Below are positions 1 to 64,000 of a stretch of DNA of 64,000 nucleotides, in pieces. Positions within the stretch are counted from its first letter, which is position 1; every line of letters begins with the position of its first letter. This DNA is from Salminus brasiliensis (lineage: Eukaryota; Chordata; Actinopteri; Characiformes; Bryconidae), in the NCBI RefSeq assembly GCF_030463535.1, contig NC_132878.1, positions 90,443,507 through 90,507,506 of the forward strand, in the 5' to 3' direction. The position numbers were made by a program, and so were the translations under genes. A model generated the notes under the pieces. The model saw nothing but the letters and a program-made list of their open reading frames with translations. It ran no database searches and had not been told where the DNA came from.

Positions 1-245
1 TGTGTCAAATTATACAATCACACACAGTATACACACCTTATACACACACTATACACACATTATACACACACTATACACACACTATTCACACATTATACAC
101 ATAATACACACCTTATACACACACTATACACACATTATACATACATTATACACATAATACACTATATACACACACTCTGCGCACATGCACACACTATACA
201 TATATTATACATACACTATACACTATACACACACTATACATACAG
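1..245. repeat. AT/CA-rich simple repeat
   Basis: Irregular tandem runs of tatacacac and cattatacac fill this stretch. No coding potential is seen. It abuts the first tandem unit, whose homology to the other units begins near 383; 246-382 shows nothing recognisable. Confidence 0.85.
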
Positions 246-382
246 CATGTACTCACACTCCAGAATGGGCCAAACATGAATCTATGAATTGTACAGAAGT
301 GTTTCAGTGTTGTTTTAATGCTAAATGTAATGAATAAAATGTTAAGAAATACATTTATACCATTTCCTCTCATTCATAACTG

Positions 383-964
383 AGAGAAAAATGAATATTA
401 TCAATGTTCATTCAGACTAACCGAGTCAGAAAAACAGGTGCTGCTTAAAAGCTGCTTATAGTGAGTACCGTTCAGCTGTGTAAGAGCTGTGTAAATGTAC
501 TGCTGCAGTAATATTTCCTCAGTGCAGTTTACAGGAAGGGACACATTAGTTGCTATTACATATAAACCCAATAGACCAATCAACCAATTCTATTTCCTGT
601 ATGTCTGTTTCCTTTAATGAAAAGAGAGCAGACAGGATCTATAGATATTCATTCCAGTCCTGCACATCACCCGATTTTCTGATTTTACTAATGAGCTCTC
701 CTCAGTGAAGGAGACCACCATTCTGCTGCTTAACAAAGAAGTGAAGCAAATTAGAGAAATTAGTATTGTGGTGCATGGGTGGAAATAAGACTTGTGAACA
801 ATGCAGCAGCCGATGGATCCAGATTAGTGCAGATACTCCGACCCTCGGCTCCCCGGCTCCCCTCAGTGAGGATTAGGCTTTAGATTAAGGCACTCATTTA
901 AATCACCATTAAAAAAATCCTTCTTTGGATATTTTCTGTTAATATGCTATTATTATTATTACTA

Positions 965-995
<31 letters not shown>

Positions 996-1800
996 TATTA
1001 TATCATATTTACTTTTATTATTGTATTAACATCACTATAATGACTTTATCAGTACACCAAACATAACAAGAAAAATAACTACTCTTTTATAGTTTGTGTA
1101 AAGAGCATAGAGAGAATAGAGAGGCTAATTTTAATGGTTATTATCTTGTAAATAGGATTTACAGCAGCCTTTGTAAAAGTAAAAGTAAAGCTCAAATAAA
1201 TTGGGTTGCCAGATTTGGGCATGGTGCTGCTTTCCTTGTTTCCACTCTAAAACTGTACAAATTTAAATAACATCCCTTTATATAGGATATTATAAGCTAT
1301 AATTATTATAGCACATTGTAGAATATAATCTATAATATACTTTCAACAGTGTAAATAATATAAACTACACATCAGAAGTTTTAACATGTATATAATATTT
1401 CAAGTGGGTTTAACTTTTGAATTTACTGTGTCTATCTGTAGCATTTTGTTTCCATCATTCCCTTTTCAATATATCATTATTGACGTTGCTTTTTCAGTGT
1501 TCTTTAATCCTATGATGTTACAATCATTTAAACCTGTGAAGAAAAATGGGTTTTATACTATTGAACAAGTAAGAAAGTAAGAAACCAACAGACAGAATTG
1601 TTTGTGAATAATTATTTATTATAATATTTTACATTTTTATAGATCCTCTATAAGATACTGGAACAGCTGTGTTTTTTTAAGGAATATTTATTATTATTGT
1701 ATCATCTTATAATAAAATCTTTCTGATAAATGATCAGCTCTTTAGTTTTACACACTCTGGGTCAGGTCTGAGATCTTACACCTGGACTAATCTGAGATTC
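383..1800. repeat. Unit A 5' block of the tandem array, internally deleted
   Basis: From about 383 the sequence matches 15,137 onward in unit B, and from about 490 the matching blocks of units D (34,290 on) and E (44,140 on). A short reading frame that is open in B and E is broken here near 665-690. Between 935 and 945 the block jumps straight to an ATT microsatellite (945-1000), lacking about 1.1 kb that B, D and E carry (15,692-16,825 in B). The rest, 1,000-1,800, is AT-rich, shared between units, and shows no gene. Confidence 0.7.
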
Positions 1801-3190
1801 ATCTTCAGAGCTCAGACTCAGGTAGAGAGATGGTAAATATCTAGTTTTTACTCTAGGAGGAAAAAAGAAACTGGCTTTCCTCGACACAATGGAGCAGCAG
1901 CTCTACTCGGAGCCTCTCCGAGATAACAGAAGACTGAGCGGGAGACCACCATGGCCTCAGATCTGGAGGTGCTGATTCTCATACTGACCACTGCAAACTG
2001 CTCAAGTGCTGCTGAAGGCCTTCACACGCAGAAGCCAACAGGACAATGTCATCTGCAAACAGCAGAAACAAGCCCCCGGCCCCCCGCCTGAAGCCATCCT
2101 GCCCATGCCTTCGCATTGCTATCCTGTCCATGAATATCACAAACAGGAAGTGAGAGAAGGCACAGCTCTGATAGAGTCCAACACCAACACTGAACAAGCT
2201 TCAGTGCTGAGAATACGGACACAGCTCTCACACCGAGAGTACAGGGACTGCACGACTCGCATCAGCACCTGTCGCACCCCCTAAACCCCAGGAGCACTTC
2301 CTACAAGATGTCTTGGGGAACACAGTCGTAAGCCTTCTCCTTCTCCACAAAACACATGTAGACTGGAGTGATGTACTCCCATGTCCCCTCAACAATCTCA
2401 GAGAGAGTGAGGAGCTGGTCCAACGTTCTACAGCCAGGACAGAATCCGCATTACTCCACCTGAATCTGAGGGTTAACTATCAGGTGCATTCTCCTTTGCA
2501 CTATACTGGACTAAACTTTCCAGGGAGGCTGAGATATGTGATGCATCAATAATTTGCATGCACTCTCCAGTCCTCTTTCTTGAAAATGGGGACCACCACC
2601 CTGGTTAGCCAGTCTAGAAGCACTGCTCCCGAGGTCCATGCAACACTAGAAAGTGTCTCGAACAAGACAGCCCTCCAATGTCTAGAGCCTTTAGCAACTC
2701 TGGGCAAATCCCATCTACTCTTGATTTGCCACTGTGGTGCTTTCCAGCTACCTCAGTAACCTCAGCCAGAAAAGATGGATGATGCCCCAGTAGCCGCCAG
2801 CCCAGCCTCTTGAACAGAAGCCATGTTCCTCGGGTTTAGGAGTTCCTCAAAGTGTTCTATCCAGCACCCAACAATACCCTCAGCTGAGTTCAGAGCTTCA
2901 GCACCCTTACTGAGCACAGTTTGGACAGTGTCGCTCCTTCCCCTTCTGAGTTGTCGGAGTGCTTTCCAGAACCTCCTTGTGGCTGCACTGAAGTCTTTCT
3001 CCATGGCCTCTCCAAACTACTCGACAATAGCTGTTACCTTTTTTGCCTGCTGCCTCAATGGAATCGAGAGTACCCAGAGCCTTCCTCCACTTGACAGCCT
3101 CCCTGATTACAGATTGCCACCAAAAGGAGCTCCAACTAGTCGAGTCAAATTTGGTTATACTGCTTTTGAGAACCTGATGTTGTTGCAAAG
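1800..3190 (-). mobile_element. Decayed non-LTR retrotransposon (LINE) ORF2 fragment, unit A
   Basis: Read on the minus strand, the translated pieces run in LINE ORF2 order. A post-endonuclease segment (2,762-3,188) contains EKDFSAATRRFWKALRQLRR and HFEELLNPRNM. A reverse transcriptase piece (1,979-2,197) contains VIFMDRI and the FADD box of the catalytic core. A following stretch near 1,850 reads ISTSRSEAMV. Frameshifts and deletions separate the pieces, and the endonuclease and C-terminus are missing. It is not L2-like at the FADD region, but the clade cannot be fixed by eye. A homologous fragment sits 3' of every kinase gene in the array, so it was carried along by duplication and not inserted five times. 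Confidence 0.8.
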
Positions 3191-3375
3191 CAGCTTTACA
3201 GAAATATGGAAATAACAGATCAAATTAATAAATCAATAAATAAAAACAAATAAAATTGTAACGCCAAGTAAGCAAGCCAAAGGCGACAGTGGCAAGGAAA
3301 AACTCCCTCAGAGCTGGAGGAAGAAACCTTGGGAGGAACCAAGACTCACTTTGGGGGACCCATCCTCCTCTGATC
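3165..3375 (-). mobile_element. L2-type 3' tail remnant, unit A
   Basis: The motifs gcaaagcagctttacagaaa, agtggcaaggaaaaactccc and gaggaaccaagactcac match the 3' untranslated region of the longer L2 copies at 11,720-11,940 and 28,980-29,190. Only this tail is present. Equivalent remnants follow the other kinase genes (20,050-20,255; 23,872-24,075; 38,045-38,240; 47,895-48,090). Confidence 0.7.
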
Positions 3376-3582
3376 AAAAAAACCTATAAATGACTAAAAA
3401 TGGTGTAAAGGTGTGAATGTAAATGTAAATATAAGTCACCCAAGAGACACTATGAGTGAACCAAGGTACAATCTCTGGGTTTTGAACATGGTGTTTCCTA
3501 TCATGGACAAATTGTGTGCACTCCAAACCCAAACCTTAGAGGTGGTGGGTCCAGATAGTCGCCCCAAGTTATTTGTTCAGGC

Positions 3583-5853
3583 TCAGGCCAACTGGGGTAA
3601 CCTCAGTTTGAATAATGTCAGTTTGAATAATCTGAAGGGGAGCCTAAGTCTCCAGGTTTTCTGCATCACTGTGGACTGTGGGAGCACAGGCTCTGCTTCC
3701 ACCACCAGCCCATGGAGCAGGATTTTTCCTTCAGAATGGAATCCACCCAGTATGTTATCATTACCGGGAGCCATGAAAGACATCTACAGGGGGTAAACCG
3801 CATTCGTCTTTTTTGGGATCTGTTGGAAGGACAAAAGGACAAAGATTGATCAGACATTTCTGCCCAATATTAAATTGATTATACAGTAAGAAATCTGGAT
3901 CACTCAGAAATCGACTCACATACCTTAAACTTGGGGAATTTCAGCCACCTGGATCTCTGCCTTACTGTGGGCTGTGGGAGAACAGCTTCATCCTCAACCA
4001 CCGGCCCACAGAGCAAGATGTTCGAAATCCCATCCTCACAGCTTTGTTTAGAACTGGAAGAAGCAGGAGCTTCTGTAGAGGCAGCACTGGAGGAGTTGTC
4101 CACCTTAGAGTTCACTGTAAAGAACCTCTTCATCTTCCCTCGAAGTGACTGGGAGGTTCTGAGGAATGGTGCTACAAGGTAAGCTTTAGCTGCCCTTTTA
4201 ATTGCAGCACAAAGTGGACTGCAGCTGAAGCAGCCACACTCCTCCCCCACCGCCTCTAAACTTCGGGAAGTGAGACTTGCCCCAGCTCTACTGCTGTTGT
4301 CTTCCTGAGGTGAACTGATGTCCTGATGAGAAGTGCTTACCCCATCCTGTTCATCAATGACTTCCACAGTGAACCTGCCTATAACTCTGGGGACATAAGC
4401 AATAAAGAAAAGGTCCTTAGTGTTAGTGAACTAATGCTGTACGTTACCTATTTACAGAACAGCTCTGCACTCTGAGTAACCTTTATCAGTGCATACTATG
4501 TACAGTACACCAATTGTGTCTCCTTAGTTCCAGTGTTTTCAGAGCTGAGATACAACGCATGGAACAAATGAAGCACTTAATAAATGAATTAATAAGTAAT
4601 ATATATTCATAATAATAAATAAACAAACAAACATACTGTATTTTCTTCAACCGCTTAATGGTGTTCTGCTCATCAGCGTCAGTTTTGGAGGAGAAACCAT
4701 CTACCTTCTCCCAACCATCTACCTTAGGGTGTTTCTCAGGCATCCCAAACAGATTTTCCTGTGGAGCGCTTTTACCCTCAGCTACAGACGGGCCTGCGGC
4801 CTTACCCGTTTCACTGTTGATGACAATAAAAGAAACAAATTATAAATGAAACAGCTCAAAGAATCTGGGGGTGTTTCACAAAGCAGGATTCTTAGTTCAG
4901 CCAGAAAAGCCCAGATCCCAGCCTGTCTAATAGAAGAAGACCTGAGGGACATTCCTATCCTCACCATTGGGCTAAAGTTATCTGGCTAGCTGAGAAATGC
5001 CTCTTTGTGACACACCCCCTGCAGATCTTTCTAATGCAACGGTTTGCTTACCATTCTTGACGTGACTGCAGCCATGGGTGCTTTTCCACATCTGTCACAG
5101 ACGGGCGAGTGGAAGGGTCGTACTGCAGCATGTAGTACAGGGCTCCTCCACTGTGATCCCAACTGGATACTGCAGGGCTTTACGCTGGACTCGTAGCAAT
5201 TTATGCGCACGCTTTTCTTTAAAGGGCACGGACCCGGTAACCATTTGGTAAAGAACCACTCCCAGGCTCCACACATCACTTTTCTTTGGATCATAAGGCT
5301 GACACCTAATCACCTCCGGTGCAGCGCAGAAAAGAGTGCAGCAATATGTCTCACTCATTTCTGGGAAGCCTTTTGAAAAGCGTGAAAGACCAAAGTCTGC
5401 TAGCTTGACTTGATAATCAGCTGTCAGCAGAACATTTGTACATTTGAGGTCTCGATGCACAATGTCCTGCTTGTGCAGGTAGACCACAGCACTGACAAGC
5501 TGGGAGAACCAGGTTTTGGCCAGGCCAGTGGGGATGTGGTGGCGCAGCTTGATCTCCCGTTTGAGATCGCTTATAGCAGCTTCCATCACGATACAGACCT
5601 GTCCGTTATTCATCTTAAGAATGTTGTGCACCTCAACAATGTGAGGGTGCTTCACTTTTTTCAGAATGGCGAGTTCCCGGGGCAGATATTTCTGAACTAA
5701 AGTACTTGACCCCCTCCTGCTGTCTATTATTTTAATAGCCACCATGTTGGGGTGCTTTTCAGAGGTGGCCAGTTTAACCTGGCCAAAATTCCCTTCACCT
5801 ATTTTGCGCAGCACCGTGTAGCCCATTCGTCTCAGGACTGTCTCAGTGGCCAT
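3583..5853 (-). pseudogene. Copy A, TSSK-like protein kinase, frameshifted
   Basis: This is the first of five copies of a four-exon kinase gene. The kinase exon is 5,052-5,853, followed by 4,637-4,813, 3,924-4,386 and a terminal exon 3,583-3,783 (or 3,784-3,819 with the alternative acceptor). Splice donors GTAAG, GTATG and GTATGTGAG are all present. The start ATG at 5,853 matches the other copies; an in-frame ATG six codons upstream is probably not used. The kinase core is intact through APE: GEGNFG, VAIK lysine, HRDLKCTN and DFG. Compared with copy C, a net 13 bp is missing near 5,135, where the sequence shifts after VEEPC and stops at 5,095, removing the last C-lobe helices and the tail. 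It also reads C for Y just before APE, as in copy B. Exons 2-4 remain open, so the lesion is probably young. The promoter block upstream is still present, so it might be transcribed. Confidence 0.85.
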
Positions 5854-5968
5854 TTCCTCCCTGTGGATCAAAAGAGAAGCTGAAAGTTAGAAAGTTTTGA
5901 AAGAGAATCAGATGTAGAACCTGTTTCTGGTTCTAGATAAGATGGCTCTAGATAACTGTGTTAACCAA

Positions 5969-6094
5969 ATGACATCACTGTCATTTAGACCGTAGAAATC
6001 AAGTGTCTCGAGAGCTGCTGAATCCTTGACTGAGCCAATGAGGGAGAGAACACCCCTTTTATAGGGTTCTGTGATGTCATCGGTATGACATCAC
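5969..6094 (-). promoter_or_regulatory. TATA box plus CRE-like palindrome, copy A promoter
   Basis: On the minus strand a CTATAAAAG box (6,056-6,064) lies just downstream of an inverted repeat, GTGATGTCAT-4 nt-ATGACATCAC (6,071-6,094). The same decamer ATGACATCAC occurs again at 5,969-5,978, inside the predicted leader. TGATGTCA and TGACATCA resemble cAMP-response elements with one mismatch to TGACGTCA. The block survives although the kinase exon is frameshifted. Confidence 0.6.
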
Positions 6095-6157
6095 AATGGA
6101 GAGGTGAGCTGGGGTCAGTGAGGTCAGTTTCTTCATTGGCTGTACAGGACTGTATGT

Positions 6158-6181
6158 ACACACACACACACACACACACAC
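6158..6181. repeat. (AC)n microsatellite upstream of copy A
   Basis: About twelve AC dinucleotides. The same microsatellite sits upstream of copies C (26,886-26,911), D (41,034-41,060) and E (50,870-50,902) with different lengths. Confidence 0.9.
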
Positions 6182-6419
6182 TGTGCTGTGAAAATGTGTC
6201 AAAATAAAAGTCACACAAACAAAACAGAAATACAAAATTCTTTCAAACTAAAAGCTAAAATTACTGCTGCACATTTGTGTGCCCTTTTTTGTGCTAATCT
6301 GAAAAATGATCTGGAATTTTTTTGTGATGCGTTACACCACTACCTCTGACAGAGACCCAGCTTTTTGACACTGGGCTCTACCTTGAACTCCAAAATACTT
6401 TGACAGTCTTCAGATTTAT

Positions 6420-7900
6420 GTAGCACCTGTGCTTACTAAAAGGAGTAATAAAAGTGTCCCTAACATCTAACTAGGTTCGGACAGCGGCATGTCTTTAAAT
6501 CAGAGATGATTTGACGGGAAGTTGAAGGATTAACACATTTATTGCTCCACAAATGATGCAATAAAACATTCAGCGCTGATTTTATAAAATAAAGAAGAAT
6601 AATGAAATAAAATAGAGCTCTTTTAAACAAAATAGAAAAAATGGTTTCGAATAGGAAAATAGGGAGGAGTCCCTTTTATGAAAAACACACTGTCCCTTAA
6701 TTAAGTGGAGTTCCGGATCCAAGATAGAGTTCAGTTCGTATCCTTCAATGGATGTAGTGAAGGAATGATGCTTAATGCGGTTATGACTGTGTCTAAGACC
6801 TGTCTACCCGGGTAGGATAAATGGTATGCTTAAGGTCTTATCTGCTGTCGTATAAGCAACTGGAGATATCCGAAAGTTCTTCTGCAGGCAGTCGTATGGT
6901 AGGCCACACCACTTCTACAACCATCAGCAGTCTCACTGGGCTGGACTCGCCATCAGACCATTTCCCCACTCATTTTCTGGCTCTAGAAAAAAAAAACAAT
7001 CTACACAATAGTGCAGTACAGTAAATTATTCTGTTTCTAACATAAGATCTCATAAACTCTTTGTCTTTCAGTTCAGAATAACATGTTACAACCAACTAAT
7101 GGTATACTTACAAAATATGAACTGGCTTTTTAAACATCACAGCAACATTAATATTTAATCATGTAAGGAATTACCATACATCACAATAACAATTTAGTAT
7201 TTTATCAATGACAATGAATTGCTGTTTTACTGTTTTTATCTATTTTAATCTGCAACTAATATTTTTATCCTTTTTAACATTCATTTGAATAAAACCATAG
7301 CTACACTTATTTAAAGTGCACATTCTGATATCCATAATATATCCAATAACAACATTACTTAAACCATAAACCATTAAAGTACATAAAATCAACCAACAAA
7401 TGTTATAAAGCTCATCAAAATACATGTACTGTCACTTTAAGGCTTCACTAGGCTAGTGCTGGTACTGACCGACTAGCCTTAACGTAAGGTGAAATCTCCC
7501 ATTCAGAGTTTAGCCAAGATAGCAGAGCAAAGGAATTGCTGCTCTGACTCACCGGAGCTCTTTAAACACTTTAAATACTCGACGGAAATACTCGACAGAA
7601 CTGCTTCCTTTCAGGCTTTATAGCTGAAATACTGACATAAGAGCAGCGTATTAGTCTTAATATATGACAATATTCAACATTTTAGGGGTATTATGCAACA
7701 TTTCCATGCAGGAATCTTCTATCTACCGCAGCACGATGCACACGCGGTTCTACCATCAGAGAAAAAAGGAAAGACGATAGAAACCACTTCTTTTACCACT
7801 ATAGACGCACGGACAATGTATGGTGCCCTCGTTTGGATGCTACATGCTATTGCACTTCTAAATGATATATGGGGTTCTGGTAGCTCCATATTTCATAAGG
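6420..7900. other. Unit-A-specific insertion, unidentified
   Basis: Near 6,418 the upstream flank stops matching the flanks of copies C, D and E. The following 1.5 kb is AT-rich, has no convincing reading frame and matches nothing else in the window. It adjoins the truncated end of a Gypsy fragment and may be remains of the same or another LTR element, but no terminal repeats were found. Confidence 0.4.
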
Positions 7901-7901
7901 G

Positions 7902-8456
7902 TTACACCAGGAAGGGGATCTCGCTGACATGGAATACACATTTCTGTAATTTAGCGTATAGCAGGTGGGCCCTGAGCCTCGCCAGGACCAGTTGAACATG
8001 CCGAACATGCCGAACATGCGTGGGCAGGTCGGGGAAGTGCACTAGAATGTCGTCCAGAAAGACCACCGAGAAGCGTCCGAGGTAGTCTTTGAGGACGTCA
8101 TTGATGAATGCCTGGAAGACAGAGGGAGCGTTAGCTGACCCGTACAGCATGACCCGGTACTGGTAATGCCCCCTGGTGGTCATGAACGCCGTCTTCCACT
8201 CGTCCCCCTCCCGGATGCGTACTAAGTTAAGATCTAATTTCGTAAAGGTCCGGGCTCCCCACAACTGTTCGAGGGCAGACGGGACTAACGGCATAGGATA
8301 AGGATATCTCTTTGTGATAGTGTTGAGTGCCCGATAATCAATGCATGGCCTCAACCCACCTCCCTTCTGCCGGATTAAAAAGAACCCTGAAGCCACCGGA
8401 GACTTGGATGGGGTGATGTATCCCTGAGCTAATGCTTCTGTAATATAGTCCTCCAT
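7902..8456 (-). pseudogene. Gypsy reverse transcriptase fragment
   Basis: The open stretch reads [20 protein letters not shown], then [18 protein letters not shown], then [13 protein letters not shown] and [11 protein letters not shown], the hallmark order of Ty3/Gypsy reverse transcriptases. FLDD stands at the catalytic YxDD position, so both metal-binding aspartates remain. The segment after TKLDL is shortened ([11 protein letters not shown]), so a conserved turn with the first catalytic region has lost residues. It ends at [12 protein letters not shown] with a stop and no connection or RNase H domain. Not functional. Confidence 0.85.
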
Positions 8457-8462
8457 TGCCCG

Positions 8463-9075
8463 CTACTCTTCCCCCGTGAGGGGGTAGATCCGAGCTTTGG
8501 GCAATGTGGCACCCTCCACTAGATCAATCGCGCAATCGTACGGGCGATGAGGGGGGAGCTTAGCGGCACTGGATTTACTGAACACGTCCTGCATATCGGC
8601 ATACTCTGGGGTCAGCACTACTAAGTTCTCAGGTTCGGGGCTCTCTACAGAGGTCAACATGACTCTAAGTGGGGCTAGGTTAAGGCAATGTTCGTGACAA
8701 TACGGGGACCAGGACACAATCTCCCGTTCGGGCCAGGAAATGTGGGGGTTATGCTGGCTCAACCAGGGCAGACCTAGGATCATCTCGTACTCGGGGACCG
8801 GAAGAACCAGCGGTGATGCCACCTCCTGGTGGAGGAAGCTTACGGCGAACTTGAACCCGTCGGTGATGTGAGTGATAGGCCAGGGACCCACAGGTTGTCA
8901 CTGTCCGTCCAGGGCGGTGATGTGGAGGGGCCTCGGGAGTGGCTCGGTCGGGATGTGCAGTTGTTCCACGATGTCCGCTCGCAGGAAGCTGCCCTCCGCT
9001 CCGCAGTCGATCAGTCCTGTAACAACAACAGACTGGCCCTGGTAGGATATCCTTACAGGCAACGTGATCGAGTCC
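8463..9075 (-). pseudogene. Gypsy aspartic protease and protease-RT linker
   Basis: In the frame ending at 8,463 the sequence gives a retropepsin-like run. It has VTGLIDCGAEGSFL near 9,000-9,040, where Cys replaces the Ser or Thr of the usual DSG/DTG. A stop follows around 8,891. Then come FLHQEVASPLVLPVPEYEMI and LGLPWLSQHNPHISW, the second conserved retropepsin block and linker. The catalytic aspartate is present, but the stop and the odd DCG suggest decay. Confidence 0.65.
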
Positions 9076-9171
9076 CTGGAACGAGAACACTCACCGCATT
9101 GCCAACCGGATACGAAGTAAGGGAAGTCGTGACAGGGCTGGGAGGACTAGTAGGCTCTAACGAAGACTGGA

Positions 9172-9315
9172 CTAGTTTTGTGAGCCCCTGAACTGCTGCT
9201 GGTCCGCGTGTTGCTGCACCAGGTGACCAACAGTCTCTGACACACTCTGCAGAGTGAGCTGCTGTTGCCCTGAGAATTGACCTTGGGCGCGAACAGCCTG
9301 AATAAAGGCTTCCAT
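9172..9315 (-). pseudogene. Gypsy gag N-terminal stub
   Basis: A frame starting ATG at 9,315 (MEAFIQAVRAQ, then a Gln-rich helix-like segment with QQQLTLQSVSETVGHLVQQH) runs 47 codons to a TAG at 9,174-9,172. This is the style of fish Gypsy gag N-termini. The capsid and zinc knuckle are absent. Confidence 0.5.
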
Positions 9316-10251
9316 CCCCGCTGTTCGGAGGCTGTCTGCCGAGAATTCTGTCTTGACTGGTCAGGTCTGACTGCGAGGGTGAACACTCGCAGGGGATGGT
9401 CCAAAGCAAGAACGTTTAGTAAAACAATAAACGGGGTAAACACAAGAAAAAGCAGCAATCTTACAGGGACAAAGGATAAACCAAAATACAGCCGTGACAA
9501 ATGAACTTGGGCAAAATAAAGGTGCACACCTGAGGATGATGAGACACTAGGGGCTAGGCTAGCGTGCCGGGAATGAGTAGTAACTATAACGCTAACCAAA
9601 ACCTACATGCAGTGCCTGGGGAAACTAGTGATAACCAAAACAGCGCTCGTCAGGCACTCTTTAACTTACGTGATATGAGAGCTGAGAGATCAGCTGCCGA
9701 ACCCAAAAGACAGAACCGATATGATAACGAGGCTCGCCCATGAACGGTACCACTAGCGTGAACCTGGATAGAGAGGAAGCCTTTCTCCGACGACCTCGTG
9801 GGTAATAGGACCGTGAACTTGAACCTTGCCGCCCTTGGTTAGTTAGGCTATGCCTATGCAAACAGTAGCATGAATACTGAAACTACCTTAGCTGTGTACT
9901 GTCCGTACACTGAGTATGGCTCTACGAGATCCGCTCACTACCACGAACAACATCCGTAAGTTCTACTCAATGAGTACGACTCCGTGAATCTGGCTCAGTG
10001 ACTTTGGCTCAATTCTCGGCAGTGGGCAGCTAGTGCTAGCCCCTAAATATCCCAGCCTCAGGTGAAACGTGTTAATCAGACAATGAACATAAATGAACTT
10101 AACCGTGAAGGAAAACCTGAACATAAGTGTCAACATAAAAGTCTGTGAAGCTTGACTTAAACGTGACTGTCAATATAAACGTCCTCATGAGAGCCTGCTG
10201 GCCGCGGCTCAAGACCGTCCCTAGAGCGGGCGCGGCGACGCGGGCGTGACA

Positions 10252-10474
10252 TTTAAGTTATTTCTGTGACCATTGTGGGTTTTCCTTTCATTAACCCAGG
10301 GGTACCAACAATTTTGTCCACGTGTTTATAGTGCAATGACTCACATGCTGCTCTCGTACATACTTCATATATCCTCACCGGCCCTGCTTACGTTTATTTA
10401 TTGTTTGTTGTTAATAGCTCTTCTGTTGTTATGCTCATGGTAATATGTGAACTTCAATGTAGTGACATTGTCAG
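10252..10474 (-). mobile_element. Tc1/mariner-like fragment, unit A/B copy (interrupted)
   Basis: From about 10,305 the sequence is nearly the same as 28,370-28,540 and 42,535-42,700, which are the end of a Tc1-like transposase fragment and its flank. The left part (10,252-10,305) has no counterpart there and may be the rest of the transposon end. The homology is cut at 10,474 by an inserted LTR and resumes at 11,265. Confidence 0.6.
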
Positions 10475-11259
10475 TGTAATGTGGTGCTCACTTACAGCGG
10501 GGTTTGAACCCAGGCTACCAGGTTGGCGGGCCAGCGCGCTACTGAGTGAGCTACCATGATCACGTGACCAACGGGCCCAAGTGCAGAGTCTTTCAATCTT
10601 AGAGAAGGTAAAACGGAAATGAAAAATAAAGCCTCTCGGGACTCTTACCCAGGCCGCGCCGTGGCGAGACTGACGCAGTTATGAAGGCGGCCAACAAATG
10701 AAACTTAAAAAGAGGTGGGTTTAATAAACAAACAAAGGACACCAGGGGAGAGCTGGCTACCTCTTAAACACTAGAGGGAAATACAACTGAGGGCAAAAAG
10801 GATCTCCCAAAAGAAACCAGAAAACTGAGAAGTTACAGGGAAGGCAGACACTCCTGCCTTCCTCTGTGAAACTAGTGTATGTGTGCAAACACACACACAT
10901 ACACACACCCACGGGCACACACACCAGGGAAGACAGACACTCCTGCCTTCCTCTGGTACACAAGTGTATGAGTGCTACACGCACACACAGACACACACAC
11001 TGCACAGACACAGGGAGACAAACTCGGGAGGGACACACGAAGGGGAGTGACACACGCTCAGCCTTCAACTCGAGATCTACACAGGCACACAGACACACAC
11101 AACACCAGAATCAAAAGATCCAGCAGTGGGGCAACTGGATCTGTGTGCCTATATAGCCTACTGCCCAGGTGTAGGGAATAGGGCTCGATTACTGGCTGGG
11201 GTGACTCGGGGCCTCCCCCTGGTGGAAGAGGAGGCCTTGTCTTAGAGCCACCCCTTACA
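10475..11259 (-). mobile_element. Probable solo LTR, 785 bp, with 5-bp target duplication
   Basis: The insert begins TGTAATGTGG and ends CCCCTTACA (TG...CA), and GTCAG stands on both sides (10,470-10,474 and 11,260-11,264). The uninterrupted site is visible at 28,535-28,560 and 42,687-42,710, where a single GTCAG joins the two flanks. No internal coding region is seen, so a solo LTR is the simplest reading; orientation is uncertain. Inside, a minus-strand segment (about 10,487-10,560) resembles tRNA A- and B-box motifs (TAGCTCACTCAGTAG, GGTTCAAACCC), but its ends do not pair as a tRNA stem. A roughly 27-bp motif with actcctgccttcctctg is repeated at 10,845 and 10,930. Confidence 0.7.
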
Positions 11260-11264
11260 GTCAG

Positions 11265-11696
11265 AGTGTGGCTAGTGCGGCGGATCAGACTATAACAGTC
11301 TATTTAAAAAAGGAGAGCAAGAAGGTAACACAGATACAGGAGCACCCTGAAATACTGTCATCCCTCCACTCCACCGTCCACAAACCTGAGTGATCGTGTG
11401 GAAGCGGCAAGACAATTCAATTCAATTACATTTTATTTATATAGGCTTTTTATAACAAAGCAGCTTTACAGAGATTCAGGTCCGAGCCTCTTTTAAGCAA
11501 GCTAGCCAGGAGGAAGAACCTTAAGAGGAACCTAGACTCAAAAGGGGAACCCATGCTCCTAAGGTAAATAAAGGTAAATGTGGCATCAAGCCACACAAGA
11601 TATGAGTGAGATTATCAAGCCCATGCAGGTAAACAGTCAGAAGCATAGTCCTGCAGTGAGGTGAGGATGTATCAGTGCGAAGCCCCAGAGCAGGAC
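11265..11696 (-). mobile_element. Older L2 3'-end fragments
   Basis: One piece (11,265-11,412) matches an internal part of the L2 3' untranslated region. A second starts with an attca-type repeat tail (11,415-11,430) followed by the cagctttacagag and gaggaacctagactcaaaag motifs. These lie in the same place in unit C/D (28,546-28,941), D/E (42,706-43,140) and after E (52,026-52,650). Confidence 0.65.
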
Positions 11697-12537
11697 AAGT
11701 CAAGTCAAGTCAGATTAATTTGTATAGCTTTTTACAACTGTTGTCATCACAAAGCAGCTTTACATAATTAGTAATTAATAAAAGACAGAGACAAAGAAGA
11801 AAGAAGAAATAACGTAAGACATGTTGGATCAAAGACCCCCAGTGAGCCCCAACGGGACAGTGGCAAGGAAAAACTCCCTTAGAGCTGGAGGAAGAAACCT
11901 TAGGAGGAACCAAGACTCATAAGGGGGACCCATCCTCCTCTGGTCAGAACTATTTAAACATTAACATTAATTTAAACATAAATTACCAAACCAGATACAA
12001 CAGATAGCTAATAATGGTGATAATAATAGTGGCAGATAGTTACGAGTCCATTTTTATTTTAGGTTTTAACATGGTCATTGAACAGGTAGCAGTGGTAGAC
12101 GGGTGAGCCGCTGGTCTGCTATGAGTGGTGGTGGGTGGGGGGCCTGCTGGTTGGACCGGTAGGTGGCAGCTGGTTTGACGCAGGACCTCAGCGGGCAATC
12201 TTCCAGCAGGTCAGGCTGGGTGGCCATTTACTCTGAGAAGGTAAAAAGAGAGAGTTCATTCTGAGAGGAATTTTATGGAGAGCAGAGAATGTTGAGCAGT
12301 ATCAGAGTGTGCCTGACGACTCCGGCAGGTCTGACTATAACAGCCTAATTAAAAGGAGAGAGCCAGAAGGTAACACAGACATGGAAGCACCCTGAAAACG
12401 CCAGCATCTATCTGCTCCACCGTCCACAAACCTGAGTGATCGCGTGTAAGCAGCGAGGCGACAGCTCCAGCATCTCAGTATACTACAATTCCCTGGGTCC
12501 ACGAACCCCTGGACCTGCAGCCCTTATCTAAGAAACA

Positions 12538-13134
12538 TTAATTACCAAAAGCTAAACTAAACATATGAGTTTTCAGCTTAGATTTAAAGATTGAGACTGT
12601 GTCTGAGTCCCAAACATTATCTGTTTGTTTTAAGGTACGAGTTTGATCACTGTACCACAGTGCAATCATTTTTTGCCTTGTCATTTTACTTCTAAACGGT
12701 GCTACTTTGTCTAGTGTTGATCGAAGGGTATTTTCTAGATCGTTTGTTAATTTAACGAGCTCCGTTTGGTCTGATGGAGTGTGAGCTAAGGTCAATAGGG
12801 GTGGGAGTTTTTCAGTAAACTGTACAGCTGTCATTGGGGTTACTGTGCGCTTTAGACAGTGTTGGGGGGACAAATGAACATTTTGCCTAAGATGTAGCTC
12901 AAAGAAGATTAGATAATGGTCTGATATTACTGAGCTCTGAGGTACAATATTTAGATGATCAATGCTCACACTCAGGGTCAGGACTAGATCTAGGGCATGG
13001 TTACAGTAATGTGTGGGTCCAGTTAAGTTTTGTGTAATTCTGACAGAATCTAAAACTGATACAAACACCTTTGTTAATGGATCATCTGCTTTTTCAAAAT
13101 GAATATTAAAGTCTCCTACTATTAACACTGCCAA
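12538..13134 (-). pseudogene. L2 ORF2 with in-frame RT deletion
   Basis: The open frame starts in the endonuclease domain (VLIVGDFNIHF, DFNIH being an active-site block) and continues through SDHYLIFFELHLRQ. After TRTLKQT it jumps directly to the extreme C-terminus, DSDTVSIFKSKLKTHMFSLA. Copy 2 carries well over 1 kb between these points. The N-terminal part of the endonuclease lies further upstream, broken, at 13,190-13,417 (GRGGGVCIIYQ). Confidence 0.85.
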
Positions 13135-13567
13135 GTCTGCAGCAAAATCACTAAAGTATTTTAAAAATTTAGAATATGGCCCTGGAGGCCTATAGATTAA
13201 TTAGTGTGAATGCATTTTTATTTGTGGCTAAATTTGATATATTAATGTAGAGAATCTCAAAAGAAGTGAAGGTGTTACAGTGTTTTTGAATAATATCTAG
13301 TGTATTCTGATAGATTATGCATACTCCACCTCCTCTGCCTGATAATCTAGGGCTATGTACATATTTATAACCTGCAGGGGTGGCTTCATTTAGTGCTTTT
13401 AACCAAACTTTAACCAATTATCTATGAAGCCCACATGATTTTCTGAACACCACTTGGACACCCAGCGGTTCAGCACCGCGCCTCATTGGGATGGGACCAG
13501 AGCAAATTACGGCATCTGACATCGTCTGGGCCAGTTTAACCACCTCTTTATTATTATCCTTACCCTA

Positions 13568-14121
13568 TTATATATTATCCTTCATAACTTCTGATTGCCG
13601 CAGATGAATATCATTGGCCCCTACATGAATAACTATCCTTGAATATCTCCTGTTTGCTAACCGCTTAAGGTTGCCGCTAATGTCCGGTGCTCTGGCTCCC
13701 AGTAAACAGTCTCCTGTTACCATAGTACTGTGAACAGGCTCCTCAGCGGGTGTTTCGCTGAGCAGGGCAAACCTGTTTGACACGCGAATCAGGGGGAGCG
13801 TGATGTTCCGGTGGGCTAGCTTCGGCCTTAGTGCTAACATTAGCCTTAGCTTTCCGACTATGCCGCCGAGACATCACCGATTCGCCCCGTTGTGAGGGCT
13901 CTAACGCCGGAGTGGGGGGTGCTGGCTCTCCATAAGGCATCCGGGGCTGCTACCAGTGACTCCTGCTGCCTATCCTTCAGTAGCCCCATGATGCTCACCT
14001 CTAACTGCTCCACCTTTTCCACCAGAGAGCTAACTAGCTCACATTTAGTACAAATGCTATCCTTATCACTAGCGGTGGAAAAGGGGTCTAGACTAAACAT
14101 GCCACACTTCTCACTTCTCAC
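13568..14121 (-). pseudogene. L2 ORF1 remnant with esterase-type domain
   Basis: Two overlapping frames give the ORF1 of an L2/CR1-type element. The N-terminal part (13,858-14,121) has paired cysteines (CTKCELV) and a helical SSLVEKVEQLEVSIMGLL stretch typical of a coiled coil. The C-terminal part (13,568-13,840) has [20 protein letters not shown] then [17 protein letters not shown], the block-III-like GxND motif of SGNH hydrolases. The GDS serine block is damaged here (VTGDCLL); copy 2 reads [10 protein letters not shown] frameshift separates the two parts. Confidence 0.75.
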
Positions 14122-14435
14122 TTCTCAAAAAGTCCAGCAACAGCCATCATAAAATACTATTACCGCTTTCAGCTGATTTGGGCACAGAAATAAAGGTTGT
14201 TGTAGGGGTACTCCGCTGTTCAGTCTTTTTGTTAAACTGTGGACTGTAAACACAACCTAAAAGCAGTTACGACAAAGTAGATGACTAAACAGATATAAAA
14301 AATAAGCACTAGAAAGTGATAGAAAGCAGAAAACACAAGATAAACACGGAGACAGTGATTTCTCCAAGGTCCGGGTCAGGAGTCAGGATTTCCCACAAGG
14401 GTTAGCGGCAAGGGTCCAGTCCAGCGGGCAGCGGG

Positions 14436-14687
14436 TCAACACCTAAAATGTGAACGACTGATAAAAGCATTGCCCATCACATCGTAGTGGATTCTGATGA
14501 GTAGCCTTTTATTGACCACTTCTTCTAGACGTCCCTTACGCTTGGTCATGGGACTATTTGGAGATACACTCTTTATGTTTCTCTCTACCATTATCAACTT
14601 CCAGTTTCTCAAATGTTCACAATAGTTGTCAGCTAACTGTTTGGGTAGCCCAACCAGAAACCAGAAGCTTTTGTCCTCGGGTTCCAC
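14436..14687 (-). other. Conserved 83-codon open frame, unit B
   Basis: An uninterrupted frame ending RSHFRC is kept with very few changes at 33,339-33,590 and 43,152-43,403. It contains KRKGRLEEVVNKRLLIRIHY. I do not recognise it; a chromatin-reader (MBT-like) strand pattern crossed my mind but cannot be supported. It could be an exon fragment captured in the unit, or chance openness kept because the copies are young. Its end, TTTTAG-GTGTTG, is compatible with a weak splice donor. Confidence 0.35.
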
Positions 14688-14689
14688 GT

Positions 14690-14870
14690 TGGCCCCACAT
14701 GTGTATGCCCACCAGGGTCAGTAATGGGACCAGGAGGAGTAAAACATGGGCATTCTACAATGTATAATGGAGCCTAGAAATGGGATTAAGGTGGGCTGAA
14801 ATGATGGGACCATCTGAATTTGTTCAGAACTATAAATAAATAAATGTAACATTAGACATTACTTAAATGT
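14690..14870. repeat. Dispersed GGCCCCAC-type repeat, unit B
   Basis: The segment with ccacattgtg-like, gggaccaggaggagtaaaac and aaggtgggctg motifs recurs at 33,590-33,760, 43,403-43,575 and, more diverged, at 55,021-55,270 outside the array. In units D and E a SINE is inserted at its far edge; unit B keeps the empty site at about 14,857. Confidence 0.6.
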
Positions 14871-14934
14871 AAACTGAACATTAGACAAACTTCATCAAAC
14901 ACAAAACACATTTTTGATGATTATTTTATTTATA

Positions 14935-15135
14935 TGAGGAGCAAATCACCAACATGCAAACGATCACCACCCCACCTCCTCCCTAATTCTCCAACTCATT
15001 CCAGAAGTATTGAATGGAGCCCCATCATCATTCCAGAGAACACAGTCACACTGCTCCACAGCTCAGTGCTGGGGGGCTTTATACCCCTCCAGCCCACTCC
15101 TGGCATTAGGCAGCATGGTGCTAATAGCTTCATGT
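14935..15135. mobile_element. MITE-like dispersed repeat, unit B
   Basis: The core motifs cattccagagaacacagtca, ctgctccacagctcagtgct and gggggctttatacccctcca recur at 34,078-34,280, 43,930-44,130 and, in reverse, at 53,960-54,345, with a related end at 63,222. At 54,310-54,345 and 63,222-63,250 a terminal motif cccaatacttttgt or its complement is present, which suggests a short DNA transposon. Confidence 0.6.
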
Positions 15136-15305
15136 TTAGAGAAAAATGAATATTATCAATGTTCATTCAGACTAACCGAGTCAGAAAAACAGGTGCTGCT
15201 TAAAAGCTGCTTATAGTGAGTACCGTTCAGCTGTGTAAGAGCTGTGTAAATGTACTGCTGCAGTAATATTTCCCTCAGTGCAGTTTACAGGAAGGGACAC
15301 ATTAG

Positions 15306-15542
15306 TTGCTATTACATATAAACCCAATGGACCAATCAACCAATTCTATTTCCTGTATGTCTGTTTCCTTTAATGAGAAGAGAGCAGACAGGATCTATAG
15401 ATATTCATTCCAGTCCTGCACATCAACCCCTGTTAAATTTACTAATGACCTCTCCTCAGTGAAGGAGACCACCATTCTGCTGCTTAACAAAGAAGTGAAG
15501 CAAATTAGAGAAATTAGTATTGTGGTGCATGGGTGGAAATAA
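15306..15542 (+). other. Conserved 78-codon open frame, unit B
   Basis: A plus-strand frame reading SVSFNEKRADRIYRYSFQSC and ETTILLLNKEVKQIREISIV is open here and at 44,207-44,443 (unit E). In units A and D a small replacement near SCTSTPVKF breaks it. I do not recognise the protein. It may be an exon fragment trapped in the unit. No clear splice sites or start context are visible. Confidence 0.3.
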
Positions 15543-15691
15543 GACTTGTGAACAATGCAGCAGCCGATGGATCCAGATTAGTGCAGATACTCCGACCCTC
15601 GGCTACCCGGCTCCCGTCAGTGAGGATTAGGCTTTAGATTAGGGCACTAATTTAAATCACCATTAAAAATCCTTCTTTTGATATTTTCTGT

Positions 15692-16826
15692 TACTATGAA
15701 GAGAAATGTTGTCACAACATGATATGTAGAAATTGTTGGCCAAAAATATGTTGGGCCATCAGCTGTAGCCTTCTTCCCATTGAGCTTAAAATCTTATGTT
15801 CAATGAATGAGCTGTACTGTTCTCAGTCATTTTCATTCATCTTTGAGTTAAATGAACTGATAATAATTAATAATCCAATTATTAATTGGAAAATGAATAG
15901 TAATTGGTCCATGACAGCCTAAAACATATTAAAATGAAATAAAAATACCAACATATTCCAGTAACCTGAGTCAGCTGTGCTGTTTCTGTAACGTACAGTG
16001 GGTTTGTGTGAGCAATACAATATTCTAAAGTAAACCTTGGGTTCTCCTGGTTCTCCTTGCACATTTTGTGTGTCCTCACTCCCCTTCACTCACCATCAGG
16101 GTGTAGTCATTCCCACAAGGCCACATTTCCTTAGGTATTCAGTTATATTTTACTGAATGGTTGATTGCTTGGTTTCAGTGTGAAAAGCTGTGAGAGCAAG
16201 TTTATCATTTTTCTGTGCTACAGAGTGTGATTATATGCTGGCTGAGTACAACAGTGTTCAGTCTTGTATTACCACAGGATTATACCATAGGGTTGGGCAG
16301 TATAACAGTAATATTGTATACTGCTGTATTTACTGTGTCTGATCTGTCAATCTTCTGCTTTGTTGCTCAATAATCCAGAGGTTTATAGACACAGGGCATT
16401 GTGGTAAACTGAGATGTTGGTGCTATTATTGCTAATTGCACACATTTGTAGATGGTGGAGTTGATGGATGCCAGTTTTTCAAGGTGCTCTCGTGTCTGTG
16501 TTATCTTCTGGCTCTCTCCATTTAGTTAAGCTGTTATCGTCAGACTTGCCAGAGTCGCAAGCCACATTCTGCTAATGTCACATTCTCTGTTATCTATAAA
16601 TGAGAGAATTCATTCCATCTCTTTACTGTTTTCTAAATAAAATGACTGCTGACCTGTCCAGCCTGACACTGATAGAAGATTATCCATTAGGCTCTTCTGC
16701 TGCCCACCTCAGACCAGCAGGTGACCCTCCAGCTACTGCTACCTGCCTCAGACTAGTTGCCCACTTTCCATTTTGAACTACATTGAAGTTGAAATGGACT
16801 CAAACTATTAATCTACCAATTGCTGC

Positions 16827-16862
<36 letters not shown>

Positions 16863-17745
16863 TATTATTATTATATCATAATTACTTTTATTATTGTATT
16901 AACATCACTACTATGACATTACCAGTACACCAAACAATAAAAGAAAAATAACTACTTTTTTATAGTTTGTGTAAAGAGCATAGAGAGAATAGAGAGGCTA
17001 ATTTTAATGGTTATTATCTTGTAAATAGGATTTACAGCAGCCTTTGTAAAAGTAAAAGTAAAGCTCAAATAAATTGGGTTGCCAGATTTGGGCATGGTGC
17101 TGCTTTCCTTGTTTCCACTCTAAAACTGTACAAATTTAAATAACATCCCGTTATATAGGATATTATAAGCTATAATTATTATAGCATATTGTAGAATATA
17201 ATCTATAATATATTTTTAACAGTGTAAATAATATAAACTACACATCAGAAGTTTTAACATGTTCTATACAATATTTCAAGTGTGTTTAACTTTTGAATTT
17301 ACTGTGTCTATCTGTAGCATTTTGTTTCCATCATTCCCTTTTCAATATATCATTACTGACGTTGCTTTTTCTGTGTTCTTTAATCCTATGATGTTACAAT
17401 CATTTAAACCTGTGAAGAAAAATGGGTTTTATACTATTGAACAAGTAAGAAAGTAAGAAACCAACAAACAGAATTGTTTGTGAATTATTATTTATTGTAA
17501 TATTTTACATTTTTATAGATCCTCTATAAGATACTAGAACAGCTGTGTTTTTTTAAAGGAATATTTATTATTATTGTATCATCTTATAATAAAATCTTTA
17601 TGATAAATGATCAGCTCTTTAGTTTTACACACTCTGGGTCAGGTCTGAGATCTTACACCTGGACTAATCTGAGATTCATCTTCAGAGCTCAGACTCAGGT
17701 ATAGAGATGGTAAATATCTAGTTTTTACTCTAGGAGGAAAAAAGA
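15692..17745. other. Unit B spacer without a recognisable gene
   Basis: AT-rich sequence shared with units D (34,740-36,730) and E (44,580-46,600). It includes an ATT/ACT microsatellite (16,825-16,875). Reading frames are short and frequently broken. The first 1.1 kb is missing from unit A. Confidence 0.6.
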
Positions 17746-18743
17746 AACTGGCTTTCCTCGACACAATGGAGCAGCAGCTCTACTCTGAGCCTCTCAGAGA
17801 TAACAGAAGACTGAGCGGGAGACCACCATGGCCTCAGATCTGGAGGTGCTGATTCTTATACTGACCACTGCAAACTGCTCAAGTGCTGCTGGAGGCCTTC
17901 ACACGCGGAAGCCAGCAGGACAATGTCATCTGCAAACAGCAGAAACAAGCCCCCGGCCCCCCGCCTGAAGCCATCCTTGCCCTTGCCTTCGCATTGCTAT
18001 CCTGTCCATGAATATCACAAACAGGAAGTGAGAGAAGGCACAGCTCTGATGGAGTCCAACACCAACACTGAACAAGCTTCAGTGCTGAGAATACGGACAC
18101 AGCTCTCACACCGAGAGTACAGGGACTGCACGACTCGGATCAGCACCTGTCGCACCCCCGATACCCCAGGAGCACTTCCTACAAGATGTCTTGGGGAACA
18201 CAGTCGTAAGCCTTCTCCTTCTCCACAAAACACATGTAGACTGGAGTGATGTACTCCCATGTCCCCTCAACAATCTCAGAGAGAGTGAGGAGCTGGTCCA
18301 ACGTTCTACAGCCAGGACAGAATCTGCATTACTCCACCTAAATCTGAGGGTTAACTATCAGGTGCATTCTCCTTTGCACTATACTGGACTAAACTTTCCA
18401 GGGAGGCTGAGATATGTGATGCATCAATAATTTGCATGCACTCTCCAGTCCTCTTTCTTGAAAATAGGGACCACCACCCTGGTTAGCCAGTCCAGAAGCA
18501 CTGCTCCCGAGGTCCATGCAACACTAGAAAGTGTCTCGAACAAGACAGCCCCCCAATGTCTAGAGCCTTTAGCAACTCTGGGCAAATCCCATCTACTCTT
18601 GATTTGCCACTGTGGTGCTTTCCAGCTACCTCAGTAACCTCAGCCATAAAAGATGGATGATGCCCCAGTAGCCTCCAGCCCTGCCTCCTGGACAGAAGCC
18701 ATGTTCCTCGGGATTAGGAGTTCCTCAAAGTGTTCTATCCAGC
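17746..18743 (-). repeat. First copy of a 998-bp tandem duplication (LINE fragment)
   Basis: This block and 18,744-19,741 are nearly identical at an exact 998-bp offset; I see one substitution near 18,138 (cgactcggatc versus cgactcgcatc). The repeat covers most of the fossil LINE reverse transcriptase fragment. The junction joins ttctatccagc to aactggctttcc with almost no overlap. Confidence 0.9.
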
Positions 18744-20060
18744 AACTGGCTTTCCTCGACACAATGGAGCAGCAGCTCTACTCTGAGCCTCTCAGAGATA
18801 ACAGAAGACTGAGCGGGAGACCACCATGGCCTCAGATCTGGAGGTGCTGATTCTTATACTGACCACTGCAAACTGCTCAAGTGCTGCTGGAGGCCTTCAC
18901 ACGCGGAAGCCAGCAGGACAATGTCATCTGCAAACAGCAGAAACAAGCCCCCGGCCCCCCGCCTGAAGCCATCCTTGCCCTTGCCTTCGCATTGCTATCC
19001 TGTCCATGAATATCACAAACAGGAAGTGAGAGAAGGCACAGCTCTGATGGAGTCCAACACCAACACTGAACAAGCTTCAGTGCTGAGAATACGGACACAG
19101 CTCTCACACCGAGAGTACAGGGACTGCACGACTCGCATCAGCACCTGTCGCACCCCCGATACCCCAGGAGCACTTCCTACAAGATGTCTTGGGGAACACA
19201 GTCGTAAGCCTTCTCCTTCTCCACAAAACACATGTAGACTGGAGTGATGTACTCCCATGTCCCCTCAACAATCTCAGAGAGAGTGAGGAGCTGGTCCAAC
19301 GTTCTACAGCCAGGACAGAATCTGCATTACTCCACCTAAATCTGAGGGTTAACTATCAGGTGCATTCTCCTTTGCACTATACTGGACTAAACTTTCCAGG
19401 GAGGCTGAGATATGTGATGCATCAATAATTTGCATGCACTCTCCAGTCCTCTTTCTTGAAAATAGGGACCACCACCCTGGTTAGCCAGTCCAGAAGCACT
19501 GCTCCCGAGGTCCATGCAACACTAGAAAGTGTCTCGAACAAGACAGCCCCCCAATGTCTAGAGCCTTTAGCAACTCTGGGCAAATCCCATCTACTCTTGA
19601 TTTGCCACTGTGGTGCTTTCCAGCTACCTCAGTAACCTCAGCCATAAAAGATGGATGATGCCCCAGTAGCCTCCAGCCCTGCCTCCTGGACAGAAGCCAT
19701 GTTCCTCGGGATTAGGAGTTCCTCAAAGTGTTCTATCCAGCACCCAACAATACCCTCAGCTGAGTTCAGAGCTTCAGCACCCTTACTGAGCACAGTTTGG
19801 ATAGTGTCGCTCCTTCCCCTTCTGAGTTGTCGGAGTGCTTTCCAGAACCTCCTTGTGGCTGCACTGAAGTCTTTCTCCATGGCCTCTCCAAACTACTCTG
19901 CAATAGCTGTTACCTTTTTTGCCTGCTGCCTTAATGGAATCGAGAGTACCCAGAGCCTTCCTCCACTTGACAGCCTCCCTGATTACAGATTGCCACCAAA
20001 AGGAGCTCCAACAAGTCAGGTCAAATTTGGTTATACTGCTTTTGAGAACCTGATGTTGTT
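18744..20060 (-). mobile_element. LINE ORF2 fragment, unit B (second copy plus remainder)
   Basis: Same decayed non-LTR element as 1,800-3,190. The part to 19,741 is the second copy of the 998-bp duplication. 19,741-20,060 carries the pre-RT segment (EKDFSAATRRF, HFEELLIPRNM). An L2 tail remnant follows to 20,255. Confidence 0.8.
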
Positions 20061-20341
20061 GAAAAGCAGCTTTACATAAATATGGAAATAACAGATCAAA
20101 TTAATGAATCAATAAATAAAAACAAATAAAATTGTAACCCCAAGTGAGCAAGCCAAAGGCAACAGTGGCAAGGAAAAACTCCCTCAGAGCTGGAGGAAGA
20201 AACCTTGGGAGGAACCAAGACTCACTTTGGGGGACCCATCCTCCTCTGATCCAAAAAACCTATAAATGATGAAAAATGGTGTAAAGTCAGGTGTAAAGGT
20301 GTGAATGTAAATGTAAGTCACCCAAGGTTATTTGTTCAGGC

Positions 20342-22174
20342 TCAGGCCAACTGGGGTAACCGCAGTTTGAATAATGTCAATTTGAATAATCTGAAGGGGA
20401 GCCTAAGTCTCCAGGTTTCCTGCATCTCTGTGGACTGTGGGAGCACAGGCTCTGCTTCCACCACCAGCCCATGGAGCAGGATTTTTCCTTCAGAATGGAA
20501 TCCACCCAGTATGTTATCATTACCGGGAGCCATGAACGACATCTACAGGGGGTGAACCGCATTCGTCTTCTTTGGGATCTGTTGGAAGGACAAAAGGACA
20601 AAGACTGATCAGACATTTCTGCCCACTATTAAAGTGATTATACAGTAAAAAATCTGGATCACTCAGAAATCGACTCACATACCTTAAACTTGGGGAATTT
20701 CAGCCTCCTGGATCTCTGCCTTACTGTGGGCTGTGGGAGAACAGCTTCATCCTCAACCACCGGCCCACAGAGCAAGATGTCCGAAATCCCATCCTCACAG
20801 CTTTGTTTAGAACTGGAAGAAGCAGGAGCTTCTGTAGAGGCAGCACTGGAGGAGTTGTGCACCATAGAGTTCACTGTGAAGAACCTCTTCATCCTCCCTC
20901 GAAGTGACTGGGAGGTTCTGAGGAACGGTGCTACAAGGTAAGCTTTAGCTGCCCTTTTAATTGTAGCACAAAGTGGACTGCAGCTGAAGCAGCCGCACTC
21001 CTCCCCCACCGCCTCTACGCTTCGGGAAGTGAGACTTGCCCCAGCTCTACTGCTGTTGTCTTCCTGAGGTGAACTGATGTCCTGATGAGAAGTGCTTACC
21101 CCATCCTGTTCATCAATGACTTCCACAGTGAACCTGCCTATAACTCTGGGGACATAAGCAATAAAGAAAAGGTCCTTAGTGTTAGTGAACTAATGCTGTA
21201 CGTTACCTATTTACAGAACAGCTCTGCACTCTGAGTAACCTTTATCAGTGCATACTATGTACAGTACACCAAGTGTGTCTCCTTAGTTCCAGTGTTTTCA
21301 GAGCTGAGATACAACACATGGAACAAATGAAGCACTTAATAAATGAATTCATAAGTAATATATATTCATAATAAAAAAACAAAACAAAACAAACATACCG
21401 TATTTTCTTCAACCGCTTAATGGTGTTCTGCTCATCAGCGTCAGTTTTGGAGGAGAAACCATCTACCTTCTCCCAACCATCTACCATAGGGTGTTCCTCA
21501 GGCTTTCCAAACAGATTTTCCTGTGGAGTGCTTTTACCCTCAGCTACAGACGGGCCTGCAGCCTCACCCGTTTCACTGTTGATGACAATAAAAGAAACAT
21601 ATTATAAATCAAACAGCTCAAAGAATCTGGGGGTGTTTCACAAAGCAGGATTCTTAGTTCAGCCAGAAAAGCCCAGATCCCAGCCTGTCCAATAGAAGAA
21701 GAGCTGAGGGACATTCCTATCCTCACCATTGGGCTAAAGTTATCTGGCTAGCTGAGAAATGCTGATTTGTGAAACACCCCCTGCAGATATTTCTAATGCA
21801 GCGGTTTGCTTACCATTCTTGGCGTGACTGCAGCCATGGGTGCTTTTCCACATCTGTCACAGACGGGCGAGTTGAAGGGTCGTACTGCAGCATGTAGGAA
21901 ATTAAGGCCCGACAGGGCTCCTCCACTGTGATCCCAACTGGATACTGCAGGGCTTTACGCTGGACCCGTAGCAATTTATGCGCACGCTTTTCTTTAAAGG
22001 GCACGGATCCGGTAACCATTTGGTAAAGAACCACTCCCAGGCTCCACACATCACTTTTCTTCGGATCATAAGGCTGACACCTAATCACCTCCGGTGCAGC
22101 GCAGAAACGAGTGCAGCAATATGTCTCACTCATTTCTGGGAAGCCTTTTGAAAAGCGTGAAAGACCAAAGTCTG
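20342..22174 (-). pseudogene. Copy B, TSSK-like kinase lacking N-lobe and promoter
   Basis: The kinase exon is only partial, 21,814-22,174. It begins at DFGLSRFS in the activation segment and keeps APE, DVWSLG, the arginine of the last subdomain and the splice donor. Glycine loop, catalytic lysine, HRD loop, start codon and promoter are gone. Exons 2 (21,399-21,575), 3 (20,683-21,145) and 4 (20,342-20,542, or 20,543-20,578) are open with good splice sites. Homology stops at about 22,174, followed by roughly 190 bp of unrelated sequence and then the downstream flank of unit C. It shares C before AAPE and VVLYQMV with copy A, against Y and LYVMV in C-E, so A and B form one subgroup. Confidence 0.9.
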
Positions 22175-22365
22175 AAAGACCAAAGGAGCCGAAGCTGGCC
22201 TAAACACACCATGATCTGTGTCCGGAACCTCTCGAGGTCCTAAACAAGAAATTCTCGGTGAGGAGCTCAGTGTCAGAGCTCCTAAAGTACCCCCAGTCTC
22301 AGGTGAAACACATGAACTAAACAAGACATGAAGAACAATCAAAACCCAAACACACATTATAATTT
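22175..22365. other. Filler DNA at the B/C rearrangement junction
   Basis: About 190 bp with no match to other units. It begins with a short repeat of the adjacent gaaagaccaaag. A stretch near 22,300 (tctcaggtgaaac) recalls the Gypsy LTR at 10,058-10,070, so LTR-derived filler is possible. After 22,365 the sequence matches unit spacer (17,505 on in unit B). Confidence 0.5.
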
Positions 22366-23900
22366 TTTACATTTTTATTGATCCTCTATAAGATACTAGA
22401 ACAGCTGTGTTTTGTTAAGGAATATTTAATTATTATTTATTATTATTAATTATTGTATCATCTTATAATAAAATCTTTCTGATAAATGATCAGCTCTGTA
22501 GTTTTACACACTCTGGGTCAGTTGTGAGATCTTACACCTGGACTAATCTGAGATTCTTCAGAGCTCAGACTCAGGTAGAGAGATGGTAAATATCTAGTTT
22601 TTACTCTAGGAGGAAAAAAGAAACTGGCTTTCCTCGACACAATGGAGCAGCAGCTCTACTCGGAGCCTCTCCGAGATAACAGAAGACTGAGCGGGAGACC
22701 ACCATGGCCTCAGATCTGGAGGTGCTAATTCTCATACTGACCACTGCAAACTGCTCAAGTGCTGCTGAAGGCCTTCACACGCAGAAGCCAACAGGACAAT
22801 GTCATCTGCAAACAGCAGAAACAAGCCCCCGGCCCCTCCGCCTGAAGCCATCCTGCCCATGCCTTCGCATTGCTATCCTGTCCATGAATATCACAAACAG
22901 GAAGTGAGAGAAGGCACAGCTCTGATGGAGTCCAACACCAACACTGAACAAGCTTCAGTGCTGAGAATACGGACACAGCTCTCACACCGAGAGTCCAGGG
23001 ACTGCACGACTCGCATCAGCACCTGTCGCACCCCCGATACCCCAGGAGCACTTCCTACAAGATGTCTTGGGGAACACAGTCGTAAGTCTTCTCCTTCTCC
23101 ACAAAACACATGTAGACTGGAGTGATGTACTCCCATGTCCCCTCAACAATCTCAGAGAGAGTGAGGAGCTGGTCCAACTTTCTACAGCCAGGACAGAATC
23201 CGTATTAATCCACCTGAATCTGAGGTTTAACTATCAGGTGCATTCTCCTTTGCATTATACTGGACTAAACTTTCCAGGGAGGCTGAGATATGTGATGCAT
23301 CAATAATTTGCATGCACTCTCCAGTCCCCTTTCTTGAAAATGGGAACCACCACCCTGATTAGCCAGTCCAGAAGCACTGCTCCCGAGGTCCATGTAACAC
23401 TAGAAAGTGTCTTGACCAAGACAGCCCCCCAATGTTTAGAGCCTTTAGCAACTCCGGGCAAATCCCATCTACTCTTGATTTGCCACTGTGGTGCTTTCCA
23501 ACTACCTCAGTAACCTCAGCCAGAAAAGATGGATGATGCCCCAGTAGCCTCCAGCCCTGCCTAGTGTTCTATCCAGCACCCAACAATACCCTCAGCTGAG
23601 TTCAGAGCTTCAGCACCCTTACTGAGCACAGTTTGGATAGTGTCGCTCCTTCCCCTTCTGAGTTGTCGGAGTGCTTTCCAGAACCTCCTTGTGGCTGCAC
23701 TGAAGTCTTTCTCCATGGCCTCTCCAAACTACTCTGCAATAGCTGTTACCTTTTTTGCCTGCTGCCTCAATGGAATCGAGAGTACCCAGAGCCTTCCTCC
23801 ACTTGACAGCCTCCCTGATTACAGGTTGCCACCAAAAGAAGTCAAATTTGGTTATACTGCTTTTGAGAACCTGATGTTGTTGCAAAGCAGCTTTACAGAA
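22365..23900 (-). mobile_element. Unit C spacer end and LINE ORF2 fragment
   Basis: 22,365-22,620 is the last part of the unit spacer. 22,620-23,900 is the same decayed LINE as in the other units, with a small extra deletion near 23,563 and another near 23,840. The block upstream of the LINE seen in units B, D and E is missing from unit C. An L2 tail remnant follows (23,872-24,075). Confidence 0.75.
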
Positions 23901-24293
23901 ATATGGAAATAACAGATCAAATTAATAAATCAATAAATAAAAACAAATAAAATTGTAACCCCAAGTGAGCAAGCCAAAGGCGACAGTGGCAAGGAAAAAC
24001 TCCCTCAGAGCTGGAGGAAGAAACCTTGGGAGGAACCAAGACTCACTTTGGGGGACCCATCCTCCTCTGATAAAAAAAAAAACTATAAATTACTAAAAAT
24101 GGTGTAAAGTCAGGTGTAAAGGTGTGAATGTAAATGTAAATATAAGTCACCCAAGAGACACTATGAGTGAACCAAGGTACAATCTCTGGGTTTTGAACAT
24201 GGTGTTTCCTATCATGGACAAATTGTGTGCACTCCAAACCCAAACCTTAGAGGTGGTGGGTCCAGATAGTCGCCCCAAGTTATTTGTTCAGGC

Positions 24294-26580
24294 TCAGGCC
24301 GACTGGGGTAACCTCAGTTTGAATAATGTCAGTTTGAATAATCTGAAGGGGAGCCTACGTCTCCAGGTTTCCTGCATCACTGTGGACTGTGGGAGCACAG
24401 GCTCTGCTTCCACCACCAGCCCATGGAGCAGGATTTTTCCTTCAGAATGGAATCCACCCAGTATGTTATCATTACCGGGAGCCATGAACGACATCTACAG
24501 GGGGTGAACCGCATTCATCTTCTTTGGGATCTGTTGGACGGACAAAAGGACAAAGATTGATCAGACATTTCTGCCCACTATTAAAGTGATTATACAGTAA
24601 AAAATCTGGATCACTCAGAAATCGACTCACATACCTTAAACTTGGGGAATTTCAGCCTCCTGGATTTCTGCCTCACTGTGGGCTGTGGGAGAACAGCTTC
24701 ATCCTCAACCACCGGCCCACAGAGCAAGATGTCCGAAATCCCATCCTCACAGCTTTGTTTAGAACTGGAAGAAGCAGGAGCTTCTGTAGAGGCAGCACTG
24801 GAAGAGTTGTGCACCTTAGAGTTCACTGTGAAGAACCTCTTCATCCTCCCTCGAAGTGACTGGGAGGTTCTGAGGAACGGTGCTACAAGGTAAGCTTTAG
24901 CCGCCCTTTTAATTGCAGCACAAAGTGGACTGCAGCTGAAGCAGCCGCACTCCTCCCCCACCGCCTCTACGCTTTGGGAAGTGAGACTTGCCCCAGCTCT
25001 ACTGCTGTTGTCTTCCTGAGGTGAACTGATGTCCTGATGAGAAGTGCTTACCCCATCCTGTTCATCAATAACTTCCACAGTGAACCTGCCTATAACTCTG
25101 GGGACATAAGTAATAAAGAAAAGGTCCTTAGTGTTAGTGAACTAATGCTGTACGTTACCTATTTACAGAACAGCTCTGCACTCTGAGTAATCTTTATCAG
25201 TGCATACTATGTACAGTACACCAAGTGTGTCTCCTTAGTTCCAGTGTTTTCAGAGCTGAGATACAACACATGGAACAAATGAAGCACTTAATAAATGAAT
25301 TCATAAGTAATATATATTCATAATAAAAAAACAAAACAAAACAAACATACCGTATTTTCTTCAACCGCTTAATGGTGTTCTGCTCATCAGCGTCAGTTTT
25401 GGAGGAGAAACCATCTACCTTCTCCCAACCATCTACCTTAGGGTGTTTCTCAGGCGTCCCAAACAGATTTTCCTGTGGAGCGCTTTTACCCTCAGCTACA
25501 GACGGGCCTGCGGCCTTACCCGTTTCACTGTTGATGACAATAAAAGAAACAAATTATAAATCAAACAGCTCAAAGAATCTGGGGGTGTTTCACAAAGCAG
25601 GATTCTTAGTTCAGCCAGAAAAGCCCAGATCCCAGCCTGTCCAATAGAAGAAGACCTGAGGGACATTCCTATCCTCACCATTGGGCTAAAGTTATCTGGC
25701 TAGCTGAGAAATGCTGATTTGTGAAACACCCCCTGCAGATCTTTCTAATGCAACGGTTTGCTTACCATTCTTGACGAGACTGCAGCCATGGGTGCTTTTC
25801 CACATCTGTCACAGACGGGCGAGTTGAAGGGTCGTACTGCAGCATGTAGGAAATTAAGGCCCGACAGGGCTCCTCCACTGTGATCCCAACTGGATACTGC
25901 AGGGCTTTACGCTGGACCCGTAGCAATTTATGCGCACGCTTTTCTTTAAAGGGCACGGACCCGGTAACCATTACGTAAAGAACCACTCCCAGGCTCCACA
26001 CATCACTTTTCTTTGGATCATAAGGCTGACGCCTAATCACCTCCGGTGCAGCGTAGAAACGAGTGCAGCAATATGTCTCACTCATTTCTGGGAAGCCTTT
26101 TGAAAAGCGTGAAAGACCAAAGTCTGCTAGCTTGACTTGATAATCAGCTGTCAGCAGAACATTTGTACATTTGAGGTCTCGATGCACAATGTCCTGCTTG
26201 TGCAGGTAGACCACAGCACTGACAAGCTGGGAGAACCAGGTTTTGGCCAGGCCAGTGGGGATGTGGTGGCGCAGCTTGATCTCCCGATTGAGATCTGTTA
26301 TAGCAGCCTCCATCACGATACAGACCTGTCCGTTATTCATCTTAACAATGTTGTGCACCTCAACAATGTAAGGGTGCTTCACTTTTTTCAGAATGGCGAG
26401 TTCCCGGGGCAGAAATTTCTGAACTAAAGTACTTGACCCCCTCCTGCTGTCTATTATTTTAATAGCCACCTGGTTGGGGTGCTTTTCAGAGGTGGCCAGT
26501 TTAACCTGGCCAAAATTCCCTTCACCTATCTTGCGCAGCACCGTGTAGCCCATTCGTCTCAGGACTGTCTCAGTGGCCAT
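24294..26580 (-). CDS. Copy C, TSSK-family serine/threonine kinase, intact
   Basis: Predicted protein kinase of the testis-specific (TSSK) family, expected to phosphorylate Ser/Thr in developing sperm. Exons: 25,766-26,580; 25,351-25,527; 24,635-25,097; 24,294-24,494; junction phases agree and the protein is about 551 residues. Kinase domain, residues 10-266: GEGNFG 19-24, Lys41, Glu60, HRDLKCTN with Asp135 and Asn140, DFG 153-155, APE 178-180, Arg254; all catalytic residues are present. FLPRELAIL, HRDLKC and YAAPEV are TSSK-like features. The tail is Ser-rich with a CGCFSCSPLC cluster and a basic KRAAKAY...RMKRFF stretch, unusually long for this family. The alternative acceptor at 24,530 gives an 11-residue end (496 residues in total). 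It has a complete promoter block upstream. Exact orthology to one numbered TSSK is not claimed. Confidence 0.85.
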
Positions 26581-26695
26581 TTTCTCCCTGTGGATTAAAA
26601 GAGAAGCTGAAAGTTAGAAAGTTTTAAAAGAGAATCAGATGTAGAACCTGTTTCTGGTTCTAGATAAGATGGCTCTAGATAACTGTGTTAACCAA

Positions 26696-26822
26696 ATGAC
26701 ATCACTGTCATTTAGACCGTAGAAATCAAGTGTCTCGAGAGCTGCTGAATCCTTGACTGAGCCCATGAGGGAGAGAACACCCCTTTTTATAGGGTTCCGT
26801 GATGTCATCGGTATGACATCAC
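26696..26822 (-). promoter_or_regulatory. TATA box plus CRE-like palindrome, copy C promoter
   Basis: The minus strand carries GTGATGTCAT-4 nt-ATGACATCAC (26,799-26,822), a CTATAAAAAG box (26,783-26,792) and a further ATGACATCAC (26,696-26,705) between the TATA box and the start codon. Initiation is expected near 26,755, giving a leader of about 175 nt. CREM-driven promoters of spermatid genes commonly pair such elements; use here is an inference. Confidence 0.65.
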
Positions 26823-26885
26823 AATGGAGAGGTGAGCTGGGGTCAGTGAGGTCATTTTCTTCATTGGCTGTACAGGACTGTATGT

Positions 26886-26911
26886 ACACACACACACACA
26901 CACACACACAC
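26886..26911. repeat. (AC)n microsatellite upstream of copy C
   Basis: Perfect AC run, same position as in units A, D and E. Confidence 0.9.
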
Positions 26912-27267
26912 TGTGCTGTGAAAATGTGTCAAAATAAAAGTCACACAAACAAAACAGAAATACAAAATTCTTTCAAACTAAAAGCTAAAATTACTGTTGC
27001 ACATTTGTGTGCCCTTTTTTGTGCTAATCTGATTTTTTTTTGTGATGCGTTACACCACTACCTCTGACAAAGACCAAACTGGGCTCTACCTTGAAATGCA
27101 AAATACTTTGACAGTCTTCAGATTTAGTAATAACATGTACGTTATGTTGATGCATTTTTTGAAAGAAAGGCAGGGGTGCCAATATTTTCGGTCATGTCTT
27201 TATCTAGTGGAAAGAAGTATATTGTGTAGTGAAGTCAAGTGATAACTAATTCCTGTTACTATGCAAT

Positions 27268-27481
27268 GGGCAGTGGTGGCTCAGCATTTAGAGCACTGGG
27301 CTATTGATGGTAGGTTTGCAGGTTCGATACCATGGTTCAGCAAGCTGCCACTGTTGAGCTCTTGAGCAAGGCTTTTAACACTCTCAGTGCCCTGGATGGT
27401 GCAGCAAAGGCTCCTCGCTAGTGTGTGTGTGTGTTTTCACTGCATGCATGGGTTAAAGTCAGAGGCCAGATTCCATTTCTG
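27268..27481 (+). mobile_element. Old tRNA-derived SINE, unit C
   Basis: Contains a tRNA-like A box (gtggctcagcatttagagc) and B box (ggttcgatacc), then the body motifs caagctgccactgttg and cttgagcaaggctttt. Diverged relatives of the same family are younger at 33,770 and 43,583. Same position in D (41,419-41,634) and E (51,277-51,490). Confidence 0.75.
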
Positions 27482-27884
27482 TCCAACAAAAATGGAGAAC
27501 ATGGGTGTTTTTGCCTATATTTTAACAGTTGCTGCTTTAATGTATGAGAGTCTGACCTCTCTGAAGCAACAACAGCAGCCCCTTATACATCACTGCTGAT
27601 CACCATACAGCAGAAACACTGAGTCGTGGTTCTAGATAGAGTAGTTTACTAACCACTTCACCTCAGGTTCAGTTCTCACATCGGTTAACCCCCAGTGCAT
27701 CATGTGGGTTTTTTTAGCACCTCTGTGTTCCAGTCAGATCTGCTGGAATATAAAATATATTTGATCTGGTTTATCCTGTTATTGTAATGTACACTGACAG
27801 ACAGACAAAGGTTTGTTTAACATGCCAAGATCAATGGCGCCAAGGGTCCTTTTGCCCGATGGGCATTGCACTACAGTCCGAACC

Positions 27885-28106
27885 TAGACCTCAAGGGTGG
27901 TGGGTCCATGTTGTCGTCCTATGATATTTTAACAACCAGGCTGTGGGAGAACATTGCCGGGAGCCGTTTTAAACATTTCGTAATCTGTTAGAAGGACAAA
28001 ATGACATATGACCAAACATTTCTGACCAAAATTTAAAGTGATTTACAGTATAAAATTTGAATCACTAAAAATCCTTACACTTGGGTATTTTCAGGGTCGG
28101 TACTAC
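27885..28106 (-). pseudogene. Relic of an older kinase gene 3' end, unit C
   Basis: Recognisably aligned with the exon 4/intron 3 region of the kinase genes (for example 24,248-24,660): ggtggtgggtcc, gccgggagcc, acaaaatgaca, aacatttctgacc, aaagtgatttacagta and tcactaaaaatc in the same order, but far more diverged and with deletions. It then jumps to gggtcggtactacaaag, which matches a point inside exon 3, before a Tc1-like fragment. It predates the five recent copies. Equivalent relics: 42,045-42,268 and 51,895-52,025. Confidence 0.65.
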
Positions 28107-28545
28107 AAAGTTTTGGCTTCTCTATGTGAACATAGAGCTGATGTGCCTTGGCAAAAAGTTCCATTTCTGTCTCATCTGTCCATAGGACATTCTCCCAGAA
28201 GCTTTGGGGCTTGTCAACATGTAGCTTGGCAAATTCCAGTCTGGCTTTTTATTATTTGTATTCAACAATGGTGTCCTCCTTGGTCGTCTCCCATGAAGTC
28301 CACTTTGGCTCAAACAACGACGGATGGTGCGATCTGACACTGATGTTCCTTGAGCTTCAAGTTCACCTTTAACAATTTTGTCCACGTGTGTATAGTGCAA
28401 TAACACACATGCTGCTCTCGTACATACTTCATATATCCCCACCGGCCCTGCTTACGTTTATTTATTGTTTGTTGTTAATAGCTCTTCTGTTGTTATGCTT
28501 ATGGTAATATGTGAACTTCAATGTAGTGACATTGTCAGAGTGTAG
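28107..28545 (-). mobile_element. Tc1/mariner-like transposase N-terminal fragment, unit C
   Basis: The minus-strand frame 28,122-28,442 reads VSDRTIRRCLSQSGLHGRRP then SYGQMRQKWNFL. This is the second helix-turn-helix and the run toward the first catalytic Asp of Tc1-type transposases. In WSDET position it has YGQMRQ, so the catalytic residue is lost. Only the N-terminal third remains. Confidence 0.75.
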
Positions 28546-28941
28546 CTAGTGCGGCAGATCAGACTATAACAGTCTAACTAAAAAAGGAGAGCAAGAAGGT
28601 AACACAGATACAGGAGCACCCTGAAATACTGTCATCCCTCCACTCCACCGTCATCAAACCTGAGTGATCTTGTGGAAGCAGCAAGACAATTCAATTTAAT
28701 TACATTTTATTTATATAGGCTTTTTATAACAAAGCAGCTTCACAGAGATTCGGGTCCGAGCCTCTTTTGAGCAAGCTAGTCGAGAGGAAGAACCTTAAGA
28801 GGAACCCAGACTCAAAAGGGGAACCCATCCTCCTAAGGTAAATAAAGGTAAATGTGGCATCAAGCCACACAAGATGTGAGTGAGATTATCAAGCCCATGC
28901 AGGTAAAAGTCAGAAGCATAGTCCTGCAGTGAGGTGAGGAT
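28546..28941 (-). mobile_element. Older L2 3'-end fragments, unit C/D
   Basis: Same composite as 11,265-11,696: a 3' UTR piece, then a caattt-type tail (28,688-28,705) and the cagcttcacagag and gaggaacccagactc motifs. Confidence 0.65.
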
Positions 28942-29801
28942 CAAGTCAAGTCAAGTCATGTCAAGTCAGATTTATTTGTATAGCTCTTTACAGCTGTTGT
29001 CATCACAAAGCAGCTTTACATAATTAGTAATTAATAAAAGACAGAGACAAAGAAGAAAGAAGAAATAACGTAAGACATGTTGGATCAAAGACCCCCAGTG
29101 AGCCCCAACGGGACAGTGGCAAGGAAAAACTCTGTCAGAGCTGGAGGAAGAAACCTTAGGAGGAACCAAGACTCATAAGGGGGACCCATCCTCCTCTGGT
29201 CAGAACTATTTAAACATTAACATTAATTTAAACATAAATTACCAAACTAGAAACAACAGATAGTTAATAGTGGTGATATTAATAGTGGCAGATAGTTACA
29301 AGTCCATTTTTATTTTAGGTTTTAACATGGTCATTAAACAGGTAGCAGTGGTAGGCGGGTGAGCCGCTGGTCTGCTATAGGTGGTGGTGGGTGGGGGGCC
29401 TGCTGGTTGGACCGATAGGTGGCAGCTGGTTTGATGCAGGTAGAGGGGACCTCAGCGGGCAATCTTCCTGCAGGTTGGGCTGGGTGGCCATTTACTCGGA
29501 GATTGTAAAAAGAGAGAGTTAGTTCTGAGAGGAATTTTATGGAGGGCAGAGAATGTTGAGCAGTATCAGAGTGTGTCTGATGACTCCGGCAGGTCTGACT
29601 ATAACAGCCTAATTAAAAGGAGAGAGCCAGAAGGTAACGCAGACACGGGAGCACCCTGAAAACGCCTGCATCTATCTGCTCCACCGTCCACAAACCTGAG
29701 TGATCGCATGTAAGCAGCGAGACGACAGCTCCAGCATCTCAGTATACTACAATTCCCTGGGTCCGCGAACCCCTGGACCCGCAGCCTTTATCTAAGAAAC
29801 A

Positions 29802-32207
29802 TTAATTACCAAAAGCTAAACTAAACATATGAGTTTTCAGCTTAGATTTAAAGATTGAGACTGTGTCTGAGTCCCGAACATTATCTGGAAGGTTATTCCA
29901 GAGTTGGGGGGCTTTATAAGAAAAGGCTCTTCCACCTGCTGAGGTTTTCTGAAATTTGGGAACGAGTAAGAGTCCAGCACCCTGAGATCTAAGTAGTCTT
30001 GATGGTTCGTAATATGTAATAAGATCCCGCAGGTACTCAGGAGCGAGGCCATGTAGGGCTTTATATGTTAATAGAAGAATCTTGTATTCGATACAGAATT
30101 TAACTGGGAGCCAATGAAGTGCTGATAGAACTGGACTGATATGGTCAAATTTTCTAGTTTTAGTAAGGACCCTGGCTGCAGCATTTTGAACCAGCTGAAG
30201 TTTATTGAGGTTCCTGCTGGAACAACCTGACAGTAGTGCATTACAGTAATCTAGCCTTGAGGTAATAAAAGCGTGTACTAGCTTTTCTGCGTCTTGTAGA
30301 GATAAGGAGTTTCTTAGTTTGGCAATGTTCCTAAGCTGCATAAAGGCTGTTCTACTAATATTAGCTATATGCTGCTCAAATGATGAATCTGAGTCGAATA
30401 TGACACCAAGATTTTTAGCTGCTAGATCAGGAATGATGGAAGCATCAGCCAAGTCTAACATTAAGTCAGATAGTTTATTTCTAGTATCTTTTGGACCTAA
30501 AAGGAGAACCTCGGTTTTGTCACTGTTGAGGAGAAGGAAGTTATGTGACATCCAGAGTTTTATATCTTTTACACAGTCCTCCATTTTCTGTAATCTGAAT
30601 TTATCGTCAGGTTTGGCTGATATATAGAGCTGTGTGTCATCTGCATAGAAATGGAAATTAACGCCATGTCTGCTTATAACTGAGCCCAGTGGTAATTTGT
30701 AAAATGTAAATAATAGCGGTCCTAAATTGAGCCTTGCGGAACTCCATATCTTACTTCTGTGTAATTTGAAGATAGGACTGTTCCTGTGATTCCAACCATT
30801 TTCTCTAATCTTTCTAGTAACATAGTATGATCTATTGCATCAAAGGCTGCACTAAGGTCTAGTAGGACTAATAAAGATACATAGCCTTGATCAGAGGCAT
30901 GAAGGAGATCATTTGTAATTTTCACTAGGGCTGTCTCTGTGCTGTAAATGGGTCTGAATCCAGATTGGAATTTCTCATACATGTCATTCTTACTCAGGTA
31001 TAAGCAGAGTTGTTGGGCCACAGCTTTTTCTAATATCTTAGATACGAAAGTTAAGTTGGAGATGGGTCTGTAATTAGATAATACGCTAGGATCAAGATTT
31101 GGTTTCTTGAGTAAAGGTTTTATGACTGCTATTTTAAGGGTTTAGGGTACATGCCCAAGGCTAAGGGATGAATTTACAATTGTTAAAAGAGGTCTGATTA
31201 TGATTGGGAGAATTTCTTTTAGTATGTTAGAGGGAATTGGGTCAAGTGCCCAAGTTGTACAATTTGCTGAGGAAATAATTTTTTCTAGTTCTGGCTGTGG
31301 AAGTGGGTAGAAGGCTTCCAGCCTTTGTTCTACAACTAAGTTATGTTCTAAAACAGCTCCACCAGGTGACGGCCATGTTTGATTTAATAAGCAGGGTTGG
31401 ATTTGTTGTCTAATATTTTCTATTTTATTATTAAAATAATTCATAAAAAACATGACTGGTTAAAGATGTTGGAATCTGGGGTTGAGAATCTGCCTGGCTT
31501 TTAGTAAGTTTAGAGATCTCACTAAAAAGAACTCTGGGATTGTTTTTGATTTTCTCGATCAGCGAGGCCAAATACGCTGAGTGAGCTTTAATGAGTGTCT
31601 TTCTATATTGACTAAGGCTGTCCTTCCAGTCAGAGTGGAACACCTCTAGTTTGGTCGTCCGCCATTTACGCTCTAGTTTCCGCACCGTTTGTTTTAAGGT
31701 ACGAGTTTGATCACTGTACCACGGTGCGAGCCTTTTTTGCCTTGTCATTTTACTTTTAAACGGTGCTACTTTGTCTAAGGTTGATCGAAGGGTATTTTCT
31801 AGATCATTTGTTAATTTATCGAGCTCCGTTTGGTCTGATGGAGTGTGAGCTAAGGTCAATAGGGGTGGGAGTTTTTCAGTAAACTGTACAGCTGTCATTG
31901 GGGTTACTGTACGCTTTAGACAGTGTTGGGGGGACAAATGAACATTTTGCCTAAGATGTAGCTCAAAGAAGATTAGATAATGGTCTCATATTACTGAGCT
32001 CTGAGGTACAATATTTAGATGATCAATGCTAACACTCAGGGTCAGGACTAGATCTAGGACATGGTTACAGTAATGTGTGGGTCCAGTTACGTTTTGTGTG
32101 ATTCTGACAGAATCTAAAACTGATACAAACGCCTTTGTTAATGGATCGTCTGCTTTTACAAAATGAATATTAAAGTCTCCTACTATTATAACTTTGTCGC
32201 TGCACAC
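29802..32207 (-). pseudogene. L2 ORF2: endonuclease, RT and C-terminal domain, broken
   Basis: In minus-strand order: endonuclease piece VIIVGDFNIHF (31,986-32,207); linker with LERKWRTTKLEVFHSDWK (31,431-31,937); RT fingers with LDPIPSNILKEILP (31,142-31,453); palm with FQSGFRPIYSTETAL, LDLSAAFDAIDH and YGVPQGSI (30,722-31,021). The YADD catalytic box is at 30,636-30,647, followed by WMSHNFLLLNSDKTEVLLLG. The C-terminal domain holds TSRLDYCNALLSGC, LHWLPV and SIFKSKLKTHMFSLA (to 29,802). These are strong L2-clade landmarks. At least three frameshifts or stops interrupt it. Confidence 0.9.
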
Positions 32208-32893
32208 TGCCGAGTCTGCAGCAAAATCACTAAATTCTTTTAAAAATTTAGAATAGGGCCCTGGAGGCCTATAGATATTAATTAGTGTGAATGCATTTTT
32301 ATTTGTGGCTGAATTTGATATATTAATGTAGAGAATCTCAAAAGAAGTGAAGGTGTTACAGTGTTTTTGAATAATATCTAGTGTATTCTGATAGATTATG
32401 CATACTCCACCTCCTCTGCCTGATAATCTAGGGCTATGTACATATTTATAACCTGCAGGGGTGGCTTCATTTAGTGCTACATATTGATCAGGTCTAATCC
32501 AGGTTTCAGTGAAGCAGAGAACGTCTAGTTTCTGATCACATATAATTTAATTTATAATAACTGCTTTCGAGTTTAGTGATCTAATGTTAAGTAGACTTAG
32601 CTTTAGGTCTGAGTTGCTGCTGTTATCGTTTGATTGCGAATTTGAATTTTCCACTGATCAAATTATTAAAACGAGCTGATCTAGATGTTCTATGTTTGCG
32701 TTTAATTCGGGGCACAGACACAGTCTCAATACAGTGAAACCTGGGTGACGCCTCAAAGCAGCTCTCAGACGGTCGGTTTAACCTGTCTGTCTGCGGCCTG
32801 GTCTCGGCTCTGGTTTGTCAGCAGCCTTTTACACTCCTCTGCCGACTAACTAGCAGACTATGGGCTATGCTGCACGAAAGTACCCTTACCCTA

Positions 32894-33178
32894 TTATATA
32901 TTATCCTTCGTAACTTCTGCTTGCCGCAGATGAATATCATTGACCCCTACATGAATAACTATCCTTGAATATCTCCTGTTTGCTAACCGCTTAAGGTTGC
33001 CGCTAATGTCCGGCTCTCTGGCTCCCGGTAAACGGCTAACGGTCACTGCTGGAGCCCCTAAAGGACTAGCTATCTTCACGTGAACAATAGAGTCTCCTAT
33101 TACCAGAGTACTGTGAACAGGCTCCTCAGCGGGTGTTTTGCTGAGCAGGGCAAACCTGTTTGACACGTGAATCGACAA
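32894..33178 (-). pseudogene. L2 ORF1 esterase-domain fragment
   Basis: Reads LVIGDSIVH (the SGNH GDS serine block), [20 protein letters not shown] and [14 protein letters not shown] (GxND block). The upstream Cys-containing and coiled-coil part is missing. The domain is known from CR1/L2-type ORF1 proteins. Confidence 0.8.
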
Positions 33179-33338
33179 AGTAGATGACTAAACAGATATA
33201 AAAAATAAGCACTAGAAAGTGATAGAAAGCAGAAAACACAAGCTAAACACGGAGACAGTGATTCCTCCAAGGTCCGGGTCAGGAGTCAGGATTTCCCACA
33301 AGGGTTAGCGGCAAGGGTCCAGTCCAGCGGGCAGCGGG

Positions 33339-33590
33339 TCAACACCTAAAATGTGAACGACTAATAAAAGCATTGCCCATCACATCGTAGTGGATTCTGA
33401 TGAGTAGCCTTTTATTGACCACTTCTTCCAGACGTCCCTTACGCTTGGTCATGGGACTATTTGGAGATACACTCTTTATGTTTCTCTCTACCATTATCAA
33501 CTCCCAGTTTCTCAAATGTTCACAATAGTTGTCAGCTAACTGTTTGGGTAGCCCAACCAGGAACCAGAAGCTTTTGTCCTCGGGTTCCAC
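33339..33590 (-). other. Conserved 83-codon open frame, unit D
   Basis: Same unidentified frame as 14,436-14,687 with one visible residue change (WKL to WEL). Lies directly after the L2 insertion site. Confidence 0.35.
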
Positions 33591-33769
33591 GTTGGCCCCA
33601 CATGTGTATGCCCACCAGAGTCAGTAATGGGACCAGGAGGAGTAAAACATGGGCCCCATCTGGATTCTACACTGTATATGGAGCCTAGACGTGGAATTAA
33701 GGTGGGCTGTAACGATGGGCCCATCTGAATTTGTTCAGAACTATAAATAAATAAATTTAACATTAGACA

Positions 33770-34010
33770 GGGCAGTGGTGGCTCAGCGGTTAGAGCGCCA
33801 GGATATCGATAACAGGGTTGTGGATTCCCGGGCTCGGCAAGCTGCCACTGTTGGGCCCTTGAGCAAGGCCCTTTACCCTCTCTGCTCCCCGGGCACTGGA
33901 GTGTGTGTGTGTGTGAGTGTGTGTTCACTACCAGATGGGTTAAATGCGGAGGACACATTTCGCTGTACAGTCCACACTGTACAGTGACAAATATGTGCAC
34001 CTTTACATTA
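33770..34010 (+). mobile_element. Young tRNA-derived SINE, unit D
   Basis: Starts gggcagtggtggctcagcgg (A-box-like) and continues through caagctgccactgttgggcc, cttgagcaaggccctttacc, a GT repeat and gatgggttaaatgcggagga. The usual ggttcgattcc B box (present in 43,583) is shortened here to gttgtggattcc. Absent from the same place in unit B (about 14,857). Confidence 0.85.
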
Positions 34011-34077
34011 CTTAAATGTAAATTGAACATTAGACAAACTTCATCAAACACATTTGTGATGATTATTTTTATTTATA

Positions 34078-34280
34078 TGAGGAGCAAATCACCAACATGC
34101 AAACGATCACCACCCCACCTCCTCCCTAATTCCCTAACTCATTTCAAAAGTACTGAATGGAACCCCATCATCATTCCAGAGAACACAGTCACACTGCTCC
34201 ACAGCTCAGTGCTGGGGGGCTTTATACCCCTCCAGCCCACTCCTGGCATTAGAAAGCATGGTGCTAATAGGTTCATGTTT
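34078..34280. mobile_element. MITE-like dispersed repeat, unit D
   Basis: Same element as 14,935-15,135; passes into the unit block at about 34,283, with about 110 bp of the B version missing at the join. Confidence 0.6.
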
Positions 34281-34282
34281 AT

Positions 34283-36730
34283 CTGAGCTGTGTAAATGTA
34301 CTGCTGCAGTAATATTTCCCTCAGTGCAGTTTACAGGAAGGGACACATTAGTTGCTATTACATATAAACCCAATGGACCAATCAACCAATTCTATTTCCT
34401 GTATGTCTGTTTCCTTTAATGAGAAGAGAGCAGACAGGATCTATAGATATTCATTCCAGTCCTGCACATCACCCGATTTTCTGATTTTACTAATGACCTC
34501 TCCTCAGTGAAGGAGACCACCATTCTGCTGCTTAACAAAGAAGTGAAGCAAATTAGAGAAATTAGTATTGTGGTGCATGGGTGGAAATAAGACTTGTGAA
34601 CAATGCAGCAGCCGATGGATCCAGATTAGTGCAGATACTCCGACCCTCGGCTACCCGGCTCCCGTCAGTGAGGATTAGGCTTTAGATTAAGGCACTAATT
34701 TAAATCACCATTAAAAAATCCTTCTTTTGATATTTTCTGTTACTATGAAGAGAAAAGTTGTCACAACATGATATGTAGAAATTGTTGGCCAAAAATATTT
34801 TGGGTCATCAGCTGTGGCCTTCTTCCCATTGAGCTTAAAATCTTATGTTCAATGAATGAGCTGTACTGTTCTCAGTCATTTTCATTCATCTTTGAGTTAA
34901 ATGAACTGATAATAATTAATAATCCAATTATTAATTGGAAAATGAATAGTAATTGGTCCATGAGAGCCTAAAACATATTAAAATGAAATAAAAATACCAA
35001 CATATGAGTCAGCTGTGCTGTTTCAGTAACTTACAGTGGGTTTGTGGTGCAATACAATATTCTAAAGTAAACCTTGGGTTCTCCTGGTTCTCCTTGCACA
35101 TTTTGTGTGTCCTCACTCCCCTTCACTCACCGCCAGGGTGTAGTCATTCCCACTAGGCCACATTTCCTTAGGTATTCAGTTATATTTTACTGAATGGTTG
35201 ATTGCTTGGTTTCAGTGTGAAAAGCTGAGAGAGCAAGTTATCATTTTTCTGTGCTACAGAGTGTGATTATATGCTGGCTGAGTACAACAGTGTTCAGTCT
35301 TGTATTACCACAGGATTATACCATAGGGTTGGGCAATATAAGGGTAATATTGTATACTGCTGTATTTACTGTGTCTGATCTGTCAATCTTCTGCCCTGTT
35401 CCTCAATAACCCAGAGGTTTATAGACACAGGGCATTGTGGTAATCTGAGATGTTGGTGCTATTATTGCTAATTGCACACATTTGTAGATGGTGGAGTTGA
35501 TGGATGCCAGTTTTTTTAAGGTGCTCTCGTGTCTGTGTTATCTTCTGGCTCTCTCCATTTAGTTAAGCTGTTATCGTCAGACTTGCCAGAGTCGCAAGCC
35601 ACATTCTGCTAATGTCACATTCTCTGTTATCTATAAATGAGAGAATTCATTCCATCTCTTTACCGTTTTCTAAATAAAATGACTGCTGACCTGTCCAGCC
35701 TGACACTGATAGAAGATTATCCGTTAGGCTGTTCTGCTGCCCACCTCAGACCAGCAGGTGACCCTCCAGCTACTGCTACCTGCCTCAGACTAGTTGCCCA
35801 CTTTCCATTTTGAACTACATTGAAGTTAAAATAGACTCAAAATATGAATCTACCAATTGCTGCTATTATTATTATTATTACTATTATTATATCATAATTA
35901 CTTTTATTATTGTATTAACATCACTATTAAGACATTATCAGTACATCAAACATAACAAGAAAAATAACTACTTTTTTATAGTTTGTGTAAAGAGCATAGA
36001 GAGAATAGAGAGGCTAATTTTAATGGTTATTATCTTGTAAATAGGATTTACAGCAGCCTTTGTAAAAGTAAAAGTAAAGCTCAAATAAATTGGGTTGCCA
36101 GATTTGGGCATGGTGCTGCTTTCCTTGTTTCCACTCTAAAACTGTACAAATTTAAATAATATCCCGTTATATAGGATATTATAAGCTATAATTATTATAG
36201 CATATTGTAGAATATAATCTATAATATATTTTTAACAGTGTAAATAATATAAACTACACATCAGAAGTTTTAACATGTTCTATACAATATTTCAAGTGGG
36301 TTTAATTTTGTTTCCATCATTCCCTTTTCAATATATCATTACTGACGTTGCTTTTTCTGTGTTCTTTAATCCTATGATGTTACAATCATTTAAACCTGTG
36401 AAGAAAAATGGGTTTTATACTATTGAACAAGTAAGAAAGTAAGAAACCAACAAACAGAATTGTTTGTGAATTATTATTTATTGTAATATTTTACATTTTT
36501 ATAGATCCTCTATAAGATACTAGAACAGCTGTGTTTTTTTAAAGGAATATTTATTATTATTGTATCATCTTATAATAAAATCTTTATGATAAATGATCAG
36601 CTCTTTAGTTTTACACACTCTGGGTCAGGTCTGAGATCTTACACCTGGACTAATCTGAGATTCATCTTCAGAGCTCAGACTCAGGTAGAGAGATGGTAAA
36701 TATCTAGTTTTTACTCTAGGAGGAAAAAAA
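34283..36730. other. Unit D block and spacer
   Basis: Homologous to 15,240-17,745 of unit B. The 78-codon frame is interrupted near 34,470. An ATT microsatellite lies at 35,864-35,890. No gene is recognised. Confidence 0.6.
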
Positions 36731-36731
36731 G

Positions 36732-38060
36732 AAACTGGCTTTCCTCGACACAATTGAGCAGCAGCTCTACTCTGAGCCTCTCCGAGATAACAGAAGACTG
36801 AGCGGGAGACCACCATGGCCTCAGATCTGGAGGTGCTGATTCTTATACTGACCACTTCAAACTGCTCAAGTGCTGCTGAAGGCCTTCACACGCAGAAGCC
36901 AGCAGGACAATGTCATCTGCAAACAGCAGAAACAAGCCCCCGGCCCCCCGCCTGAAGCCATCCTTGCCCTTGCCTTTGCATTGCTATCCTGTCCATGAAT
37001 ATCACAAACAGGAAGTGAGAGAAGGCACAGCTCTGATGGAGTCCAACACCAACACTGAACAAGCTTCAGTGCTGAGAATACGGACACAGCTCTCACGCCG
37101 AGAGTAAAGGGACTGCACGACTCGCATCAGCACCTGTCGCACCCCCGATACCCCAGGAGCACTTCCTACAAGATGTCTTGGGGAACACAGTCGTAAGCCT
37201 TCTCCTTCTCCACAAAACACATGTAGACTGGAGTGATGTACTCCCATGTCCCCTCAACAATCTCAGAGAGAGTGAGGAGCTGGTCCAACGTTCTACAGCC
37301 AGGACAGAATCCGCATTACTCCACCTGAATCTGAGGGTTAACTATCAGGTGCATTCTCCTTTGCACTATACTGGACTAAACTTTCCAGGGAGGCTGAGAT
37401 ATGTGATGCATCAATAATTTGCATGCACTCTCCAGTCCTCTTTCTTGAAAATGGGAACCACCACCCTGGTTAGCCAGTCCAGAAGCACTGCTCCCGAGGT
37501 CCATGCAACACTAGAAAGTGTCTCGAACAAGACAGCCCCCCAATGTCTAGAGCCTTTAGCAACTCTGGGCAAATCCCATCTACTCTTGATTTGCCACTGT
37601 GGTGCTTTCCAACTACCTCAGTAACCTCAGCCAGAAAAGATGGATGATGCCCCAGTAGCCTCCAGCCCTGCCTCCTGGATAGAAGCCATGTTCCTCGGGT
37701 TTAGGAGTTCCTCAAAGTGTTCTATCCAGCACCCAACAATACCCTCAGCTGAGTTCAGAGCTTCAGCACCCTTACTGAGCACAGTTTGGACAGTGTCGCT
37801 CCTTCCCCTTCTGAGTTGTCGGAGTGCTTTCCAGAACCTCCTTGTGGCTGCACTGAAGTCTTTCTCCATGGCCTCTCTAAACTACTCTGCAATAGCTGTT
37901 ACCTTTTTTGCCTGCTGCCTCAATGGAATCGAGAGTACCCAGAGCCTTCCTCCACTTGACAGCCTCCCTGATTAAAGGTTGCAACCAAAAGAAGCACCAA
38001 CTAGTCGAGTCAAATTTGGTTATACTGCTTTTGAGAACCTGATGTTGTTGCAAAGCAGCT
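36732..38060 (-). mobile_element. LINE ORF2 fragment, unit D
   Basis: Single copy of the decayed LINE, with the same order of RT pieces as in unit A: pre-RT at 37,627-37,869, FADD-region frame at 36,866-37,096. L2 tail remnant follows at 38,045-38,240. Confidence 0.8.
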
Positions 38061-38459
38061 TTACAGAAATATGGAAATAACAGATCAAATTAATAAATCA
38101 ATAAATAAAAACAAATAAAATTGCAACCCCAAGTGAGCAAGCCAAAGGCGACAGTGGCAAGGAAAAACTCCCTCAGAGCTGGAGGAAGAAACCTTGGGAG
38201 GAACCAAGACTCACTTTGGGGGACCCATCCTCCTCTGATCAAAAAAACCTATAAATTACTAAAAATGGTGTAAAGTCAGGTGTAAAGGTGTGAATGTAAA
38301 TGTAAATATAAGTCACCCAAGAGACACTATGAGTGAACCAAGGTACAATCTCTGGGTTTTGAACATGGTGTTTCCTATCATGGACAAATTGTGTGCACTC
38401 CAAACCCAAACCTTAGAGGTGGTGGGTCCAGATAGTCGCCCCAAGTTATTTGTTCAGGC

Positions 38460-40728
38460 TCAGGCCAACTGGGGTAACCTCAGTTTGAGTAATGTCAGTT
38501 TGAATAATCTGAAGGGGAGCCTAAGTCTCCAGGTTTTCTGCATCACTGTGGACTGTGGGAGCACAGGCTCTGCTTCCACCACCAGCCCATGGAGCAGGAT
38601 TTTTCCTTCAGAATGGAATCCACCCAGTATGTTATCATTACCGGGAGCCATGAAAGACATCTACAGGGGGTGAACCGCATTCGTCTTTTTTGGGATCTGT
38701 TGGAAGGACAAAAGGACAAAGATTGATCAGACATTTCTGCCCAATATTAAAGTGATTATACAGTAAGAAATCTGGATCACTCAGAAATCGACTCACATAC
38801 CTTAAACTTGGGGAATTTCAGCCTCCTGGATCTCTGCCTCACTGTGGGCTGTGGGAGAACAGCTTCATCCTCAACCACCGGCCCACAGAGCAAGATGTCC
38901 GAAATCCCATCCTCACAGCTTTGTTTAGAACTGGAAGAAGCAGGAGCTTCTGTAGAGGCAGCACTGGAGGAGTTGTGCACCTTACAGTTCACTGTGAAGA
39001 ATCTCTTCATCCTCCCTCGAAGTGACTGGGAGGTTCTGAGGAACGGTGCTACAAGGTAAGCTTTAGCCGCCCTTTTAATTGTAGCACAAAGTGGACTGCA
39101 GCTGAAGCAGCCACACTCCTCCCCCACCGCCTCTACGCTTCGGGAAGTGAGACTTGCCCCAGCTCTACTGCTGTTGTCTTCCTGAGGTGAACTGATGTCC
39201 TGATGAGAAGTGCTTACCCCATCCTGTTCATCAATGACTTCCACAGTGAACCTGCCTATAACTCTGGGGACATAAGTAATAAAGAAAAGGTCCTTAGTGT
39301 TAGTGAACTAATGCTGTACGTTACCTATTTACAGAACAGCTCTGCACTCTGAGTAACCTTTATCAGTGCATACTATGTACAGTACACCAAGTGTGTCTCC
39401 TTAGTTCCAGTGTTTTCAGAGCTGAGATACAACACATGGAACAAATGAAGCACTTAATAAATGAATTCATAAGTAATATATATTCATAATAAAAAAACAA
39501 AACAAAACAAACATACTGTATTTTCTTCAACCGCTTAATGGTGTTCTGCTCATCAGCGTCAGTTTTGGAGAAGAAACCATCTACCTTAGGGTGTTTCTCA
39601 GGCGTCCCAAACAGATTTTCCTGTGGAGCGCTTTTACCCTCAGCTACAGACGGGCCTGCGGCCTCACCCGTTTCACTGTTGATGACAATAAAAGAAACAA
39701 ATTATAAATCAAACAGCTCAAAAAATCTGGGGGTGTTTCACAAAGCAGGATTCTTAGTTCAGCCAGAAAATTCCAGATCCCAGCCTGTCCAATAGAAGAA
39801 GAGCTGAGGGACATTCCTATCCTCACCATTGGGCTAAAGTTATCTGACTAGCTGAGAAATGCCTCTTTGTGAAACACCCCCTGCAGATATTTCTAATGCA
39901 GCGGTTTGCTTACCATTCTTGGCGTGACTGCAGCCATGGGTGCTTTTCCACATCTGTCACAGACGGGCGAGTTGAAGGGTCGTACTGCAGCATGTAGGAA
40001 ATTAAGGCCCGACAGGGCTCCTCCACTGTGATCCCAACTGGATACTGCAGGGCTTTACGCTGGACCCGTAGCAATTTATGCGCACGCTTTTCTTTAAAGG
40101 GCACGGACCCGGTAACCATTACGTAAAGAACCACTCCCAGGCTCCACACATCACTTTTCTTTGGATCATAAGGCTGACGCCTAATCACCTCCGGTGCAGC
40201 GTAGAAACGAGTGCAGCAATATGTCTCACTCATTTCTGGGAAGCCTTTTGAAAAGCGTGAAAGACCAAAGTCTGCTAGCTTGACTTGATAATCAGCTGTC
40301 AGCAGAACATTTGTACATTTGAGGTCTCGATGCACAATGTCCTGCTTGTGCAGGTAGACCACAGCACTGACAAGCTGGGAGAACCAGGTTTTGGCCAGGC
40401 CAGTGGGGATGTGGTGGCGCAGCTTGATCTCCCGATTGAGATCTGTTATAGCAGCCTCCATCACGATACAGACCTGTCCGTTATTCATCTTAATAATGTT
40501 GTGCACCTCAACAATGTGAGGGTGCTTCACTTTTTTCAGAATGGCGAGTTCCCGGGGCAGAAATTTCTGAACTAAAGTACTTGACCCCCTCCTGCTGTCT
40601 ATTATTTTAATAGCCACCTGGTTGGGGTGCTTTTCAGAGGTGGCCAGTTTAACCTGGCCAAAATTCCCTTCACCTATCTTGCGCAGCACCGTGTAGCCCA
40701 TTCGTCTCAGGACTGTCTCAGTGGCCAT
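38460..40728 (-). CDS. Copy D, TSSK-family serine/threonine kinase, intact
   Basis: Exons 39,914-40,728; 39,517-39,675; 38,801-39,263; 38,460-38,660 (alternative terminal exon 38,661-38,696). All junctions have GT-AG ends and agree in phase; predicted length is about 545 residues. The kinase domain differs from copy C at only a few positions (for example HIVEVHNIIK against YIVEVHNIVK) and keeps Lys41, Glu60, HRD, DFG and APE. Exon 2 is 18 nt shorter than in A-C, in frame, removing one of two VDG-containing repeats (VDGWEK). The tail keeps the CGCFSCSPLC cluster. Near-identity to copy E suggests a very recent duplication or conversion. Promoter block is complete. Confidence 0.85.
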
Positions 40729-40843
40729 TTTCTCCCTGTGGATTAAAAGAGAAGCTGAAAGTTAGAAAGTTTTGAAAGAAAATCAGATGTAGAACCTGTT
40801 TCTGGTTCTAGATAAGATGGCTCTAGATAACTGTGTTAACCAA

Positions 40844-40970
40844 ATGACATCACTGTCATTTAGACCGTAGAAATCAAGTGTCTCGAGAGCTGCTGAATCC
40901 TTGACTGAGCCAATGAGGGAGAGAACACCCCTTTTTATAGGGTTCTGTGATGTCATCAGTATGACATCAC
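40844..40970 (-). promoter_or_regulatory. TATA box plus CRE-like palindrome, copy D promoter
   Basis: GTGATGTCAT-4 nt-ATGACATCAC at 40,947-40,970, CTATAAAAAG at 40,931-40,940 and a leader ATGACATCAC at 40,844-40,853. The palindrome arms are unchanged from A, C and E while the 4-nt spacer varies (cggt, cagt, ctgt). Confidence 0.65.
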
Positions 40971-41418
40971 AATGGAGAGGTGAGCTGGGGTCAGTGAGGT
41001 CAGTTTCTTCATTGGCTGTACAGGACTGTATGTACACACACACACACACACACACACACTGTGCTGTGAAAATGTGTCAAAATAAAAGTCACACAAACAA
41101 AACAGAAATACAAAATTCTTTCAAACTAAAAGCTAAAATTACTGTTGCACATTTGTGTGCCCTTTTTTGTGCTAATCTGAATTTTTTTTACACCACTACC
41201 TCTGACAAAGACCCAGCTTTTTGAAACTGGGCTCTACCTTGAAATGCAAAATACTTTGACAGTCTTCAGATTTAGTAATAACATGTACGTTATGTTGATG
41301 CATTTTTTGAAAGAAAGGCAGGGGTGCCAATATTTTCGGTCATGTCTTTATCTAGTGGAAAGAAGTATATTGTGTAGTGAAGTCAAGTGATAACTTAGGT
41401 TTCCTGTTACTATGCAAT

Positions 41419-41634
41419 GGGCAGTGGTGGCTCAGCATTTGGAGTACTAGGCTATTGATGGTGGGTTTGCGGGTTCGATACCATGGCTCAGCAAGCTGCC
41501 ACTGTTGGGCCATTGAGCAAGGCTTTTAACACTCTCAGTGCCCTGGATGGTGCAGCAAAGGCTCCTCGCTAGTGTGTGTGTGTTTTCACTGCATGCATGG
41601 GTTAAAGTCAGAGGCCAGATTCCATTTCTGTCCA
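41419..41634 (+). mobile_element. Old tRNA-derived SINE, unit D
   Basis: Counterpart of 27,268-27,481, with B-box-like gggttcgatacc. Confidence 0.75.
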
Positions 41635-42044
41635 ACAAAAATGGAGAACATGGGTGTTTTTGCTTTTATTTTAACAGTTGCTGCTTTAATGTATGAGAGT
41701 CTGACCTCTCTGAAGCAACAACAGCAGCCCCTTATACATCACTGCTGATCACCATACAGCAGAAACACTGAGTCGTGGTTCTAGATAGAGTAGTTTACTA
41801 ACCACTTCACCTCAGGTTCAGTTCTCACATCGGTTAACCCCCAGTGCATCATGTGTTTTTTTTTTTTTTTTGGAGCCTCTGTGTTCCAGTCAGATCTGCT
41901 GGAATATAAAATATATTTGATCTGGTTTATCCTGTTATTGTAATGTACACTGACAGACAGACAAAGGTTTGTTTAACATGCCAAGATCAATGGCGCCAAG
42001 GGTCCTTTTGCCCGATGGGCATTGCACTACAGTCCGAACCTAGA

Positions 42045-42268
42045 CCTCAAGGGTGGTGGGTCCATGTTGTCGTCCTATGATATTTTGACAACCAGGCTGT
42101 GGGAGAACATTGCCGGGAGCCATTTTAAACATTTAGAAGTCGTAATCTGTTAGAAGGACAAAATGACATATGACCAAACATTTCTGACCAATATTTAAAG
42201 TGATTTACAGTATAAAATTTGAATCACTAAAAATCCTTACACTTGGGTATTTTCAGGGTCGGTACTAC
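42045..42268 (-). pseudogene. Relic of an older kinase gene 3' end, unit D
   Basis: Counterpart of 27,885-28,106; keeps the same order of short matches to the exon 4/intron 3 region and the same jump into exon 3-like gggtcggtactacaaag. Confidence 0.6.
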
Positions 42269-42705
42269 AAAGTTTTGGCTTCTCTATGTGAACATAGAGC
42301 TGATGTGCCTTGGCAAAAAGTTCCATTTCTGTCTCATCTGTCCATAGGACATTCTCCCAGAAGCTTTGGGGCTTGTCAACATGTAGCTTGGCAAATTCCA
42401 GTCTGGCTTTTTATTATTTGTATTCAACAATGGTGTCCTCCTTGGTCGTCTCCCATGAAGTCCACTTTGGCTCAAACAACGACGGATGGTGCGTTCTGAC
42501 ACTGATGTTCCTTGAGCTTCAAGTTCACCTTTAACAATTTTGTCCACGTGTGTATAGTGCAATAACACACATGCTGCTCTCGTACATACTTCATATATCC
42601 CCACCGGCCCTGCTTACGTTTATTTATTGTTTGTTGTTAATAGCTCTTCTGTTGTTATGCTTATGGTAATATGTGAACTTCAATGTAGTGACATTGTCAG
42701 AGTGT
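42269..42705 (-). mobile_element. Tc1/mariner-like transposase fragment, unit D
   Basis: Nearly identical to 28,107-28,545; reads VSERTIRRCLSQSGLHGRRP. Shows the uninterrupted site for the LTR inserted at 10,475. Confidence 0.75.
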
Positions 42706-43140
42706 GGCTAGTGCGGCAGATCAGACTATAACAGTCTAACTAAAAAAGGAGAGCAAGAAGGTAACACAGATACAGGAGCACCCTGAAATACTGTCATCCC
42801 TCCACTCCACCGTCATCAAACCTGATTGATCTTGTGGAAGCGGCAAGACAATTCAATTCAATTACATTTTATTTATATAGGCTTTTTATAACAAAGCAGC
42901 TTTACAGAGATTTTTTAAAGAGCCTCTTTTGAGCAAGCTAGTCGAGAGGAAGAACCTTAAGAGGAACCTAGACTCAAAAGGGGAACCCATCCTCCTAAGG
43001 TAAATAAAGGTAAATGTGACGTCAAGCCACACAAGATGAAAATGTGAGTGAGATTATCAAGCCCATGCAGGTAAACAGTCAGAAGCATAGTCCTGCAGTG
43101 AGGTGAGGATGAATCAGTGTGAGGCCCCAGAGCAGGACAG
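42706..43140 (-). mobile_element. Older L2 3'-end fragments and empty L2 site
   Basis: Same composite as 11,265-11,696. At 43,125-43,145 gagcaggac runs directly into agcaggcagc, the pre-insertion state of the L2 copies at 11,697 and 28,942. Confidence 0.65.
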
Positions 43141-43151
43141 CAGGCAGCAGG

Positions 43152-43403
43152 TCAACACCTAAAATGTGAACGACTGATAAAAGCATTGCCCATCACATCG
43201 TAGTGGATTCTGATGAGTAGCCTTTTATTGACCACTTCTTCGAGACGTCCCTTACGCTTGGTCATGGGACTATTTGGAGATACACTCTTTATGTTTCTCT
43301 CTACCATTATCAACTCCCAGTTTCTCAAATGTTCACAATAGTTGTCAGATAACTGTTTGGGTAGCCCAACCGGGAACCAGAAGCTTTTGTCCTCGGGTTC
43401 CAC
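43152..43403 (-). other. Conserved 83-codon open frame, unit E
   Basis: Same unidentified frame as in units B and D, differing at two or three residues (FWFPVGLPKQLSD). Confidence 0.35.
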
Positions 43404-43582
43404 GTTGGCCCCACATGTGTATGCCCACCAGAGTCAGTAATGGGACCAGGAGGAGTAAAACATGGGCCCCATCTGGATTCTACACTGTATATGGAGCCTA
43501 GAAGTGGAATTAAGGTGGGCTGTAACGATGGGCCCATCTGAATTTGTTCAGAACTATAAATAAATAAATTTAACATTAGACA

Positions 43583-43862
43583 GGGCAGTGGTGGCTCAGC
43601 GGTTAGAGCGCCAGGATATCGATAACAGGGTTGTGGGTTCGATTCCCGGGCTCGGCAAGCTGCCACTGTTGGGCCCTTAAGCAAGGCCCTTTACCCTCTC
43701 TGCTCCCCGGGCACTGGAGCGTGTGTGTGTGTGTGTGTGTACTCACTGCCCCTAACACATGTGTGTGTGTCAGTGTGTGTTCACTACCAGATGGGTTAAA
43801 TGCGGAGGACACATTTCGCTGTACAGTCCACACTGTACAGTGACAAATATGTGCACCTTTAC
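43583..43862 (+). mobile_element. Young tRNA-derived SINE, unit E
   Basis: Has a good A box (tggctcagcggttagagc) and B box (gggttcgattcccgggc), then body, an expanded GT repeat and the tail. Same insertion point as 33,770 in unit D. Confidence 0.85.
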
Positions 43863-43929
43863 ATTACTTAAATGTAAATTGAACATTAGACAAACTTCAT
43901 CAAACACATTTTTGATGATTTTTTTATTT

Positions 43930-44130
43930 ATATGAGGAGCAAATCACCAACATGCAAACGATCACCACCCCACCTCCTCCCTAATTCCCCAACTCATTTC
44001 AAAAGTACTGAATGGAGCCCCATCATCATTCCAGAGAACACAGTCACACTGCTCCACAGCTCAGTGCTGGGGGGCTTTATACCCCTCCAGCCCACTCCTG
44101 GCATTAGAAAGCATGGTGCTAATAGGTTCA
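43930..44130. mobile_element. MITE-like dispersed repeat, unit E
   Basis: Same element as 14,935-15,135 and 34,078-34,280. Confidence 0.6.
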
Positions 44131-44206
44131 TGTTTATCTGAGCTGTGTAAATGTACTGCTGCAGTAATATTTCCCTCAGTGCAGTTTACAGGAAGGGACA
44201 CATTAG

Positions 44207-44443
44207 TTGCTATTACATATAAACCCAATGGACCAATCAACCAATTCTATTTCCTGTATGTCTGTTTCCTTTAATGAGAAGAGAGCAGACAGGATCTATA
44301 GATATTCATTCCAGTCCTGCACATCAACCCCTGTTAAATTTACTAATGACCTCTCCTCAGTGAAGGAGACCACCATTCTGCTGCTTAACAAAGAAGTGAA
44401 GCAAATTAGAGAAATTAGTATTGTGGTGCATGGGTGGAAATAA
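44207..44443 (+). other. Conserved 78-codon open frame, unit E
   Basis: Same unidentified frame as 15,306-15,542; open, with the B-type sequence at the SCTSTPVKF segment. Confidence 0.3.
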
Positions 44444-46598
44444 GACTTGTGAACAATGCAGCAGCCGATGGATCCAGATTAGTGCAGATACTCCGACCCT
44501 CGGCTACCCGGCTCCCGTCAGTGAGGATTAGGCTTTAGATTAAGGCACTAATTTAAATCACCATTAAAAATCCTTCTTTTGATATTTTCTGTTACTATGA
44601 AGAGAAATGTTGTCACAACATGATATGTAGAAATTGTTGGCCAAAAATATGTTGGGCCATCAGCTGTAGCCTTCTTCCCATTGAGCTTAAAATCTTATGT
44701 TCAATGAATGAGCTGTACTGTTCCTAGTCATTTTCATTCATCTTTGAGTTAAATGAACTGATAATAATTAATAATCCAATTATTAATTGGAAAATGAATA
44801 GTAATTGGTCCATGACAGCCTAAAACATATTAAAATGAAATAAAAATACCAACATATTCCAGTAACCTGAGTCAGCTGTGCTGTTTCTGTAACGTACAGT
44901 GGGTTTGTGGTGCAATACAATATTCTAAAGTAAACCTTGGGTTCTCCTGGTTCTCCTTGCACATTTTGTGTGTCCTCACTCCCCTTCATTCACCATCAGG
45001 GTGTAGTCATTCCCACAAGGCCACATTTCCTTAGGTATTCAGTTATATTTTACTGAATGGTTGATTGCTTGGTTTCAGTGTGAAAAGCTGTGAGAGCAAG
45101 TTTATCATTTTTCTGTGCTACAGAGTGTGATTATATGCTGGCTGAGTACAACAGTGTTCAGTCTTGTATTACCACAGGATTATACCATAGGGTTGGGCAG
45201 TATAACAGTAATATTGTATACTGCTGTATTTACTGTGTCTGATCTGTCAATCTTCTGCTCTGTTGCTCAATAACCCAGAGGTTTATAGACACAGGGCATT
45301 GTGGTAATCTGAGATGTTGGTGCCATTATTGCTAATTGCACACATTTGTAGATGGTGGAGAGGATGGATGCCAGTTTTTTTAAGGTGCTCTCGTGTCTGT
45401 TTTATCTTCTGGCTCTCTCCATTTAGTTAAGCTGTTATCGTCAGACTTGCCAGAGTCGCAAGCCACATTCTGCTAATGTCACATTCTCTGTTATCTATAA
45501 ATGAGAGAATTCATTCCATCTCTTTACTGTTTTCTAAATAAAATGACTGCTGACCTGTCCAGCCTGACACTGATAGAAGATTATCCGTTAGGCTGTTCTG
45601 CTGCCCACCTCAGACCAGCGGCTGACCCTCCAGCTACCGCTACCTGCCTCAGACTAGTTGCCCACTTTCCATTTTGAACTACATTGAAGTTAAAATAGAC
45701 TCAAAATATGAATCTACCAATTGCTGCTATTATTATTATTATTACTATTATTATATCATAATTACTTTTATTATTGTATTAACATCACTATTAAGACATT
45801 ATCAGTACATCAAACATAACAAGAAAAATAACTACTTTTTTATAGTTTGTGTAAAGAGCATAGAGAGAATAGAGAGGCTAATTTTAATGGTTAGTATCTT
45901 GTAAATAGGATTTACAGCAGCCTTTGTAAAAGTAAAAGTAAAGCTCAAATAAATTGGGTTGCCAGATTTGGGCATGGTGCTGCTTTCCTTGTTTCCACTC
46001 TAAAACTGTACAAATTTAAATAATATCCCGTTATATAGGATATTATAAGCTATAATTATTATAGCATATTGTAGAATATAATCTATAATATATTTTTAAC
46101 AGTGTAAATAATATAAACTACATATCAGAAGTTTTAACATGTTCTATACAATATTTCAAGTGGGTTTAATTTTGTTTCCATCATTCCCTTTTCAATATAT
46201 CATTACTGACGTTGCTTTTTCTGTGTTCTTTAATCCTATGATGTTACAATCATTTAAACCTGTGAAGAAAAATGGGTTTTATACTATTGAACAAGTAAGA
46301 AAGTAAGAAACCAACAAACAGAATTGTTTGTGAATAATTATTTATTGTAATATTTTACATTTTTATAGATCCTCTATAAGATACTAGAACAGCTGTGTTT
46401 TATTAAGGAATATTTATTATTATTGTATCATCTTATAATAAAATCTTTATGATAAATGATCAGCTCTTTAGTTTTACACACTCTGGGTCAGGTCTGAGAT
46501 CTTACACCTGGACCAATCTGAGATTCATCTTCAGAGCTCAGACTCAGGTAGAGAGATGGTAAATATCTAGTTTTTACTCTAGGAGGAAAAAAAGAAAC
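44444..46598. other. Unit E spacer without a recognisable gene
   Basis: Homologous to unit B 15,543-17,745 and unit D 34,590-36,730. An ATT microsatellite lies at 45,727-45,755. Up to about 45,250 it shares variants with unit B; past about 46,150 it shares a deletion with unit D. Confidence 0.6.
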
Positions 46599-46599
46599 T

Positions 46600-47925
46600 G
46601 GCTTTCCTCGACACAATGGAGGCAGCAGCCTCTCAGAGATAACAGAAGACTGAGCGGGAGACCACCATGGCCTCAGATCTGGAGGTGCTGATTCTTATAC
46701 TGACCACTTCAAACTGCTCAAGTGCTGCTGAAGGCCTTCACACGCGGAAGCCAGCAGGACAATGTCATCTGCAAACAGCAGAAACAAGCCCCCGGCCCCC
46801 CGCCTGAAGCCATCCTTGCCCTTGCCTTCGCATTGCTATCCTGTCCATGAATATCACAAACAGGAAGTGAGAGAAGGCACAGCTCTGATGGAGTCCAACA
46901 CCAACACTGAACAAGCTTCAGTGCTGAGAATACGGACACAGCTCTCACACCGAGAGTACAGGGACTGCACGACTCGCATCAGCACCTGTCGCACCCCCGA
47001 TACCCCAGGAGCACTTCCTACAAGATGTCTTGGGGAACAAAGTCGGAAGCCTTCTCCTTCTCCACAAAACACATGTAGACTGGAGTGATGTACTCCCATG
47101 TCCCCTCAACAATCTCAGCGAGAGTGAGGAGCTGGTCCAACTTTCTACAGCCAGGACAGAATCCGCATTACTCCACCTGAATCTGAGGGTTAACTATCAG
47201 GTGCATTCTCCTTTGCACTATACTGGACTAAACTTTCCAGGGAGGCTGAGATATGTGATGCATCAATGATTTGCATGCACTCTCCAGTACCCTTTCTTAA
47301 AAATGGGGACCACCACCCTGGTTAGCCAGTCCAGAAGCACTGCGCCCGAGGTCCATGCAACACTAGAAATTGTCTCGACCAAGACAGCCCCCCAATGTCT
47401 AGAGCCTTTAGCAACTCTGGGCAAATCCCATCTACTCTTGATTTGCCACTGTGGTGCTTTCCAACTACCTCAGTAACCTCAGCCAGAAAAGATGGATGAT
47501 GCCCCAGTAGCCTCCAGCCCTGCCTCCTGGATAGAAGCCATGTTCCTCGGGTTTAGGAGTTCCTCAAAGTGTTCTATCCAGCACCCAACAATACCCTCAG
47601 CTGAGTTCAGAGCTTCAGCACCCTTACTGAGCACAGTTTGGACAGTGTCGCTCCTTCACCTTCTGAGTTGTCGGAGTGCTTTCCAGAACCTCCTTGTGGC
47701 TGCACTGAAGTCTTTCTCCATGGCCTCTCCAAACTACTCTGCAATAGCTGTTACCTTTTTTGCCTGCTGCCTCAATGGAATCGAGAGTACCCAGAGCCTT
47801 CCTCCACTTGACAGCCTCCCTGATTACAGGTTGCCACCAAAAGGAGCTCCAACTAGTCGAGTCAAATTTGGTTATACTGCTTTTGAGAACCTGATGTTGT
47901 TGCAAAGCAGCTTTACAGAAATATG
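46600..47925 (-). mobile_element. LINE ORF2 fragment, unit E
   Basis: Same decayed LINE as in the other units, with a small deletion near 46,620. L2 tail remnant follows at 47,895-48,090. Confidence 0.8.
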
Positions 47926-48298
47926 GAAATAACAGATCAATTAATAAATCAATAAATAAAAACAAATAAAATTGTAACCCCAAGTGAGCAAGCCAAAGGC
48001 AACAGTGGCAAGGAAAAACTCCCTCAGAGCTGGAGGAAGAAACCTTGGGAGGAACCAAGACTCACTTTGGGGGACCCATCCTCCTCTGATCAAAAAAACC
48101 TATAAATGACTAAAAATGGTGTAAAGGTGTGAATGTAAATGTAAATATAAGTCACCCAAGAGACACTATGAGTGAACCAAGGTACAATCTCTGGGTTTTG
48201 AACATGGTGTTTCCTATCATGGACAAATTGTGTGCACTCCAAACCCAAACCTTAGAGGTGGTGGGTCCAGATAGTCACCCCAAGTTATTTGTTCAGGC

Positions 48299-50564
48299 TC
48301 AGGCCAACTGGGGTAACCTCAGTTTGAGTAATGTCAGTTTGAATAATCTGAAGGGGAGCCTAAGTCTCCAGGTTTTCTGCATCACTGTGGACTGTGGGAG
48401 CACAGGCTCTGCTTCCACCACCAGCCCATGGAGCAGGATTTTTCCTTCAGAATGGAATCCACCCAGTATGTTATCATTACCGGGAGCCATGAAAGACATC
48501 TACAGGGGGTAAACCGCATTCGTCTTTTTTGGGATCTGTTGGAAGGACAAAAGGACAAAGATTGATCAGACATTTCTGCCCAATATTAAAGTGATTATAC
48601 AGTAAGAAATCTGGATCACTCAGAAATCGACTCACATACCTTAAACTTGGGGAATTTCAGCCACCTGGATTTCTGCCTCACTGTGGGCTGTGGGAGAACA
48701 GCTTCATCCTCAACCACCGGCCCACAGAGCAAGATGTCCGAAATCCCATCCTCACAGCTTTGTTTAGAACTGGAAGAAGCAGGAGCTTCTGTAGAGGCAA
48801 CACTGGAGGAGTTGTGCACCTTAGAGTTCACTGTGAAGAACCTCTTCATCCTCCCTCGAAGTGACTGGGAGGTTCTGAGGAACGGTGCTACAAGGTAAGC
48901 TTTAGCTGCCCTTTTAATTGCAGCACAAAGTGGACTGCAGCTGAAGCAGCCGCACTCCTCCCCCACCGCCTCTACGCTTCGGGAAGTGAGACTTGCCCCA
49001 GCTCTACTGCTGTTGTCTTCCTGAGTTGAACTGATGTCCTGATGAGAAGTGCTTACCCCATCCTGTTCATCAATGACTTCCACAGTGAACCTGCCTATAA
49101 CTCTGGGGACATAAGCAATAAAGAAAAGGTCCTTAGTGTTAGTGAACTAATGCTGTACGTTACCTATTTACAGAACAGCTCTGCACTCTGAGTAATCTTT
49201 ATCAGTGCATACTATGTACAGTACACCAAGTGTGTCTCCTTAGTTCCAGTGTTTTCAGAGCTGAGATACAACGCATGGAACAAATGAAGCACTTAATAAA
49301 TGAATTCATAAGTAATATATATTCATAATAAAAAAAATTAAAAAAAACATACCGTATTTTCTTCAACAGCTTAATGGTGTTCTGCTCATCAGCGTCAGTT
49401 TTGGAGGAGAAACCATCTACCTTAGGGTGTTTCTCAGGCGTCCCAAACAGATTTTCCTGTGGAGCGCTTTTACCCTCAGCTACAGACGGGCCTGCGGCCT
49501 CACCCGTTTCACTGTTGATGACAATAAAAGAAACAAATTATAAATCAAACAGCTCAAAAAATCTGGGGGTGTTTCACAAAGCAGGATTCTTAGTTCAGCC
49601 AGAAAAGCCCAGATCCCAGCCTGTCCAATAGAAGAAGACCTGAGGGACATTCCTATCCTCACCATTGGGCTAAAGTTATCTGGCTAGCTGAGAAATGCCT
49701 CTTTGTGACACACCCCCTGCAGATCTTTCTAATGCAGCGGTTTGCTTACCATTCTTGGCGTGACTGCAGCCATGGGTGCTTTTCCACATCTGTCACAGAC
49801 GGGCGAGTTGAAGGGTCGTACTGCAGCATGTAGGAAATTAAGGCCCGACAGGGCTCCTCCACTGTGATCCCAACTGGATACTGCAGGGCTTTACGCTGGA
49901 CCCGTAGCAATTTATGCGCACGCTTTTCTTTAAAGGGCACGGACCCGGTAACCATTACGTAAAGAACCACTCCCAGGCTCCACACATCACTTTTCTTTGG
50001 ATCATAAGGCTGACGCCTAATCACCTCCGGTGCAGCGTAGAAACGAGTGCAGCAATATGTCTCACTCATTTCTGGGAAGCCTTTTGAAAAGCGTGAAAGA
50101 CCAAAGTCTGCTAGCTTGACTTGATAATCAGCTGTCAGCAGAACATTTGTACATTTGAGGTCTCGATGCACAATGTCCTGCTTGTGCAGGTAGACCACAG
50201 CACTGACAAGCTGGGAGAACCAGGTTTTGGCCAGGCCAGTGGGGATGTGGTGGCGCAGCTTGATCTCCCGATTGAGATCTGTTATAGCAGCTTCCATCAC
50301 GATACAGACCTGTCCGTTATTCATCTTAAGAATGTTGTGCACCTCAACAATGTGAGGGTGCTTCACTTTTTTCAGAATGGCGAGTTCCCGGGGCAGAAAT
50401 TTCTGAACTAAAGTACTTGACCCCCTCCTGCTGTCTATTATTTTAATAGCCACCTGGTTGGGGTGCTTTTCAGAGGTGGCCAGTTTAACCTGGCCAAAAT
50501 TCCCTTCACCTATCTTGCGCAGCACCGTGTAGCCCATTCGTCTCAGGACTGTCTCAGTGGCCAT
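48299..50564 (-). CDS. Copy E, TSSK-family serine/threonine kinase, intact
   Basis: Exons 49,750-50,564; 49,353-49,511; 48,640-49,102; 48,299-48,499 (alternative terminal exon 48,500-48,535). Predicted length is about 545 residues. The kinase domain is complete with GEGNFG, VAIK, HRDLKCTN, DFG and YAAPE; it reads HNILK where C and D read HNIVK or HNIIK. Exon 2 has the same 18-nt in-frame deletion as copy D. Exon 3 keeps the CGCFSCSPLC cluster and basic segment. Promoter block and AC microsatellite are present upstream. This is the last unit on the right, and its upstream flank leads out of the array. Confidence 0.85.
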
Positions 50565-50679
50565 TTTCTCCCTGTGGATTAAAAGAGAAGCTGAAAGTTA
50601 GAAAGTTTTGAAAGAAAATCAGATGTAGAACCTGTTTCTGGTTCTAGATAAGATGGCTCTAGATAACTGTGTTAACCAA

Positions 50680-50806
50680 ATGACATCACTGTCATTTAGA
50701 CCGTAGAAATCAAGTGTCTCGAGAGCTGCTGAATCCTTGACTGAGCCCATGAGGGAGAGAACACCCCTTTTTATAGGGTTCTGTGATGTCATCTGTATGA
50801 CATCAC
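50680..50806 (-). promoter_or_regulatory. TATA box plus CRE-like palindrome, copy E promoter
   Basis: GTGATGTCAT-4 nt-ATGACATCAC at 50,783-50,806, CTATAAAAAG at 50,767-50,776, and a leader ATGACATCAC at 50,680-50,689. Confidence 0.65.
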
Positions 50807-50867
50807 AATGGAGAGGTGAGCTGGGGTCAGTGAGGTCAGTTTCTTCATTGGCTGTACAGGACTGTAT

Positions 50868-50905
<38 letters not shown>

Positions 50906-51276
50906 TGCTGTGAAAATGTGTCAAAATAAAAGTCACACAAACAAAACTAGAAATACAAAATTCTTTCAAACTAAAAGCTAAAATTACTGTTGCACATTTG
51001 TGTGCCCTTTTTTGTGCTAATCTGATTTTTTTTTTTTGTGATGCGTTACACCACTACCTCTGACAAAGACCCAGCTTTTTGAAACTGGGCTCTACCTTGA
51101 AATGCAAAATACTTTGACAGTCTTCAGATTTAGTAATAACATGTACGTTATGTTGATGCATTTTTTGAAAGAAAGGCAGGGGTGCCAATATTTTCGGTCA
51201 TGTCTTTATCTAGTGGAAAGAAGTATATTGTGTAGTGAAGTCAAGTGATAACTTAGGTTTCCTGTTACTATGCAAT

Positions 51277-51490
51277 GGGCAGTGGTGGCTCAGCATTTGG
51301 AGTACTAGGCTATTGATGGTGGGTTTGCGGGTTCGATACCATGGCTCAGCAAGCTGCCACTGTTGGGCTCTTGAGCAAGGATTTTAACACTCTCAGTGCC
51401 CTGGATGGTGCAGCAAAGGCTCCTCGCTAGTGTGTGTGTGTTTTCACTGCATGCATGGGTTAAAGTCAGAGGCCAGATTCCATTTCTGTC
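51277..51490 (+). mobile_element. Old tRNA-derived SINE, unit E
   Basis: Counterpart of 27,268-27,481 and 41,419-41,634. Confidence 0.75.
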
Positions 51491-51894
51491 CAACAAAAAT
51501 GGAGAACATGGGTGATTTTGCCTTTATTTTAACAGTTGCTGCTTTAATGTATGAGAGTCTGACCTCTCTGAAGCAACAACAACAGCCCCTTATATATCAC
51601 TGCTGATCACCATACAGCAGAAACACTGAGTCGTGGTTCTAGATAGAGTAGTTTACTAACCACTTCACCTCAGGTTCAGTTCTCACATCGGTTAACCCCC
51701 AGTGCATCATGTGGGTTTTTTTTTTTTTTTGGAGCCTCTGTGTTCCAGTCAGATCTGCTGGAATATAAAATATATTTGATCTGGTTTATTCTGTTATTGT
51801 AATGTACACTGAAAGACAGACAAAGGTTTGTTTAACATGCCAAGATCAATGGCGCCAAGGGTCCTTTTACCCAAAGGGCACTGCACTACAGTCC

Positions 51895-52025
51895 GAACCT
51901 AGACCTCAAGGGAGGAGTTGTGCACTACAGAGTCTGAAGAGCTTCTTCATCCTCTTTCCAAGCCACTGGGAGGCTCTGAGGGTCGGTACTACAAAGCTTT
52001 AGCTCCTCTTTGCACTGTAATTTCT
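51895..52025 (-). pseudogene. Relic of an older kinase gene exon 3, unit E
   Basis: The plus strand reads ggaggagttgtgcactacag, cttcttcatcctctttccaa and cactgggaggctctgagg. These align with exon 3 of the intact genes (for example 48,808-48,900) but with many substitutions. This part of exon 3 is missing from the C and D relics, so unit E preserves a different piece of the same ancestor. It carries no open frame of useful length. Confidence 0.7.
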
Positions 52026-52830
52026 ACCTGACCTGCGGCGGATCAGACTATAACAGTCTAACTAAAAAAGGAGAATAAGAAGGTAACACAGATACAGGAG
52101 CACCCTGAAATACTGTTATCCCTCCACTCCACCGTCCACAAACCTATACAAAGCAGCTTTACAAAGATCCTCTTTTGAGTAAGCTAGCAGCAACAGTGGC
52201 AAGGAAAAACTCCCTTGGGTCGAGAGGAAGAACCTTAAGAGGAACCAAGACTCAAAAGGGGAACCCATCCTCCTAAGGTCGACACTGGATGATAATAAAA
52301 ATCAAAACAGGAATAAAAACAACAAAACAAAACTGAATTAAGAAAAAAAGGTAAATGTGGTGTAAAGCCATACAAGATGAAAATGTGAGTGAGATTATGA
52401 AGCCCATGCAGGTAAACAGTCAGAAGCATAGTCCTGCAGTGAGGTGAGGATGAATCAGTGCGAGGCCCCAGAGCAGGACAGCGGGCAGGAGGGTAGTGGA
52501 GAGCCAGGTCAGGTGAAACCAGGACCGGTCATCTGAATACTACCTCAATACAATCTCAAGACAACAGCACCAACATCTTTTGATCCTAATTTTCTGTGTC
52601 TGTGAACCCCTGGATCTACATTAATTACCTAAACTAAACCGCACTGAACACAATCTGATTTTTTTGTAGGCATGTAGGCATGAACAAAGTACAGTTGGGC
52701 CACAGCTTTTTCCTAACATCTTGAATATAAATGGTAGGTTATTAATATGGCTGTAATAAGGATCAGGATTTGTCCTTTTGATCAAAGGTTTAAAATGTAG
52801 GGCTGATTGGATACATGTTGCTACATGTTG
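52026..52830 (-). mobile_element. Old L2 fragments at the right edge of the array
   Basis: Contains the same L2 3' UTR and tail motifs (gactataacagtctaac, cagtggcaaggaaaaactcc, gaggaaccaagactc). It continues past the point where the other units were interrupted, ending in sequence like the L2 RT region (gttgggccacagctttttcctaa, compare 31,013-31,035). Confidence 0.6.
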
Positions 52831-53259
52831 TCACAATATATTGATTAATAATGATATCCTGCATTATTCTGACCTCTTATTTATAGCGATGTGCCAATAT
52901 TGATTGATATCTGTTTTTTTATGTAGTGCCAAGGCATATAAATACACATTTATATAATATAGAAACTGAGGCAACACTTTCCTTGGTCAGTGATTCAGAG
53001 AAATACAGGAAAAAAAACGGGGAAATAATTAAAATGCAGATTTTTCAGTGAAGTAGCCAAGCTTTACTTTAGATGTAGAAAATTACAAAATTATGATACG
53101 AAAAATGACTTAACTATCAATGTCATAAGTTGTGATGAAATAAATTCACCATATTTTAAAAGAGAAGATCACATTTTAGAGAAGATTAGTTGATTAGTTG
53201 ATTCGGTCATCTTCATAGCTGCTTCTTCCAGGTCAGGGTCATAATGGGTGAGTATCCTA

Positions 53260-53650
53260 CATGTAACCACTAAGCACAAACCATAAAGCCCCCTTTGATA
53301 AGCCCCCATCTTAATTTATTAATTTCCAGTTCCCACCCACTAGGTGGAACTCCCCTTATCACATGATGCTACCAGTGCTGGGAGGTTGAAGGGCACTTAA
53401 AAAGAAGCTAGCATGCTCGCATGTGCTTCCCCCAAAATACATGAAACTAGCTATTCAGTTCTTCTCAAACCGCTGTAATGCAACATCATTAGACAGCTGA
53501 ACACGTTTGGAGCTGAACATTAACGGCCAGTTCGGTTACATCACCTGACAGATGCCCTTACTTGCTAGCATTCCACTGAGTGATGGAGGAGAGGGACGGC
53601 CGTCTTAGAGAAGGCCAATTATGCTCTCAGAGTTTCCAACCTCAGGCAAG
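53260..53650. repeat. Dispersed repeat with cacccactaggtgg motif
   Basis: Motifs ttcccacccactaggtgg, tgcttcccccaaaatac and gaaggccaattatgctctc match the general pattern of 61,960-62,280. Both look like a common fish dispersed repeat. No ends or coding region could be set. The 430 bases before it (52,830-53,260) show nothing. Confidence 0.45.
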
Positions 53651-53959
53651 GAAAGTCTGAAGATTCACCCAACTATGAAACTACCAAACAACGAGGCTAA
53701 GTTTAGCTAACAATCAATAGACACTCATATTGTCCCCCAGAAATGTATAGTTTTTAACTATAGGACATATTTTGTCCATTTTATTAAATAATAGCAGGAC
53801 ACACTGCATAAACCACATCAAGCAAGTCTGTTTGAGGCCAATGTGTGATTTCAGCCCACATTTAGCACAGTGCTAGGGCAGGCTTCTATTACTTGTTAGT
53901 ACATTAGCCTTAAGGGCAAACCTACAGATAGCAAACCTCAGACACCAAACCATATACTG

Positions 53960-54345
53960 TGTCTATGTATGTCCAACACCGCTTATCTAGTCCCTGTAGA
54001 GAAGTATTGCCAATAGAATAGGACACTTTGGAGCAGATAAGCACAAACCTTTTGGCACCATGCTGCCTAATGCTGGGCGTGGGCTTCTGGGGGTATAAAG
54101 ACCCCCAGCATTGTGCTGTGGAGCAGTGGAGGAACTGTGTATCTGGAATCATGGCTGGTGATCCATCCAATACTTCTGAGATGAGATGGGGACTTGGGGA
54201 TGAGGTGGCTGACCTGAATGCAATCAAATCCTCACAGCAGAGCTGAAAAGTAGAAAGCTTCCAACAAAGGCATGATAAACTCGTTCAATACCTTTAATTT
54301 CAGCAGGAATGAGTGTCCCAATACTTTTGTCTATATTGTATCTTG
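53960..54345. mobile_element. MITE-like repeat, reverse orientation
   Basis: Carries, in reverse, the same core as 14,935-15,135 (tggggg-type, tataaagacccccagcattg, ctgtggagcagtgg) and ends with the terminal motif cccaatacttttgtctatat. This is the most complete copy seen. 54,346-55,020 shows no recognisable feature. Confidence 0.6.
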
Positions 54346-55020
54346 GCCATCTTGGCTGTGTACAGGGTCAGAAACATCAGAAAACAGCCGGGCCCTACCC
54401 ACCGGCTCCTGTGTTTACGTGCTTGTCCTAGGGCTTGAATAACATCACTGTTTTAGGTGACAGTATCACTGGGACAAGCTGAGCCACTGCAATAGAATTA
54501 GCCCTCCCGTTTGGGGAAGGGGAGCATGCCTCAAATACAAGCTAATTTCTCCGGCAAAATCAAATAACTGCAGAGACGTGACGTGACATGATGAGATTTT
54601 CAGCCTCCTTCCCTCTCGCAATGTACACACAAGCCCTCAGACTGCTCAGGAGCACAGCGAGTCTGTACTCAATCCCGATGACACTGAGGAGCTTGTGACT
54701 GCTGGGAATTCTAGACCATGGTTAGAAAAATGCTGTTCAAAGAACATTTCCGGTTCTGGTTCTCCTCTGGGTTTCTTAGAAAGAGCTCTATCTAATGACA
54801 CAAATGAAAAGGTCAAGCAAAAGGCCAGATTTCTCTCAGATTTGTCTCTCGTTAGTGTGTATTTATTTACTATTGTCTAGTCTGAAGTATGCTTCGTCTG
54901 TGCTTTGCTTAATGAAAATTCCTGTCATTTGTCTGCAGAATTCAACTGTTCAACATATCATTCAGAGTGGTTTGGTGAAAACGTCCCCAGAAAGCATGCC
55001 CAAGTGTAGCCTGTACGGTT

Positions 55021-55270
55021 AGGCCAACTGGGAACCAGAAAGTTTTGTCCTTGGGTTCTATTTTGGCCTCACATATGGCTGCCCAGCAGGGTCAGTGACA
55101 GGACCGGGGGGGTTAAACATGGGCCGCATCTGGGTTGGCCACTGCAAATATGGCCTAGTTGGGACCCATGTAAAAATGAAGGTGGGCAGTAACTATAAAC
55201 TTGGGAGTCCCCATAAAAACACAGGGCCTGGAACCCAACTAGCCCATGTTCCAGTCATGTGAGCTCCATA
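55021..55270. repeat. Diverged copy of the 14,690-type dispersed repeat
   Basis: Order of ccaactgggaaccagaa, cccagcagggtcagtgac, catgggccgcatctggg and aaggtgggcag parallels 14,645-14,800, with extra tandem-like ggcc units. 55,270-55,980 has nothing recognisable. Confidence 0.5.
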
Positions 55271-55984
55271 CAACCAGTAATCAGACATCTGAAGAGTTAC
55301 CTCACGGTGACTGACAGTGGCAACAGTGGTGAACTATTAACACCACTGTCAAGAGATTGCCAAAACATTAATACCATTAGTTGACTAATAGTAAATATGT
55401 CCCCCTTGTGCTGCCACTACAGATCTCTGAAGGTGTCCTATGATATCTGGCACCAAGACGTTAGCAGCAGATTTAAGTCCTGTAAGTTGTGAGGTGGGGC
55501 CTCCATGGATCGCATCAGTGAGCCAACCCTTAGGTGCCCATGAACCTGTCACTGGTTCACCGGTTGTCCTTTATTGGACCACTTTTGGTAGGTACTGACC
55601 ACTGCATACCAGAAGGACCTACAAGACCTACCTGATGTTTTGTGGATGTTCATCACCTTCATCACCTTCTAGAACTGACTGCTCACTTGCTGCCTAATAT
55701 ATCTACCTTATCTATACCACTGACAGATGAGGCCACTGTAGATGAAGATAAGCAGCGTTCTTCACTTCACCTGTGTTAATGTTATAGGTGTATGGATGTA
55801 GCTGATGAGTATACTGTGCAATTCTGTACCTTGGTATCTATAGGTATAGGTAGGTGTGCTGACTTTTGTATTTGGCAGTATCTAAGCTTAAAGGTAGCTT
55901 TTGGACTATAGGAATATTTGTATAGGAGTGGACAGTGAAGCACTTCTGTAAATCGCTAAATGCAATTAATTAAGGTGTGAGTAT

Positions 55985-56200
55985 TTGTCACTGTAATATG
56001 TACAGCATAATGCCTCTTCTGCATTTAACCCATTTGTGGTAGTGAACACACACACACACACCCAGAACAGTGGGCAGCCAACTCCAGCACCCGGGAAGCA
56101 AAGAGGGTAAAGTGCCTTGCTCAAGGGCCCAACAGTGTCAAACCCACAACCCTATCATTAATAGCCCGGAGCTCTAACCGCTGAGCCACCACTGCCCCAA
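55985..56200 (-). mobile_element. tRNA-derived SINE, minus strand
   Basis: Reverse complement shows ggggcagtggtggctcagcg, gttagagctccgggct, cttgagcaaggcactttacc and a GT repeat. Same family as 33,770 and 43,583. The B-box region is degraded (gggttgtgggtttgac). Confidence 0.8.
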
Positions 56201-56332
56201 TGTGTGCTGTTCTATCTATTGCCCCATTTCAGAGATCAGATCACAACTGAATTAGGTGAAATATATGAAGAAAAAAATGAAGAGGTGAAATTCCTCTTTA
56301 AACACTTTAAACACTGTAGTATATGTATGAGG

Positions 56333-56346
56333 CCACCAGATGGCAG
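56333..56346 (+). promoter_or_regulatory. CTCF-like motif
   Basis: CCACCAGATGGCAG fits the published CTCF core pattern CCASYAGRKGGCRS at every position. It lies outside any recognised repeat, between the kinase array and the CpG-rich segment. A short motif can occur by chance. Confidence 0.35.
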
Positions 56347-57404
56347 CCATGTATGGAACATTAGATCAAGTCCACTCAGTATTAATGAAAACTCAAGGGA
56401 ATGTCATTTTTTAAAGTTTGGACCTGCTTGGTATGTGTCTTACTGGGACCTGAAGCCAATGTCAAGAAATCGAGACAGGGCAGTGTCCTCTCAGCTTTTA
56501 AATGACTCTAATGCCATTACAGAACTACACTCTTGGCTGCAGTGAACGCCATCTTGGCTCTGGTTACCATAGCATTCAGCCTCAGCTTCCTGGGCTATGT
56601 TGTGTGTGAGTGGGTGTGTGTGTATTCAAGTCTTATCAGGGACTCGATATCCACAGGTTGATGGAAAACATGGAAATTGTAGAGACTAAAACTGCAGAAA
56701 AGGGTAACAGACCAATCTCTCCGTGTGGTTCCTCAGAGAAATTCGCCAAGTTCTTCGAGTTCCTGCATCACACGGACTTCCGTTACTTGTAAGCTCATTA
56801 GGCTCATAGCTCCAGCATTAAACGAAGACACCAAATATGTCTGTCTTGATTAACCATGGGCTCTTAACACCATTAGCATTAACATGTCTTCAGTTATGCA
56901 ACCACAGGTGGAAAACAGCAATGGGCGTTAGTCAATGCACAGTGATCTGATCACGCACACCACCTTAGAAGGTGGTCTGGAACACGTATGTCTACATAAC
57001 ATTTGTAGATACAATAAAAAAAGCAACCCTGACAACAACGAAGGCCTACCTGACTACCTGCATCACCATCGCCAAAAGTAGATGCTTTTCCATTTGTTCA
57101 GAAGTTAGCAGAGCCTTTGGAAAAGCCCATGCATTCACAAAAACAAGGCCTTGTGGTGAGTGTGCACGGTTCCCCTCCTCCAGTCACAAAATCTGATCAC
57201 ATGTGGAGATGCATTTAGGACATGTGCATGTCTCAAAGGCATATCTGCGGGCACCTGAAGGTTAGAGAAGCTGGGTTGAACCCTTGGACCAGTAGAAACA
57301 GTGCTTACTCCTCCCTCATGTTAATAAGGGATCTAAACATGGTGCCCTTGAGCCAGGCAGCTAACCTCCAATTGCTCCACAGGTGCTGAGGTGGTTGCCC
57401 ATCA

Positions 57405-57437
57405 TCATGGGTGTGTGTGTGTGTGTGTGTGTGTGTT
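57405..57437. repeat. (GT)n microsatellite
   Basis: GT run inside a segment (57,240-57,470) that faintly resembles a very old SINE body (cttgagccaggcagctaacc). Confidence 0.7.
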
Positions 57438-57899
57438 CACTAACGTAAAGGAAGGCTAAGTCCCATTGTTCTTCCATTCAAGTGTTGATCGTGATCTGAT
57501 AATACTCACTTGTGATCAGATCAGACTTGAACCCCTTGAACCTCAGGCCTAATTTAGACTAGTAGTGTTTTAAGACCTACTATGAATCTGACACATGTAA
57601 CGCATGCTGTTTGAGGGCGAGGAATTGATGGACGGGCCTAGACACAGCCCGGGTCATTCGTCTACGTAAACAGTAGCCTGTATTGGAGCCGAGAAGTCAA
57701 TCATGCCAGCTTGACCTTTCTGACACTTGCTGTTATTTATCCACACCAACACAGCAGGAAGCGGGAGGTCCCCAGAAAGGGAGGAATACGAGCATGTGTG
57801 TGTTCTCGAAACTGTGGCGATACTCAGAGTACTGAGGCTCACTGGCGTTTCTGTCCACGACACACTGAAAGCACAGCACCACACGACACATTTTGCGCC

Positions 57900-58900
57900 A
57901 GCTTTGCTTTATTGAAGTTATGAACAGGAGCCACATCTCTCTCATCCGAGCTCACACGCCGTGTCGGTTCAGCAAGCGGGCGCTACTTCGTGCGCTGTCG
58001 CTCAGGCCAGCCCATCACCAGTTGAACGGTCGACGGCGAAACTTCAGCAGCACCGCCGCCTGCTTCGTGAAGGCCCAGTAACCCACACTCATACATGAGA
58101 CATATTTGGGGCGTGTGAGAAATATGCCAACACGTAGGCTCCTCTCTCTACCCTCTCTCTCCCTCTCTCTCCCTTCCCTCCCTCTCTCTCTAGCTAGCGC
58201 TAGCTCCGTTAACTGGAGGGTGCTCGGGGAAGCCGCGGCCGGTCGGACGGTGTTAGCCCCACGAGCTAGCGCCTCTTACGGGGTGAGGAGAGGGACATGG
58301 ACCGCATATAGATTTTAAACATTTGGGGGGGGGGACAAGACAGGCGGCACACTCCCTCTCCTCCACTCTCCCAACCCCCCTCCTCTTCTCTCTCTCTCTC
58401 TCTCTCTCACACTCACACATACTGTCTCTCTCTCTCTCTCTATCTATCTCTCTCTCTCTCTCGCGCGCGCGCGCACGCACGCACGCACGCACGCTCGCGC
58501 TCCTTTCCCCTTCACCACTATCGGCGCGTGTCACTATTTGCTGTACGAGCCCGAGTTTGGCGATACCCAGCAGCTCTCGGATTGTAATTTTCTCGCTGTT
58601 TTGCAGAAATTGATCGCCGTTTTCTTGCATTTTCCGACGCTTTCCACGCCGGACCGGTGCTCTGCGTCGACGAAGCCCATGCCCAGCAGGTTATTTATTA
58701 TCATTTTTTTTTTTGCAGGTTCATTTTTCACCCCCTCCTCTTCCTCCTCCTCCTCCTCCTCCTCCTCCTCCTCTCCTCTCTCTCCAGCGCTGAGGGATAT
58801 CTGAGCTCACGTTTTTAACATGTCGAGAAACTGAAGAGTGAAGAGACACGGAGACGCGTCTACTAATGCCGTTGGAACATGTCCTATGTTCCTGTTCAAG
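57900..58900 (+). promoter_or_regulatory. CpG/CT-rich candidate promoter and first exon
   Basis: Base composition changes sharply: many CpG dinucleotides (57,955-58,280 and 58,490-58,680), long CT runs (58,140-58,190, 58,389-58,462), a CG/CACG repeat (58,463-58,500) and a CTC repeat (58,738-58,773). It ends with ATG at 58,879 encoding MSYVPVQ, then CAAG followed by GTAAGAGAAG, a strong splice donor at 58,901. A T-rich tract ending gcag near 58,717 could be an acceptor of an earlier 5' UTR intron. The gene is not identified: seven codons are too few, and no later exon is recognisable in the remaining 5 kb. Confidence 0.4.
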
Positions 58901-58934
58901 GTAAGAGAAGTGATAGAGCTGTATTTCAACACTG

Positions 58935-58936
58935 CA

Positions 58937-58976
<40 letters not shown>

Positions 58977-59025
58977 CCCTTTCCCCCCCTCTCTCTCTCT
59001 CACACTCTCTCTCTCACTCAGCCTT
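58935..59025. repeat. CT-rich simple repeat
   Basis: Continuous CT dinucleotides and C runs just after the candidate first exon; similar short tracts at 59,310-59,323 and 59,428-59,448, a GGT run at 59,329-59,352 and a CA run at 59,476-59,491. No gene is recognised between 59,030 and 60,160. Confidence 0.8.
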
Positions 59026-60159
59026 GCGCTAGTGCCACCAATAGCTCATCACACCTTGCCATGTTCCTCTGTTCCTCAGATCTTCTCCACTGTGGACCAT
59101 TGCATTGCAGCCAATGCATGCCATCTCCAGTACGTCCACTGGACCACCATCATGGTCCCTGTGTTAACCCATCTGTGTGCTCACTGGTTTCTCTTTTTGC
59201 AGGACTGTGTGTGTGTGTGTGTGTCTCATAAATACATACATGGCCATGGCTAGGGGACAGGGATCTGCCAGTGGGCAATCAAGCCAGATCAGCTTAAAAG
59301 ACCCCATCTCTCTCTCTTTGCTGCTGCTGGTGGTAGTGGTGGTGGTGGTGGTGTTTAACAAGTATGGAGCTCACATCAGCAGACATCACACCATTGCAGT
59401 GGAAACACTTCTACTGTCTATCTGTGTGTCTCTCTCTCTCTCTCTCTTTTCCCCTCAACCTCCACATATACATGCACACACACACACACACGTCTCCCAT
59501 ACTTGGCTCTGTGGTCCATGCAGAAATAAGTAGTGTCCACTGAGATACAGGGGGGTGGGGTGGCAGGTGCACTCGCATCCATTCCTGACCAGTTGGGATG
59601 GTGCAGCCGTGACAGCAGCATCAGCACTTTCAGCCCAAATATTCACACACTACTTGGCAGCATTGATAGCACAGTGCTCTGGTACTCTAGTGGTTGGGAC
59701 CCGCCGAAGAAGCCAAATGTCAGAAGGTAAGAACCCCAGCGCCTGTCCACAGTTTGGTGGATGACTTTTTTTTATTTTTTATTTTTTCATTTTTTCAGAG
59801 CACGAGTCTTAATGGCAGCCTTGTACTATTTTGGTCCGTTGTGTAACGCTGGGTCTAAATGTAGGATTGGTGATTCATGGTGGAGAAGTGTTAACAGCCA
59901 CCACAAGGATGCTAAACTAGTGTGTGTGCATTACAGTAAAAAAGCTTTCCTACCTCTGGTGTGCTCTAGTAGTAGGCTGTAGTAGTCACTTGTGCATCTA
60001 GTGCTGGAATGAAGGTAGTAATGTGTTACATAACAGATCTTGAGACTAGTTACACGATGCAACATGGCATATATGTGTGTTTGTGCTCTGTAAGCTCACA
60101 CTGGGATAATTCACTGAATGAGCCAAGTGTCGAAGAAGATTCTAGACTGGAAACGGAGA

Positions 60160-61905
60160 AAATGTAGAAGTTGGTTTCATGGCTGCCTGAGAATGGGAAC
60201 TTTTCTGGCATTAACAAGACAACGATAGAAACACTCAATGCACTTCCATGCTCTACATTTCTCTCCTTTTTGGGAGTGTTTAGACAGCCTGTGCCGCACA
60301 GTAGAAAAGCGCAGCCACGATTTGACTGGCCCCAAATTCAGTCGTAGTAGTTTCTGTAGTTTCTGTGTTTCTTCATGCTAATTGAAGCAGTGTATGTAAT
60401 GATTCAGACAGCGGTCTACCAGCAGGGTCTAGTATTCACAATTTGAAGCTGGAGATGTTTGCCTGTTCATTCGCCAATGGGGCTTAAAGGGGAATGCCAC
60501 CATTTGTCTGTTCTAAAAGTTTGGCAGTAGAGTAGTGTTGAGCACTTAATAAAACTAGGTAGCGACTCTTTTAGAGGGTAAACCGGCATTAACGGGCTTC
60601 TGCATTGGGTATCCAAAAGTTTCCACGACGGTTCTAGATATGAAACCATATCACTCCACTGCTGCGTTCTCTTCACTGGCTTCCTGTAGCTGCTGCCCAG
60701 GTCATCAGATTCAAAACCCTGATGCTGGATTACAAAGCCAAGAACGGACCAGCCCCTACGTACTTGATGGCAATGGTCAAAAGCCGATCCGCACCTAGAG
60801 CCCTTCGAGCTTCAAGTACGGCTCGACTCGACCCGCCATCCCTCAAAATCCACGGAAGACAAGCGTCCAGACTCTTTTCTGTCCTGCACCAAAGTGGTGG
60901 AACGAGCGTCCCCTGGGTGTCTGAACAGCCGAGTCGCTCGCTGTCTTCAAACCCAGACTGAAGACCCTCCTCTTCCGAGAATACTTGGGCGAATAGCAGA
61001 TAGAGTACTATGGTCACCTTATTGACTTGTGTTTAGTAATGTCTAAAGCTTAGAGGTATCTTTGAACTATTAGTCTATTCTAACTAGCTGAGGTTTTTCT
61101 TGGGTAAATAGCAAAACACTTTTGTGCTCTGTTGTAGAAATGACTTCATGGCTGCCTGAGAATGGGCACTTTTATAGCATAAATAAGACGACCCTGAATA
61201 CACTTTACATTTCTTCCCTCTTTGGAAGAGTTTAGACAGCCTGTGACAGCCACACAGTAGAAAAGTGCAGCCTCTATTAGACTGGCCCCAAATTCAGTCG
61301 TAGTAGTTTCTGTAGTCGTGTGGTTTTTCATGCTAATTGAAGCAGCGTATGTAATGATTCAGACGACTGCCAATCAGCCAATGGGGCTTAAATGCCACCA
61401 TTTGTCCATTTTAAAACTTTAAAACTAAGTAGCGACTCTAGAGAAGGTCAATCGGCATCAATGGGCATCGGTACCCTGGATAATAGAATCGCTTTGTTGT
61501 AGAAGTGATTTCATGGCTGCCTGAGAATGGGAACTTTGGGAAGTACCATTCTTCTCTTTTTGCATTTTACATTTCCTTCCTTTTTGGAAGAGTTTAGACA
61601 GCCTGTGCCACACAGTAGCACAGCCACTATTTGACTGGCCCCAATTCAGTCGTAGTAGTTTCTGTAGTAGTGTGTTTCTTCGTGCTAATTGAAGCAGTGT
61701 ATGTAATGATTCACACAACTGTCTACCAGCAGGGTCTAATATTCACAATTTGGAGCTGGAGATGTTTGCCTGTTCATCAGGCAATGGGGCTTAAAGGGAA
61801 ATGCCACCATTTGTCCATATTAAAAGTTCACAGTAGTGTTGTACTCTTAATCAAACTATATAGTGGACTCTGGCGAAGGTAAATCGCCATCAGTGGGCAT
61901 CAGTG
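60160..61905. repeat. Three tandem copies of a ~350-bp repeat, first copy split by a LINE
   Basis: Copies start with catggctgcctgagaatggg at about 60,178, 61,147 and 61,512. They continue through tttagacagcctgtg, actggccccaaattcagtcg, gctaattgaagcag and aatggggcttaaa. The LINE fragment at 60,650-61,140 separates the first from the second copy. Confidence 0.8.
60650..61000 (+). mobile_element. LINE RT C-terminal fragment
   Basis: Plus-strand reading gives TLMLDYKAKNGPAPTYLMAM and RAPRALRASSTARLDPPSLK. After a frameshift comes WWNERPLGV, then SLAVFKPRLKTLLFREYLG. This is the conserved C-terminal region of L2/Rex1/CR1-type ORF2 proteins. Only this end and some 3' sequence remain. Confidence 0.75.
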
Positions 61906-61959
61906 AAATCTCTCAGTGAAAACAGCTTATTTGAAAGTGATTTCTTTTTTCATTTTATC

Positions 61960-62280
61960 TTATTTTTCACCCATTTTCTCCTCAATTTGGGCGATGCCCC
62001 CGACACTAGTGAGAGCGGACCAACACACGCCCCCTCCAACATGTGTGCAGTCAAGTCATTCGCAAAATGAGTGGCTTGACTTTAACATCACCGGGCAACC
62101 AATGCGCCTGGAGGGAAGCGCCACATACCCGGCTTCGCCGCGCCAGTTTGCAGACGTCTGCGACGGCCAGCACCGCAGCAGGAGGGGTGGGTGGGGGGGT
62201 GTCATCTACCCACGCTGGAGAGCGCAAGGCCGATTGTGCTCTCTCGGAGCCTCGGCTGCCGATGGCTAGCAGCATGATCG
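61960..62280. repeat. GC-rich dispersed repeat
   Basis: Ordered motifs ttctcctcaatttgggcg, cgacactagtgagagcggac, ggagagcgcaaggccgattg and tctcggagcctcggctgccg are typical of a fish interspersed repeat related to 53,260-53,650. Its high CpG comes from the repeat, so it should not be read as a CpG-island promoter. 62,280-63,220 shows no recognisable feature. Confidence 0.5.
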
Positions 62281-63221
62281 GAAAGATTAGCAAATTTTTT
62301 AAGAATAAATTTAGATTCTGTCCAGTTTTAACATTTCAATATCTGTGTCAAAGTGGGAAGCATTTCTCTCACTGCTGCACACTGCTGCAGTAAAAGCCTC
62401 TAGTCCTCTGGGAAGGCTTTCCACTATATATTTTGGAACATTGGTTCCATGTGAGGAAAAGAAAAAGTGGCATCTCAAGTGCACCCCACAGCAAGTAACG
62501 AGAACAGAAACTGTTTGGGGCCAAACAAGTCAATGATGTCATTCTCTGCTAAGCAGAGCAATGAAGAATAACTTAGCGTAGTTAAGAAGAAGGCTATTTG
62601 TAGAGAAAAGGAGCACTTATTAGAATATCTCCTGCCAAATGAGCCACAGCAGGCACAATCTTTCTTCAAGGAACAGCCCCAAACTGACTTGACGTAGCTG
62701 CGCTGACAGGCAGCACAGTCACTTGAGTTATGTCCTCTGGACTGACGGTTTAAATTGTGAGAAAGCCTTAAAGAGATGCCTCAGTGAAGCTCTGTACAAA
62801 TGTGCCAAGTAGGAGTTATTATCTGATCTACCATTAATGGCCTTTACCAGCTATTGAGCACCTCACAGACCGACAGTGACTTTCTGATGACCACAGTCAG
62901 CGCGTCAGGTTTTCCTGGGCATTAGCTCACACTCACGCCGCCCTTCCAGGCCCAAATAATCTTTCAAAAGTTTGTAGACTCCTGTGATTGGGTATTACCG
63001 GGATGTGTAAATCTGAGAATGCTTTCCATGAGATTTTGGAACATTGTTGTACGTTTTTTATTCCTCCACCTATAAGAGTGTTAGGAAGGTCAGGTGCTGA
63101 TGTTGGAGGATTCTTTGGATCTTCTGAATGACAAACCCATCCCCAGTACATCCTAGAGGGAATGGATGGAGCTCCATTACTTCAGAGAATGCAGTTTCAC
63201 TTTTCCAAAACCCATTCCATC

Positions 63222-64000
63222 ATACACTGTATGACAAAAGTATTGGGACACCTGCTCATTCATTGTTTTTTTTTCTGAAAGCAAGAACATTAAAAAAGTT
63301 TCTACTGCTGTTGTTGGAGTAACTCTCTCTACTGTCTACATACCAAAGCAGGTAAACAGAGAGGAGATAGTGGTTCTTTATGTTCATAGTTAATCTGAAT
63401 CGGTTTCCAATATATTCTTTAGGAAGTAGAATGAGTTTGACCCTCCACAGGGAGGCTCAGCCTGCTAATTTGATCTACACCAGAGTTTGAATTAGCAGCA
63501 TTTGTAGCATTTTTAAGCGTACTAGCAGAGCGATCGCACCATGATTCGTTTTAATTCATCCAAACCTGTAAAGCGTGAAGATACTGTTCTAGACCATCTA
63601 AAAGCAGAGCAGAGCAGTTTGCTTATATTGCACATTTTATGGGCTGGTGTTATTCAAATGGTTTACATAGGCATCAAATCAAGAGATAATAAACCAAGTA
63701 TTAAAGAGATGTTCAAATCCACACACAGCTTGCATAATCTCCTTAGAAAAGCAGTGCCAGTAGATGCTCTGGTGCTCTGGAGGAGCTGCACAAGAGCCTC
63801 AGGTCACCATGCCTAATGCCAAATGTCATCTAGAGAGTATAAAGCCCCCTAGCACTGGGCCGTGGAACAGTGGAACTGTATTGCATTGTGTAACTCCATC
63901 CAGTACCTTTGGGATGAGTGCAAGTGGTGTTTTTGATCCAGAACTAATCTTCGAACAACAGTACTTGACCTCAGTAATGCTCTTGCAATGCTCCTCACAA
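63222..64000. mobile_element. MITE-like element, runs off the window end
   Basis: Begins with tacactgtatgacaaaagta and ttgggacacctgctcattca, the terminal motif of the element family seen at 54,345. At 63,835-63,960 it shows the core (tataaagccccctagcactg, gtggaacagtgg). The enclosed 91-codon frame at 63,541-63,816 has no protein-like signature and is probably chance. Confidence 0.5.

Follow-up and report, generated by a model that had tools for sequence, protein, structure and literature searches.

The five kinase genes found in the window (the whole 64,000-nucleotide stretch of DNA analysed here) are a small part of a TSSK6-like family which, on sequence comparison, occupies some two hundred or more places on many chromosomes. 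The genes have a TSSK6-like build with an added tail, so that a probable sperm-cell enzyme has apparently been multiplied by this genome at very large scale, and we consider it probable that the family is expressed in spermatids and was amplified on many chromosomes, where it forms arrays. Across the genome to which the window belongs, the kinase exon or its remains was listed at 227 places on 19 contigs, leaving aside C13:16264279 (partial), C19:12021727 (NEK-like by our reading, 31% to copy E) and the pattern sites L060-L062, which yield no TSSK-like match longer than 100 aa. Two DNA patterns for the catalytic loop occur at 208 and 39 sites, the former, HRDLKCxN, being found only once in the control. 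A protein search of the same genome gave at least 60% identity in all 142 rows scored out of 1,148 candidates, and 137 of these 142 were free of stops, a count in which a frameshifted copy such as copy A also passes as stop-free. Local amplification, as proposed in the first-pass annotation, is real, but it is part of a family present on at least 19 contigs, so that sex-linked amplification of the home array alone would be an insufficient account. Fish PIM-type kinase expansions, which also represent large lineage-specific amplification, involve a different kinase family. No such expansion of TSSK6-like genes was found in the titles and abstract openings of the papers listed for TSSK, TSSK6, the kinome and testis-specific kinases, in which few subscription journals are represented.

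Within the window, at 3583-50564, the home array comprises five copies of a single kinase gene, all on the minus strand; it continues leftward past the window's edge to a total of eight kinase-bearing copies, six of which are open. In window numbering the three additional copies begin at -7917, -16168 and -28034, and they have open spliced frames of 485-496 aa. Its earlier description as a five-copy array thus holds inside the window and falls short of the whole. The four-exon gene model is supported by comparison between copies. Copies C, D and E are intact, with open spliced frames (490 aa in E), and copies A and B are broken, as first described. All six open home copies carry the complete set of catalytic residues. 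Counterparts of the short last exon in other clusters are weak matches.

Table 1. Coordinates of array features in the window.
Feature	Position	Strand	Remarks
Copy E core promoter region	50681..50805	-	CRE-like 8-mers beginning 50805, 50791 and 50688; TATAAA beginning 50775
Copy E kinase exon	49750..50564	-	ATG at 50564; donor TG/GTAAGC (exon/intron); Pkinase E 6e-66
Copy E exon 2 (linker)	49353..49511	-	
Copy E exon 3 (tail: Cys cluster and basic segment)	48640..49102	-	
Copy E exon 4 (IPKKTNAVYPL-stop)	48500..48535	-	
Copy D, open, 490 aa	38661..40728	-	ATG at 40728; exons 40728-39914, 39675-39517, 39263-38801, 38696-38661
Copy C, open, 496 aa	24495..26580	-	ATG at 26580; exons 26580-25766, 25527-25351, 25097-24635, 24530-24495
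Copy B, broken	20540..22178 (low end approximate)	-	Lacks 5' half of kinase exon and promoter; retains only kinase residues ~151-272 (22178-21813); exons 2 and 3 remain open (21574-21398, 21144-20683)
Copy A, broken	3783..5853 (low end approximate)	-	Kinase-exon frameshift; 13-bp deletion near kinase-exon end; frame (ATG 5853) stops after 252 aa; tail exons remain open (4813-4637, 4386-3924)
D duplication unit	33904..42053		Partner of 43760-51912; period ~9.86 kb
E duplication unit	43760..51912		Right-most array unit

The search of solved structures returned TSSK6 at 286 and 283 bits, followed by SIK3 (159) and MARK2 (158), with no other TSSK among the 60 matches listed. Bovine TSSK6 used as a query against the genome gave up to 310 bits (55%), as compared with at most 228 bits (47%) for a provisional human TSSK1 sequence. 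The kinase is thus TSSK6-like by these matches, and closer to TSSK6 than to the other kinases compared, among which TSSK1 was the one other TSSK; the TSSK-like identity assigned earlier is thereby sharpened. TSSK1-5 belong to the same kinase family and have an HRDLKC catalytic loop. The kinase domain is ~51% identical to TSSK6 (SSTK; PDB 8otz, 8iyj) over nearly its full length, family residues 3-268 aligning to 3-269, the K/E/D/N/D residues are conserved, and the unspliced family frame of 272 aa is close in length to TSSK6, at 273 aa. Unlike TSSK6, the family has its kinase exon flanked by splice sites, with tail exons added, and is present in some two hundred or more copies. In addition, the P+1 loop reads YCCT in home copies and YCGS in bovine and mouse TSSK6, so that Cys takes the place of the P+1-loop Gly and substrates may differ from those of TSSK6; CGS or CGT is retained in some other clusters. 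The second members of the C3/C8 pairs have an incomplete catalytic set, with DFG changed to GFR. In the tree, bovine TSSK6 sits on a long branch and its placement among family rows is unsure. A single-copy tssk6 apart from the family was not seen, there being no closer single exon among the 144 scored of 993 candidates, a search which an intron-split gene would escape.

The gene plan, as judged from the DNA, is common to most of the groups read: a splice-bounded kinase exon with a tail exon downstream. A GT[A/G]AG donor closes the kinase frame in 56 of the 59 copies with DNA read at that point, and is present in every copy of 24 of 27 groups, the misses being copy A, C7 and one pseudogene. A splice-acceptor-like YAG lies no more than 22 bases before the start in 55/61 cases (the fuller C[TC][AG]CAG in 43/61), which suggests a further 5' non-coding exon. 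Mouse Tssk transcripts are described as intronless except for Tssk4 (PMC7401350); here, the predicted splice sites and tail exons lead us to reject an intronless gene in which the tail is mere UTR. The tail is not peculiar to the home array, since it also lies beside many other clusters: 150 places were scored among 667 candidates genome-wide, and 144 of them lack stops. A kinase from the list lies no more than 6 kb away from 131 of the 150, leaving 19 without one. Among 16 chosen open tails, dN/dS was below 1 in all 113 scorable pairs (median 0.55). Stops are present in some tails (C29, C23, C26b). No known domain could be assigned to the tail: nothing in Pfam passed a cut-off, the best PDB match (E 0.23) was unconvincing, and AlphaFold predicts a single helix for it, with a low pLDDT of 54.9.

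Splicing may provide a built-in switch between a short and a tailed kinase. The unspliced kinase exon of copy E closes its frame at W-TAA after 272 aa, and retention of intron 1 would yield a short, TSSK6-sized enzyme, the stop codon being formed by GTAAG, the phase-2 donor. The spliced form of ~490 aa might, as a guess, use its Cys-cluster and basic-helix tail to tether the kinase to a spermatid or flagellar structure, where it could phosphorylate axonemal or head-remodelling proteins by analogy with TSSK6 in mammals. Mouse TSSK6 is reported to be located on the sperm doublet microtubule, which it binds with EFCAB3 and CFAP97D1, and to be required for fertility, heterozygous mice being subfertile (PMC13066092).

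Of 26 groups, 14 have a CRE-TATA core promoter module in their upstream regions, as opposed to 2 of 4,800 shuffled upstreams; it was not found in the other 12, in 7 of which no more than 700 bp was read and in 5 of which 1.1-1.5 kb was read. Such a core promoter is of the kind that genes driven by CREM in spermatids would be expected to have, and fits the CREM control of TSSK6: mouse Tssk6 is reported to be CREM-bound and reduced in Crem-null testis (PMC10454534, PMC3285179), and zebrafish tssk6 is a stated marker of elongated spermatids (PMC12759076). From the promoter we infer post-meiotic testis expression, in which a CREM/ATF-type factor would activate the family in haploid spermatids. A genome with about two hundred or more TSSK6-like places, many of them sharing a promoter plan and a tail exon, is a natural experiment on how dosage, redundancy and conflict shape signalling in sperm, and the reasons for which post-meiotic genes amplify can be tested on it.

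Self-BLAST revealed repeated units in which D and E are 97.8% identical over 8.2 kb, C and D 96.9% over 5.4 kb, and A and E 96.1% over 5.5 kb, with reverse-transcriptase fragments within or adjoining the duplication units. Arrays probably grew by unequal crossing-over, with promoter and kinase exon homogenised locally, a growth that would bring higher dosage and a supply of variants. It is unlikely, in our judgement, that the arrays are a neutral by-product of recombination in repeat-rich DNA, with most copies being passengers without a dosage or sperm role. The reverse-transcriptase fragments would fit such an origin, as would the breakage of two of the eight home copies and the home-array pN/pS of 0.54, a value indicating that recent copies are under little constraint, or under constraint that is difficult to detect. 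Against it, dN/dS estimates from a single representative per group (29 groups, without pseudogenes) show purifying selection on the kinase between groups (median 0.34; 390 of 404 pairs below 0.5), pN/pS is 0.15 within 16 distinct C2:32.6-Mb copies, the great majority of scored kinase and tail rows are stop-free, and the promoter module is common to groups.

Less likely still is amplification driven by conflict, in which the kinases would take part, after meiosis, in competition between sperm or in the distortion of transmission, and kinase-impaired members would serve as dominant-negative partners. Its precedent is mouse SMOK (sperm motility kinase, the t-complex responder), a sperm kinase with a dominant-negative form (PMC6394906); the likeness is in manner of working only. 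The very high copy number in arrays, the putative spermatid promoter and the presence of kinase exons and pseudokinase-like exons with frames compatible for joining would all suit this scheme, but selection is purifying rather than positive on average. Equally doubtful is its fullest version, a SMOK-like arms race on a genome-wide scale, in which the spermatid kinases, about two hundred or more in number and including in-frame tandem kinase-pseudokinase proteins that arose by duplication of the symmetric (phase 2-2) kinase exon, would each work in cis within the haploid sperm cell and so skew transmission or the competition among sperm. A non-germline expansion, such as one serving stress or immune pathways, with resemblance to TSSK6 and nothing more, is very improbable: CRE and TATA elements also serve somatic genes, and their combination in a promoter is found outside spermatids too, but the kinase domain is clearly TSSK6-like, and mouse Tssk6 is a CREM target.

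Self-comparison of the window and the reconstructed spliced frames bear out the five minus-strand copies of one gene (A to E) described in the first-pass annotation, with copies C, D and E open (spliced frames of 496, 490 and 490 aa), copy A broken towards the end of its kinase exon, where 13 bp are deleted and the frame shifts, and copy B missing both its promoter and the first (5′) half of this exon. The description as a five-copy array, however, holds for the window only: searching the genome with protein E, the product of copy E, and reading 48.5 kb of DNA further left yielded three extra copies, each open when spliced (485-496 aa), so that the whole home array comprises eight kinase-bearing copies, six of them open. 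The catalytic Lys, Glu, Asp, Asn and DFG residues, reported as complete in C, D and E, are indeed all kept there, and are intact in 6/6 open home copies.

Copies D and E lie in an 8.2-kb duplication (97.8% identity), and C and A represent further duplication units at 96-97%; such near-identical units may conceal assembly errors. Promoter and kinase exon together show 5 differences between D and E over 1,578 sites, versus 110 over 6,540 in the rest of the unit (p = 4e-6, for site windows picked after the profile had been seen), which fits either gene conversion or strong constraint. A 1-kb head-to-tail duplication left of copy B, 99.8% identical, is a very recent event. Reverse-transcriptase fragments occur between gene copies, and simple-repeat open frames to the right of the array.

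Coordinates of the window and of features within it and elsewhere in the genome (C plus a number, contigs of the same genome; L-numbers, loci whose DNA was read)
Feature	Position	Remarks
Window	C1:90443507-90507506	genome 1.066 Gb
1-kb head-to-tail duplication	window 17743-18744, 18741-19742	
RVT_1 fragments, LINE-type endonuclease	window 7902-8462, 29802-32546	
Open frames of simple repeats	window 58200-59600	CT, CA and similar runs
Exon-3-end-like stretch	window 48310-48470	LHGxVVEAExVLPQPTVMQ
Its counterparts	L008:3477, L052:929	several clusters
Spread-out kinase units	C3:19.9-21.3, C5:33.2-37.1, C8:28.5-33.8 Mb	
Kinase pairs read	L058:701-2754, L057:2301-4352, L064, L068	C3, C8, C5
Tail exon more than 6 kb from any listed kinase	C11:32928703	one of 19 such places

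The home array forms a single branch within a very large kinase family. All 142 matches of protein E that were scored, out of 1,148 first-look candidates, share at least 60% identity with it, and 137 are free of stops, a count that overstates intactness because frameshifted copy A is included. Merging the listed matches of protein, pattern and TSSK queries gave at least 227 places distributed over 19 contigs, with broken and partial copies counted in and 11 starts estimated from pattern sites; with 0.5 Mb as the separating distance, these places fall into 42 groups. A DNA pattern for HRDLKCxN hit 208 sites (100 of them listed with positions) versus one in the reversed control; at three such sites (L060-L062) no TSSK-like match longer than 100 aa was found. 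The HRDLTCxN pattern gave 39 sites versus five in the control, 37 of which fall in the C3, C5 and C8 family arrays. There, kinase units recur every tens to hundreds of kb over megabases, whereas the arrays on C2, C11 and C26 are tightly packed.

The label “TSSK-like” proved apt, as the top solved-structure matches are the TSSK6 chains of 8otz and 8iyj (286 and 283 bits; presumably bovine and mouse, respectively), versus 159 for SIK3 and 158 for MARK2. Conversely, the best matches in the genome to the 8otz TSSK6 sequence (310 bits, 55%) and to a human TSSK1 sequence (228 bits, 47%) belonged to this family, in a comparison which covered these two TSSK proteins. The P+1 loop reads CGS in TSSK6 but CCT in the home copies, while some other family clusters have CGT or, as in TSSK6, CGS. 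In a 48-row kinase tree, which included 5 of the 16 distinct sequences from the C2:32.6-Mb array, the six home rows, the C2 rows, four C11, two C29 and two C18 rows formed separate clades, each with 99-100% SH-aLRT support. C29, C23/C14 and C15 are nearest to the home rows (clade support 97, inner order unresolved); most deep forks are open, and bovine TSSK6 sits on a long branch at an unsure position among them. Between groups (29 groups, one kinase taken from each, excluding copy A and a pseudogene), kinase dN/dS had a median of 0.34 and stayed under 0.5 in 390 of 404 scorable pairs, and pN/pS was 0.54 in the home array and 0.15 in the C2:32.6-Mb array.

The exon plan is also widely shared. 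A GT[A/G]AG donor ends the kinase frame in 56/59 copies, the exceptions being copy A, C7 and one pseudogene; in home copies it is in phase 2 and itself supplies the stop codon of the unspliced frame. A YAG is found no more than 22 bases upstream of the start in 55/61 copies, and the fuller C[TC][AG]CAG in 43/61 copies and 21/30 groups, although copies from one array, such as the 18 from C2:32.6 Mb, are not independent. The tail exon (exon 3) was present in 20 of 33 loci tested, and of the 13 loci without a match, 10 were represented by short stretches with little downstream DNA. One tail exon, compared with the genome, gave 667 candidate places, of which 150 were scored; 144 of these are free of stops, and 131 have a listed kinase no farther than 6 kb away. 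The remaining 19 would be partial units, orphan tails, or signs of more kinases than listed. Among 16 tails picked for an open match (one truncated ahead of its stop codon; L045, L048 and L049 excluded, as were the stop-bearing L016 and L019), dN/dS was below 1 in 113/113 scorable pairs of 120 (median 0.55). Among the conserved tail residues are three cysteines, of which one is invariant and the other two almost invariant, and for the tail AlphaFold returned a single low-confidence helix (residues 57-91). The stretch resembling the end of exon 3, downstream of the last exon, is perhaps an alternative last exon.

All seven home copies having a kinase start are preceded by a pair of CRE-like 8-mers (TGATGTCA or TGACATCA) spaced by about 14 bp, with TATAAA about 16 bp further downstream. 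Among the 26 groups for which 600 bp or more of upstream sequence was read, which share ancestry and hence are not independent, CRE plus TATA at similar spacing occurred in 14 and a double CRE in 10, versus 2/4,800 (single form) and 0/4,800 (double form) in mononucleotide-shuffled upstreams. The module was not found in 12 groups, seven with up to 700 bp read and five with 1.1-1.5 kb, and was retained despite a synonymous divergence of 0.5-1.0 between home and other groups. Mouse Tssk6 is described as CREM-bound, with a drop of log2 3.53 in Crem-null testis (PMC10454534, PMC3285179). From the upstream sequences, we infer that the family is probably expressed in spermatids. The simplest account, which we moderately favor, would be a dosage-amplified, diversified spermatid kinase family; our confidence is slightly reduced by the somewhat non-uniform promoter and splice-site support. 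A role in genetic conflict, by analogy with mouse SMOK (PMC6394906), is an alternative of low probability. As background to the spermatid account, PMC13066092 places mouse TSSK6 outside the doublet-microtubule seam, alongside EFCAB3 and CFAP97D1, and reports infertile knock-out males, subfertile heterozygotes and disturbed axonemal phosphorylation; other sources give zebrafish tssk6 as an elongated-spermatid marker by chromatin accessibility (PMC12759076) and TSSK6 within a carp sex-dimorphism QTL (PMC4880943).

On C3, C8 and C5, kinase exons occur in pairs 0.3-0.4 kb apart, and their tree rows (C3/C8 and C5) cluster by position within the pair. At all four loci read, splicing from the donor of the first exon to the acceptor closest to where the second usually starts would keep the frame (phase 2-2); with an alternative AG acceptor, tried in C3 and C8, the joined frame hits stops. 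The second exon in C3/C8 lacks the usual ATG, has HRDLT for HRDLK and GFR for DFG, and is by these residues pseudokinase-like, so that the predicted joined transcript would encode a kinase, a pseudokinase and a tail. Similar kinase pairs are visible among search matches on C12.
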